DNA of 43,823 bases from Verrucomicrobiota bacterium (GTDB taxonomy: Bacteria > Verrucomicrobiota > Verrucomicrobiia > Chthoniobacterales > UBA10450), in contig QHNR01000041.1 of NCBI GenBank assembly GCA_003218475.1, positions 1 to 43,823 of the forward strand, in the 5' to 3' direction. This document shows, one piece after another, positions 1 through 43,823 of the stretch. The position numbers were made by a program, and so were the translations under genes. The notes beneath the pieces were generated by a model. The model was not told where the DNA came from, made no database searches, and was given only the letters and a program-made list of their open reading frames with translations. Positions within the stretch are counted from its first letter, which is position 1. Every line of letters starts with the position of its first letter.

Positions 1-42
1 ATCGTTCAGACGCTGTTCGATGTACTCCTCGGGCGCCATCAT
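1..42 (-). CDS. Start of a gene running off the left edge (possible DUF4231-type protein)
   Basis: Only the first 14 codons are in the window. The reverse strand opens with two consecutive ATG codons followed by APEEYIEQRLND. The pattern YIEQRLND resembles the start of DUF4231-type small membrane proteins, which often begin with an acidic-aromatic motif leading into QIDWYDKKS. With 12 informative residues this is a guess at family level; only the presence of an open start with good coding character is directly visible. Confidence 0.35.
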   Translation of the reverse strand, partial: MMAPEEYIEQRLND

Positions 43-377
43 TTTTCTTAGAACCTAACAAGTCTCTCCGACTTTCAGGTCAAATTCGAGCATGAGTTAG
101 CGACTGGATTAAGTAAAGCAAAACCGTCGGGTGAGCCGCTCCCGATCCCTGCGACTCGGCTTATGCAATCGACGGAGAATTGGAAAAGAAATCTTGCGCT
201 TCAGTTTCAAGTTCCCGTAAGAAATCTTAGCGCCTGGTTTTGAGAACCTTCGCGCGAGAAATCAATGACAGGGACAGGAATTGTGGACCGCGCCTATCTC
301 ACAGATAATCTTTCAGACTTTTTTTGGACGGATTCGCCTTCATGCATTAACTTCGCACCCACAGCCCGCTCACAAAG
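43..377. other. Intergenic region, no gene seen
   Basis: About 335 bases lie between the divergent partial gene at the left edge and the alpha/beta hydrolase. No convincing open frame, RNA gene or repeat family of this window was seen. It probably holds the divergent promoters, but no clear -35/-10 pair stands out. Confidence 0.5.
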
Positions 378-1385
378 ATGCCAAAGTATTGGATGATCAA
401 TGATCGCAGCCAGGGGGGCGTTGGACCGGACGTCAGTACCGATGGGATGACTTATTGGGTCAGCGATAAACAACCGCTGACTGATATTAAGAATTGGCGG
501 CAAGTTACTCGTGCCAATTTCCAGAAGCTTCTGGTCGCAGCGGCCGACAAATTTCCAGCGCACGACCCGGCCGAGAACGAGAAACAAAGCCACGTCACCA
601 TTCTTGTGCATGGCTTTAACAACAGGTTTACGTCGGCCACCAGATTTTATCAGGATCTCTGTGGAAGACTTTTTGAAGGTCCAGACAGTCTCGGCCTGTG
701 CATTCTGTACGACTGGCCGTCACGCGGAAGCATCCTGGGCTATGAGCCTGATCGTTCACATGCGCGCCTGTGTGCTCACGATCTAACGGACGTGTTGAGC
801 GCACTATTCGATTGGTTGGTAGATAAACAGCAGGAAACCATTAATAACCCTGCAAAGGCCTGCAAAGCGAAGGTCTCCCTGATCTCCCACAGCATGGGAA
901 ACTATGTTGTGCAAAAGGCGATGGCGGCGGCGTGGACTCGGAAAAATCAACCTTTGCTCGTTAGTCTCATCAATCAGCTCGTAATGGTCGCCGGCGATGT
1001 CGACAGCGACTTATTCGATGCGGGTGCACCGGATAACAACGATGGCAACGCTGTAGCTAATCTCACCTATCGGATCACGGCGCTTTACAGCGGACGCGAC
1101 TCTGTCCTTGGCGCGTCTGCCGGACTAAAACATTTCGGCATGCGACGCCTGGGCCGCACTGGGCTTTCGAATCGACCGCCCTTGGCAGATCCGTCCTCGC
1201 CAACAGACAATGTCTGGGACGTTGATTGTTCCAGCTTTTTCCCACCGGAAGTCGACGGCGCGGCAATTCACGGTGCCTATTTCGTCAATGAAGGAACACT
1301 CAACCTGATGCGCCACGTCCTGCGCGGCATCGACCGTGGCGTGCTCGATACCCTTGGATACACCAAAGGCGCGGCCTGGCCGTAA
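378..1385 (+). CDS. DUF900-type alpha/beta hydrolase
   Basis: A 335-residue serine hydrolase of the DUF900/esterase-lipase type. The sequence shows the strand-loop ILVHGFNN (residues 75-82), which normally forms the oxyanion region; YDWPSRGS (111-118); and the nucleophile elbow SHSMGN with the likely catalytic serine at about residue 172. GDVDSDLF supplies a candidate acid and IHGAYF near residue 295 a candidate histidine, so a full catalytic triad is plausible. There is no signal peptide or membrane segment, so it should be made in the cytoplasm. It is followed after about 110 bases by a patatin-family lipase on the same strand, pairing two predicted lipid or ester hydrolases. The natural substrate cannot be read from the sequence. 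Confidence 0.85.
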   Translation: MPKYWMINDRSQGGVGPDVSTDGMTYWVSDKQPLTDIKNWRQVTRANFQKLLVAAADKFPAHDPAENEKQSHVTILVHGFNNRFTSATRFYQDLCGRLFEGPDSLGLCILYDWPSRGSILGYEPDRSHARLCAHDLTDVLSALFDWLVDKQQETINNPAKACKAKVSLISHSMGNYVVQKAMAAAWTRKNQPLLVSLINQLVMVAGDVDSDLFDAGAPDNNDGNAVANLTYRITALYSGRDSVLGASAGLKHFGMRRLGRTGLSNRPPLADPSSPTDNVWDVDCSSFFPPEVDGAAIHGAYFVNEGTLNLMRHVLRGIDRGVLDTLGYTKGAAWP

Positions 1386-1494
1386 GCGCGATGAGGGCAA
1401 GCGGAAAGACCACGCACGAACTGATGAGACGCACAGTAACGCGTGGTCTTAAGTAGAGGAGCGAAATCTCTTATGGCGAAAAGCCGGAAGGCGA

Positions 1495-3708
1495 ATGTCT
1501 GAGGTGATGTCGGAAAAGTCTGCTCCGCCGAAACAGCTGCGAAGACCCGATGGCAGTGCAAATTTCTTTTGGCATCTCCAGGACCTCTATCACGAGCTCA
1601 AGCCCTCCCGCTTCGTGTTCATCGTCGCGATCATTGGCGCGATTGTATTTGCCGGAGTCGAGCAAGGGCGGGAAGTCTTACGCGCGCTCGCTGAGGCGGG
1701 CGCAAGCACCAGTGTCACCGGCGCACTGCGACTGACGATGTTCGGTACCGGGCTGGCGATTTGGTCGCTGGCCAGTTGGTACTCCGCACGCGTCCTTTTG
1801 TATTTCGATTTTCCGAAATCGCATGAAGCCCACCCGCGACGGACAGGAATTTGGCAACGCCTGCATTCATGGCTGCAGAGAAACGTCCCGAGAATTCTCG
1901 GCGTGGCACCAATGGCAATCGTGGGCTGGAGCTTTCTGCGCGTGCGCGGCACTTACGAATCCGATCCTCCGCCGTCGCTGTTGTATCTCGGGCTGCTGAT
2001 GCTTGGCGGTGGCGTCCTGCTGTACGTGTTTTTCGTTTTGCGGAGGCGCTGGATCGAACGGCATGATCCGCAAGCTGCGCGACAGACATATCAGCAGCTC
2101 TCGCAACTGCCGCGCGATTCCGCCGCTGTGCTCACGCTCATGGCTGGCCTCTCACTCGCGTTATGCGCCATGTTCGTCGTCGAGCCTGTCTATTTCGCGG
2201 GAGCTATCGGCACAGGCGCGGTGTTAACGTTCGCAGCAGCGTGCTGGGTTTTCTGGGGCAGCGCGCTGGTTTATTTCGGAAGCTGGAAACGCATACCGGT
2301 AATCACTCTCATCGTTCTCCTGGTTCTCATCAGCAGTCTGTTCAATGACAATCACGACGTGCGCGTTGTGGCGCGCGACGAATTTTCGCGCCCGACGTTG
2401 CGCCAGGCGCTGCTGGATTGGAACTCGCACATCACCACCAAATATCCCGAGCGACCCGTGCATCCTCTCTTCATCGTCGCAACCGAAGGTGGCGGAATTC
2501 GTGCAGCCTATTGGACGACAACCGTGCTAGGCACGATCCAAGATGTGGATTCAAGTTTTGCCGATCATGTTTTTGCAATCAGCGGCGTTTCCGGTGGAAG
2601 TTTGGGCGCTGCGGTATTTGATGCCTTGGTCGCTGACGCAGTGCCGCAGGGCGAGTTCGCGATACGGGGCCAGGGCGTACTCGGCCAGGATTTTCTTTCG
2701 CCAGCTATCGCCGCGATGTTTTACCCGGATTTGATCCAGCGGTTTCTGCCGTTTCGTATTTTGTTTCTCGACCGCGGCCGCTGGATGGAACGCAGCTGGG
2801 AAAATGCATGGCGCAACACCCTGCACACCGATCGCTTAGCGAAACCCTTTCTCGATCTCTGGCAAGATCGACATCTGTATGTACCGTCTCTGTTCCTCAA
2901 CGCCACCTCGGTCGAAAGCGGCAATCGCATCATCGCAGCAAACGTCTTGATCGACGCCAATTTTCTTGAGGCGACAGATGCCACGGGAAAGTTGTTGCCT
3001 GTATCGCAACACACAGAGCGCCGGCACCCGAAGATCGACGTGCGGCTCAGCACCGCCGCGCATATGAGCGCGCGATTCACCTATGTGAGTCCCGCCGGCC
3101 GTTTTGCCCTGGACGGCACGCATGTCGTCGATGGCGGTTATTTCGAAAACTCCGGCGCCGCAACTGCGCTGGATATTTTACGGCAGGTAAACAACGAAGT
3201 CCGTCGGAATGCCGAGTTGCGCGCCATCATTCCGCAGATCATCATGATCAGCAACAATCCGCTCGGCGTTGCTTCCGGCAGTCGCGATCTGACGATGACG
3301 AAGCAAGCACTCAAGAACGTCGCGCGCAGCGCAACTGCAGAAGCCGCCCGGCGTGAACCAGGAACATTTCTGGAAGACGCGCTTGCGCCGGCGTATGCGT
3401 TGCTCTCTACGCGCGACGCACGCGGCGAGTACGCGCAGAAGGCCATCGGACAGGCGCAGCGAGAATTTTGCGACGCGATCAAAGCACAACTAGGAATTCA
3501 AGTGGCCGGGCCGCAGTGCTCGTATTTCTTTTCGCTCGCGCCGGCGACCGTTCCCTTGCTCCTCGGTTGGATGCTCTCAAACCGCGCGGCCGAGGCAATG
3601 CAAAAAGAAATGTTCGATTCAGGATTGTCAGCAAAAGCACCGGTGCCAACATGGAATCAAGCAATGCTTAACCAAATCATCGCCGCGCTTCACAGCGAAA
3701 GGCATTAG
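1495..3708 (+). CDS. Membrane-anchored patatin-like phospholipase
   Basis: A 737-residue protein with two parts. Residues 38 to about 285 hold roughly six or seven hydrophobic segments typical of an integral membrane domain. From about residue 320 there is a patatin-like lipase domain: the glycine-rich oxyanion motif GGGIRAAYW (around 332), the nucleophile elbow GVSGGS (serine about 366) and the catalytic aspartate in DGGYFENSG (about 546). Patatins use a Ser-Asp dyad to hydrolyse acyl esters of phospholipids. Most bacterial patatins are soluble and near 300 residues, so the long membrane part is unusual and suggests action at the inner membrane. Start could be here or at the second ATG four codons later. 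It lies downstream of another hydrolase and just upstream of a CHAT protease remnant. Confidence 0.85.
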   Translation: MSEVMSEKSAPPKQLRRPDGSANFFWHLQDLYHELKPSRFVFIVAIIGAIVFAGVEQGREVLRALAEAGASTSVTGALRLTMFGTGLAIWSLASWYSARVLLYFDFPKSHEAHPRRTGIWQRLHSWLQRNVPRILGVAPMAIVGWSFLRVRGTYESDPPPSLLYLGLLMLGGGVLLYVFFVLRRRWIERHDPQAARQTYQQLSQLPRDSAAVLTLMAGLSLALCAMFVVEPVYFAGAIGTGAVLTFAAACWVFWGSALVYFGSWKRIPVITLIVLLVLISSLFNDNHDVRVVARDEFSRPTLRQALLDWNSHITTKYPERPVHPLFIVATEGGGIRAAYWTTTVLGTIQDVDSSFADHVFAISGVSGGSLGAAVFDALVADAVPQGEFAIRGQGVLGQDFLSPAIAAMFYPDLIQRFLPFRILFLDRGRWMERSWENAWRNTLHTDRLAKPFLDLWQDRHLYVPSLFLNATSVESGNRIIAANVLIDANFLEATDATGKLLPVSQHTERRHPKIDVRLSTAAHMSARFTYVSPAGRFALDGTHVVDGGYFENSGAATALDILRQVNNEVRRNAELRAIIPQIIMISNNPLGVASGSRDLTMTKQALKNVARSATAEAARREPGTFLEDALAPAYALLSTRDARGEYAQKAIGQAQREFCDAIKAQLGIQVAGPQCSYFFSLAPATVPLLLGWMLSNRAAEAMQKEMFDSGLSAKAPVPTWNQAMLNQIIAALHSERH

Positions 3709-3744
3709 CGAGAAACCAGCGCGAGACGAATTCCAAATCGCTGA

Positions 3745-3963
3745 CAGAGCGGACTGAAACTCAATGGCACCTGGCTGGTTGTCCTCTCTGCTTGCGAGAC
3801 TGGCTCGGGCGAAGCGCGCGCTGGTGAAAGTGTGATGGGCCTAAGGCGAGGTTTCATCCAGGCCGGCGAGCAGAATTTGTTGATGACGCTATGGCTAATC
3901 AGCGATAGGGCGATGGTACAGATCATGTTAGATTTCTACGAAGCTGCCGATAAGACCCACAAC
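3745..3963 (+). pseudogene. Remnant of a CHAT-domain (caspase-like) protease
   Basis: Translating the frame that passes through 3832 back to the stop at 3742 gives LVVLSACETGSGEARAGES followed by GLRRGFIQAGEQNLLMTLW and ending near DFYEAADK. This is the diagnostic C-terminal half of CHAT peptidases, including the catalytic cysteine in the SACETG motif and the LRRxF-xxAGxxxLLMxLW block. There is no upstream domain with the catalytic histidine, a TGA lies directly before the fragment, and after about 3960 the reading no longer resembles CHAT. It is therefore a decayed piece of a gene that was probably several hundred codons long. An ORF starting at GTG 3832 remains but lacks the cysteine. Confidence 0.75.
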
Positions 3964-4160
3964 GCAATTTTTATCGCAGCTCATTCGTCTTTGGAAGCTT
4001 TATGTTGCGCAACCACGATTTATGACCGGTAGCATTGCGAAATCAGTCAGAGCCGAAGCTGAAAAGCCTTTACTCGGCGCACGAAAAAAGATATCATCAC
4101 CGAGAAGTGAAGAATTCGTATGAGAAAATCGGTACGATCAACGGCCTCTGATCTAAATAT

Positions 4161-4811
4161 ATGACCGTTCCGAAGTTAACTGCTGCCTTAGCTAAGGAAT
4201 ATAACGATCTCTTTAATCGTTGCGAAATGGCACCTGATAAAATGACTGAAGTCGAAGGAGTGGTTGAGCGAATTCTCCAGTTCCAGAATCGTTACGCGCC
4301 GATCGCTGCTGAATCGACTGTGCCGTGGTACGTGATCGCCGTCATTCATGATATGGAATGCGGTCTCGATTTTACCAAGCACTTGCATAATGGCGACTCG
4401 CTCAAGCGCCGCACGGTCAACGTACCGGCCGGCCGCCCGAAAACCGGCCAGCCACCTTTTACCTTCGAGGTGAGCGCGCTGGACGCGCTCGAGTACGACG
4501 GATTCACCGCGTGGAGCGACTGGAGCATCGCAGGAATTTGTTACAAGCTCGAAGGCTACAACGGTTGGGGATATCGCGCGCACAAAATCAACAGCCCGTA
4601 TCTCTGGAGTTACTCGAACCTTTACACGAGGGGCAAATATGTTGAGGACAACCAATGGTCGGGCACAGCTGTTTCGCGCCAATGTGGAGCCGCCGTCATC
4701 CTTCGACGCATGAGCGACCATGGCACTATCGATCTTGTCTCAGCGCCTTCATCCAAGCTTACCGATGCCGCAACGCTGGCCGAGGTTCCGCGGCACTTAT
4801 TCGATGGTTAA
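4161..4811 (+). CDS. Lysozyme-family protein (COG5526 type)
   Basis: A 216-residue protein that matches the COG5526 lysozyme-like pattern. It has WYVIAVIHDMECGLDF, with a likely catalytic glutamate at residue 66; a HLHNGDSL motif; the VPAGRPKTGQPPFTFE loop; WSIAGICYKLEGYNGWGYR; and the conserved INSPYLWSYSNLYTRGKY and CGAAVILRRM segments. Members of this family are expected to cleave the glycan strand of peptidoglycan. There is no signal peptide, so the enzyme would need a non-Sec route or cell lysis to reach the wall. It sits about 20 bases upstream of an L,D-transpeptidase-fold gene on the same strand, probably cotranscribed. Product family is fairly sure; the exact bond cut is inferred. 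Confidence 0.75.
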   Translation: MTVPKLTAALAKEYNDLFNRCEMAPDKMTEVEGVVERILQFQNRYAPIAAESTVPWYVIAVIHDMECGLDFTKHLHNGDSLKRRTVNVPAGRPKTGQPPFTFEVSALDALEYDGFTAWSDWSIAGICYKLEGYNGWGYRAHKINSPYLWSYSNLYTRGKYVEDNQWSGTAVSRQCGAAVILRRMSDHGTIDLVSAPSSKLTDAATLAEVPRHLFDG

Positions 4812-4831
4812 TTGAGCAATACGGCATTCCT

Positions 4832-5515
4832 ATGAAAAAAAAGAAACCGCAGTTAAAACGTCGCAGCGCAAGAGCAACCGGTTCCGGGAAAGCAAAACGA
4901 AAAAAATCAGCGAAGGCGAAACCGACTCTGACGCAACGCCTGGCGCGGGCAAAAAAGCTGGAGGCATTGGATGCAGGGAAACCTGCGTTTAGAGTCTCGC
5001 GAGAAAGGGCTCTGGCATCTCAGCCGTTGGCTTTGGGGTCGCATCCGTTCCGCAACGATGATTTCCCGCAAACATACATTCAGCAAATTTCGGTGAGGCT
5101 GGACGATCCTGATCACCCTCTCACGCTTACTTGGACTGGATCTAATGCTGCCAGTCAACAGACCGGGCCGTTCAGGACATCACCCGGTGCAGGGTTAAGA
5201 GGTCTCAATTGCGATAATGATGCCACGAGTCGACGATCGGGCTCCAAATGCACTCCGAAAGGGATCTACCCCGTGCAAGGCTTTCAGCGGAGCCTTAATA
5301 GTGATTCTCGCGCGACATATGTCACCTGGTTCATGCAACGCCGGGGCATCGCGCTTCACTATTTTCCAATTGTCCCCGCGTACGCAGCTTCCCACGGCTG
5401 CGTGCGTATTCAGTCGGTAGATGTGGCGCGACTTATCCAAGACAATTCACTAGTGGGTAACACCCAGGTGGTGGTAAGCGGAACCTGGACAAAGCCGGCA
5501 AAGCAATGGAGCTAA
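4832..5515 (+). CDS. YkuD-fold L,D-transpeptidase-like protein
   Basis: A 227-residue protein with a YkuD catalytic signature: histidine 176 in GIALHYFP and the SHGCVRI motif at 187-193, with the nucleophile cysteine at 190 and arginine at 192. TPKGIYPVQGF upstream is typical of the same domain. L,D-transpeptidases make 3-3 crosslinks or attach lipoproteins in peptidoglycan. The first 45 residues are very rich in lysine and arginine and have no hydrophobic core, so this is not a Sec signal; it may be a nucleic-acid or wall-binding tail. The start at 4832 is preferred to a longer in-frame opening because the latter would overlap the whole end of the lysozyme gene. Confidence 0.8.
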   Translation: MKKKKPQLKRRSARATGSGKAKRKKSAKAKPTLTQRLARAKKLEALDAGKPAFRVSRERALASQPLALGSHPFRNDDFPQTYIQQISVRLDDPDHPLTLTWTGSNAASQQTGPFRTSPGAGLRGLNCDNDATSRRSGSKCTPKGIYPVQGFQRSLNSDSRATYVTWFMQRRGIALHYFPIVPAYAASHGCVRIQSVDVARLIQDNSLVGNTQVVVSGTWTKPAKQWS

Positions 5516-5525
5516 ACTTTCGCTC

Positions 5526-6455
5526 TTAAGCTTGCGGGAGGTAACCCTGCCACTGATTTAGTCTGGGAGTAGGATCGATTAAGTCCTTTCGACGCATAAA
5601 CGAAATGCCGTCCGATCTTTTCTTCGATCTGGCTGCATCTGTGATTGTCAACGGTCCCGAAGCGCTCTTGTCGTAAAGCTCCAAGTGCAACATATCGCTT
5701 GGGACTTGAATACCGACCAAGTGTCCAACTCTGGCGATTTGCTCTCCAGCTCGGACCTTGTCTCCCTGTTTCACGGTCGTTTTTGCCTGGATTTCTCCGT
5801 AACGCGCCAGGAAGTCGCCGTGATCGACTTCCAAAGCGAACGTCTGGCAATAAAACGGATACGGGCCACGAATCACGATGCCGTCACCGATGGCGTGTAT
5901 CCAAGTGCCTTTTCCAAAATACAAGTCGCAACCGGCATGGGCACGGGCGCCGTTGCTGCGATTAGAAGCAAACGCGCGGGGCGAGCGAATCCAGTCTGCC
6001 GCGGGAAGTGTTGGAAAAGGAAACAAGAATTCGCCGGCGTTGCTGGAAACATCCGGCTGGTTCGGCGTTTCGTGGACTGCCGGTTTCTCGTCCACGGCGT
6101 CCAAGAGTGCGTGCCATGTCTGACTGTCCGGTATAATCAGACCATCCACTGAGGTAGTGAAACGACTTTGAAAGGCTTCGATTGCCGTGACCGTGTTCGA
6201 AGTCGCAGGAGGCTGGGCGATTTTTCCATCAACCCCTTTCGGATCAAGCTCAGGAGCTTGTAACGCGTGCGCAGCTGTTTCCAAAAGACGCTGCACGATT
6301 TGTACATCGGGTTGGAGGTTGCTTGCCCCTTTTTCCCAACGCCCGACTGATCTGGAGATTTGTGAGCTCAAGTGATCAAATTCAGACAGCAGGTTTCCGT
6401 TAACTTCCGCCCGCAGCTTGCAGGAGTGCCTGCCACGTCTGACTGGCGGGGTCAA
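5526..6455 (-). CDS. M23-family peptidase with N-terminal peptidoglycan-binding domain
   Basis: Up to 309 residues. Residues 36-118 form a peptidoglycan-binding-like repeat with the pattern SVGRWEKG, DVQIVQRLL, DPKGVDGK, TVTAIEAFQ and DGLI-PDSQTW. Residues 165-262 form an M23 (LytM-type) domain: HAGCDLY gives zinc ligands H173 and D177, and MLHLELY supplies H257. The usual HxH motif reads MLH, so the residue that is normally the first histidine is methionine; activity may be altered. There is no signal peptide. The start shown is a TTG that overlaps the end of the upstream gene by 56 bases; a later TTG or CTG near residues 20-30 is equally possible. Overlap suggests translational coupling with the kinase-like gene upstream. 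Confidence 0.75.
   Translation of the reverse strand: MTPPVRRGRHSCKLRAEVNGNLLSEFDHLSSQISRSVGRWEKGASNLQPDVQIVQRLLETAAHALQAPELDPKGVDGKIAQPPATSNTVTAIEAFQSRFTTSVDGLIIPDSQTWHALLDAVDEKPAVHETPNQPDVSSNAGEFLFPFPTLPAADWIRSPRAFASNRSNGARAHAGCDLYFGKGTWIHAIGDGIVIRGPYPFYCQTFALEVDHGDFLARYGEIQAKTTVKQGDKVRAGEQIARVGHLVGIQVPSDMLHLELYDKSASGPLTITDAARSKKRSDGISFMRRKDLIDPTPRLNQWQGYLPQA
6102..6350 (-). repeat. Duplicated peptidoglycan-binding module, copy in the peptidase gene
   Basis: This segment encodes the roughly 83-residue module beginning SVGRWEKG and ending SQTWHALL. A second copy lies at 6421-6669. The two are colinear and share most residues, including GRWEKGA, PKGVDGKIA and PPATSNTV, so they arose by tandem duplication. 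Confidence 0.8.
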
Positions 6456-8040
6456 TTAATCCATCAATCGAAATGTTGGAACGGCTCTGAAAAGCTTCGA
6501 TTGCAACCACCGTATTCGACGTCGCAGGCGGCCGCGCAATCTTTCCATCAACGCCCTTCGGATCAATCTGAGGAGCTTGTAGTCTTTGCGCCGCCGCTTG
6601 CAAGAGGCGTTGCACAGTTTCCACGTCCGCTTGAAGATTGCGCGCGCCTTTCTCCCAGCGGCCGACGGAGCCAGCAATTACTGCGAGCGGAGTGTTGGAG
6701 ACATCATTAGACTTGGTCGTCGTGTCGGACTCCTGTTCCTGCTTGTCTTCCGCCTCAAGAGCGGCGCTCACATTTGCATCCAAAAAAAGGCTTTTGTCCT
6801 TCCGGGAGCTCAGGATCTCGACGGCTTGGTCGACGTTACCCTTCATCGTTTTGAAATCGGTCGGGGTAAAGAGGAGCTCGGTTTGATACCACTGGGCGAC
6901 TTCCGGCTTCTGGAGCTCCTTTTGCAGGTCAAGAAGTCGGTTATACGTTTTGGGATCCATGTGGCTGATTTTGTCCAGAAGATGGTAACTCTTGGCCGAA
7001 TTCCCGCTGATAAGGCCAGCGTCGTTGTCCTTCATGATGATGCGATTGATTAGAACCGCTTCTGGAGGAATCTCCTTCAACTGTTCGGCGGCCTTTGTAG
7101 AATCGCCCTTCTTGGTCTTGTGTTTCACAGCACCGTTTTCAATCCATACGTAGATCTTCTGAGAATGCATATTTCCGCTGAAGCGATCAGCCTGGCTCAT
7201 GATAAAGTCCATGAGTACCATTTCAGAAAGATCCTTTACTTGGACGATTTGCTGAACCGCGGCCTGATTAAGTTTACCACTGCCGTCTTTGCAGTTTAAC
7301 TTCAACAGGTTGGAGTTGGTTACTTTGCCAAACTCAGCCGAGGCTGCAAAAGCACCGGCTCCCCCGAGGTCGCTCAAATGAGGATAACTTTGTTCTCCTG
7401 TGGGGTTGGCCTGCAAAGCGCCGTAAAGCTGCTTCCCATCTTCGGTATAGAGGGTGGAATTACTGTGGGCATCGTCCAAGGCTCTCAGCTCGGTCCACTG
7501 CTTTCGGTTGTTCGATCCGATTGCCTTCGACTTCCCCAAATCAGCCAGAGACTTGTGCGCGGCCACGTCCATCGTCCGGACGATGGCAGGCTCGACATGG
7601 CCTGTATCAAGGAACCGCGACAAATGGTAGTAGCCGAGAATGGAGGGGCTGTAGGTGAAATGAGTCGGAATGGACTGCTTATATTTCGCTATGACGTTGT
7701 CACCGCTTGAATGAGCCTTTCCTGTGTGGCTTGCGGCGTAACCGAGATGGCTTGTTCCTGCCGGCAACCTGACCGAGTGGATATTGATCCCCGGTGAAGT
7801 GCTGTAGGTTTTGGGGATCAGAACGATGTCCAATCCTTCTTTAGTTTTACCATTGTAAAAATCGATCCCGGCCAGTTCCCTTTCCTTTTCGATATCTTTC
7901 TTGCTGTAAATCTCGGGATGTCCAGGGAAGGCCGCGGGACGGATCGCTAGCTCAACCGTGCCGTTGGGAGCGGCGTGGCTGATTGTCTCCTGCCCCGTGG
8001 GCATTTTCATGTGAAAATCAACACCAGAAAGTCCAGACAC
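6400..8040 (-). CDS. Kinase-fold protein (PI3/4K-Fam20C-like) with C-terminal peptidoglycan-binding module
   Basis: A 546-residue protein. The central part carries motifs of the PI3/4-kinase/Fam20C/HipA-like kinase group: NVIAKYKQS with candidate ATP lysine 119 or 121, a helix-hinge segment LGYYHLSRFLDTGHVEPAIVR (134-155, the RLLGLxxVPPTxxR pattern), the catalytic-loop motif QADRFSGN (283-290) and a metal-binding KDND (337-340). Residues 457-545 are a peptidoglycan-binding-like module duplicated in the next gene. A low-complexity acidic linker (about 425-450) joins them. No signal peptide is visible. The first codon shown is GTG; an ATG ten codons later is an alternative. A paralogue without the binding module lies just upstream. 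The kinase assignment is from motifs only; no substrate is known. Confidence 0.6.
   Translation of the reverse strand: MSGLSGVDFHMKMPTGQETISHAAPNGTVELAIRPAAFPGHPEIYSKKDIEKERELAGIDFYNGKTKEGLDIVLIPKTYSTSPGINIHSVRLPAGTSHLGYAASHTGKAHSSGDNVIAKYKQSIPTHFTYSPSILGYYHLSRFLDTGHVEPAIVRTMDVAAHKSLADLGKSKAIGSNNRKQWTELRALDDAHSNSTLYTEDGKQLYGALQANPTGEQSYPHLSDLGGAGAFAASAEFGKVTNSNLLKLNCKDGSGKLNQAAVQQIVQVKDLSEMVLMDFIMSQADRFSGNMHSQKIYVWIENGAVKHKTKKGDSTKAAEQLKEIPPEAVLINRIIMKDNDAGLISGNSAKSYHLLDKISHMDPKTYNRLLDLQKELQKPEVAQWYQTELLFTPTDFKTMKGNVDQAVEILSSRKDKSLFLDANVSAALEAEDKQEQESDTTTKSNDVSNTPLAVIAGSVGRWEKGARNLQADVETVQRLLQAAAQRLQAPQIDPKGVDGKIARPPATSNTVVAIEAFQSRSNISIDGLIDPASQTWQALLQAAGGS
6421..6669 (-). repeat. Duplicated peptidoglycan-binding module, copy in the kinase-like gene
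   Basis: This is the partner of the copy at 6102-6350, encoding the C-terminal 83 or so residues of the kinase-like protein. DPKGVDGK, TVVAIEAFQ and DGLIDPASQTW follow the pattern of peptidoglycan-binding domains found on phage and secretion-system-associated wall enzymes. Confidence 0.8.
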
Positions 8041-8130
8041 CAGGGTTGGTGTCGCATTGGGTCCGCAACATCTTTCGAAACCTGCTGTCGGTCATTCTAA
8101 TTATTACGCTTTCTGACAACTGCCGTGTCG

Positions 8131-9552
8131 TTAATTTTGCGGAAGGGGAGCTGACGTAGCGCTATCTGAAGAAGGCGAAGTGACGGCACTTTCTGGTTCG
8201 GCGTTCTTCGCCTGAGCTGCTTCGATCTCTTTTGCGTAAAGTTTCTTCATCGTTCCCTCAAAATCCAGGTCGACCTGAATATCTTTGGCGTCTACTCTGC
8301 TTTTGAGCGATGCGGCCTGCTTAATGAGACTGACTCTCATCTGATCATAGTTCTCACCTGAGATATGGACGGCGTTCACAAAGTAGTCTTTTACCTTCGC
8401 GGCCGAGCCGGGTTCGCTATCTTGCATCAAGCCTGCCAACCACTGCAACCGATTGTAGATCGTTTGGTCAATGTGGTGAGTCTCGTCGAGAATCGGAGTC
8501 ACAGAGATCGAGTTCTTTTCCCAGTTCATTCCGTCGTCGTTATCCTTGTAGATGATCCGCTTTAACGATTGAATAGGACTAACAGCGTCAGCCTTGTCCT
8601 TGTCGCTCACTTTGTCATCCCACTTCACTTTACCTTCATTGGTCACATAGTGTTGCAACTCGTCTATGCTGATGTTGCCCAGGCGATCAACCTGTCGAAA
8701 GATTGAATCCAAGATCACCCCGCGGGTCATGTCCTGTGCAAGAGCCAGGTCCTGAAGCGACTTCGCATCGTTCAAGTTTAAAATGTTTACCACTGGCGAC
8801 TTTGAGGACAGCACTTTGTAGAAGCTGTGTCCTCTAATCGCATCGCGTGTCCAATAGTCCTCGGGACTACTTTCTTCTCCTCGCGGGTTCTGGGCCAGAG
8901 ACCCATAGACAAGCTTGCCCCCAGAGAGAACTATGCTTGGCCTGGCCGCATTCACCTTGTCTCGCAGATTCGCCCAAGCCGCGGTGCATTCTGGATGGCC
9001 GGTCGTTCGGGCCTGGTTGCCGATCTTCTCGAACTCCTGGACATCCATCGTTCGATAAGTCGCGGGCGGCACATCGACAAGATGGCCGAGAAGCCGAGAC
9101 ACATAAAAGGAGGCGAGCCCCGACTGGGCCATGGTACCCACCTTGAACTTCGCTATCTTTTCGCCAGACCTTTTGTTACTGTACTTTTTGGTTTTGCCGG
9201 GGCGGTACGGACCTTCCGTTTTTTCAAACGTTTCCTTGCCTAACGTCGGAGGGAGCCGGTAGATTTCCACTCCCGCTGAAGTGTTATGGAGTTTCGGAAC
9301 GACACCCACGCTCTCGGGCCCGCTTGAGGCGTAGAAGTCGAGACTGCCGAGCTGATCGATCTTATTCTTGTCGCGCTTGGTGAACCAATCATTCGAGCCC
9401 GAGAGAGCCTCTTTCTCTTTGAGCTTCACATCAGGAGGAGTGAAGGGAAACTGGATCAGTCGCTGCGCGATTTCGGTAACACCATTAGGCGTTGGGTGGT
9501 CTATCAGTGGCGGGTCCCCGAGTGGCAGCGACTCATCGGATACAGAATTCAT
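8131..9552 (-). CDS. Kinase-fold protein (PI3/4K-Fam20C-like), paralogue
   Basis: A 473-residue protein sharing order and motifs with the downstream neighbour: EKIAKFKVG (candidate ATP lysine near 135-137), ASFYVSRLLGHLVDVPPATYR (147-167), RQVDRLGN (286-293, catalytic loop), and IIYKDNDDG (334-341, metal site). It also shares the N-terminal layout: DHPTPNGVTEIA against SHAAPNGTVELA, and a later NPRGEES against NPTGEQS. It lacks the peptidoglycan-binding module and ends in a Ser/Pro/Ala-rich tail. No signal peptide is present. A good Shine-Dalgarno (GGAGG at 9561-9565) supports the ATG at 9552. It is probably the first gene of a three-gene leftward operon ending with the M23 peptidase. Confidence 0.6.
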   Translation of the reverse strand: MNSVSDESLPLGDPPLIDHPTPNGVTEIAQRLIQFPFTPPDVKLKEKEALSGSNDWFTKRDKNKIDQLGSLDFYASSGPESVGVVPKLHNTSAGVEIYRLPPTLGKETFEKTEGPYRPGKTKKYSNKRSGEKIAKFKVGTMAQSGLASFYVSRLLGHLVDVPPATYRTMDVQEFEKIGNQARTTGHPECTAAWANLRDKVNAARPSIVLSGGKLVYGSLAQNPRGEESSPEDYWTRDAIRGHSFYKVLSSKSPVVNILNLNDAKSLQDLALAQDMTRGVILDSIFRQVDRLGNISIDELQHYVTNEGKVKWDDKVSDKDKADAVSPIQSLKRIIYKDNDDGMNWEKNSISVTPILDETHHIDQTIYNRLQWLAGLMQDSEPGSAAKVKDYFVNAVHISGENYDQMRVSLIKQAASLKSRVDAKDIQVDLDFEGTMKKLYAKEIEAAQAKNAEPESAVTSPSSDSATSAPLPQN

Positions 9553-9854
9553 ACTTCAATCCTCCGTTGCGCGTTAGAAAACGCTGATCACACAGTGTTG
9601 ACGAAAAATCCGCTAAAGAAAAGTAAAAATATCAATAAAATACGGCGAGCAAATGCCGCGCCAGACTAGACGTTTGTTTGGTCATTCATAGACGACGGCG
9701 ATGTCAACAAACAGTCTTGTTTTGCCAGCGATATGTGCCGGAAGTATCTAGGATTTTTGGAAGAATCGATTTGCTCTAAGAAACGATGGCTGCAGATTTG
9801 AACCAATTGCTATGCCTCCGAAAATGAAACGCGCGGCAAAGTAAGAGCGTCATT
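9553..9854. promoter_or_regulatory. Divergent intergenic region, likely promoters
   Basis: About 300 AT-rich bases separate the leftward kinase-like operon from the rightward propeller gene. The only firm signal is the ribosome binding site GGAGG (reverse strand, 9561-9565). A TTGACG at 9598 is followed by an A-rich stretch but by no good -10 box, so promoter positions are not assigned. Confidence 0.4.
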
Positions 9855-10811
9855 ATGCCGAAGGAATGGTATGTCAGCTTTCACGGCGGCGAAGAAAAGG
9901 CCTCGCTAAACAATATCCACGTCTATTCGACTGATGGAAAGCAATTGCGGAAGGCTTTAAACAAAAAAAGTCTTCCCGGGGGAACCAAACTTCGTGAGCT
10001 TCGCGGATTCGTATTCGGGCCGGATCAGAACCTGTATGTGGTCAACGCATATTTCGAATATAGCGAAGTCCTGAAGTTCAAGGGCGCGCTTAATGAAAAT
10101 GGACAGCACGATTTTGCCGAGGTCTTCGTAAAACGCCACGCTGAAATGAATCCAGGGATCGACCATCCCTTTAACGTGGTGTTTGATTCCGAAGGCGACC
10201 TTTACGTTTCGAGCCAGAATACTAATCTCATCGCTAGATATCACGGTCCCGCAAGCAAAACAGGTAAGCCAGGAACGCCGATGCCTCTTCCTCAAGGCCT
10301 CGATCGCGGAAAAGTGGATCTCCCGCCGGGAACGTTCATTCCGTCGGCGAAGCTTGCGTCAAACGGTCTCCTGGAAGTCAGGGCGGTGATTTTTGCACCA
10401 AACAATGATTTGTATGTCGCGGATCGGGCTGCCGATTGCGTACGAATTTATGAGGCCCGCACGGGGCGCCATTTGCGGAATCTTGTTTCGCGAACCGATC
10501 AGCTCGACAGGCCGATCCATTTGTTGCTTAGTTCAGATGGTCGTTACCTTCTTATCGGGAGCGGCGGGAACGATTCAATTCTGCGGCATGATCTTCAGCA
10601 GGGCTCCACGAGCGTCTTTGTCGAATCAAAGTCCGGGGGTCTCAATGGCCCCGCTGGAATGGCATTCGGCGATGACGGCTTTTTCTATGTTGCCAGTCGC
10701 AATTCAAAGGAAATTCTTCGTTACGGTTCGGTCGACGGGCGACCACACGGTAAGCCTTTCATCAAAGACCTGGCGGATAATCCCGAATTTTTGATGCTCG
10801 TACGCCATTGA
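9855..10811 (+). CDS. NHL/SMP-30-type beta-propeller protein
   Basis: A 318-residue protein made of repeated blade-like units with the pattern GPDQNLYVVNA, DSEGDLYVSSQ, APNNDLYVADR, SSDGRYLLIGS and GDDGFFYVASR, each followed by a short strand that reads like IxRY or VRIY. These are typical of NHL or SMP-30/gluconolactonase-like six-bladed propellers. Such proteins serve as binding scaffolds, lactonases or lyases; no catalytic metal site can be named here. There is no signal peptide, unlike most bacterial NHL proteins, so it may be cytoplasmic or exported by another route. It is divergent from the kinase-like genes and followed by a small lipoprotein gene. Confidence 0.75.
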   Translation: MPKEWYVSFHGGEEKASLNNIHVYSTDGKQLRKALNKKSLPGGTKLRELRGFVFGPDQNLYVVNAYFEYSEVLKFKGALNENGQHDFAEVFVKRHAEMNPGIDHPFNVVFDSEGDLYVSSQNTNLIARYHGPASKTGKPGTPMPLPQGLDRGKVDLPPGTFIPSAKLASNGLLEVRAVIFAPNNDLYVADRAADCVRIYEARTGRHLRNLVSRTDQLDRPIHLLLSSDGRYLLIGSGGNDSILRHDLQQGSTSVFVESKSGGLNGPAGMAFGDDGFFYVASRNSKEILRYGSVDGRPHGKPFIKDLADNPEFLMLVRH

Positions 10812-10890
10812 GCCTTTGCACCAACTGCTCAAAGCCAAAACTGCCCTATTCTAAAGGATTGACTGCGCTGTCGAAATTTGGCATTAACAA

Positions 10891-11295
10891 ATGTCCATGA
10901 AGAATTACCTCACAACAGCATCGATCGTGGCGTCGCTGGTTTTATCCGGCTGTGCTTCTGTAAACACGGCGCATACTCCTCCAGAAGGTAGCGCAGAGAG
11001 GAATGCAATCCTGCAGGCAGTTCACCATGCGTTAGCTCGTCAGGGACGGAAGAATCTCGTGCTGATTGTTCCATACCTGAAGGTTCATAACGGTTGGGCC
11101 TGGATACAGGTCAATCCGCAATCGGCAGATGGCAAGCAACATTACGAATCGCAGTCGGGACTTCTGCAGCAGACAACGAACAAATGGAAGCTACTGGAAT
11201 GGATGCCCGCCGAGGAAGGAACCGATTACAAAAAATACTTCACAAATCTGAAAGCCAAATACCCATCCGCCCCACCTGATATTTTCCCTCAGTAA
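10891..11295 (+). CDS. Small lipoprotein, unknown function
   Basis: A 134-residue protein with a clear lipoprotein signal: Lys, a hydrophobic stretch and the lipobox LSGC with the lipidated cysteine at about residue 21. The mature part is about 113 residues and includes VHNGWAWIQVNPQ and a tryptophan-rich KWKLLEWMP segment, reminiscent of small periplasmic proteins that bind wall or surface polymers. I do not recognise a named family. ATG at 10891 or 10897 may be used. It follows the propeller gene by 80 bases on the same strand and may be cotranscribed. Confidence 0.7.
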   Translation: MSMKNYLTTASIVASLVLSGCASVNTAHTPPEGSAERNAILQAVHHALARQGRKNLVLIVPYLKVHNGWAWIQVNPQSADGKQHYESQSGLLQQTTNKWKLLEWMPAEEGTDYKKYFTNLKAKYPSAPPDIFPQ

Positions 11296-11337
11296 CCGGC
11301 TGTCTCTAAATAAAAAGTCCTGTCTAGGAAAAGATTA

Positions 11338-11634
11338 TCACTTCTCCTGAGGTTCCTCTCGCCTGTCATTGGTGGCGGCGTTGTCCTTTCTCTCGCCAAT
11401 TGTGCCAGCAAGGCCGCGCGCCATCTGCATTGTGTAGCTTAGTGGCGATTTTGTTTTCATCTGCGCGCGACGATCGCGTGTTCGCTGCGATTCGTAAACC
11501 GGGTGCGCACTGATGATTGATAGATTGACACTCTGATTGTTACTGACTAGGCTGCCCGGCACCATGAAGGACGCCCTGAGTGTTTTGTTGCGCCTTCTAC
11601 TCAGCATTTTGCTGTCGCATGCGCTTGAACCCAA
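11338..11634 (-). CDS. Possible small hypothetical protein
   Basis: A 98-codon open frame in an otherwise empty 420-base gap. Its middle (ASFMVPGSLVSNNQSVNLS) reads somewhat like a beta-strand protein, but both ends are charged and low in complexity, and no family is recognised. It could be real, a remnant, or chance. Nothing else was seen in 11296-11716. Confidence 0.25.
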   Translation of the reverse strand: MGSSACDSKMLSRRRNKTLRASFMVPGSLVSNNQSVNLSIISAHPVYESQRTRDRRAQMKTKSPLSYTMQMARGLAGTIGERKDNAATNDRREEPQEK

Positions 11635-11716
11635 GCCATGCCCCAGTTACCGGAACTTATGATTATGCCGGTTATGCAGAAATCGGGCGCGCGAAAAAGA
11701 TTGGCAAAGCGATAAC

Positions 11717-12607
11717 ATGTTTGGATCTACAATTCTCGACGCAGCGATCGGGATAATCTTCATTTATCTGTTGGTGAGTTTGGTTATCAGCGCGATAAAC
11801 GAGCTGATCGCTGCGATGCTAAAATCTCGCGCGAAAAACCTTTCGCAAGGTATTCAGGCGCTGCTTCAGGATCCTTCGCAGGCTGGTTGGGTGGCACGAC
11901 TCTATCAGCATCCCTTAATCCAGAGCTTGTCGCCGCCTAATAGTAAGCCTTCTTACATACCTTCTCGCACATTTGCGCTTGCATTATTGGATCTGATTGC
12001 GCCGGCCTCTACGGATGGGAGCCGGACACTGGCCGATCTCAAAGCAGGAATGGTCAATTTGCCGGAGCCGCTTCAAAGGACGCTAACCAACTTATTGGAC
12101 GAAGCGCAACATGACGTGGAGCGGTTAAAGACTCAGATCGAAATTTGGTTTAATAACGGAATGGATCGCGCCAGTGGCTGGTACAAACGCAAGACTCAGT
12201 GGATCCAGTTTTTTCTTGGGTTAAGTCTTGTTATTCTTCTTAACATCGACAGTGTGCATATCGGTCGAGCGCTTTTCGCGGTCAATTCTCCACTGCGAGC
12301 CTCGCTGGTCGAGAGTGCCAAGAGCTTCGTCGCTGAACCTGGAGGGGCAAACAAGCCCATTAAAGATGTGGTAGACGCAATTAGCACCGCATCCTTGCCA
12401 ATTGGTTGGACTGAAGTTCCGAAGCGCGATCAATGGCTAACCATCGCCTTGGGCTGGCTGATTACAGCACTCGCCGTTTCCCTGGGTGCACCGTTTTGGT
12501 TCGATCTCCTGAATAAGTTTGTCAACATTCGTGCGTCGGGAAAGGCACCGGAAGAAGAGCCGAAGCCACCCAAAGAAGTTCCTGCTCCTAAAGAACCTGG
12601 CGGCTGA
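11717..12607 (+). CDS. Conserved membrane protein of unknown function
   Basis: A 296-residue protein with an N-terminal membrane helix (residues 8-32), a soluble helical middle of about 130 residues, a second helix near 165-182 and a third near 240-258, then a Pro/Glu/Lys-rich tail. Strongly family-like strings are PSYIPSRTFALALLD, SGWYKRKTQWI, and LGWLITALAVSLGAPFWFD. I know this pattern as a widespread but uncharacterised bacterial membrane protein family; I cannot attach a function. The large loop between helices 2 and 3 probably faces the periplasm. It lies in the accessory region with wall-active and lipase genes, so a role at the envelope is a reasonable guess only. Confidence 0.7.
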   Translation: MFGSTILDAAIGIIFIYLLVSLVISAINELIAAMLKSRAKNLSQGIQALLQDPSQAGWVARLYQHPLIQSLSPPNSKPSYIPSRTFALALLDLIAPASTDGSRTLADLKAGMVNLPEPLQRTLTNLLDEAQHDVERLKTQIEIWFNNGMDRASGWYKRKTQWIQFFLGLSLVILLNIDSVHIGRALFAVNSPLRASLVESAKSFVAEPGGANKPIKDVVDAISTASLPIGWTEVPKRDQWLTIALGWLITALAVSLGAPFWFDLLNKFVNIRASGKAPEEEPKPPKEVPAPKEPGG

Positions 12608-12690
12608 ACTGATTTGTTCAGGCTAGACAAGGGTACCATCAGCGTGGGTTGAGCCAGCGCCAGCCGCCCCTCAAATAGCCACCCAAGCAA

Positions 12691-13585
12691 TTAACCCTCT
12701 GGAATCACTGGCTCCTGCTCTTTTGCTTTTCGAAAAATCATCCAGACTCTGGCAAGAACGAGCGCGGCACCTAACAAGGAAGAGATAGGAAAGCTTTCGC
12801 CGCCTAACACCCACCCGAGCATGACGGCACCTGGTGGGTGTGATGAGTGAGATACTTTGCAGCTGCGCCACGGTCAGTCGCGGCAGGAGCCAGTAAAGAA
12901 GTAGAAACGTGAGCGCCGATCCGATAACGGCGAGATACAGCAGGCAGAAGATTGCCATTGCAGTCCAGTGAAAGTGTGCCGGGTTTCCATCAATGGCAAA
13001 CCCAAGAACTAACAATGGGGCAATTCCAAAAATCATCTGCCACGCGGCCAGGATAGCGGGCGCGAGCTGGATCGATCGCGCCTTGACCAAGACTTTGGCG
13101 TAAGTCGCGCTGGCAGCTCCGATAACAATTCCTAGACCGCCCCAGAAAGCAAGCCGCCCGTTAGAACCGAGTAGCCGCCTACAAATTAGAGCGACACCAT
13201 CGAGCGCGATGATTGCGCCGCCAAGCTTTTGCAAACGTAACGGTTCATCCGGCAGCATCCAATGTACGAAGATCATGCCGAAAATCGGAATAGTTGCCTG
13301 CAGGACAGCAGCAAGACCCGATGAGACATGTAGCTCTGCCCAGAACAGTAACGTGTAGTTGACAGCGAACATAAGGATTCCCGTAATTGCCAGCACTGCG
13401 TAATCCAACGCCGGTGGCTGCAGCCGCACTGAGCCGACTGATACGGCGAGAAGCACAATGACCGCGATCAGAAAACGGATTCCGGTATGGGAGATCGGCG
13501 GCAGGTCGCGCAATCCAACCTTGATAGCCAGTCACGTCGAACTCCATCGAGCTTTAGGCTGCCAATGGCGCTTTAACTGTGCACC
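12691..13585 (-). pseudogene. Decayed EamA-family (DMT) transporter gene
   Basis: Comparison with the intact paralogue at 15100 shows two lesions. First, the frame encoding the conserved start WSST-LAIKVGLRDLPP carries a TGA at 13532-13534 where the paralogue has the codon for tryptophan (TGG). Second, one extra base near 12829-12842 shifts the frame just after SLITP; reading the other frame restores AVMLGWVLGGESFPISS and ends with IPEG at 12691, as in the paralogue. A shortened product starting at MRDLPP would lose the first helix and the last helices. The original was a ten-helix drug/metabolite exporter. Confidence 0.85.
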
Positions 13586-13748
13586 TGTTCTTCTCATCGA
13601 CACTTCTTGTTTAAGCACCGCACGGCGTTGCGGCTAGAAGATTGCATGCGAGGATACACACTGTTGAGAGGCTTTGTGAAAATTCTTCTCGTCACGTCAG
13701 TCACAATTCGGTTAACGAAAAGATTCTTCGCGAGATCTGACGACTCAC

Positions 13749-14414
13749 ATGAGAACAATAGGCACCATCCAAGGCAATGACATAATCGAGCTGGATGATG
13801 GCAGTGTAAGGTTCTTCGCGGGCGCGACGATCGACGGTGACGGCACAAACGGTCAATTTGGTCAGCCGCCCTGTTATGCTCCGGCATCTTACCACGGACA
13901 GACGCTGGATGTTCTCGCAAATGCCGGTCAGCCAGGGAATTGGTTCGGCGTCGTCACCGATACGGGCGATGAAACGGGCACACCCATCGTGCAAAAAGCT
14001 ACCGACCCCTGCTCCGGCGCGTACGTTTCGGCAACTTCGCTGTATCTGTTCGACAAAAATGGACAGCCGCTGCCGGATTGTTGCCCGTTCAAATATGTGG
14101 ACTCGGCGACGGTACCTTTCATCGTTGTGCCGCCGATGATCGTTAGCGGTGTGTCCGGCATCGCGCTCGGTTGCCGCTGTCTCGTGACGAATTCGGGAAC
14201 TGGAAAAACGATCGAAGCTGTCGTCGCAGATATCGGACCGTCGAATCACCTTGGCGAAATCAGCGTCGCCTGCGCTAAAGCAATCGGCGTTTCGACCGGA
14301 ACAACTCATCCAGCGAACGGCGGGGGTGCAGCGTCGCCGACGATTCGCTATCAGCTCTTTCCCGGAACAGCGGCGGTTGTTAACGGCGTAACCTATCCAT
14401 TGCAACCCAGCTAG
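13749..14414 (+). CDS. GH75 chitosanase-like protein
   Basis: A 221-residue protein resembling glycoside hydrolase family 75 (fungal-type chitosanase). It has an early IDGDG motif, the PFIVVPPM segment (123-130), and AVVADIGPSNHLGEIS (157-172), in which D161 and E170 are the likely catalytic pair of this family; it ends with the conserved YQLFPGT. Chitosanases hydrolyse beta-1,4 bonds in partly deacetylated chitin. There is no signal peptide, unlike secreted chitosanases, which is odd. Several cysteines are present (CCP, GCRC), more than expected of a cytoplasmic protein. It lies between the dead and intact transporter copies. Function as chitosanase is inferred from motif order. Confidence 0.65.
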   Translation: MRTIGTIQGNDIIELDDGSVRFFAGATIDGDGTNGQFGQPPCYAPASYHGQTLDVLANAGQPGNWFGVVTDTGDETGTPIVQKATDPCSGAYVSATSLYLFDKNGQPLPDCCPFKYVDSATVPFIVVPPMIVSGVSGIALGCRCLVTNSGTGKTIEAVVADIGPSNHLGEISVACAKAIGVSTGTTHPANGGGAASPTIRYQLFPGTAAVVNGVTYPLQPS

Positions 14415-14425
14415 TTCTCCGGAAA

Positions 14426-15019
14426 TTGTGCAGCGTGCTAAATTCCCGCGTGTTGCGCAAGTCGCTGGTCACGTTTTCGGCCCTGTTGTGTTCCGGCTTC
14501 TTCTTCGGATTGTACTTGCTGCGGGCGTTAGCTGCGGAGTCCTCTTATGCGCCTCCGCCCTTCGCCTGCGAGGTTCGTTATCACTTTCGCGAGCATTTCC
14601 GTCATGCAAAGCCCGGGGAGAAAAGCGTCTCAGCGCCATCATTTGAACGCGAGGCGCTGCCAACGTCCCACGTTGCGATTTCGGACGGCGTATCGGAACG
14701 AATCGTAGAAGGGCGCGTGGCACACCTGCCGTATCACTTTTCAGTAAAGATTAGTCGGGGAAGCGATAGCGAAAGCGGAACTCTTGAAGTCGATGTTCTG
14801 GATAGCTCGGGCAACTCTCTCGCTGGATTTCCGCAGGTGATGCCCAATCCTCTTACAAAGACAGGGGACTCGAGTCGGAAGGAATTCGAGCTGCCCGTTG
14901 AACAGGACCTCAAAAAGAAGATCAAGAAAATGCTCCTCGCGCAGGACCAGTTCCTCACCCATGTCGATTTAATTGTTGGAATGGACGATGATTTTCTATC
15001 GGCGGATTTTCCAAAGTGA
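14426..15019 (+). CDS. Exported protein of unknown function
   Basis: A 197-residue protein with an N-terminal hydrophobic stretch (about residues 15-36, ending in ALA-AES), so a signal peptide with cleavage near residue 37 is likely. The rest is a mainly beta pattern (YHFSVKISRG, SGTLEVDVLDSSG) followed by a lysine-rich helix. No family is recognised. Start codon is uncertain: TTG at 14426 and GTG at 14435 are both in frame. It starts 11 bases after the chitosanase-like gene and could be translated from the same message. Confidence 0.6.
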   Translation: MCSVLNSRVLRKSLVTFSALLCSGFFFGLYLLRALAAESSYAPPPFACEVRYHFREHFRHAKPGEKSVSAPSFEREALPTSHVAISDGVSERIVEGRVAHLPYHFSVKISRGSDSESGTLEVDVLDSSGNSLAGFPQVMPNPLTKTGDSSRKEFELPVEQDLKKKIKKMLLAQDQFLTHVDLIVGMDDDFLSADFPK

Positions 15020-15099
15020 TCTGAAGCGCATCTAATCTGCGCCCATTGGTGCTTGCATTCTTCATGACACCCGACGCGGGCGCATTTTGCTTACTCTAG

Positions 15100-16074
15100 C
15101 TAGCCCTCGGGAAATTGGATAACTCTCTCATCTCCTTCTATCGTAAGTTCCTTCACCTTCCCCTTGCGAAAAATCATCCAGATGCCGGTAAGAACGAGCG
15201 CGGCACCTAACAAGGACGAGATCGGAAACGTTTCGCCGCCCAAGAGCCACCCGAGCATAACTGCACCGGGCGGCGTGATAAGCGAGATGCTTTGCAACTG
15301 CGCAACAGTCAGTCGGGGCAGGAGCCAGTAAAGAAGCAGAAAGGTGAGTGCCGACCCGATAACGGCAAGATACAGCAGGCAGAACAGGGCCATTGCAGTC
15401 CAGTGAAAGCGTGCCGGATTTCCATCAATGGCAAACCCAATAACTAACAATGGGGCAATTCCAAAAATCATCTGCCACGCGGCCAGCATAGCGGGCGCGA
15501 GCTGGATCGATCGCGCCTTGACTAAGACGTTGGCGTAGGCGGCGCTGGCGGCTCCAACGACAACTGCTACCCCACCCCAGAAAGCGAGCGACCCGCTAAA
15601 CCCTAGCAGTCGCCCACAGATCACTGCCACGCCACCGAGGGCGATAAGCACGCCGGCAAGCTTTTGAAACCGTAGCGGTTCATCCGGCAGCATCCAATGT
15701 GCGAAGATCATGCCGAAAACAGGAATCGTAGCCTGCAAGACGGCAGCAAGACCCGATGAGACATGTAGCTCCGCCCAGAACAGCAAGGTGTAGTTCACGG
15801 CGAACATAAGGATTCCCGTGATCGCCAGAACCGCATAATCGTTGCGGCGCAGCGGGAGCAATCGCGTACGGCCAAACGAGATCGCTATCAACACGGCGAT
15901 CGCGATTAGAAAACGAATCGCCACAAACGAAATCGGCGGCAGATCGCGGAGGCCAATCTTAATGGCAAGCCACGTCGAGCTCCAAACCACGCAAAGCGTC
16001 AACCAAGCCAACGGCACGCCCCATCCCCGTTTGGGACGCAAACTGTGTTTCAGCCTTGCAATTTCCCTTTTCAT
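15100..16074 (-). CDS. EamA-family (DMT) transporter
   Basis: A protein of 324 residues with ten hydrophobic segments in two EamA halves, typical of drug/metabolite exporters such as RhaT/YdcZ relatives. Recognisable parts are WSSTWLAIKIGLRDLPPISF in helix 1, NYTLLFWAELHVSSGLAAVL in the first half, and ALTFLLLYWLLPRLTVAQLQ followed by PPGAVMLGWLLGGE in the second. The ATG at 16074 is preferred to an upstream GTG or ATG because it precedes a normal EamA start (charged residues then helix 1). Substrate cannot be predicted. A closely related but broken copy lies at 12691-13585. Confidence 0.85.
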   Translation of the reverse strand: MKREIARLKHSLRPKRGWGVPLAWLTLCVVWSSTWLAIKIGLRDLPPISFVAIRFLIAIAVLIAISFGRTRLLPLRRNDYAVLAITGILMFAVNYTLLFWAELHVSSGLAAVLQATIPVFGMIFAHWMLPDEPLRFQKLAGVLIALGGVAVICGRLLGFSGSLAFWGGVAVVVGAASAAYANVLVKARSIQLAPAMLAAWQMIFGIAPLLVIGFAIDGNPARFHWTAMALFCLLYLAVIGSALTFLLLYWLLPRLTVAQLQSISLITPPGAVMLGWLLGGETFPISSLLGAALVLTGIWMIFRKGKVKELTIEGDERVIQFPEG

Positions 16075-16210
16075 TCCCGCGCGCGACCATCGCGTCTTGG
16101 TTACGATCCGTAAAGACGAACTGGTGCCCGAACCCGAGGAAGCCCACGAAAGATTCTTCTTGTCACCCGGCGGGCATTCCACTAAAACCCACGCCAACCA
16201 ACCTTAACTC

Positions 16211-16669
16211 ATGAAATCACTCCTAAAACTCTCGCTTACTGCATTTTGTCTCTTGCTTTCAATCCATGTTTTGGTCGCCGAGGAACCAGGAACTTCTTCT
16301 GCCGGCGGCGGCAGTCCCGTTCCGGGGATTATCGGGCTTCTCATCGCGCTGCTGGTAATTGTGGCGACGTGGAAAGTATTCACCAAAGCAGGACAACCGG
16401 GTTGGGCCAGCATCATCCCGATCTACAATCTCTACATTTGGTGCAAGATCGTCGGCCGGCCATGGTGGTGGATTCTGTTGATGCTCATTCCTTTGGTTAA
16501 CTTCGTCGTGGCAATTATTCTTTGCATCGATCTGGCGAAGAGCTTCGGCAAAGGCGCAGGATTCGGAATTGGCCTTGCTTTACTGGGAGTCATTTTTCTT
16601 CCCATTCTTGGCTTTGGCAGTGCCCAGTATCAAGCACCAGCGGCTGCGCAAGGAGCGGCCGTTTCTTAA
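16211..16669 (+). CDS. DUF5684-type membrane protein
   Basis: A 152-residue protein with a cleavable signal (residues 1-23, ending VLVAEE) followed by a glycine-rich linker and three membrane helices. FTKAGQPGWASIIPIYN, the aromatic GRPWWWILLMLIPL, and DLAKSFGKGAGFGIGL are the typical motifs of DUF5684, a widespread small membrane domain of unknown function. It is divergent from the EamA transporter with 136 bases between them. Confidence 0.8.
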   Translation: MKSLLKLSLTAFCLLLSIHVLVAEEPGTSSAGGGSPVPGIIGLLIALLVIVATWKVFTKAGQPGWASIIPIYNLYIWCKIVGRPWWWILLMLIPLVNFVVAIILCIDLAKSFGKGAGFGIGLALLGVIFLPILGFGSAQYQAPAAAQGAAVS

Positions 16670-16729
16670 CCGCAGTAAGTGGCTTCGGAGTGCTCTTCGT
16701 TTGGGTCGCGCTGCTCGAGGTGAGCGTAG

Positions 16730-17494
16730 CTACGCGATCCACTTCGGCTTGCGCTTCTCGTTAAAAGCGGCAATGCCTTCGCGGGCTTCAGCAGATTCTC
16801 GGGCTTGCATGTGATACTTTAGCGTGAGATCGACATCTTGCTTCACGGAACGCCACCACAGTTCTTCGATCAATCGTTTCGTTTTCGCAAGCGCACCAGG
16901 CGCGCCTTGCAACGCTGACTCGGCGAACTTCAGCGCTTCACTCATAAGGTCATCCTGAGTAACAACCCGATTTACTAACCCGATTTCCTTTGCGCGTTGG
17001 GCGTCAATTAACTCGGAGCCTAACAACAGCTCGCGCATGTTTCGTTCGCCTATCTGCCGGCGCAGTAAAGTCATAACTAATCCGGCAACCAACCCGCGAC
17101 GCACCTCGGGATACCCAATTTTGGTTCGCTCCGCCGCCACGACGAAATCGCATGCCGACATTATGCCCGCTCCACCTGCAACCGCCGCGCCATGGACTGC
17201 AGCGACGGTTATGAGATGCGTCTGGCTGACGGTGATCAAAGTATTCGCGACCGCCTCCGCGGTGGCGTGCGCCTTGGCTTGGTCAGCTGCTTCTTTTAAA
17301 TCGAGGCCGGTACAAAAAGCCGCGCCTGCACCTCGCAAAATTAATATGCGAACATGTGGTTCCTCCGAAGCGACGTGGATCGCAGACATCAATTCGGTCA
17401 GCAACTCAATCGTGAGCGCGTTACGGCGCTCAGGCCTGTTGAGAGTCAGGACAGTTATTTGCGGTGTTCGTTTCTCAATAAGAACGAGGGGCAT
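16730..17494 (-). CDS. Enoyl-CoA hydratase/isomerase family protein (possibly methylglutaconyl-CoA hydratase)
   Basis: A 254-residue crotonase-fold enzyme. The oxyanion motifs are present: GAAFCTGLDLKE around residues 55-67 and AAVHGAAVAGGAGIMSACD around 98-116; PEVRRGL (about 130) supplies the glutamate used by hydratases. It sits directly downstream of an acyl-CoA carboxylase beta subunit on the same strand, separated by about 36 bases. That pairing matches the leucine degradation step from 3-methylcrotonyl-CoA to 3-hydroxy-3-methylglutaryl-CoA, so LiuC-type methylglutaconyl-CoA hydratase is the best guess. The partner alpha (biotin) subunit is not in the window. Confidence 0.8.
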   Translation of the reverse strand: MPLVLIEKRTPQITVLTLNRPERRNALTIELLTELMSAIHVASEEPHVRILILRGAGAAFCTGLDLKEAADQAKAHATAEAVANTLITVSQTHLITVAAVHGAAVAGGAGIMSACDFVVAAERTKIGYPEVRRGLVAGLVMTLLRRQIGERNMRELLLGSELIDAQRAKEIGLVNRVVTQDDLMSEALKFAESALQGAPGALAKTKRLIEELWWRSVKQDVDLTLKYHMQARESAEAREGIAAFNEKRKPKWIA

Positions 17495-17530
17495 AGGGCG
17501 AGTGACGAATTCCGAATGACAAATGTCGAA

Positions 17531-19180
17531 TTAAACTTGGATCACGCCAGTGTGGAAGCGAGCGTGCGGCGTTGGTCGCGAGACATATTCTAACAATCTA
17601 ATCAAGACATCGCGCGTTTCATGTGGCTGAATGATGGCATCCAGCCAGCCGCGAGCGGCGCCGTAGCGAATGTCAGTTTGCTCCTCATAGCTCTGCTTCA
17701 CCCTTGCGCGAAGTTCTTCGAGCTCCTCCTGTGTGGCTTTTTTGTCACCTCGTTCGCGAGCGCGAGCCAGGATTGAAAACACAGTGTCCGACGCCTGAGC
17801 GGCACCCATCACGGCGTAACGCGCGGTTGGCCAGGCAACGATGAATCGCGGATCATATGCCTTGCCGCACATGGCATAATTGCCGGCCCCGAATGATCCG
17901 CCCACGACGACGGTGATCTTCGGCACGGTCGAATTGCTCACCGCGTTCACGAGCTTCGCGCCACTGCGTATGATCCCACTTTGTTCCGCGTCACGCCCAA
18001 CCATAAAACCAGTGACGTCCTGAAAAAAAATGATCGGCAAACCTGTCTGATTGCAGTCCATCACAAAGCGCGCCGCCTTATCAGCGCTATCGGAATAAAT
18101 GACGCCACCCATTTGAATGCCTTCCTTCCTGGTCCTTACCTGCAACCGTTGGTTGGCAACAATTCCCACCGGGCGCCCATTGATGCGGGCGTACGCGGTC
18201 ACAATTGTTTTGCCGTAGTCGGCCTTGTATTCATTCATTGAGTTCGCATCGATGATCGTGGCGAGCAGCTCACGCACATCGTAATTTTTCTGCCCATCAA
18301 AGCTGATCAGATCGTAAACCGTATTCGTATCCTTCGCCGGTTTCGGCGCGCCCTCGCCACGGCGAGCAGGCTCAGGTCGCGCCCTACCAGGCACTTCTGC
18401 TTCGGGCAAAAGCGCCACAAGCGAACGAAGACGCTTCAGGCAGGATGGATCATCCTTTTCAAAAAAGTCCACTGTCCCGCTTATCTCCGCATGCATTTGC
18501 GCGCCGCCTAGTTCTTCCGCATCCACAATCTGACCAATGGCTGCTTGTACCAGAGAAGGCCCCGCAAGATAAAGGCCGCTACCTTTCGTCATCAAGATCT
18601 TGTCGCATAGAACGGGTAGGTAAGCCCCACCGGCAACACAATTGCCCATAATCGCGGCAAACTGCGGAATTCCAGCCGCTGAAATGACGGAGTTATTACG
18701 AAAGATTCGGCCGAAATCGTCTTCGTCTGGGAAAATTTCATCCTGCATCGGCAGGAACACGCCCGCGGAATCGACCAGGTAAATAAGCGGGAGAGAACAT
18801 TCGAACGCGATGCGTTGAGCGCGAATGACCTTCTTAGTCGTTTGCGGAAAGAACGCGCCGGCCTTCACCGTGGCGTCGTTCGCGATAATCATGCATGGGA
18901 CAGCGGCCACGTTGCCGATCCCTGCAACCACCCCGGCCGCGGGAATCTTTCCCCATTCGTCATACATTTTGTAAGCCGCCCAGAGGCCGATCTCGAAAAA
19001 GGAAGAATCTTTGTCCAGCAAATGACTAAAACGCTCGCGCACGGGTAACCTGCCCATTTTGCGCTGACGCTCGTGACCAGCCTTGCCCCCGCCTTCGCGC
19101 AGTACGGCTTCCTCCTTCGCAATCGCCGCGCAGTGAGCGCGCAATACTTCACCAGTGCTGGACGCAGATGAACGAGCCAT
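17531..19180 (-). CDS. Acyl-CoA carboxylase carboxyltransferase (beta) subunit, methylcrotonyl-CoA type
   Basis: About 549 residues from ATG 19180; GTG 19192 adds four. The carboxyltransferase core is clear: YLVDSAGVFLPMQDEIFPDE followed by FGRIFRNN, then CVAGGAYLPVLCDK and GLYLAGPSLVQAAIGQ in the N half, and SGIIRSGAKLVNAVSNS, VVGGSFGAGNYAMCGK, and ARYAVMGA in the C half. The QDEIFPDE-type segment is characteristic of methylcrotonyl-CoA carboxylases rather than propionyl-CoA ones. The enzyme transfers CO2 from biotin to the acyl-CoA in leucine catabolism. The missing alpha subunit must be encoded elsewhere. The ORF overlaps nothing and leads a two-gene operon with the hydratase. Confidence 0.85.
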   Translation of the reverse strand: MARSSASSTGEVLRAHCAAIAKEEAVLREGGGKAGHERQRKMGRLPVRERFSHLLDKDSSFFEIGLWAAYKMYDEWGKIPAAGVVAGIGNVAAVPCMIIANDATVKAGAFFPQTTKKVIRAQRIAFECSLPLIYLVDSAGVFLPMQDEIFPDEDDFGRIFRNNSVISAAGIPQFAAIMGNCVAGGAYLPVLCDKILMTKGSGLYLAGPSLVQAAIGQIVDAEELGGAQMHAEISGTVDFFEKDDPSCLKRLRSLVALLPEAEVPGRARPEPARRGEGAPKPAKDTNTVYDLISFDGQKNYDVRELLATIIDANSMNEYKADYGKTIVTAYARINGRPVGIVANQRLQVRTRKEGIQMGGVIYSDSADKAARFVMDCNQTGLPIIFFQDVTGFMVGRDAEQSGIIRSGAKLVNAVSNSTVPKITVVVGGSFGAGNYAMCGKAYDPRFIVAWPTARYAVMGAAQASDTVFSILARARERGDKKATQEELEELRARVKQSYEEQTDIRYGAARGWLDAIIQPHETRDVLIRLLEYVSRPTPHARFHTGVIQV

Positions 19181-19220
19181 GACGCCAAGCACGCTTAATC
19201 CGCGAAAGTGCCTGAATCAA

Positions 19221-19253
19221 GTTCGCCGCGGCGAATCCGTCCTGTGGCGGACT
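19221..19253. repeat. Solo fragment of the composite palindromic element
   Basis: The 33-base motif with GGCGAATCCGTCC and TGGCGGACT also occurs inside the large elements at 34755-34790 and, inverted, at 38703-38735. Here it stands alone in the 323-base gap 19193-19515. Confidence 0.6.
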
Positions 19254-19360
19254 GTAGTCGCGGATATCGCAACCCCACGTTCCCGCAAGCCCGCGGTGGG
19301 CAGGCAAGGAACGGCTGCTTCCGACCGCCGTCAGGGGAAAAGTTAGAAGCCGCAGCCAGC

Positions 19361-19515
19361 CCAAGCTCTTTCTTTTAACTTTTCTTGTTGACACCGCATC
19401 TGCATTTCTGGCAAAACGGCTCCTGGGTCAGGTTCTTGCTTAGGGCCAGGCAAAACGAAAGTATACCATGAACGGCCGGAAATGAGTTCTCCAAGGGAAA
19501 TCAGAGAAGGCCACA
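19361..19515 (+). promoter_or_regulatory. Leader shared by the two NTAVG-repeat genes
   Basis: Two blocks are shared with the gap before the second paralogue (21685-21827): a pyrimidine-rich stretch running into TTGACA (19388-19393) and TGGCAAAAC, and a later GGAAATCAGAGAAGGCC carrying the ribosome binding site AGAAGG six bases before the ATG. TTGACA is a perfect -35 box but no good -10 hexamer is found at 16-18 bases, so the promoter is only a candidate. Between the blocks the two copies differ by unrelated insertions. Confidence 0.4.
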
Positions 19516-21153
19516 ATGAAAGAAAAAAGGAAAATTAAACTCATGAAAACTCACCTCAAAATATTCACAACGGTTCTGTCCGTGCTTGCCTGCTGTGCGT
19601 TTTTGCCAACAATGCAAGCACAATTACCCCCGGAGATACCCGGGAACCCGGACGGGTGCTATCCCGCGTTCACGACGGCGGAAGGGTGCAACGCCCTTCA
19701 TCAGCTCTTAGGCGGCATAGGAAACACAGGAGTTGGTTGGTATTCCAACTTTTTAGCCGGTGACGCCAGCTTCAACACCGGTGTTGGTGCTGGAACGCTG
19801 GCCCTCACCAGTCGAACAGGGGCCGGGACCGATTCGAATTCCAATACCGCAGTTGGCACCGCAGCGATGATCCTCAACCTCACTGGCAGTAACAACACGG
19901 CCGTTGGAACTAATGCGCTCGTCAACAACATGGTCGCCAGCGACAACACCGCTGTCGGCAACTTTGCGCTCTATAATAATGACTCGACCGGGGCCAGCCT
20001 TGGCGAGTTCAACACGGCAGTTGGGGGTTCGGCGCTCTTCAATAACACTGATGGCAGGTCAAACACCGCCGTTGGTTTTGATGCGCTCGAACACAACCAA
20101 ATCGGCAACGTGAACACGGCTGTGGGTGATGGCGCGCTCTCTCAGAATACCGCCGGCGGGAACACGGCCGTGGGCGCTAGCACGCTCCAAAGCAACGATA
20201 CCGGTTCCGCCAACAACGCCTTCGGTTACCAGGCGCTCATTTTAAACGTCGATGGCGGCCTAAACGTGGCAATGGGTAATGCCGCGCTCTTTTCCAACGT
20301 TAGCGCCTCGCTTAACACTGCCATCGGCGTGTTCGCGCTCGCCAATAATGACTCGAGCGCACTCGGCACTGCCGACGCCAACACGGCAGTTGGCTTTGGG
20401 GCGCTCTTCAATAACGTGGATGGCGCTTTCAATGTAGCGATGGGTCAATTAGCACTGAACAATGCCGACTCTGATTTCAACACAGCCGTGGGTTTCCAGG
20501 CAGGACAAAACCTGATCGCTGGCGTCGAAAACATTTACCTCGGCGATACCGCTGGCACCGTCGACAACACAGGAGCCAACCCTGGGGACGAAACCGGCGT
20601 GATACGCATCGGCAGCGTCTTTTCGGGAGGCGCTGGCTGCTTTATCAACGGTATCTACAACCGGTCGTTTGGTCCTGCGGACATGGCTGTGCGCATCGGC
20701 AGCAACGGAAAGTTGGGCACCGTGGTCTCGTCGCGGCGCTTTAAGCACGATATTAAACCAATGGACAACGCCAGCGAAGTCATAACGGCGCTCAAACCAG
20801 TGACCTTCCACTACAATAACGCCGCTGAAGACAGGCCCGCTTCTGGTTTAATCGCTGAGGACGTGGCCGAGGTAAGCCCGGACCTGGTCATACGCGACAA
20901 AGAAGGAAAACCCTTAAGCGTGCGCTACGAAGACGTGAACGTGATGCTGCTCAACGAGTTTCTCAAAGAACACAAAAAAGTCGAGGAACAGCAGGCAAGC
21001 ATTACCGAGTTGAAGTCAACAGTCGCGCAACAGCAAAAAGGGATGGAGACTCTCACAGCCCAGCTCAAAGAGCAGGCCGCGCAGATCCAAAAAGTGAGCG
21101 CCCAGCTCGAAGTGAACAAGCCTGCGCCGCAAGTGGTCGCGAACAAACCGTAA
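19516..21153 (+). CDS. NTAVG-repeat surface protein with S74 chaperone-autoprotease domain
   Basis: A 545-residue exported protein. A signal peptide spans about residues 10-36 (cleavage after MQA). Then come about fifteen imperfect repeats of the NTAVGxxAL type (residues 70-340), which resemble the head repeats of trimeric adhesins and tail fibres and should form a trimeric beta structure. Residues 404-475 are the peptidase S74 intramolecular chaperone: SSRRFK contains the Ser (405)-Lys (410) dyad, followed by HDIKPMD, ALKPVTFHY, GLIAEDVAEVSPDLV and YEDVNVMLLNEFL. A C-terminal coiled coil rich in Q and K completes it. S74 domains fold the trimer and then cut themselves off. Probably a surface or fibre protein of this bacterium. 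A paralogue without the S74 domain follows. Confidence 0.85.
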   Translation: MKEKRKIKLMKTHLKIFTTVLSVLACCAFLPTMQAQLPPEIPGNPDGCYPAFTTAEGCNALHQLLGGIGNTGVGWYSNFLAGDASFNTGVGAGTLALTSRTGAGTDSNSNTAVGTAAMILNLTGSNNTAVGTNALVNNMVASDNTAVGNFALYNNDSTGASLGEFNTAVGGSALFNNTDGRSNTAVGFDALEHNQIGNVNTAVGDGALSQNTAGGNTAVGASTLQSNDTGSANNAFGYQALILNVDGGLNVAMGNAALFSNVSASLNTAIGVFALANNDSSALGTADANTAVGFGALFNNVDGAFNVAMGQLALNNADSDFNTAVGFQAGQNLIAGVENIYLGDTAGTVDNTGANPGDETGVIRIGSVFSGGAGCFINGIYNRSFGPADMAVRIGSNGKLGTVVSSRRFKHDIKPMDNASEVITALKPVTFHYNNAAEDRPASGLIAEDVAEVSPDLVIRDKEGKPLSVRYEDVNVMLLNEFLKEHKKVEEQQASITELKSTVAQQQKGMETLTAQLKEQAAQIQKVSAQLEVNKPAPQVVANKP

Positions 21154-21402
21154 AGCTGCGAGGTGGAACCGCCTTGTGTGTCAAGCACCAAGGCAAATTG
21201 GAAAGGCGTTTGCCCCCAGGCGAACGCCTTTACCATTTCCCCTCCTCCTCGACAGCATGCCTGGGCGATTTGCTGATCAGTCATGGGGATCCTCTGCTAT
21301 CGTTGCTTAGTGCTGTAGTGTGCGCTGTCCTCAGCGCATTCGATATGGGATTGGATGCGGGCAGGCAGAATCCGCTGAGGACAGTCCCGAAAGCGCATGT
21401 GT
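21154..21402. other. Gap with hairpin and acyltransferase relic
   Basis: This stretch holds a hairpin (separate entry) and, at 21259-21284, a 26-base relic of the acyltransferase gene found at 23093. An inverted repeat of GCTGTCCTCAGCG and CGCTGAGGACAG lies around 21324-21385. No gene is seen. Confidence 0.5.
21202..21231 (+). terminator. Hairpin after the S74 gene
   Basis: Arms AAAGGCGTTTGCC and GGCGAACGCCTTT pair over 13 bases with one G-T and a four-base loop. No T-run follows, so it may be a Rho-assisted stop or a repeat. The same hairpin lies 47 bases after the second paralogue, as expected of a duplicated 3' flank. Confidence 0.5.
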
Positions 21403-21620
21403 TTAGCGCTAACGGCGCGAAATTCATTGCAGCCTTGAGGCATCCCAGGAACCCGAATCGCGTATAAACAAGCGCTTAAAGCGCGTTTCAGTCGTGTGGG
21501 CCGAATCGAAACTTGTGCTGATGGTGGGTCGCGCTTTCAGCGCTGGCGTTTTTTTGGGTTCCACTAATCCTGGGGCGCTACCCCAGGCTCAAGATTGAAT
21601 GCTGCGCCTTTAGCGCCAAA
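21403..21620. repeat. Composite palindromic element, copy 1 (degenerate)
   Basis: Ends resemble the terminal repeats of the other copies (TTAGCGCTAACGGCGC at the left, GCGCCTTTAGCGCC at the right). Inside lie AAGCGCTTAAAGCGCG, GCGCTTTCAGCGC (about 21530) and CCTGGGGCGCTACCCCAGG (about 21569). The left CCTGGGG hairpin is decayed. No open frame. Confidence 0.6.
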
Positions 21621-21827
21621 CGCAGCCCCGAAAGCTTTCAGAGCTACAGCGATCTTTGCGTGCGCGGAAGTGACGCTTTCAGCGCGTTCTTTCTTTCAAC
21701 TTTTCTTGTTGACACCGCATCTGCATTTTTGGCAAAACACGCGTTAAACCGGCTGTAAATGAGTTCCCATGGCGCGCCGTAGCCTCGGCGAAGGCGACTC
21801 CAAGGGAAATCAGAGAAGGCCAAAAGA

Positions 21828-22820
21828 ATGAAAGAAAAAAAGAAAATTAAGCTAATGAAAACTCGCCTCAAAATATTCACAACGGTTCTGTCCGTGCTTG
21901 CCTGCTGTGCGTTTTTGCCACAAATGCAAGCGCAGTTACCTGCGGAGATACCCGGCAATCCGGACGGGTGCTATCCTGCGTTCACCACAGCGGAAGGGTG
22001 CAACGCGCTTCATCAACTCTTCGGCGGCCTGGGAAATACAGCAGTTGGTTGGTATTCCAACTTTTTAGCCGGTGACGCCAGCTTCAACACCGGTGTTGGT
22101 GCTGGAACGCTGGCCCTCACCAGTCGAACAGGGGTCGGGACCGAAGGGAATTCCAATACCGCAGTTGGCACCGCAGCGATGATACTCAACCTCAGCGGCA
22201 GTAGAAACACGGCCGTTGGAACTAATGCGCTCGTCAACAACATGATCGCCAGCGAGAACAATGCTGTCGGCTTCTTTGCGCTCGATAATAATGACTCGAG
22301 CGGAAGCGGCCTTGCCAACGCCAACAACGCTTTTGGCGCTTTCGCGCTTGCCAGCAACATCGACGGAACGTTCAACAGCGCTTTTGGCGATTCTGCGCTC
22401 GCGGGCGTCACAACCGGTACACTGAACACGGCCCTCGGTGGTTTCGCCGGGTTCGACATTGACGTCGGCAATAACATTAATGTAATCGGCCTGGCCCAGT
22501 CTGGCGTCTCTACCACTAACGGCGAGGTGGACAACAGCACCTATATCAGCAACATCATCGGAGCTGGAGTAGATGCTGGCACCGCCCGCGTAGTATTCGT
22601 CGATCAGGATGGAAAATTGGGCACCACAGCACTACCGAACACCGGCAATCTCCCGAGCGGCCAGCCCCAAGCCATGCTCAATGGCAAAGTTAAGGAGTTG
22701 CAAGCAACTGTCGCGCAGCAACAGAAGCAAATTGAGGCACTTACTGCGGGCCTGCAGAAAGTGAGCGCGCAGCTTGAAGTGAGCAAACCTGCGCCGCAAG
22801 TAGTCACGAACAAACCATAA
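21828..22820 (+). CDS. NTAVG-repeat surface protein without S74 domain
   Basis: A 330-residue paralogue of the preceding gene. The first 160 or so residues, including the signal peptide (cleavage after MQA) and repeats such as NTGVGAGTL and NTAVGTNAL, are almost identical at DNA level. Then the repeat count falls to about nine, and the whole S74 chaperone region is missing, replaced by VVFVDQDGKLGTTALPN leading into the same Q-rich coiled-coil tail (KVSAQLEVSKPAPQ). It may form mixed trimers with the S74 protein or fold alone. The shared leader, ribosome binding site and 3' hairpin show a recent tandem duplication with an internal deletion. Confidence 0.8.
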   Translation: MKEKKKIKLMKTRLKIFTTVLSVLACCAFLPQMQAQLPAEIPGNPDGCYPAFTTAEGCNALHQLFGGLGNTAVGWYSNFLAGDASFNTGVGAGTLALTSRTGVGTEGNSNTAVGTAAMILNLSGSRNTAVGTNALVNNMIASENNAVGFFALDNNDSSGSGLANANNAFGAFALASNIDGTFNSAFGDSALAGVTTGTLNTALGGFAGFDIDVGNNINVIGLAQSGVSTTNGEVDNSTYISNIIGAGVDAGTARVVFVDQDGKLGTTALPNTGNLPSGQPQAMLNGKVKELQATVAQQQKQIEALTAGLQKVSAQLEVSKPAPQVVTNKP

Positions 22821-22867
22821 AGCTGCAGAGTGTAGCGGTGCTTGTGCCAAGCATCGAAAGGAATTGG

Positions 22868-22899
22868 AAAGGCGTTCGCCCCCCGCGGCGAACGCCTTT
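22868..22899 (+). terminator. Hairpin after the second repeat-protein gene
   Basis: Perfect 13-base arms AAAGGCGTTCGCC and GGCGAACGCCTTT around a six-base loop. It is the counterpart of the hairpin at 21202. No T-run follows. Confidence 0.5.
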
Positions 22900-22920
22900 A
22901 CCATTTCGGGTTCCTCGATG

Positions 22921-23035
22921 TTGTAGCCACGGCGCTGCCCGGCACGCCGAAGCACCGCGAAGGCGGCTGTCGCCGTGCCGGGAGTGGGTACCACCCAGAG
23001 CGCCTCGACGCAGCGAGGCGGCTACAACTGCGAAC
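22921..23035. repeat. GTAGCC palindromic repeat
   Basis: The stretch opens with GTAGCCACGGCG and closes with GAGGCGGCTAC, with an inner pair GCCCGGCAC / GTGCCGGG. Related GTAGCC or GGCTAC arms occur inside the uracil-DNA glycosylase gene (33783-33870), and shorter GTAGC-type pieces occur at 21778-21795 and 40407-40435. Confidence 0.5.
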
Positions 23036-23092
23036 CAAAAGAGATTAACAGAAGCAAACGAAGGAAACGAACTATCGGCATTCACCTCAAAT

Positions 23093-24097
23093 TCAGGCTT
23101 CGTTCTCTTCGTTACCTTCTGTGAGACTCCTAGCCCTATCGCGTTCGAGCATGTCTTCGAAGGGTCGGTAAAAATTTGCGTAGAACGGATAAGGCCGCTC
23201 CGGCTTTGAAGGCAGGTAGCGCCAGTGTTTATACATCCAGAGCCAGGGCGCCGGGTTTTTTCGGGCGTATGGTTCAAAGGAATTCCAACACGCCTGTGCG
23301 ATTTGCTGATGAGTCATTTCAGCGGTGCCCTCGATCTTAGGATGGAAGACTATCCGGTAGCGCCCATCCGGCAGCGGCTCGCAATGCGCTGGGATAATCG
23401 GGACGCCGGTCTGCTCATGGAGCCAGGCGTGCGCGGAAGTGACGCTGGTTTTTAATCCAAAACAATCAATCGCCACCGCGCCCTGGCTGGGTGGCACGGT
23501 AAGATCGACCAGCAGCGCGGTGCGCCCCTTTCGCCGGACCACCTTGTAAAGCCGAATGATTCCACGCTCACGTGGAACCAGCTCGTGACCGGATTGCTCG
23601 CGCAATTTTTTGAAAATTGGATCGAGCAACGAGTTTTTAAATTCCTGCGAGATGATTGTGCCTTTCAAATCGAGAAAACCACACGCCAGACTGAGCCATT
23701 CAAAGTTGCTGTAGTGATAGCAGGCGATCATGATACTGCGTTCTGGTCCCGTTCCCCGCGCTGTTTCTTCGAGATTTTGCCACTCAATGTAACGAGAGAA
23801 ATTTTGCAGTGTCAGGCGCGGGCTCCATAGCAGATCGACCATGGTTCGCGCAAAGTATTGAAATGATTCGCGCGCAATTTTTCGCCGCTCATCGGCAGAG
23901 AACTGATCGCCAAACGCGACGCGGAGATTGTCGACAGCGACCTCAAATCGCTGCCGATCAAGAAAGCTAAGTAGCGCGCCAGCTATCCGGGCAAGATGAT
24001 AGCAGACCCTTCGAGAACACAAGGGAATCAGCTTTGTAGCAAGGAGCAGCCCTAACCACTCCAGACGATACCGGATTCGCTTCCATTGCGAACGCAT
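23093..24097 (-). CDS. LpxL/HtrB-like lysophospholipid acyltransferase
   Basis: A 334-residue enzyme of the lipid A lauroyl/myristoyl acyltransferase family. An N-terminal basic-hydrophobic region anchors it to the inner membrane; the HX4E catalytic motif is present as HYSNFE (H128, E133), followed by LVPRERGIIRLYKVVRRKG, in which the RG and K-rich segments match the family, and the PIIPAHCEPLPDGRYRI strand. These enzymes acylate lipid A precursors on the inner face of the membrane, which argues for a Gram-negative cell. The C terminus is rich in Glu and Asn and overlaps a repeat-rich zone. A 26-base relic of this gene, at 21259, matches the codons for MTHQQIAQA. Confidence 0.8.
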   Translation of the reverse strand: MRSQWKRIRYRLEWLGLLLATKLIPLCSRRVCYHLARIAGALLSFLDRQRFEVAVDNLRVAFGDQFSADERRKIARESFQYFARTMVDLLWSPRLTLQNFSRYIEWQNLEETARGTGPERSIMIACYHYSNFEWLSLACGFLDLKGTIISQEFKNSLLDPIFKKLREQSGHELVPRERGIIRLYKVVRRKGRTALLVDLTVPPSQGAVAIDCFGLKTSVTSAHAWLHEQTGVPIIPAHCEPLPDGRYRIVFHPKIEGTAEMTHQQIAQACWNSFEPYARKNPAPWLWMYKHWRYLPSKPERPYPFYANFYRPFEDMLERDRARSLTEGNEENEA

Positions 24098-24159
24098 CTC
24101 TCACTTTAAGCATGCGGTTGGATGCAAGGCTAGTGAGCACAAAAAAATGACGAAGCACG

Positions 24160-24299
24160 AATGTCTAATGACCAAAGAAGCTCGAATGTTCGAATGACGA
24201 AAAAATTAGGAAAGACGAAGCGGTCCGCGAACTGCTGTTCGTCATTCGGGCTTTGTCATTGGTTCGTCATTCGTCATTCGGATTTCGTCATTTATTCCG
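24160..24299. repeat. CGTCATTCG / GAATGACGA direct and inverted repeats
   Basis: Several copies of CGTCATTCG and its complement CGAATGACG occur in about 140 bases, and can fold into a long hairpin. A related piece lies at 17500-17520 between the liu-type genes. No coding potential. Confidence 0.5.
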
Positions 24300-24485
24300 T
24301 CACCATCCCTGTCCAGGATTGCTTACTGGAGGCAGGCCCTTACGAAACTCCGCCTGCTGACGCTCGGATTCGCTCCGCTGTTGCGCCTCCCGTGTCTGCT
24401 GCTCCGGGCTAGGACCGGAAGTGCCACAGCCGGACATTACAACAATAAGTGCTGGAATGAGAAGCATGATTGCCAGCTTTTTCAT
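24300..24485 (-). CDS. Small lipoprotein, unknown function
   Basis: A 61-residue protein with a textbook lipoprotein signal: MKK, hydrophobic core LAIMLLIPALIVV, lipobox MSGC with cysteine 20. The mature 42 residues are rich in Gln, Glu and Arg (TREAQQRSESERQQAEFRKG), like a short amphipathic helix. No family is recognised. Such small lipoproteins often tether or modify the outer membrane. It ends among repeats and has no obvious operon partner. Confidence 0.7.
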   Translation of the reverse strand: MKKLAIMLLIPALIVVMSGCGTSGPSPEQQTREAQQRSESERQQAEFRKGLPPVSNPGQGW

Positions 24486-24590
24486 AGGAAAACAAGGATA
24501 ATCAAGCTGACGCGTGCGGCAAATTTCCAGGAAGAAAAATCTGAAATGTTAGGTCTTAAATCCGAAGCGTCGGCGCAAATCGCTTAAAAC

Positions 24591-25427
24591 TTAAGCTCCT
24601 TGCTTATCCCGATCATCGTCCGATGCCCGCGGAAGATAATCGCGCTCGAGAGGTTTCAAGCGTTCAAGAATTTCGTTCAACGCGAGTTCGTTTTTCAGGT
24701 TCAGCTGGTAGTCGAGATCGGCACGGAGGCGGTCCTTATGAGACTGGCGATTCTGCGACATCATGATAATGGGCGCCTGCAATGCGAAGATCATGTTGAG
24801 CACAAGGTTGAGCAGAATGAAAGGGTACTTGTCGAACGGTTTTTGCGAGAGCAGCACTGTGTTCATCGCCACCCACACGACAAGAAACCCGATCGCGGTG
24901 AAAATGAATTTCCAACTGCCACCGAATTCTGCGATAACATCCGCCGCACGGTCCGCGAGTGTAAGCTGCGCCGCTTCTTCCACATTAACATTGCGGGTGG
25001 CAGTATGGCGCAAAAGTTCATCGGTGCGCCGCAGCCGGTTGGCCAAGGCAGTGAGCATTTCCAGTGCGACATTTGGATTGCTCCGCATAAAGGAAAGGAA
25101 ATGCTCCCGCGAGAGCACGGCGAGCCGCGCGTCCTGTGCAACAATCGCGTCGGCCGAGCGGCGCTGACCGTCGAGCAACGCCATTTCACCAAAAAAATCG
25201 CCATACTGTAGTTCGGTTAACGTGACCTCGTGTCCGTCCGTGGTTCGCACGCAAATGCGCACCTTCCCTCGCTCGATTAGATACATGGCGTCGCCCTGGT
25301 CGCCCGCCCGGAACAGCGTTGCGCCTGCTTTGCACTCGAGGCTCTCCAGCAAATGACACAATTCCTCGGCCGCCTTGTTATCCAGCGACTCAAACAACGG
25401 CACGTGGCGCAGAGTATCGACAGTCAT
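24591..25427 (-). CDS. Cyclic nucleotide-binding / DUF1003 membrane protein
   Basis: A 278-residue protein. Residues 10-125 form a cyclic nucleotide-binding domain with the phosphate cassette GDFFGEMALLDGQRRSADA, where the Glu and the RSA match ligand-binding members. Residues 160-255 form DUF1003: two membrane helices (FIFTAIGFLVVWVAMNTVL and ILLNLVLNMIFALQAPIIMM), then QNRQSHKDRLRADLDYQLN. The arrangement suggests a membrane protein gated or sensed by cAMP-like nucleotides; the output is unknown. No neighbour shares its strand closely. Confidence 0.85.
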   Translation of the reverse strand: MTVDTLRHVPLFESLDNKAAEELCHLLESLECKAGATLFRAGDQGDAMYLIERGKVRICVRTTDGHEVTLTELQYGDFFGEMALLDGQRRSADAIVAQDARLAVLSREHFLSFMRSNPNVALEMLTALANRLRRTDELLRHTATRNVNVEEAAQLTLADRAADVIAEFGGSWKFIFTAIGFLVVWVAMNTVLLSQKPFDKYPFILLNLVLNMIFALQAPIIMMSQNRQSHKDRLRADLDYQLNLKNELALNEILERLKPLERDYLPRASDDDRDKQGA

Positions 25428-25788
25428 TTAGGTTCTTGGCAGAACGATGAGTAGGATAGCGGCAATTTAGGTTGCCGAGAAGCTTCAATTATTCGGCGCG
25501 GTAGTGCACGCTGTCTCAGCGGACCGCTCGGGGTGCTGACCTAGACGTGACTTATGTGCGCTTCAGTTCCAATGATTCGATCGTGTTAAAGCGGCAGAAC
25601 ACGGCCGCAGTCCAAAACGTGGCCGTCGTTGCGCACGGACATTACGTGCTTTGCATTGTGGAGTGCGGGGGCTCCTGCGCCGCTTTTTCATTGGAACGTA
25701 GGGCACACGGAATTTTTGCGTGGCCCTGATCAGGCTGGCCTGCTATTGCTCAATTCACTATCGATCTCGCGTCTTATTAGGAGGAACT
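25428..25788. other. Intergenic region, no gene seen
   Basis: About 360 bases upstream of the GlsB-type gene. A short repeat-like piece (GTAGTGCACGCTGTCTCAGCG, near 25500) resembles one at 21313. Longer open frames in it lack a ribosome binding site and resemble nothing. Confidence 0.45.
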
Positions 25789-26052
25789 ATGCTGCATCTT
25801 ATCTGGTACATCATTGTCGGTTTTCTTGCAGGCTGCGTCGCGAAAGCACTACTGCATACACATCTGTCGATCACATGGACAGTCGTGCTCGGTATTGTGG
25901 GCTCGATTATCGGCGGAGCAGTCACGCATTTGTTTTACCCGCCGAGCGCTGGGGGTCGATTTCACCCCGGCGGCTTAATTGTTTCCATACTCGGCGCAAT
26001 CTTAGTCCTTTTTCTCTGGCACAAGTTCCACCTGCATCTGCCGCGCGGGTAA
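25789..26052 (+). CDS. GlsB/YeaQ/YmgE-type small membrane protein
   Basis: An 87-residue protein with three hydrophobic segments: LIWYIIVGFLAGCVAKAL, WTVVLGIVGSIIGGAVTHLF and GLIVSILGAILVLFLW. The glycine pattern GIVGSIIGGA is the signature of the GlsB/YeaQ/YmgE family (transglycosylase-associated proteins), which are induced in stress in many bacteria. The start is set at the ATG preceded by a strong ribosome binding site (AGGAGG at 25779-25784), seven bases before; a longer frame upstream lacks it. Confidence 0.85.
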   Translation: MLHLIWYIIVGFLAGCVAKALLHTHLSITWTVVLGIVGSIIGGAVTHLFYPPSAGGRFHPGGLIVSILGAILVLFLWHKFHLHLPRG

Positions 26053-26062
26053 AATCAAGGAG

Positions 26063-26111
26063 CGACGGCTTCCTAGCCGTCGAGGGATCATGACGGCTGG
26101 GAAGCCGTCAT
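26063..26111. repeat. Paired palindromes
   Basis: CGACGGCTTCCTAGCCGTCG is followed eight bases later by ATGACGGCTGGGAAGCCGTC. Each half folds on itself, and GACGGCTTCC also pairs with GGAAGCCGTC, giving two alternative structures. It may serve as terminator for the small membrane protein gene. Confidence 0.5.
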
Positions 26112-26187
26112 TCCTTGTCGCTTCAAATTGACTTGGCTCCGTTCAAATTCTAGGTTGGGAGACGCGTGCGCTGCGCGTTCCAGAATC

Positions 26188-27990
26188 GTGAAAAGCGTCC
26201 TCTTTGTCTGCACAGGTAATATTTGTCGCAGTCCGATCGCGGAAGGGCTTTTTCGTCGTCTGATTGGCAATCGTAGGGACATCGAAGTTCTCTCGGCTGG
26301 TGTCCACGCAGTACGCGGTCAGCCGCCAAGCCTTTACGCGGTACAGGTGTGCGCGGAAGAAGGCACAGACATCAGCGATTTGCGGAGCCAGCCGCTCACA
26401 GCGGCGCTGGTCGATCGCGCCACGCACATTTTTGCGATGACTGGCGCGCACCTTGAGACGATCCAAACACTGTTTCCTCATGGCGCTGAAAAATCGTTTT
26501 TGCTCCGGGAATTTGAAGAACCGGGCACAACTGTCTGGCGCGATGTGCCCGACCCAATCGGTTTAGGCCGCGAAGTGTATGAGGATTGCGCACGCATTAT
26601 CGGCCGCGCCCTGCCCAGCGTGCTCGCATTCGTAGAGCAAAGTGAACTGGTCCGGCCTGGTGCGAAGCATTCACGCGAGTTATCTTCCTATTCAATGGAT
26701 GATCTACCTCGCCAGGTTGAAACCGGATCATTCGTTTCGAAACCGCCTCGATACGGCGAGGCGTTGCGCAGAGTCGATCCAGAGATCTTCGATGCGATTG
26801 CCGCGGAAGAAAAACGTCAACAGGAAAACATCGAATTGATCGCTTCCGAAAATTTTACCAGCCGCGCGGTGATGGAGGCTCAAGGCAGCGTTCTCACGAA
26901 CAAATACGCCGAGGGTTATCCGCGAAAACGCTGGTACGGCGGCTGTGAAAATGTTGATACGGCCGAACAGTTGGCGATTGATCGCGCGAAAAGACTATTT
27001 GGTTGCGAGCACGTCAACGTCCAGCCTCACAGCGGTGCGCAAGCGAACATGGCAGTCTATTTTTCGATGCTAAAACCAGGCGACAAAATTCTGGCCATGA
27101 ATCTCGCGCACGGCGGCCATCTCACTCACGGCCATCCGGCCAATTTTTCCGGCAAGTTTTATACCGTCTCGCAATACGGCGTTAGCGAGAAGACCGAGCA
27201 GATCGATTATGACGCGTTACAAAAACAAGCCGAGGAAGTGAAGCCGGTCATGATCACCGCCGGCGCGTCTGCCTATCCGCGCATCATCGATTTTCCGCGG
27301 CTGCGTCAAATCGCCGATTCGGTCGGCGCGATTCTGTTTATCGATATGGCGCACATCGCTGGTTTGGTGGCCGGTGGGCAACATCCCACTCCGATTCCGC
27401 ACGCACAGTTTATTACCACCACGACGCATAAAAGTTTGCGCGGTCCGCGCGGCGGCATTGTCATGTGCCAGGAACAATTCGCCAAGCAGATCGACGCCAC
27501 GGTTTTTCCCGGTGTCCAGGGCGGACCGCTCATGCATGTCATCGCTGCGAAAGCAGTTTGTTTTCAGGAAGCGCTCCAGCCGCAGTTTCGCGAATACCAG
27601 CGGCAGGTCGTGTTAAATGCGAAAGCGCTCGCCGCTGGTCTAGCCAAACACGGTTATCGCATCGTCTCCGGCGGTACTGACAACCACCTGATGCTTGTCG
27701 ATCTTCGCCCCAAGGAAATTAATGGCAAGGAAGCGCAGGAAGTTCTTGATCGTGCCGGCATCACTGTGAACAAGAACGGCATCCCCTTCGATACATATCC
27801 GATCTTTAAACCGGGCGGCATCCGCATCGGCACACCTGCGGTGACCACACGCGGGATGAAAGAAGAAGAAATGCTCGACATCGCCGACCTGCTTGCTGAA
27901 GCGCTGGCTAATCGCAGCAATGCCGACGCGCTGGAGCAGGTCCGCCAAAAGGTCCTCGACTTAACGAGGAGATTTCCGCTGCCCATTTAG
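26188..27990 (+). CDS. glyA: Fusion of low-molecular-weight tyrosine phosphatase with serine hydroxymethyltransferase
   Basis: One uninterrupted frame encodes about 600 residues from GTG 26188 (a TTG at 26128 is in frame too). Residues 2-155 are a low-molecular-weight protein tyrosine phosphatase: [11 protein letters not shown] carries the nucleophile Cys 8 and Arg 14, and DVPDPIG gives the acid Asp 122. After a 35-residue linker, from about residue 190 comes a complete serine hydroxymethyltransferase: [28 protein letters not shown], and [11 protein letters not shown] with the PLP lysine at about 415. SHMT converts serine and tetrahydrofolate into glycine and methylene-THF. All key residues of both domains appear intact. 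An internal ATG at 26692 could start a separate SHMT but has no good ribosome binding site. Confidence 0.9.
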
Positions 27991-28097
27991 GAAAAATGCG
28001 TGCCTCGAAAGTTGTGGGCAGACGAAAAGCGCCGCAAACACCCGCAGAGTTTCACGCGCTGGGTGCTCGCCTGGGAAACTGAGTAGGTTCCATCGTA

Positions 28098-29636
28098 ATG
28101 CATCGAGCCGCTGATCAACCCGAACCGAACCCGCTTCGGGAAGGGCTTTCCACTCGCGCAGTGCCGCAGCCGTGCGCCATTGTGATCTTCGGCGCCACGG
28201 GCGATCTCACCCATCGCAAACTCATCCCCGCGCTGTATAACCTCGCGGCCGATGGTGAGCTGCCCGCGGGTGCCGCGATTGTCGGATTCGCTCGTCGCAA
28301 CAAAAGTGACGACGAATTCCGGCGGGATCTTGAAGAGGCCACGCGCAAGTTTTCCCGGCAACCCGTGCGCGACGAAATTTGGAAGACGTTTGCTCAATCG
28401 ATTTTTTATCATCGGAGCGAGTTCGACGACGAGTCCGGTTACAAAAGCCTGGCCAAACGTCTAGATGAAATCGACAAAAACTACGGCACCCGCGGCAATC
28501 GCCTTTTCTATTTTGCAGCTGCTCCAGATCAGTTCGAACCGATCCTCAAGCACTTGAAAGCCGCCGGGTTGAATGAAACGTGCGAGGGAAGCTGGGCTCG
28601 CATAATTGTCGAAAAACCGTTCGGAACCGATCTTGCCTCAGCGCGCGAGCTCAATCGAATCATCCGCAATTCTTTTACTGAAGAGCAAACCTATCGGATC
28701 GATCATTTTCTCGGTAAAGAAACTGCCCAAAATATTTTGGTACTGCGGTTCGCTAATGCCATTTTCGCTCCGCTTTGGAACACGCATTACGTCGACCATG
28801 TGCAGATCACGGCGGCGGAAACGCTGGGCGTCGGGACCCGCGCAGGCTTCTATGAACGCGCAGGCGCCTTGCGGGACATGGTGCAGAACCATCTGTTGCA
28901 ACTCCTTTGTCTTGTCGCGATGGAACCGCCCACGGATCTGGCCGCTGACAGTATCCGCGACGAAAAGGTAAAAGTGGTGCGATCACTGCGTCGCTGGTCG
29001 CGCAATGAAATCGCAGCCAACGTTGTGCGCGGGCAATACACCGCAGGAGCCATCCACGGCGAACCGGTCGTCGGTTATCGCCAGGAACAAAACGTCAATC
29101 CGGATTCGCAAACCGAAACTTTCGTAGCGTTACGCTTGTTCATCGACAACTGGCGCTGGGCCGACGTGCCGGTTTACATGCGCGTCGGAAAACGGCTTCC
29201 GAAATCGGAAACGGACATTTCCATTCACTTCAAAAAAGCGCCGGCGGTTCTGTTTAATAAGGATTTGAGCGACCTGAATGTCCTCGTGATTCGGATTCAA
29301 CCCGACGAGGGGATCTCGTTGCGGATTCATGCCAAGGTGCCGGGCACGAGCTTTCGCATCGAGCCCGTCAAAATGGATTTCCACTACGGGACGTCTTTCG
29401 GAAAGCCCAGCCCCGAGGCTTACGAACGTTTGCTGCTGGATGCAATGAGCGGCGACGCCACACTGTTTGCGCGCAGCGACGAGGTCGAGGAAGCCTGGGC
29501 GTTCATCGATCCTATCGAAGAGGCGTGGCACGCGAACGATGCGGCCGAATTGTTCTTTTATCCTGCGGGATCGTGGGGACCGGAGGCAGCGGATGATTTG
29601 CTTGCCCGGGATGGCCGGGCGTGGAGGCGATTATGA
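28098..29636 (+). CDS. zwf: Glucose-6-phosphate 1-dehydrogenase
   Basis: A 512-residue enzyme of normal length. The nucleotide-binding motif FGATGDLTHRK is at residues 31-41, the substrate-binding RIDHFLGKE at 200-208 (with the catalytic His in the DH pair), and EKPFGTDLASA precedes it at about 171-181. It oxidises glucose 6-phosphate to 6-phosphogluconolactone with NADP, opening the pentose phosphate pathway. The next gene is opcA, its assembly/activator partner. They are separated by 115 bases that contain a palindromic repeat, but are on the same strand and probably cotranscribed. Confidence 0.95.
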   Translation: MHRAADQPEPNPLREGLSTRAVPQPCAIVIFGATGDLTHRKLIPALYNLAADGELPAGAAIVGFARRNKSDDEFRRDLEEATRKFSRQPVRDEIWKTFAQSIFYHRSEFDDESGYKSLAKRLDEIDKNYGTRGNRLFYFAAAPDQFEPILKHLKAAGLNETCEGSWARIIVEKPFGTDLASARELNRIIRNSFTEEQTYRIDHFLGKETAQNILVLRFANAIFAPLWNTHYVDHVQITAAETLGVGTRAGFYERAGALRDMVQNHLLQLLCLVAMEPPTDLAADSIRDEKVKVVRSLRRWSRNEIAANVVRGQYTAGAIHGEPVVGYRQEQNVNPDSQTETFVALRLFIDNWRWADVPVYMRVGKRLPKSETDISIHFKKAPAVLFNKDLSDLNVLVIRIQPDEGISLRIHAKVPGTSFRIEPVKMDFHYGTSFGKPSPEAYERLLLDAMSGDATLFARSDEVEEAWAFIDPIEEAWHANDAAELFFYPAGSWGPEAADDLLARDGRAWRRL

Positions 29637-29652
29637 ACGATATATTTGCAGC

Positions 29653-29737
29653 GTCATCCCGAGCGCAGCGAGGGACCTCACGGAATCAGACTACGTTACG
29701 CTTTGGTGTGAGATCCTTCGCATCTGCTCAGGATGAC
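29653..29737. repeat. GTCAT...ATGAC palindromic element
   Basis: The element begins GTCATCCCGAGCGCAGCGAGGGACCTC and ends TCAGGATGAC, its arms pairing as a long imperfect hairpin. Two relatives lie at 37173-37282 and 37341-37448. It sits between zwf and opcA. Confidence 0.6.
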
Positions 29738-29751
29738 CCCGCCTTTTAAGT

Positions 29752-30810
29752 ATGCCAGCCGTAACTGAAACATATTCGCTTGGGGTTCCAGCCCAGATCA
29801 GCAGGATCGACCAGGAGCTGAAAAAACTTTGGCAGGAAGGCGAAGGCGCAATGACGCGCGCCTCGCTTATGAATCTTGCCGTTTACAGCGAAGAACCGGG
29901 CTCACTGAACAGCAATACACAGTTGATGGCGAAAATTACTGAGAACCACGCCTGTCGTGCCATCGTCATCGAAGCCGATTGCAGAGCAAAAGAAAACAGC
30001 GTTGACGCGTGGATCAGCGCTCATTGTCACGTGAGTCACGTCGGGAGCAAGCAAGTCTGCTCCGAACAAATTTCATTCTTACTCAAAGGCGGTTGTACCA
30101 CTCTGCTCCCGAACATAGTTTTCTCGCACCTCGATTCAGATCTGCCGTTCTATCTGTGGTGGCAGGAGGAATTCCGTGAGCCGATGGACCCGCAACTTTG
30201 GGCGTGGGTTGATCGCGTGATCTACGACAGCCACGGTTGGAAAGATTTTCGCGCGCAAATGCGCTTAGTGAAGTCCGCAGAACAGGAAGCAAAACAGCGC
30301 ATCGTGTTCTGCGACTTAAATTGGACGCGATTGGATAATGTGCGCTTCGCCCTGGCGCAATTTTTCGATCATCCTGCGTCGCATCATCATTTCACCAAAT
30401 TCAGGAAGCTAAGGATCGACTTCGCTCCTGGATTCCGATCGACGGCTGTTCTTTTGGCTGGATGGCTTGCGGCGCAATTGAACTGGCGGGCTGAGAACGC
30501 GAAATCGCCACAGGAATTGCGCTTCATCGATCCATCCGGTCGAAAGATCGATATCGAATTCCGCGAGCGCGACGGCGAGCCCATTCACGAAGTCGCGTTG
30601 ACGACAGCGGAGGTAGAATTTCTGGTGACCTATGCCAAGTGCGGCGATCTGCTGGAAGTTTCACGCGCAAAGCCCGGTGAAAAACCCATGCCTCAGCTAA
30701 TGCCCGCGGGAAAAAATGATCCGGTGAGCCTGATGAGCGAAGAGCTAATGCGCGGCGGGCCGCACCACGTTTACTTGCGCGCGGTGAATTGTGTTCGGGA
30801 TTTGCTCTGA
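29752..30810 (+). CDS. opcA: Glucose-6-phosphate dehydrogenase assembly protein OpcA
   Basis: A 352-residue protein matching OpcA. Its N half begins with a helical RASLMNLAVYSEEPG segment, and it contains LPFYLWWQEEFREP and DSHGWKDF, followed by DLNWTRLDNVRFALAQFFD and later RSTAVLLAGWLAAQLNW, all typical of the family. OpcA, first known from cyanobacteria, is an oxidative pentose phosphate cycle protein that helps assemble and redox-activate the dehydrogenase. Here it follows zwf, as in cyanobacteria and actinobacteria. Confidence 0.9.
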   Translation: MPAVTETYSLGVPAQISRIDQELKKLWQEGEGAMTRASLMNLAVYSEEPGSLNSNTQLMAKITENHACRAIVIEADCRAKENSVDAWISAHCHVSHVGSKQVCSEQISFLLKGGCTTLLPNIVFSHLDSDLPFYLWWQEEFREPMDPQLWAWVDRVIYDSHGWKDFRAQMRLVKSAEQEAKQRIVFCDLNWTRLDNVRFALAQFFDHPASHHHFTKFRKLRIDFAPGFRSTAVLLAGWLAAQLNWRAENAKSPQELRFIDPSGRKIDIEFRERDGEPIHEVALTTAEVEFLVTYAKCGDLLEVSRAKPGEKPMPQLMPAGKNDPVSLMSEELMRGGPHHVYLRAVNCVRDLL

Positions 30811-30830
30811 GAAATCAATCCCATAATCCC

Positions 30831-30854
30831 CGGGCGATTGAGGTCAATCGCCCG
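30831..30854. terminator. Short perfect palindrome between convergent genes
   Basis: Arms CGGGCGATTGA and TCAATCGCCCG flank two bases. It lies between opcA and the convergent glycosyltransferase, and its right arm supplies the glycosyltransferase stop codon. Two relatives are at 43622-43643 and 43668-43689. Probably a shared repeat used as a two-way terminator. Confidence 0.55.
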
Positions 30855-32040
30855 AACCTGCGTTGATCGCCGCGCACAAATCGCACACGTTTTTCTCAAT
30901 CGAGAACAGTTCATGCGCACGCTCGTAGCCGGCTTCACCAAGCCTTTGCGCCAACGAACGATCATTAATCACTTTTTCGATCGCGCCAGCGAGCGCCACT
31001 GCGTCGCCTGGTCGCATCAGAAAACCTGTTTCGTTTTGAACAACCATTTCTGGAATGCCGCCGATGTCGGTCGAGATGACCGGTAATCCCGTCGCCATCG
31101 CTTCCATGATCACTGTGGGAAGATTGTCCATCCCGCCGTGCGCGTCGATCACGCTCGGCAGCACAAAAACGCTTGCAGCGGCGAGACGCTGCCGGACCTC
31201 CCGCTGCGGTTTGGCGCCAGACAGTGCGACGCGATCTTGCAGATTCAGTTGATCGATTTGCGCGCGCAATTCGTTTTCGAGCTGGCCTTCGCCAATGATT
31301 TCGCATTGGAACGATTTTCCGCTCTCTGCGAGCAATCCGCAGGCGCGAATCAAATCGGCGAATCCCTTTTTTGCGATCAAACGACCAACTGCAATGATCA
31401 ACGGTGAAGTGGAAGAAAAATCCGTACGTCCGAATTCGGCGAGATTCAGGCCGTTGTAAATGCGATGGATGCGATCGGCGCGTTCTGGAAATCGCTCTCG
31501 CAAAAATTGCGCAGCGTAATCGGTCTCGGTAACAATCAGGCGTGATGTGTCGACGAGCTTATCAAGTCCAATCTCGAAATCCCGCGGTGCAAAAATGTCA
31601 TTGGCGTGCGCGGTAAAACTAAATGTGATTGAAAAAAAATTGTGGATCCAGAAAGCCGTGCGCGCGGCCATTCCGGCGAAATGGGCGTGAACATGACGAA
31701 CTCCGAACTGTTGCAGCCGCAAGCCGACGTAGACTGCCTGATAAAGCCGAAGGAAATCGGTCCTTCGTCCCCATTCATCAAGCGCGGTGATAATTTCTGA
31801 CGTGACCTTTCCTTTTTTCGAAGCGCGGCGCACATCATCCAACAATTCCTTTTCCTCAGGCAGATAATGCACGCGTTTGACAATGCACATGTCCCAGTCT
31901 TGCGATGGTTCGTCTTTTGGATTGCGAATGGAGAAAATCGGCGGCGTGATGTCTCGCCGATCGAGCTCTGCAACTTCCCGGTAGCATAACGTCTGGCCGA
32001 ATGAAGGGAAACGTTCGAACAGATAAGCGAAATGCGTCAT
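30844..32040 (-). CDS. GT4-family glycosyltransferase
   Basis: A 398-residue glycosyltransferase with the GT-B fold. The C-terminal nucleotide-sugar part shows IIAVGRLIAKKGFADLI, the IIGEGQLENELRAQI pattern, and the EX7E-type block IMEAMATGLPVISTDIGGIPEMV. The N half has HAHFAGMAARTAFWI and TAHANDIFA, both frequent in group 1 glycosyltransferases of exopolysaccharide and lipopolysaccharide synthesis. It probably adds a sugar to a lipid-linked chain on the inner membrane face; the sugar is unknown. It stands alone, convergent with opcA. Confidence 0.85.
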   Translation of the reverse strand: MTHFAYLFERFPSFGQTLCYREVAELDRRDITPPIFSIRNPKDEPSQDWDMCIVKRVHYLPEEKELLDDVRRASKKGKVTSEIITALDEWGRRTDFLRLYQAVYVGLRLQQFGVRHVHAHFAGMAARTAFWIHNFFSITFSFTAHANDIFAPRDFEIGLDKLVDTSRLIVTETDYAAQFLRERFPERADRIHRIYNGLNLAEFGRTDFSSTSPLIIAVGRLIAKKGFADLIRACGLLAESGKSFQCEIIGEGQLENELRAQIDQLNLQDRVALSGAKPQREVRQRLAAASVFVLPSVIDAHGGMDNLPTVIMEAMATGLPVISTDIGGIPEMVVQNETGFLMRPGDAVALAGAIEKVINDRSLAQRLGEAGYERAHELFSIEKNVCDLCAAINAGSGD

Positions 32041-32063
32041 CGAAAAAATGACGAGCTCGTTTT

Positions 32064-32157
32064 AACCACGAATGAACACCAATAAACACGAATCCATTGG
32101 CAAGCTCGTTGTGTGACTTCGATCTTCATTTGTGTCAATTCGTGTCCATTCGTGGTT
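32064..32157. repeat. AACCACGAATG inverted repeat element
   Basis: Arms AACCACGAATG and CATTCGTGGTT are perfect over 11 bases, with inner pairs ACACGAAT / ATTCGTGT. The right arm runs into the 3' end of the thioesterase gene and encodes its last residues (PRMDTN) and stop. Similar short repeats are common in intergenic DNA of related bacteria, though I cannot check it here. Confidence 0.55.
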
Positions 32158-32536
32158 GATTGCCCTTCACCGGAATCGGTTTCCCGAATTCATCAACAGC
32201 GACCAGCGTAAAGACGCCGTGTGTTACGCGACGCTCCTCGCCAGTCATATAACGCGTGACCCAAACCTCCACTGGTATTGTCATTGAAGTTCGGCCGATT
32301 TTCTCCACTCGCGCATAACACCTGACGGTATCCCCTACCCGCACAGGTTCGAGAAATGACATTCCTTCCATCGCCACAGTGACGACTCGCGCTTGCGCGG
32401 TTTTCGCCGCGAGAATCCCGCTGCCAAGGTCCATTTGCGATGTCAACCACCCGCCGAAGATGTCGCCGTGCGGATTTGTGTCCTTGGGCATGGCAATGGT
32501 TTGAATCACCAGTTCGCCTCTTGGTTCGTTTGCCAT
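32135..32536 (-). CDS. YciA-type acyl-CoA thioesterase
   Basis: A 133-residue hotdog-fold enzyme. The active-site region NPHGDIFGGWLTSQMD near residues 21-36 is close to YciA of enterobacteria, where the Asp in HGDIFGGW is catalytic. VTVAMEGMSFLEPVRVGD and the later HGVFTLVAVDEFGKP are the remaining family blocks. It hydrolyses acyl-CoAs of broad chain length. The ATG at 32536 begins MANEPRGEL; a longer upstream frame overlaps queA in a different frame and is not family-like. The C terminus comes from a repeat arm (separate entry). Confidence 0.85.
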   Translation of the reverse strand: MANEPRGELVIQTIAMPKDTNPHGDIFGGWLTSQMDLGSGILAAKTAQARVVTVAMEGMSFLEPVRVGDTVRCYARVEKIGRTSMTIPVEVWVTRYMTGEERRVTHGVFTLVAVDEFGKPIPVKGNQPRMDTN

Positions 32537-32631
32537 TGGTGCGGAAAATAGCACACTCTGCGACCTCGCAATCTCCTCTTCCTCTGCTTCTGCTGCTTTC
32601 GTCTTTATAGGAGAAGGTTCGAGAGGAAGCG

Positions 32632-33612
32632 TTACAGAATCAGCATGCAATCGCCGTAGCTGTAGAAGCGATAGTGTTCGCGAATCGCTTCTTCGTACGC
32701 GCCAAGCAAAAAATCGCGACCTGCAAAAGCGCTCACCAGCATCAGCAAAGTCGAGCATGGCAGATGAAAATTAGTCAGCAGGACATCGACCGCTCGGAAA
32801 TGGTAAGGCGGATAAATGAAGAGGTCTGTCGCGCCTTCTCGCGCGAGGACTTCTCCGTCTGCGCCGGTTGCCGATTCCAGTGAGCGCACAGTGGTAGTTC
32901 CAACCGCGATTACTCGGTGCGCATTGTTGATACTGTTTGCGGCTTCTGGTGAAATGGAAAAGCGCTCCGCATGCATGCGATGCTCGGCGATGTTATCTGA
33001 TCGCACCGGCAAGAACGTTCCCGGTCCGACGTGCAGCGTCACGAACGTGTGCGGAACTTCGCTCAACATTTGCGTGGTGAAATGAAGGCCGGCCGTGGGC
33101 GCGGCGATTGCGCCAGCCGCATGCGCAAAAACGGTCTGGTAGCGCGCCGCGTCCTTGTCATCACTAGCGCGATTGATATAAGGCGGCAGCGGCATGGAGC
33201 CGCCGGCATAAAGATCGGAATCCTTGTCTAATGCGACAATGCGCTCACCACCATCTGTGATCTCCTCAACCTGCAAAGTGACGTTGTCGATCTTTGCCGT
33301 TGCGCCAACCCGCATTTTGCGTCCCGGCTTGACCAGACTCTTCCAACGCTTTTGGCCAAGGCGTTCGACAAACAGAAATTCGACCGCGCCGTCATTCGAC
33401 AATCGGCGCGCTGGAAGAACGCGCGTGTCGTTCAACACAAGCAGGTCGCCCGCCCCCAGAAACGTTTTCAATTCGCGAAACTGGCGATGTTCGATTGCGT
33501 GCCGGGCGCGATACAGCACCATCATGCGAGAATCCTCACGGCGCTCCAGCGGACGCTGCGCAATGAGTTCCCGCGGCAGATCGTAGGCGTAATCGCTTAG
33601 CTGCTTGCTCAT
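32632..33612 (-). CDS. queA: S-adenosylmethionine:tRNA ribosyltransferase-isomerase
   Basis: A 326-residue protein matching QueA, which builds epoxyqueuosine from 7-aminomethyl-deazaguanine in tRNA by transferring the ribose of S-adenosylmethionine. Recognisable blocks are YDLPRELIAQRPLERREDSRM, the LVLNDTRVLPARR segment, APTAGLHFT and VTLHVGPGTFLPVR, and LLTNFHLPCSTLLMLVSAFAG with its conserved Ser and His. The start at MSKQL (33612) is preferred over 33657, which would extend into the divergent glycosylase leader. The window has no other queuosine gene, so the others lie elsewhere. Confidence 0.93.
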   Translation of the reverse strand: MSKQLSDYAYDLPRELIAQRPLERREDSRMMVLYRARHAIEHRQFRELKTFLGAGDLLVLNDTRVLPARRLSNDGAVEFLFVERLGQKRWKSLVKPGRKMRVGATAKIDNVTLQVEEITDGGERIVALDKDSDLYAGGSMPLPPYINRASDDKDAARYQTVFAHAAGAIAAPTAGLHFTTQMLSEVPHTFVTLHVGPGTFLPVRSDNIAEHRMHAERFSISPEAANSINNAHRVIAVGTTTVRSLESATGADGEVLAREGATDLFIYPPYHFRAVDVLLTNFHLPCSTLLMLVSAFAGRDFLLGAYEEAIREHYRFYSYGDCMLIL

Positions 33613-33668
33613 CTGTTGATGATCAAAGAGATTGCATGCGCGCGCAAAATTTTGCACGATCGCTGCAA

Positions 33669-34493
33669 ATGACAGAACCAGCTCTCGATTTGGTTATCGC
33701 AGCGCTGGAGAAGATCCGCGAGACGAATGATCGTTTTCCGCGCGCATCGAGAACTGTGCTCGCACATTTGCAAGCCACTTCTCCTGTAGCCGTTTTCCTG
33801 CCTGCCACGCCGAAGTCTAACGAAGGCGGGCGGGAAAGGTCTGCGTCGCGCACAGAGCGACGGCTACAGGCGCTGCCGAGCAAAGCAGAATTACTTGAGC
33901 CGATTCGCGAACGCGTGTGCGCTTGCAGGAAATGCGCGCATCTTGCCTGCTCGCGCACACAAACCGTTTTCGGCGTAGGAAATCCGGACGCGGACTTAAT
34001 GTTCATCGGAGAAGCGCCCGGGGTTGATGAGGATCAGCAAGGCGAACCATTCGTGGGACGCGCGGGACAATTGCTGACGAAAATCATCAAGGCGATGAAC
34101 TTTGCCCGCGAAGACGTTTATATCGCGAATATCCTCAAGTGCCGGCCGGATATGCCCTCAGGAAGTTTTGGAAATCGCGCTCCCACAACGACAGAGATGC
34201 AAACCTGCCGGCCGTATCTAGTGGAGCAGATCGACGTCATCCAGCCGAAAGTCTTGGTCGCGCTTGGGGCAGTTGCGGTGGAAGGGCTGCTTGGAATGCG
34301 AGGGACCATGCGCGAAATGCGCGGGCGCTGGCACGCTTACAACGGTATCCCCCTCATGATCACGTATCATCCCGCTTACTTGCTCCGGAACCAGGCGCCT
34401 TCGGAAAAACGTAAGGTTTGGGAAGACATGCTCGAAGTGCTGGAGCGACTTGATCAACCGATCACGGAGCGCCAACGAAATTATTTTCTGTAA
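33669..34493 (+). CDS. udg: Family 4 uracil-DNA glycosylase
   Basis: A 274-residue protein with the family 4/5-type signature. Cys 86 and Cys 89 (CRKC), with Cys 158 and Cys 180 further on, are placed like the four ligands of the iron-sulfur cluster; [17 protein letters not shown] is at 114-130; and [11 protein letters not shown] is the second active-site motif. It removes uracil from DNA as the first step of base-excision repair. Residues 39-68, between the N-terminal helix and the cluster domain, are translated from a palindromic repeat (separate entry), making the protein longer than the usual 200-220 residues. Start at 33669 is chosen over an in-frame ATG at 33636. It is divergent from queA. 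Confidence 0.88.
33783..33870. repeat. Palindromic element inside the glycosylase gene
   Basis: Perfect 11-base arms CCTGTAGCCGT (33783-33793) and ACGGCTACAGG (33860-33870) bound an 88-base unit with an inner near-pair TTCCTGCCTGCC / GGCGGGCGGGAA. The same GTAGCC-type arms occur in intergenic repeats. The reading frame of the glycosylase passes through it without a stop. Confidence 0.7.
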
Positions 34494-34502
34494 GAGCTAT
34501 TT

Positions 34503-34819
34503 GTATTTAGCGCCAACGGCGCAGCAGATTCATCGGTTAGCCTGGGGCAGCGCCCCAGGGTTGATGGACAAAACACGCCAGCGCTGAAAGCGCGATTCAC
34601 TGCGGCTGATTTCGCTCCATTATTGGCGCGTCGCTGATTTCAGCGAGCGGTTGCAACGCGGATATGTTTAAAATTAGCAACTATCCCCTGGTTTGAAACG
34701 CGCTTTCAGCGCTTGGCTTGCACCGCGATCTAGATTCCTGGGGCGATGCCCCAGGTTCGCCACGGCGAATCCGTCCGGTGGCGGACTCGCAGTGAGACGG
34801 CGCCGTTGGCGCTAAATAC
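34503..34819. repeat. Composite palindromic element, copy 2 (best preserved)
   Basis: A 317-base unit with perfect 20-base terminal inverted repeats (GTATTTAGCGCCAACGGCGC at 34503-34522 and its complement at 34800-34819). Inside, in order, lie hairpin CCTGGGGCAGCGCCCCAGG (34541-34559), GCGCTGAAAGCGCG (34581-34594), CGCGCTTTCAGCGC (34699-34712) and CCTGGGGCGATGCCCCAGG (34737-34755). No open frame of interest lies inside, so it is not a simple insertion sequence; it fills the gap between udg and the squalene synthase gene. Confidence 0.8.
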
Positions 34820-34841
34820 ATGCGATGCTCGCGCTGTCTTT

Positions 34842-35852
34842 TTACTTCGCACGCTTCCAAATGGCGTCGATCGATTTGCGCGACGCGAAAGTAATGGCGA
34901 GCGACCAAATCATTGCGCGCACTTCGCGGCGGGACACTTTGACGGTGCGATGCAACGCTCCCGCTCCAGCTTCATCCAAAAGCGCAAGTGTGCGCGCGCC
35001 GATCAATGCCGGCAGAACTGTCGCAGCACGCACACGGCGGTTTTCAATCGCGCGCGAGTATTGCATCGCCGACTCGAGTCCGGCCTTTGCTTTCTCCAGC
35101 CACTTTCGGTAAATCGGCTGAAAGCGTTCTAGTTCGGAAAGAATCTGTGATGTGGCCAGATGCGCCGCGTTCAATTCGTATTCCGGGAAATAACATCTGC
35201 CCGCTCGAAGATCAGAGCCGGCATCGCGCAGCACATTGATCAACTGAAGCGTCATGCCGTAACGCTTGCCGAGCGCCAGCATCTCGTCTTCGCTCAGCCT
35301 CGCGAAATTCTGAACATGCCGGAAACAGAGTCGCGTCCAAAATTCACCGACACAACCAGCAACCAGATAAGTGTACTCATCCAAATCGGCAGCTGTCCCG
35401 AGCGCGCGGATTTCTTGCGGATTATCGAAACGCTGCAGATCGAGCATCTGGCCGTGAGTGATTTTCTCGAGCACGCCGCGAATGTCGTTGCGATCGGCCT
35501 GCTCCATCTGACTGAGCCAACCAAGACAATCCGGCAATGACTCGAGCAGTTGCCGTTCGCTCGTGTTCTCCTGTAGCGGGACAAATGATGCGATCAGATC
35601 GACAACGACATCGCGCGAAGCTTTGCCCTGAATCCCGTCCGACAGCATCTTCAGTGTTTCGATTCGCACCGGCACAGAAATCCCCGGTGTGTCGGCAACG
35701 CTGTCGGTTGCTCGCGCAAGGAGATACGCGAGCGCGATCGGTTCGCGTAATTGCGCCGGTAAGAATCGAATCGAAAGGTAAAATGAACGCGAGACCGACC
35801 GCAGGAGTGTCGTCTGCGCCAATTGGGTGGAAGTCCGTGACCCTACTCTCAT
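34842..35852 (-). CDS. Squalene/phytoene synthase-family protein
   Basis: A protein of about 336 residues with the two aspartate-rich motifs of trans-isoprenyl head-to-head synthases: LARATDSVADT (first DxxxD) in the N half, and LQLINVLRDAGSDLRAGRCYFP (second, NVLRDxxxD) in the C half. Such enzymes condense two farnesyl or geranylgeranyl diphosphates into squalene, phytoene or related C30/C40 precursors for hopanoids or carotenoids. Whether the product is squalene or phytoene cannot be decided. The start at 35852 (MRVGSRTS) fits the usual N terminus; a longer frame reaches 35921. No other isoprenoid gene is next to it. Confidence 0.85.
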   Translation of the reverse strand: MRVGSRTSTQLAQTTLLRSVSRSFYLSIRFLPAQLREPIALAYLLARATDSVADTPGISVPVRIETLKMLSDGIQGKASRDVVVDLIASFVPLQENTSERQLLESLPDCLGWLSQMEQADRNDIRGVLEKITHGQMLDLQRFDNPQEIRALGTAADLDEYTYLVAGCVGEFWTRLCFRHVQNFARLSEDEMLALGKRYGMTLQLINVLRDAGSDLRAGRCYFPEYELNAAHLATSQILSELERFQPIYRKWLEKAKAGLESAMQYSRAIENRRVRAATVLPALIGARTLALLDEAGAGALHRTVKVSRREVRAMIWSLAITFASRKSIDAIWKRAK

Positions 35853-35923
35853 CGTCTCATCCCACAGATCGCGTTCGTTGCGCACCTTGTGATGACAACG
35901 ATCATCTTGCGCTGTCTTCACCT

Positions 35924-36028
35924 CTCCTTTTCCAAGGGAGAGGGTAAGGTGAGGGTCTCATGAAATCGCGAGCAAGTTACTAGACTTTATCCCCTTACCT
36001 CAATCCTCTCCCTCATGAAGGGGAGAGG
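35924..36028. repeat. CTCTCC/GGAGAG inverted repeat
   Basis: Two short hairpins (CCTCTCC with GGGAGAGG, then CCTCTCCC with GGGGAGAGG) are joined by GGTAAGG and CCTTACC, which also pair. This sits between the squalene synthase start and the DUF362 end. No gene in 35922-36127. Confidence 0.5.
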
Positions 36029-36127
36029 CGGAACAAGCGATCCGTCTGTTAATGGGACACGAGAACGGGCGATCCGTTGTAGGCTGCATCGGTGAATTGC
36101 TGCACTCGATATGGGTTACGAGCGCCG

Positions 36128-37177
36128 TCATCGTCCGATATTTTTTAACTCGATCCGATTGGGCGCTGAGTTACCTAGCCCGATCTGACCTGCGAAGTCG
36201 ACATAGGCCGCAATTGGGCCAATCGGACGCAGATTCGTGCGGACGCGCCATTCTTCAAGACGCTTCAAGGCAATGGCGTCGAGCGCGACCGGGTCCTTGC
36301 TTGCATACAACGTGGCATGATGAACTGCGTAGTTCGGCTGCGGCTGCGGCCCGCCTGCATACTGCGCAATCAGGCCATCCATCAAATTGAAGACGACTTT
36401 CTTCGCAATAAGTGGATTAGCATAAATTTCTGCAAGACTTTCCGCCCCAAACCGAGAGCCTTGCGCAAAACGACGCCAGTTATCGATGTTCGGAATTGTC
36501 ATGTTGTACATGCAACCGGCGATTCCATTGGTCTCACTGATACTCATCACCGGGACGTTAATGATCTTGGTAACTTCGGTCGCAACGATTTTCGAAAAGT
36601 GACTTACGTTGCTGGTGTTCTCAGTGTCCGAGAGAACAGGCATTTTTCCCACATCCCCGACATAATCGAAATCGCCCCAAACCAGTTTCCCAATCAAAGG
36701 CGCCGACAGGACGGCTTTGGGATCATATCCGTCGCGCGGCGCAGTTGACTGGACCTGGTAACCATCAATTCCCGGCCGATAACCGGCTCCTTTGATTCCA
36801 CCGAGAGATCGATCCCACACAATTATGCTGCTGCGAGAATGACCTGCTGCAACGAGACCATCGACAATCGCATTCACGATATCGTGGTGCGTGGTGAAAA
36901 GGTCGCCGCCCGCCGCGCAGATTTTAATTCCAATCCTGTCGTCTGGGGAAACGAGCGACGCCCACGCTTTTGCCACGTCAGACTGTCCGGTTGCGGCGAG
37001 AACGAGCCGGTTCACCATCTCGTGCACGACGCGCGGGTTCGTCTTGTAATCTTTGATTGAGCTGGGATCATGCACAGCATACACAATCGAAGGTGTCGGC
37101 GCGGTCTGAGGTGATTGCGCCAACCCCGAAGTGATGGCGCAAAAGAGAACCAAAGCTAACTTTCGCAGTTTTGTCAT
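36128..37177 (-). CDS. DUF362-domain exported protein
   Basis: A 349-residue protein with a signal peptide (about residues 1-20, ending GLAQ). The body matches DUF362: DRIGIKICAAGGDLFTTHHDIV near residue 80, the SSIIVWDRSLGGIKGAGY block, KIINVPVMSISETNGIAGCM, and the C-terminal YASKDPVALDAIALKRLEEWR, which is the most conserved part. No ferredoxin cysteine clusters follow, unlike many DUF362 proteins. Function is unknown; relatives occur next to redox genes. The start codon lies inside the left arm of a palindromic repeat (37173-37282), so the natural start may have been altered. Confidence 0.8.
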   Translation of the reverse strand: MTKLRKLALVLFCAITSGLAQSPQTAPTPSIVYAVHDPSSIKDYKTNPRVVHEMVNRLVLAATGQSDVAKAWASLVSPDDRIGIKICAAGGDLFTTHHDIVNAIVDGLVAAGHSRSSIIVWDRSLGGIKGAGYRPGIDGYQVQSTAPRDGYDPKAVLSAPLIGKLVWGDFDYVGDVGKMPVLSDTENTSNVSHFSKIVATEVTKIINVPVMSISETNGIAGCMYNMTIPNIDNWRRFAQGSRFGAESLAEIYANPLIAKKVVFNLMDGLIAQYAGGPQPQPNYAVHHATLYASKDPVALDAIALKRLEEWRVRTNLRPIGPIAAYVDFAGQIGLGNSAPNRIELKNIGR

Positions 37178-37282
37178 GTCGAGCGAAGTCTACCGCTGCT
37201 GCAAGATCTATGTTTCCAGCCAGAGATTCCTCCCAGCCTTCGCATGAAGCTACGGCGAGGCAAGCGACTGCGCTCGGAATGA
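37173..37282. repeat. GTCAT...ATGAC palindromic element, second copy
   Basis: Begins GTCATGTCGAGCGAAG and ends CTGCGCTCGGAATGAC. It is a relative of 29653-29737 and of the next copy at 37341-37448, with about 60 bases between the two. The left arm contains the start codon of the DUF362 gene. Confidence 0.55.
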
Positions 37283-37340
37283 CAACAAAGTCTGACGGAT
37301 TTTATGAGTAACAGCGGGAATCACAACTGCACACCTGATT

Positions 37341-37448
37341 GTCATCCTGAGCGGAAGCGAGGGACCTCGCGCACGAAGCTTGGCACATGCTAAGTAGGAA
37401 GGATGATCCAAAATCCTGTGAGAGGTTCCTCACTCCGGCCGGAATGAC
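37341..37448. repeat. GTCAT...ATGAC palindromic element, third copy
   Basis: Begins GTCATCCTGAGCGGAAGCGAGG and ends CCGGAATGAC directly before the hemW start. Arms pair imperfectly over about 25 bases. The promoter of hemW must lie inside or upstream of it. Confidence 0.6.
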
Positions 37449-37454
37449 GTGAAT

Positions 37455-38630
37455 ATGATCCGTCATATCTACGTCCACATCCCTTTCTGCGCGCGTATCT
37501 GCCCGTACTGCGCGTTCTACAAGGATCTTCTCGATCGTCCGCACACTTGGCGATTTTGTGAAGCGATCTTGCGCGAGCTGGAACTATATCAAGGAGGAGC
37601 GATCTTCCCTGGCTCGCCGGAAGTCGCCGTGGCGACCGAAGGCGGCAAATCGTTCAGGCGGACTAGAGACCGCCGCTCCTCGCTCCTTCCATCGACGATT
37701 TACTTCGGCGGTGGCACACCAACAGCGCTCACTATCGCGCAACTGGAACTGCTGCTGCGCGGATTTCGTGAGCGGCTCAATCTCTCATGTCTTGAGGAGT
37801 GGACAATCGAGGCGAATCCCGGCAGCGTTTCCGCCCGAAAAGCCGACCTTCTGAAAAAATTCGGCGTTAACCGAATCAGTCTCGGTGTTCAGTCTTGGGA
37901 CGACCACTTGCTGAAATTGCTCGGACGTGAGCACAACGCGCGGCAAGCAGAAGAATCATTTCATCTTCTGCGCGCAGCCGGATTCGCAAACATCAATGTC
38001 GATCTCATGTTCGGATTACCGGGCCAGACAATCGAGCAGTGGAGATCGACTCTGGAGAAAACCATGGCTCTTCAGCCTGATCATATTTCGGCCTATTGCC
38101 TCACGTACGAGGAGGACACCGAGTTCTTTCTGCGACACGCGCGTGGCGAATTTCGGCAGGACGCAGACGCTGACTCTGAGTTTTTCGAAATTGCCATGGC
38201 GATCCTCGAGCACGCCGGCTACGAACATTACGAAATCTCGAACTATGCGCGTCCCGCGTTTTCGTCAGTTCACAACCGTGCCTATTGGCTCGGCAAAGAT
38301 TATCTGGGCATCGGCCCAAGCGCGGTTTCGACTGTCGGTATGCGGCGCTGGCAGAATGTCTGCGATTATCGCAGCTACATTGATCGTGTCCTCTCCGGCC
38401 AATCACCAGTTGGACCCAGCGAAGATCTGACGAGTGAAATGAAACGCACTGAGCGAATCGCGCTGTCGCTGCGCACGCGCGACGGAGTCTCCGCTTCGGA
38501 CCTGAAACATTTCGCGCAACAGACGGATGAGATTATCGCGCTCGGCTTGCTCCGAAAATCCAACGGCAATTTCGTGCTAACTCGACGAGGTAAAACGCTG
38601 GCAGATTCCGTTGCGGAAGCGCTGGTATAG
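37455..38630 (+). CDS. hemW: HemW-like radical SAM coproporphyrinogen/heme chaperone protein
   Basis: A 391-residue radical SAM protein. The cluster motif CARICPYC (CX3CX2C) is at about residues 12-19, followed by YFGGGTPTAL near 83 and VNRISLGVQSWDDHLLKLLGREH, which is a HemW hallmark, as is the ISNYARPAFSSVHNRAYW block. HemW proteins are heme chaperones rather than true oxygen-independent coproporphyrinogen oxidases. Residues 50-80 contain an Arg/Ser-rich stretch (SFRRTRDRRSS) translated from a palindrome and absent from the family core. ATG 37455 is preferred to GTG 37449. Confidence 0.9.
   Translation: MIRHIYVHIPFCARICPYCAFYKDLLDRPHTWRFCEAILRELELYQGGAIFPGSPEVAVATEGGKSFRRTRDRRSSLLPSTIYFGGGTPTALTIAQLELLLRGFRERLNLSCLEEWTIEANPGSVSARKADLLKKFGVNRISLGVQSWDDHLLKLLGREHNARQAEESFHLLRAAGFANINVDLMFGLPGQTIEQWRSTLEKTMALQPDHISAYCLTYEEDTEFFLRHARGEFRQDADADSEFFEIAMAILEHAGYEHYEISNYARPAFSSVHNRAYWLGKDYLGIGPSAVSTVGMRRWQNVCDYRSYIDRVLSGQSPVGPSEDLTSEMKRTERIALSLRTRDGVSASDLKHFAQQTDEIIALGLLRKSNGNFVLTRRGKTLADSVAEALV
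37594..37681. repeat. Palindromic element inside hemW
   Basis: GAGGAGCG (37594) and CGCTCCTC (37674) are perfect outer arms; inner hairpins are GTCGCCGTGGCGAC (37624-37637) and GGCGG-ACTAGAGA-CCGCC (37657-37674). The hemW frame passes through it with no stop. It is the second in-gene repeat in this window. Confidence 0.55.
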
Positions 38631-38673
38631 GCAGCGATCATGGGTGTTTTGCTTGTCGGCAACTGGCCGCGCG

Positions 38674-38894
38674 TTAGCGCCAAAGGCGCTTTCTCAATGG
38701 GAGTCCGCCACAGGACGGATTCGCCGTGGCGAACCTGGGGCATCGCCCCAGGAAATTGGAATCACACGGGAATGAAGCGCTGAAAGCGCGACTCAGCGGT
38801 TTATTGAATCGCGCTTTCAGCGCTGACCTATTGCTGTTTCATGTACCTGGGGCGCTGCCCCAGGCTCACGGTGATTTTGCGCCTGTGGCGCTTA
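38674..38894. repeat. Composite palindromic element, copy 3
   Basis: A 221-base unit with terminal inverted repeats TTAGCGCCAAAGGCGC and GCGCCTGTGGCGCTTA. Inside, in order: CCTGGGGCATCGCCCCAGG (38734-38752), GCGCTGAAAGCGCG (38777-38790), CGCGCTTTCAGCGC (38810-38823) and CCTGGGGCGCTGCCCCAGG (38846-38864). The order is that of copy 2, but the flanking GGCGAATCCGTCC motif is on the other side, so it lies in opposite orientation. Confidence 0.75.
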
Positions 38895-38925
38895 CGTGAT
38901 GTGCCCGATCGTGGCCACAGATCCG

Positions 38926-39228
38926 TTAATAGAATTCTGAATCAGAGCCGTAGCCGGAATCGCCGCGAATGGAACGCAGGCGGGCGCGGCTGCCCCATTC
39001 GGATTCGGGCCGATTAATCTGTCCCAGCGTGATTTTCACGAGCCACGGCGTCGCCGCCAAAGCACCAATCGCAACGAGCGCAATCGCTGCTGCATGGCGA
39101 ATCGAGGGTTTGATTTTATCGGCCACCAACATGCCCAGGCCAAGACCAATAGCGGTGCGCGTAACGACAAGCAGCGGATCAACGGGAAGCTGTTCGGAAG
39201 TTTTTGAAATGGATATGGGGAAAGACAT
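38926..39228 (-). CDS. Small membrane protein, unknown function
   Basis: A 100-residue protein with two hydrophobic segments (LLVVTRTAIGLGLGMLVADKI and HAAAIALVAIGALAATPWLV) separated by a short charged loop, then a hydrophilic C-terminal tail rich in Ser, Arg and Gly. No family is recognised. It may be a two-helix hairpin in the inner membrane. It is divergent from the mannose-1-phosphate guanylyltransferase gene, whose start lies 81 bases away. Confidence 0.55.
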   Translation of the reverse strand: MSFPISISKTSEQLPVDPLLVVTRTAIGLGLGMLVADKIKPSIRHAAAIALVAIGALAATPWLVKITLGQINRPESEWGSRARLRSIRGDSGYGSDSEFY

Positions 39229-39308
39229 CGCCTACCATATACGTCGCGTTTGGGAAAAAGAAACGGCAATTTTCGCGACTAGAAAGATCCTCCCATTTTT
39301 GCATCGAC

Positions 39309-40382
39309 ATGCCCGCTTCGATCTATGCTCTCGTCCTCGCCGGTGGCAGCGGTGAACGTTTTTGGCCTTTGAGCAGGCGGGCGCGTCCCAAACAACTGCT
39401 GCGCCTCGTCTCCAACAAAACTCTGCTCGAAGGAACTTTGGCGCGGCTTGAAGATCTTATTCCTCCCGAGCGCATTCTAATCCTCACGAACACAGAACAG
39501 GAAAGCGCAGTTCGCAAACTGCTCGGGAATTTTCCAAAGGAGAACATTGTCGGCGAGCCAGCCAAACGCGATACCGCTGCTGCGGTCGCGCTCGGCACGG
39601 GCTGGGTAGCGGCTCGCGATCATGCAGCCATCATGCTTGTTCTCCCTGCCGATCACTTGATTGCAAACCGGGCAGCCTTTCAGGAGACACTCACCCTGGC
39701 TGCCGACGCAGCCGAGGAGACAAGCGAGCTTGTCACCATCGGCATCAAGCCAACCTGGGCCTGCCCTGGTTTCGGGTACATCGAGCAAGGCAAGCCGGTA
39801 CGTTTGCGCAAGCGTCCCGACAATGATGCGGTCCATCGGGTCCTTCGCTTTCGCGAAAAGCCGAACCTCGATCTGGCTGAATCGTTTTTGCGAAAGGGAA
39901 ATTTTCGGTGGAACGCGGGGATGTTCGTTTGGTCAGTGCCCACAGTGCTCCGCGAATTCAACCGTCAGGCGCCAGAGCTGGCTGATTTCATTTCGCAGCT
40001 TAGGGCTCCGGAAAATTTCGAGAAAGCTTTGCGTGAGCGCTTCAGCAAACTACCGCGCATCGCATTCGATTACGCGATTATGGAAAAGGCCGATCGCGTC
40101 CTCGTGGTAGAGGCCAGCTTCGACTGGGACGACATCGGAAGCTGGAGAGCAGTGGCCAATTACTTTGAGAAAGACAAGCAGGGAAATGCCGCGAACCGCG
40201 CCATCACCGCGCTCGATTCCAGCAACAACATCGTTTTCGAGGAAGACGGCACAAGCGTCGCACTGCTTGGAGTTCATGACCTCATTGTCGTGCGAACCCA
40301 AGATGCACTGTTGATCTGTCACCGACACGAAGCTGAAAGGATCAAGGACCTTATCGGCAAAATTCCGCCAGAACTGCGATAA
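39309..40382 (+). CDS. manC: Mannose-1-phosphate guanylyltransferase
   Basis: A 357-residue nucleotidyltransferase making GDP-mannose from GTP and mannose 1-phosphate, a precursor of polysaccharides. The pyrophosphorylase signature LAGGSGERFWPLSR and KQLL is at residues 9-27, VGEPAKRDTAAAVAL at about 81-95, VLPADH near 110, FREKP near 182, and FRWNAGMFVWS at about 201. DWDDIGSWRA is the metal/substrate motif near 276. It lacks the C-terminal isomerase domain of bifunctional ManC-ManA, so it is the short type. The start at 39309 is chosen over an upstream in-frame ATG overlapping the divergent gene. Confidence 0.9.
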   Translation: MPASIYALVLAGGSGERFWPLSRRARPKQLLRLVSNKTLLEGTLARLEDLIPPERILILTNTEQESAVRKLLGNFPKENIVGEPAKRDTAAAVALGTGWVAARDHAAIMLVLPADHLIANRAAFQETLTLAADAAEETSELVTIGIKPTWACPGFGYIEQGKPVRLRKRPDNDAVHRVLRFREKPNLDLAESFLRKGNFRWNAGMFVWSVPTVLREFNRQAPELADFISQLRAPENFEKALRERFSKLPRIAFDYAIMEKADRVLVVEASFDWDDIGSWRAVANYFEKDKQGNAANRAITALDSSNNIVFEEDGTSVALLGVHDLIVVRTQDALLICHRHEAERIKDLIGKIPPELR

Positions 40383-40406
40383 GTTCGATTCAGCGCGCCC
40401 GGCCTG

Positions 40407-40435
40407 CCCGCCGTAGCTTCGGCGGAGGCGGGCGG
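40407..40435. repeat. CCCGCC palindrome
   Basis: CCCGCCGTAGCTTCGGCGGAGGCGGG pairs as a short hairpin in the 71-base gap between manC and ruvX. It belongs to the GTAGC-type repeat family; a shorter relative is at about 21775-21800. Confidence 0.5.
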
Positions 40436-40453
40436 TCGCGCCCTACCAAGGAC

Positions 40454-40888
40454 ATGAATCCAATTTTGGCTCTCGATTTTGGGCGTGCGCGTATCGGCGC
40501 GGCAATCTCTGATCAGTTGCAGCTGCTGGCGCATCCGGTCGAAACCATTCCAGCAAACGAACAGGCGCCCTCGCGCGTCGCGGAGATCGTGCGCGAAAAG
40601 AAAGTTGATCACGTTGTCGCGGGGTTACCCAAACGGATGGACGGTCAGATCGGTTCGGCTGCGACTGAAGTCCTCCAGTTTGTAGAAAAGCTGCGCGCAA
40701 TTCTGCCGTGCCCGGTTGTCACTTGGGATGAACGGCTGACCACCGTAGCAGCGCATCGGGCGCTGCGCGACGCTGGCAAGAAGACGCGGCAGACCCGAGG
40801 CTACGTCGATCAAGTTGCGGCTCAAATGATCTTGCAAAGTTATCTGGACCGGCGAGCCACGAGGCGAGATGCCAAAAGTGATCGATGA
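40454..40888 (+). CDS. ruvX: RuvX/YqgF-family pre-16S rRNA nuclease
   Basis: A 144-residue RNase H-fold protein. LALDFGRARIGAAISD at residues 5-20 carries the first catalytic aspartate (D8); VVAGLPKRMDGQIGS (54-68) and WDERLTTVAAHRAL (about 91-104) are the remaining motifs, with E and a late D in RGYVDQVAAQMILQSYL. The protein is named for a Holliday-junction-like role and processes the 5' end of 16S rRNA in E. coli. It follows manC and precedes truA, with repeats between. Confidence 0.9.
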   Translation: MNPILALDFGRARIGAAISDQLQLLAHPVETIPANEQAPSRVAEIVREKKVDHVVAGLPKRMDGQIGSAATEVLQFVEKLRAILPCPVVTWDERLTTVAAHRALRDAGKKTRQTRGYVDQVAAQMILQSYLDRRATRRDAKSDR

Positions 40889-40890
40889 TC

Positions 40891-40945
40891 CGTGATCGGT
40901 GAACAGTAAGTTTCATACCGATCACAGTTCACTGATCACCGATCA
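40891..40945. repeat. GTGATCGGTGA inverted repeat
   Basis: Perfect arms GTGATCGGTGA (40891-40901) and TCACCGATCAC (40935-40945) lie between ruvX and truA. The hairpin would follow the ruvX stop by three bases and could be a terminator or repeat. Confidence 0.5.
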
Positions 40946-40955
40946 CTAGATTGCC

Positions 40956-41696
40956 ATGGCACGAAGACTAAAATTTATCGTAGCTTATGACGGCGCGCCG
41001 TTCGCCGGCTGGCAGAGTCAATCTCATCGCAACACGATCCAGGATTATCTGGAGCGCGCCTTTGAGCGCGTCACCGGCAGGCCCGTGCGTGTTCACGGAG
41101 CCGGACGGACAGACGCAGGCGTCCACGCTCTCGCTCAATGCGCACACACCGATGTTGGCAAACATTTGGCACCTGCGCGTTGGACCGAAGCGCTCAATGC
41201 GTTACTGCCTCCAACAATACGCGTGGTGCGCTGCCGATATGTATCGAACGAGTTTCACGCGCGACTTTCGGCTAAAGGAAAAATCTATCGCTACAGGATC
41301 TGGTCTACGCCTGTTTTACCTCCATTTGAATACCGCCGTGCCTGGCACATTGCGCACCCGCTCGATCTCAATGTTTTGAAGAGGGCGGCCAAGCATTTCG
41401 CCGGCACGCATGATTTTGCCGGCTTCGCTGCCAATCGCGGCAAAACAGAGGAAAGCACAGTCCGCACAATTCATTCTGTGCGCGTCCGGCAAAAAGGTCC
41501 CTGCGTGACAATCGAGTTCGATGGCGATGGTTTTCTCTATAAGATGGTCCGATTAATGGTCGGTTCGCTTGTGAAATGCGCGCTCGACAAAATGAAGATC
41601 GAGGAGATCGCTGCGCGGGTGCACTCGGCCCAGGTCGAGTCAACTCGTTTTGCCGCGCCGGCTGAAGGACTATTTCTCGTTCGGGTGCGCTATTGA
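40956..41696 (+). CDS. truA: tRNA pseudouridine(38-40) synthase
   Basis: A 246-residue TruA. The catalytic aspartate is D53 in GRTDAGVHA, with the family start FIVAYDGAPFAGWQ (residues 7-20) and later YRYRIWS and DFAGFAANRG. The C half has the FDGDGFLYKMVRLMVGSLV motif. It converts uridines 38-40 in the tRNA anticodon stem-loop to pseudouridine. All key residues are present and the length is normal. Confidence 0.95.
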   Translation: MARRLKFIVAYDGAPFAGWQSQSHRNTIQDYLERAFERVTGRPVRVHGAGRTDAGVHALAQCAHTDVGKHLAPARWTEALNALLPPTIRVVRCRYVSNEFHARLSAKGKIYRYRIWSTPVLPPFEYRRAWHIAHPLDLNVLKRAAKHFAGTHDFAGFAANRGKTEESTVRTIHSVRVRQKGPCVTIEFDGDGFLYKMVRLMVGSLVKCALDKMKIEEIAARVHSAQVESTRFAAPAEGLFLVRVRY

Positions 41697-41763
41697 CTCT
41701 TAAAGCTATGCGCTGATGCGTTGTCGCTGCTCTTCGTTTCGGTGCGCCCCGCCACGGCGGCCT

Positions 41764-42357
41764 CTACCAAGCCGTGACCAATCCACCCAGTAAGCCAAGC
41801 GAAGCACCCACCAGCGTTTCTAACAGGTCATGGCGCGCCAGATAAAGCCGCGACCAGAAGACGAGAAAGGCCAGCGCAAAAGCAATCACGCCCACGACCG
41901 GATGGACCACTAATAGAATGATGGCGCTGTAAAAAGCGAAAAGCGCGTGCAAGGACAGCTTGATTCGAAAATTGACCAGCGCAGCCACAAGCAGCAGGAA
42001 CAACGTCACCACTGCCCCGCGCAATGCCATAGCCGGCGCGCGCAATAGCCAAAGCGCAATCACAGCCATCGCCGAAATTGGAATCGCGCGTGAGTAAAAC
42101 CGGACACGTTCTGAGCGAATGGAAACATCTGCGTCACTCCATCGGCCTGTTCGGGTCCCCCAAAAAAGTAAAAGTGCCATCGGCAGAATTAGCGTCACCA
42201 ACAAAGTCAGCAAAAGCGCGAGCCCGGCGCGGTTAGCCAGGCGCAAGATGATGATAACGGTTATGGACAGGCTAATGAAAACCAACGGATGCCCGATCCA
42301 GGAAACCCATCGCGCAAGGACAAGGAGCCGCTTGAGGTCGGTCTTCCCACTACTCAC
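41764..42357 (-). CDS. PAP2-like integral membrane protein
   Basis: A 197-residue protein with five or six hydrophobic segments. The pattern [20 protein letters not shown] resembles the third motif of PAP2-type phosphatases (SRxxxxxHxxxD) with Glu instead of the last Asp; [13 protein letters not shown] takes the place of the PSGH motif, and no clear first motif is seen. It may be a degenerate PAP2 family member with altered or no activity. It overlaps the end of the fumarylacetoacetase gene by four bases on the same strand, so it is translated with it. Confidence 0.65.
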
Positions 42358-43616
42358 TTATCACTTCCAATGATTCGTCCGCTTACTTCGCCGAAACCAA
42401 CTCGATAACCGTCGCCCTGGCACCAGCCGGTGATGGTTAGTGTGTCGCCATCTTCGAGCCATTTGCGGGTTTCGCTGTTTGGCAACTTGAGCGGGTTCGC
42501 ACCGCGCCAGGTCAATTCCAACATGCAGCCGCGGGATTCTTCAGTCGCACCGCTGATCGTCCCGCTCGCAAGCAAATCACCGGGTTCGAGATTGCAACCG
42601 TTCACGGCGTGATGGGCAAGTTGTTGCCCGATGCTCCAGTAAAGATTTTGAAAATTTGTGCGGGTGATAATGTGCGGCGCGTCCATCGACGAAGTTTGCA
42701 GGCTGGCTTCAAGATGAACATCGAACGTGAAATCATTTTTGCCGCGCAAGTACGGGAGTGGCTCAGGGTCCTGCGGCGGCAAAGGCTTCCTGAATGGGTC
42801 GAGCGCCTCGAGCGTGACAACCCACGGCGAAATGCTGGTGCAAAAGTTCTTCGCCAGAAACGGACCGAGCGGCTGATATTCCCATGCCTGAATGTCGCGC
42901 GCGCTCCAGTCATTCATCAGCACAAGCCCGAAGATGTGATCGATCGCGCGATTGATCGGCACCCGTTCGCCTAACGAATTGCCGGGACCAATGAGGAACG
43001 CCATTTCCAATTCGTAGTCGAGGCTTTTGGTCGGACCGAAAACCGGCGCCGAAGCGTCCGGCGGCTTGGTCTGGCCACTGGGACGGCGCACGTCAGTTCC
43101 GCTGACGACAACCGAGCTGGCGCGTCCGTGATACGCTACCGGCAACCACTTCCAGTTCGGCATGAGCGCGTTTTCCGGCCCGCGCAGCATCGTGCCGACG
43201 TTGTGCGCGTGATGGTATGACGAATAGAAATCGGTGTAATTGCCAATCCGCGTTGGCAATTTCATAGTGACGTCCTTTTGTGCGTGAAAAACTTTTTCGC
43301 GCAGCCGCGTGTCATCGCGCAGCGTCGGTGTCTCAGCCGACAGAACGTGTTGAAGGATCTCGCGCGTTCCTCGCCACGCTGGTCGGCCCAGCGCAAGGAA
43401 TGAATTCAGCGAATCCTCTGAAAACACCCTTCGGTCCTGGAACTCTGCTGACCGAAAATGACCGAGCTCTTCGAGAATCGAAAGATCCACAATCAAATCC
43501 CCGATGGCAACGCCCACGCGGGGTTGGGCGTCTCTCGGTTCAAAGACGCCGAACGGAAGATTTTGAATCGGAAAATGCGAATCGGGCGGGACTTCGATGA
43601 ATGATTTCAGTGGCAT
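42354..43616 (-). CDS. fahA: Fumarylacetoacetase
   Basis: A 420-residue enzyme of the last step of tyrosine degradation, splitting fumarylacetoacetate into fumarate and acetoacetate. Metal and catalytic residues are conserved: [40 protein letters not shown] and [21 protein letters not shown]. The C-terminal [18 protein letters not shown] is also typical. The ATG at 43616 is the natural start (MPLKSF); an in-frame ATG seven codons upstream overlaps a repeat. No other tyrosine pathway gene is visible; the partial gene at the right edge could be a neighbour in the same operon. Confidence 0.93.
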
Positions 43617-43621
43617 GGTAG

Positions 43622-43689
43622 GGGCGATTGACCTCAATCGCCCGGCAGGTGTCTGTTTGCGCGTATCGGGCGGTTCAGGTGAACCGCCC
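43622..43689. repeat. Two GGGCG-type palindromes upstream of fahA
   Basis: GGGCGATTGACCTCAATCGC and GGGCGGTTCAGGTGAACCGC each fold on themselves (43622-43643 and 43668-43689). The first is the same family as the terminator-like palindrome at 30831-30854. Confidence 0.6.
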
Positions 43690-43694
43690 CTACC

Positions 43695-43823
43695 TTACAG
43701 GAATCCAAGCGCGCGCAAATCCTCGCGCGGTTCATCGAAGCTGCAACTGCCGAACGACGTCACGAATTTCCGCCGATATTTCAGCCGTTCGATATCGATC
43801 TTCCATTCGCGCCACGCGAAAAG
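43695..43823 (-). CDS. C-terminal end of a gene running off the right edge
   Basis: The last 42 codons and the stop (TAA at 43695) of a leftward gene lie in the window. The visible part ends FGSCSFDEPREDLRALGFL and contains WREWKIDIERLKYRRKF. It is open to the window edge with no stop, and its codon use is like the neighbours. I do not recognise the family. It is upstream of fahA on the same strand, separated by about 80 bases with repeats, so it could share its operon. Confidence 0.55.
   Translation of the reverse strand, partial: LFAWREWKIDIERLKYRRKFVTSFGSCSFDEPREDLRALGFL

Follow-up and report, generated by a model that had tools for sequence, protein, structure and literature searches.

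A conserved gene cluster combining predicted FAM20-like kinases and leaderless wall enzymes in Candidatus Udaeobacter-type Verrucomicrobia

Enzymes acting on the cell wall and on lipids are encoded together in the first 15 kb of the window, a single 43,823-nucleotide contig from the MAG (G000) of a soil verrucomicrobium of the Candidatus Udaeobacter type. The clustering of these genes is not due to chance, since their order is conserved in relatives and their dN/dS is low. A tandem pair of FAM20-like kinase-fold proteins and a basic-tailed L,D-transpeptidase-fold enzyme (LDT) would form the stable heart of the cluster, around which interchangeable wall and lipid enzymes would fill a variable slot. 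Our overall explanation, put forward tentatively and as a whole, is that Udaeobacter-type Verrucomicrobia carry here a recombining genomic island specific to their lineage, encoding a module of wall enzymes that may be coupled to the kinases and would be released through lysis or non-classically.

Gene content and conservation of the island

The island core consists, in order, of the DUF900, LDT, kin2, kin1 and NHL genes, plus one slot with changing content. Locus comparison shows that the core recurs in the same order in sister species, and dN/dS over 16 gene pairs (13 from the island, three from its border) is 0.07-0.25, indicating purifying selection. The cluster of wall and lipid enzymes within about 15 kb that a first-pass annotation had described is thus borne out by Pfam, by a structure model and by gene order. 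Its domain list holds for DUF900, YkuD, M23, the kinase folds and, just under the cut-off, patatin; the lysozyme and the GH75-like protein have no model match of their own.

At the left edge of the island in the contig, the gene at 378..1385 (forward strand) encodes a DUF900 alpha/beta hydrolase (PF05990, E 2.6e-23), copies of which are 84-90% identical in G059, G076, G079 and G067 (dN/dS 0.073). The window does not include the left border of the cluster, which runs up to the end of the contig. The NHL-repeat beta-propeller gene (9855..10811, forward; Pfam, dN/dS 0.07-0.09) is divergent from kin1 and adjoins it in the genus loci compared. It is followed by genes for a small lipoprotein (10891..11295, forward; hydropathy and locus comparison) with a leader and the lipobox LSGC, and for a 296-aa membrane protein (11717..12607, forward; hydropathy and locus comparison) with a weak 32% relative in G051. 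The conserved right border comprises EamA, DUF5684, enoyl-CoA hydratase and carboxyl transferase genes; the intact EamA transporter gene lies at 15100..16197 (reverse; Pfam and locus comparison), and a truncated second copy at 12671..13513 (reverse) shares 82% DNA identity with it.

The tandem kinase pair

kin2 (6400..8040, reverse) encodes a predicted FAM20-like kinase-fold protein with a C-terminal peptidoglycan (PG)-binding domain, and kin1 (8131..9552, reverse) its tandem paralogue, 28% identical. In the AlphaFold model of Kin2 the kinase part is mostly at pLDDT 75-98. FAM20 kinases from 8 entries take all of the top 22 places among its PDB matches (E down to 4.5e-7, probability 1.00), but at TM-scores of only 0.28-0.46. 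Sequence searches returned no such relationship: the kinase parts have no Pfam match at E 0.01, including FAM20 and CotH models, a Pseudobdellovibrio kinase copy has none at 0.1, again including FAM20/CotH, and profile searching against the PDB sequences brought up no kinase. Across 20 aligned sequences, K119/K121 is near-invariant, D285-R286 and N290 are invariant, and K337-D340 is near-invariant; we take these conserved residues to be the catalytic Lys, the catalytic Asp and the metal-binding Asp. Both paralogues retain the Lys, DRxxGN-type and KDND-type motifs, and in G079 the two are a single 1117-aa protein. The earlier call of two kinase-fold proteins is upheld by the motifs and by the Kin2 model, which places the predicted fold of the pair nearest to FAM20 kinases in the PDB.

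The L,D-transpeptidase and its association with the kinases

The LDT gene (4832..5515, forward) encodes a YkuD-type protein (PF03734, E 4.9e-7 in the 4655-5515 frame) in which H177 and S188-R193, the SHGCVR motif, are invariant in 9/9 sequences. Its N-terminal tail is basic and of low complexity: Lys and Arg make up a fraction of 0.40-0.48 of the first 50 residues in nine copies from the genus and of 0.32 in the G492 copy (background median 0.12). The G495 tail is Lys/Ser-rich by eye, and that of G536 (0.18, equalled or exceeded by 40 of 176 background ORFs) is not unusually basic. Basic tails are found on the LDT and on an amidase, with Ser/Thr making up 10-28% of the first 50 residues; they are not uniformly Ser-rich, and in the LDT of the window Ser/Thr is not enriched (0.12).

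We compared 213 genomes of the order, 13 of them kinase-bearing. This LDT subfamily is present in 12 of the 13 and in 2 of the 200 others (p 9e-17); within the genus, it is found in 10/11 kinase-bearing genomes versus 1/24 others (p 6e-7), the p values being indicative because the genomes are related. The LDT cut-off (E below 1e-50) was chosen after inspection of the list, where a wide gap separates it from the next genome at 6e-7. The exceptions are G051, which has kinases without this LDT, and G077 and G495, which have the LDT without a kinase match. The association reaches two other families of the order; in G492, from a different family, the kinase and LDT genes are head to head, with 76-286 bp between them according to which starts are taken.

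Domain sharing links the same proteins. The M23 peptidase gene (5526..6455, reverse; Peptidase_M23, E 6.7e-11), the true start of which homologues suggest to be near 6371, encodes an N-terminal PG-binding domain (PG_binding_1, sub-threshold in Pfam), the same domain as at the C-terminus of Kin2, where it is also sub-threshold. Nine PG-binding domains belonging to LDT and kinases and seven belonging to M23 proteins fall on opposite sides of a branch with support of 96/92, and one version of the domain is common to LDT and kinases.

The variable slot

The slot of the window's genome contains a patatin-like phospholipase gene (1495..3708, forward) and a lysozyme-like gene (4161..4811, forward). 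The patatin match (PF01734, E 7.4e-6) reaches 26.7 bits, just below the 27.7 cut-off, and no counterpart is listed for the 11 loci (10 genomes) compared. Searches of Pfam, PDB, NCBIfam and PHROGs gave nothing significant for the lysozyme (one PDB lectin appears at E 0.62), so its label rests on family resemblance and published work. Seven relatives share 36-82% identity with it and a Glu that is invariant throughout; some of them are fused to PG-binding or endonuclease domains. The lysozyme family is present in 6/213 genomes of the order and is also found beside phage genes and in conflict-type loci. A probable 18-residue remnant (4787..4840, forward) resembles the amidase_2 gene found at this place in G076 and G077; the similarity shows in tblastn (83% identity across 18 aa, E 3e-4) and not in blastn. 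Further right, the GH75-like gene (13749..14414, forward) encodes a protein with no Pfam match of its own, 32% identical over 89 residues to a G051 protein that matches PF07335 (E 7e-9). Next to it, in both G000 and G067, lies the gene for a small exported protein (14426..15019, forward; hydropathy), shorter in frame in G067.

An alternative is an ordinary accessory region, in which unrelated envelope genes would be held by recombination at a permissive site and have no joint function. The changing slot contents, the gene remnant and duplicated EamA border, the patatin confined to one genome among the loci compared, and the placement of the G067 GH75-like and lysozyme genes on a contig separate from the core are all consistent with this. 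However, the extension of the kinase-LDT association to two further families and the PG-binding domain version common to both proteins argue against it, and we consider it unlikely.

Export signals and delivery

Leaders were called by hydropathy. None is seen on the DUF900, lysozyme, LDT, M23, Kin1, Kin2, NHL or GH75-like proteins, in agreement with the first-pass annotation, which had named six proteins as lacking a Sec signal. The patatin has a strong N-terminal hydrophobic segment, and the products of 10891-11295 and 14426-15019 have leaders. Among copies with a readable start, all 12 of the LDT (11 by hydropathy, G495 by eye) and all seven of M23 are leaderless; Sec-like leaders are present on 8/23 kinase copies, from five other genomes (three in G051, two in G075, one each in G536, L061 and L063). 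Leaders in relatives, which had been expected to speak against a leaderless arsenal, thus occur for the kinases and not for LDT or M23. The kinase family is exported elsewhere, not visibly in the window's genome, where the first start codon of kin2 is GTG; GTG or TTG is the initial codon in five of the six Kin2 copies lacking a leader, which leaves the actual N-termini of these uncertain. A leader on the kinase but not on the LDT is seen in G075 and G536, and by Sec alone this would place the two in different compartments.

Leaderless wall enzymes had been proposed to be cargo of a contractile injection system or type VI secretion system (T6SS), or subject to lytic release. The window's genome has no match to Phage_sheath_1 (PF04984), VipB (PF05943) or eCIS_core (PF13699) at E 0.001, the sheath model being poorly sensitive (below cut-off even for the eCIS of G079), and none to the eCIS ATPase at E 1e-20; with the genome 83% complete, single absences are weakened. 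It does contain one isolated gp19 tube-like gene, at an ordinary locus. Nor does machinery track the island: the eCIS ATPase occurs in 3/13 kinase-bearing versus 25/200 other genomes (p 0.39), and gp19 in 6/11 versus 11/24 within the genus (p 0.72).

If the island nonetheless supplied antibacterial T6SS or eCIS cargo, the leaderless enzymes would be effectors, and the 14426-15019 product and the lipoproteins their periplasmic immunity proteins, as the pairing of the former with the GH75-like gene in two genomes might suggest. Island-bearing G067 has a T6SS and island-bearing G079 an eCIS with DUF4157, the latter on a different contig from the island. In G533 a member of the lysozyme family has the genomic setting of a T6SS effector: a PAAR gene (PF05488) overlaps a PG-binding lysozyme gene, followed by an LprI exported protein gene (PF07007), with an IcmF-related gene and a weak TagF_N match (E 0.057) nearby. 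Published T6SS effectors include ones that have M23, chitosanase-like or lysozyme-like domains and DUF1311/LprI neighbours (PMC12135965). Against this, no PAAR, VgrG, T6SS or DUF4157 gene was seen with the island, most slots lack a constant immunity-like partner, the small lipoprotein before the LDT is missing where lysozyme or amidase fills the slot, and kinases of relatives have Sec-like leaders. We therefore regard cargo of this kind as unlikely. What stands of the original proposal is the conserved cluster, the leaderless LDT and M23 of relatives and the T6SS-like layout of the lysozyme family in G533, the only island family that fits; contractile delivery is not supported, and the contractile-injection reading of the island is weak.

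The lysozyme relatives might also suggest intracellular conflict or programmed lysis, in which leaderless lipases, lysozyme, papain-type and amidase enzymes would destroy the producer's own envelope upon infection. Four of seven plasmid neighbourhoods of these relatives have conflict-type genes (trypsin-like peptidases with an AAA ATPase; a fusion to trypsin-like and DNA/RNA endonuclease parts, accompanied by a gene for an alpha/beta hydrolase; an S8 peptidase; and proteins of the patatin, CHAT and caspase types), the G067 lysozyme and GH75-like genes lie near SIR2 and nSTAND1 genes, and a papain-type peptidase adjoins DUF900 in G076 and G077. Kaur et al. 2020 (PMC7159879) propose that domains of the lysozyme and papain-like types serve such a system as effectors attacking peptidoglycan. 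Against this reading, section 32 of that work does not mention the kinase/LDT core, PADLOC returned no match for ten island proteins, and the window proteins scanned contain neither a STAND nor a trypsin or endonuclease domain. We consider this reading, too, unlikely.

Proposed function

In the kinase-coupled module that we tentatively favour, the kinase pair would phosphorylate the wall enzymes, the basic Ser/Thr-containing tails being the candidate sites, and in this way determine the place or time of their action. The leaderless enzymes would be kept inside the cell, in the cytosol, and gain access to peptidoglycan through lysis or non-classical export, with no island-dedicated contractile machine. 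A more specific version, which we consider distinctly unlikely, is that the pair, perhaps as a FAM20A/FAM20C-like heteromer, phosphorylates the tails of LDT and amidase and so alters their charge and hence envelope binding, the kinases of most island copies having lost their export signals, so that a reaction once external to the membrane would now take place in the cytosol, ahead of release.

Comparison with known systems

Secretory-type FAM20-fold kinases are known mainly from animals and, as CotH, from spores. The island kinases resemble FAM20 kinases in the predicted fold of Kin2 and in the leaders on eight copies of the bacterial family. They differ in being bacterial, in lacking detectable sequence similarity (Pfam, PDB profile search) and in that most island copies have no leader. 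Both bacterial paralogues retain catalytic-type residues, whereas FAM20A is a pseudokinase. They also form a paralogue pair, as do FAM20A and FAM20C (PMC7948968). A divergent FAM20-like family would accompany peptidoglycan enzymes in a group that ranks among the most abundant soil bacteria, and carry Sec-like leaders in relatives of predatory bacteria.

CotH, a FAM20C-related bacterial kinase, is encoded in clusters with genes for proteins with Ser/Lys/Arg-rich regions (PMC7821199). In the island, kinase genes lie with genes for basic-tailed proteins; unlike CotB/CotG, these are wall enzymes (LDT, amidase) with short, only partly Ser-rich tails, and no sporulation is implied. A kinase and a tailed wall enzyme would provide a simple two-component test of bacterial wall-enzyme control by phosphorylation. 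Compared with other YkuD L,D-transpeptidases, the LDT has the domain, the His and the SHGCxR motif, without the leader or membrane anchor typical of the class.

The NucA/trypsin conflict systems, which Kaur et al. 2020 number as System 3, share with the island the lysozyme family and papain-type peptidases without leaders; the window proteins scanned lack their trypsin and NucA endonuclease core, EAD1 and STAND domain, and kinases and LDT are present instead. With T6SS peptidoglycan-targeting effectors (WHIX, PAAR-linked) the island shares lysozyme-like, M23, chitosanase-like and PG-binding domains and, in G533, the LprI neighbour, but no such secretion gene was seen with the island. An eCIS-associated toxin of Ca. 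Udaeobacter copiosus is among those listed by Geller et al. 2021 (PMC8213781), from the same genus type as the island hosts; eCIS and island do not co-occur across genomes. The island is a clear case of leaderless wall enzymes for which no delivery machine was found.

A conserved and shuffled island of wall enzymes

The metagenome-assembled genome (MAG) to which the window belongs, as contig C187, comprises 3.16 Mb in 195 contigs and is 83% complete. The wall- and lipid-active enzymes listed in the first-pass annotation are present in the first 15 kb. On the forward strand lie genes for a DUF900 protein (378-1385), a patatin (1495-3708), a lysozyme-like protein (4161-4811) and a YkuD L,D-transpeptidase-fold protein (LDT; 4832-5515). 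They are followed on the reverse strand by an M23 peptidase (5526-6455) and two kinase-like proteins, Kin2 (6400-8040) and Kin1 (8131-9552), and then, forward again, by an NHL protein (9855-10811) and a GH75-like protein (13749-14414). Rightward of about 16.7 kb most genes are those of an ordinary chromosome, among them carboxyl transferase, G6PD, queuosine synthesis and RuvX. This part also encodes a low-molecular-weight phosphotyrosine phosphatase domain fused in one frame to serine hydroxymethyltransferase (26128-27990), and repetitive proteins (19516-22820; others at L032:3629-7022), of which one has a chaperone domain of the peptidase S74 type; near the kinase gene of genome G080 there is a related pair.

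The cluster is real and conserved, its gene order recurring in relatives of the same genus; island-bearing relatives include Candidatus Udaeobacter sp. AEW3 and AV-series Verrucomicrobia MAGs. Of the family's 83 genomes, 11 have a match to Kin1, every one of them in the window's own genus; the count includes the weak kinase-family matches of G067 and G080. G059, G079 and G076 share the order DUF900, a variable slot, LDT, kin2, kin1, NHL, lipoprotein, and pieces of it broken by contig ends are seen in G055, G053, G069 and G075; only the kinases and NHL of this core are present in G051. An EamA gene (15100-16197, reverse strand, in the window) comes next in six of the seven loci that extend beyond the lipoprotein or NHL gene (the window's genome, G000, with G055, G059, G053, G069 and G076), the seventh being G051.

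The slot holds patatin and lysozyme in G000, lysozyme alone in G055, a small lipoprotein in G059 and G079 (one also precedes the LDT in G067), and an amidase_2 with a basic tail in G076 and G077. An 18-residue amidase-like stretch is retained immediately 5' of the window's LDT; matches of 41 residues or fewer are omitted from the listed locus comparison. The GH75-like gene and 14426-15019 lie between one broken and one intact EamA copy (82% DNA identity). Pairwise dN/dS ranges from 0.07 to 0.25 over sixteen comparisons, including 13 for island genes. The wall-enzyme region is a conserved, shuffled island. To its left in G059 (L025:227-8356) are an alpha-2-macroglobulin divided between two frames and a penicillin-binding protein that carries domains of the transglycosylase and BiPBP_C types.

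A kinase family with a predicted FAM20-like fold

Kin1 and Kin2 share 28% identity. Their aligned relatives come from a Bdellovibrionaceae MAG, a Pseudobdellovibrio MAG, a Spartobacteria MAG (G492), a Chthoniobacterales MAG (G080) and Candidatus Electronema, and the Lys, DR..GN-type and KDND-type residues are conserved in both Kin1 and Kin2. Alignment A1 omits the fused protein of G079, the Kin1 of G069, whose sequence is broken by a stretch masked as N, and the fragments of G051 (C65, C173) and G067, while alignment A5 omits G536 as well; the tree includes G536 and slices of the G079 protein, and leaves out G069 Kin1 and the G051 and G067 fragments.

An AlphaFold model of Kin2 built from 20 sequences predicts the kinase part well and the peptidoglycan-binding end poorly. 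The best 22 Foldseek matches of this model in the PDB fall in eight entries, all FAM20 kinases (FAM20C, FAM20A and hydra Fam20; best E 4.5e-7, TM 0.28-0.46), followed by PI4K-II, HipT and CtkA. The kinase fold originally assigned to both proteins is thus right, and on the predicted model can tentatively be narrowed to a FAM20-like fold, with modest TM-scores and no matching sequence model. Searches of viral collections with Kin2 returned no relatives. Beside the Bdellovibrio-type kinases, at L061:1276-2469 and L063:8302-9717, are genes for a DUF2252 protein (PF10009, E 3e-8) and an exported protein with no Pfam match.

Association of the kinases with the L,D-transpeptidase

Of 213 genomes from the order, 13 have the kinase family (counting a partial copy in G067 and one in G492 that ends after about 320 residues near a contig end), 14 the LDT subfamily (E below 1e-50; the next genome stands at 6e-7) and 12 both. 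Over the whole order, Fisher's test gives p 9e-17 for this co-occurrence; for the genus alone p is 6e-7, and for the genomes outside the genus, with just two kinase-bearing ones among them, 2e-4. As the genomes are related, all three values are indicative only. The kinase and LDT genes are in head-to-head arrangement in G492 and on separate contigs in G080 and G536. A phylum-wide sample of 387 genomes, just 10 of them further members of the order, has the kinase in the window's own genome only.

By their peptidoglycan-binding domains, the LDT and the kinases form a set apart from M23. The LDT tail is basic and of low complexity; its KR value is 0.40-0.48 for nine copies of the genus, 0.32 for that of G492 and 0.18 for that of G536. 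The test behind these values excludes the LDTs of G053 and G069, which are truncated, and that of G495, whose tail is Lys/Ser-rich; its background of 176 ORFs has some LDTs and one amidase among them. That the island genes have no joint function is improbable. The reading we tentatively favour, at somewhat less than an even chance, is a wall-enzyme module coupled to the kinases, with no injection machine dedicated to it.

Leaders on the kinases and wall enzymes

Leaders were called by hydropathy over the first 50 residues, as the best 11-residue mean. The absence of a leader from six window proteins (lysozyme, LDT, M23, GH75-like and both kinases) is borne out; two small window proteins have leaders, and the patatin has a hydrophobic N-terminal segment. 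No leader is seen in 11 LDT copies (-1.89 to 0.77) or seven M23 copies (0.01 to 1.14).

Eight kinase copies do have a Sec-like leader (2.05-3.28): Kin1 as well as Kin2 in G051 and G075, one further copy in G051, that of G536 and two of Bdellovibrio type. Fifteen lack one (0.32-1.25), namely Kin1 of G000, G055, G059, G079 (fused), G053, G076 and G069, Kin2 of G000, G055, G059, G053, G069 and G076, and the single copies of G080 and G492. The Electronema kinase (start cut off) and the partial G067 copy lie outside this count. Leader state agrees between Kin1 and Kin2 in all eight genomes in which both are readable, and in each subtree G051 groups with G075 as its sister.

Wrong start assignment was rejected as the cause of the missing Kin1 leaders, the start context being conserved and the leader stretch absent from upstream DNA. 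For Kin2, a leader-like stretch lies immediately upstream in G053 in another frame (L028:2787-2873), ending near the start of the kin2 frame, and may reflect decay or assembly error. As the first start codon is also solely GTG or TTG in five of six leaderless copies, the missing Kin2 leaders may be partly due to erosion, and the true starts are uncertain. Since the Bdellovibrio-type and G536 kinases have leaders, leader loss is the simpler reading on a small tree with long deep branches; the leaderless G080 and G492 kinases run contrary to it.

Injection machinery

The first-pass annotation had suggested that leaderless wall enzymes might be cargo of a contractile injection or type VI secretion system (T6SS). 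Among 35 genomes of the genus, Phage_sheath_1 is found in three (two above cut-off), gp19 in 17, VipB in one (G067) and eCIS_core in one (G079). G079, a Candidatus Udaeobacter genome, has a real extracellular contractile injection system (eCIS; L079, G079:C113, 87-13426), with two eCIS_core proteins, a sheath C-terminal domain, gp19, a baseplate OB protein and an AAA ATPase, on a contig other than that of the island; its sheath gene is split over two overlapping frames. Queried with this ATPase (E limit 1e-20), 28 of the 213 order genomes match: three of 13 kinase-bearing genomes (the G492 match partial) versus 25 of 200 others (several partial). In the window's genome a single gp19 gene (L077:6751-7272, C79) stands without eCIS-type companions, in an ordinary gene neighbourhood that recurs around the gp19 gene of G059 (L078:16644-17174, C277); both are visibly similar to the G079 tube.

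An eCIS or T6SS carrier was sought with queries for the sheath, the tube, VipB, eCIS_core and the ATPase; the gp19 matches seemed promising, yet in G000 and G059 they sit among ordinary genes, and the carrier reading was downgraded. The counts give no support to a contractile carrier dedicated to the island, although island genes and a T6SS occur together in G067. In G533 a lysozyme relative lies behind a PAAR gene. Contractile cargo is, on this evidence, an unlikely account of the wall enzymes.

Association of the lysozyme family with known systems

The lysozyme family occurs in six of the 213 order genomes. In G000, G055 and G067 its gene is either within the island or adjacent to the one for the GH75-like protein; in G040 a terminase gene is close by, and in G491 the surroundings are phage-like by eye, an adjoining gene having no Pfam match. 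In G533 it follows the PAAR gene and precedes a gene for an LprI protein, with an IcmF-related gene nearby; of the island's parts, only the lysozyme gives the T6SS idea direct support from gene position. Viral collections yielded no relatives of the lysozyme, and its single-sequence structure prediction (mean pLDDT 36) was not used.

Relatives also occur in 12 plasmid records. Seven neighbourhoods were read: four are conflict-type loci (Caulobacter, Sinorhizobium, Rhizobium and, with an adjoining patatin, Paroceanicella), one has a phage tail gene nearby (Rhodoplanes) and two have no clear context (Methylobacterium and Nodularia). Together with the SIR2 and nSTAND1 genes near the G067 lysozyme, the four conflict-type loci favour a role for the wall enzymes as conflict effectors, a reading we nevertheless consider doubtful. 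Effector-immunity pairs across the whole island were rejected because the small lipoproteins follow no single enzyme. Lysozyme and papain-like domains are put forward by Kaur et al. 2020 (PMC7159879) as candidate effectors of a conflict-type system. The lysozyme family is a leaderless wall enzyme associated with several kinds of system.
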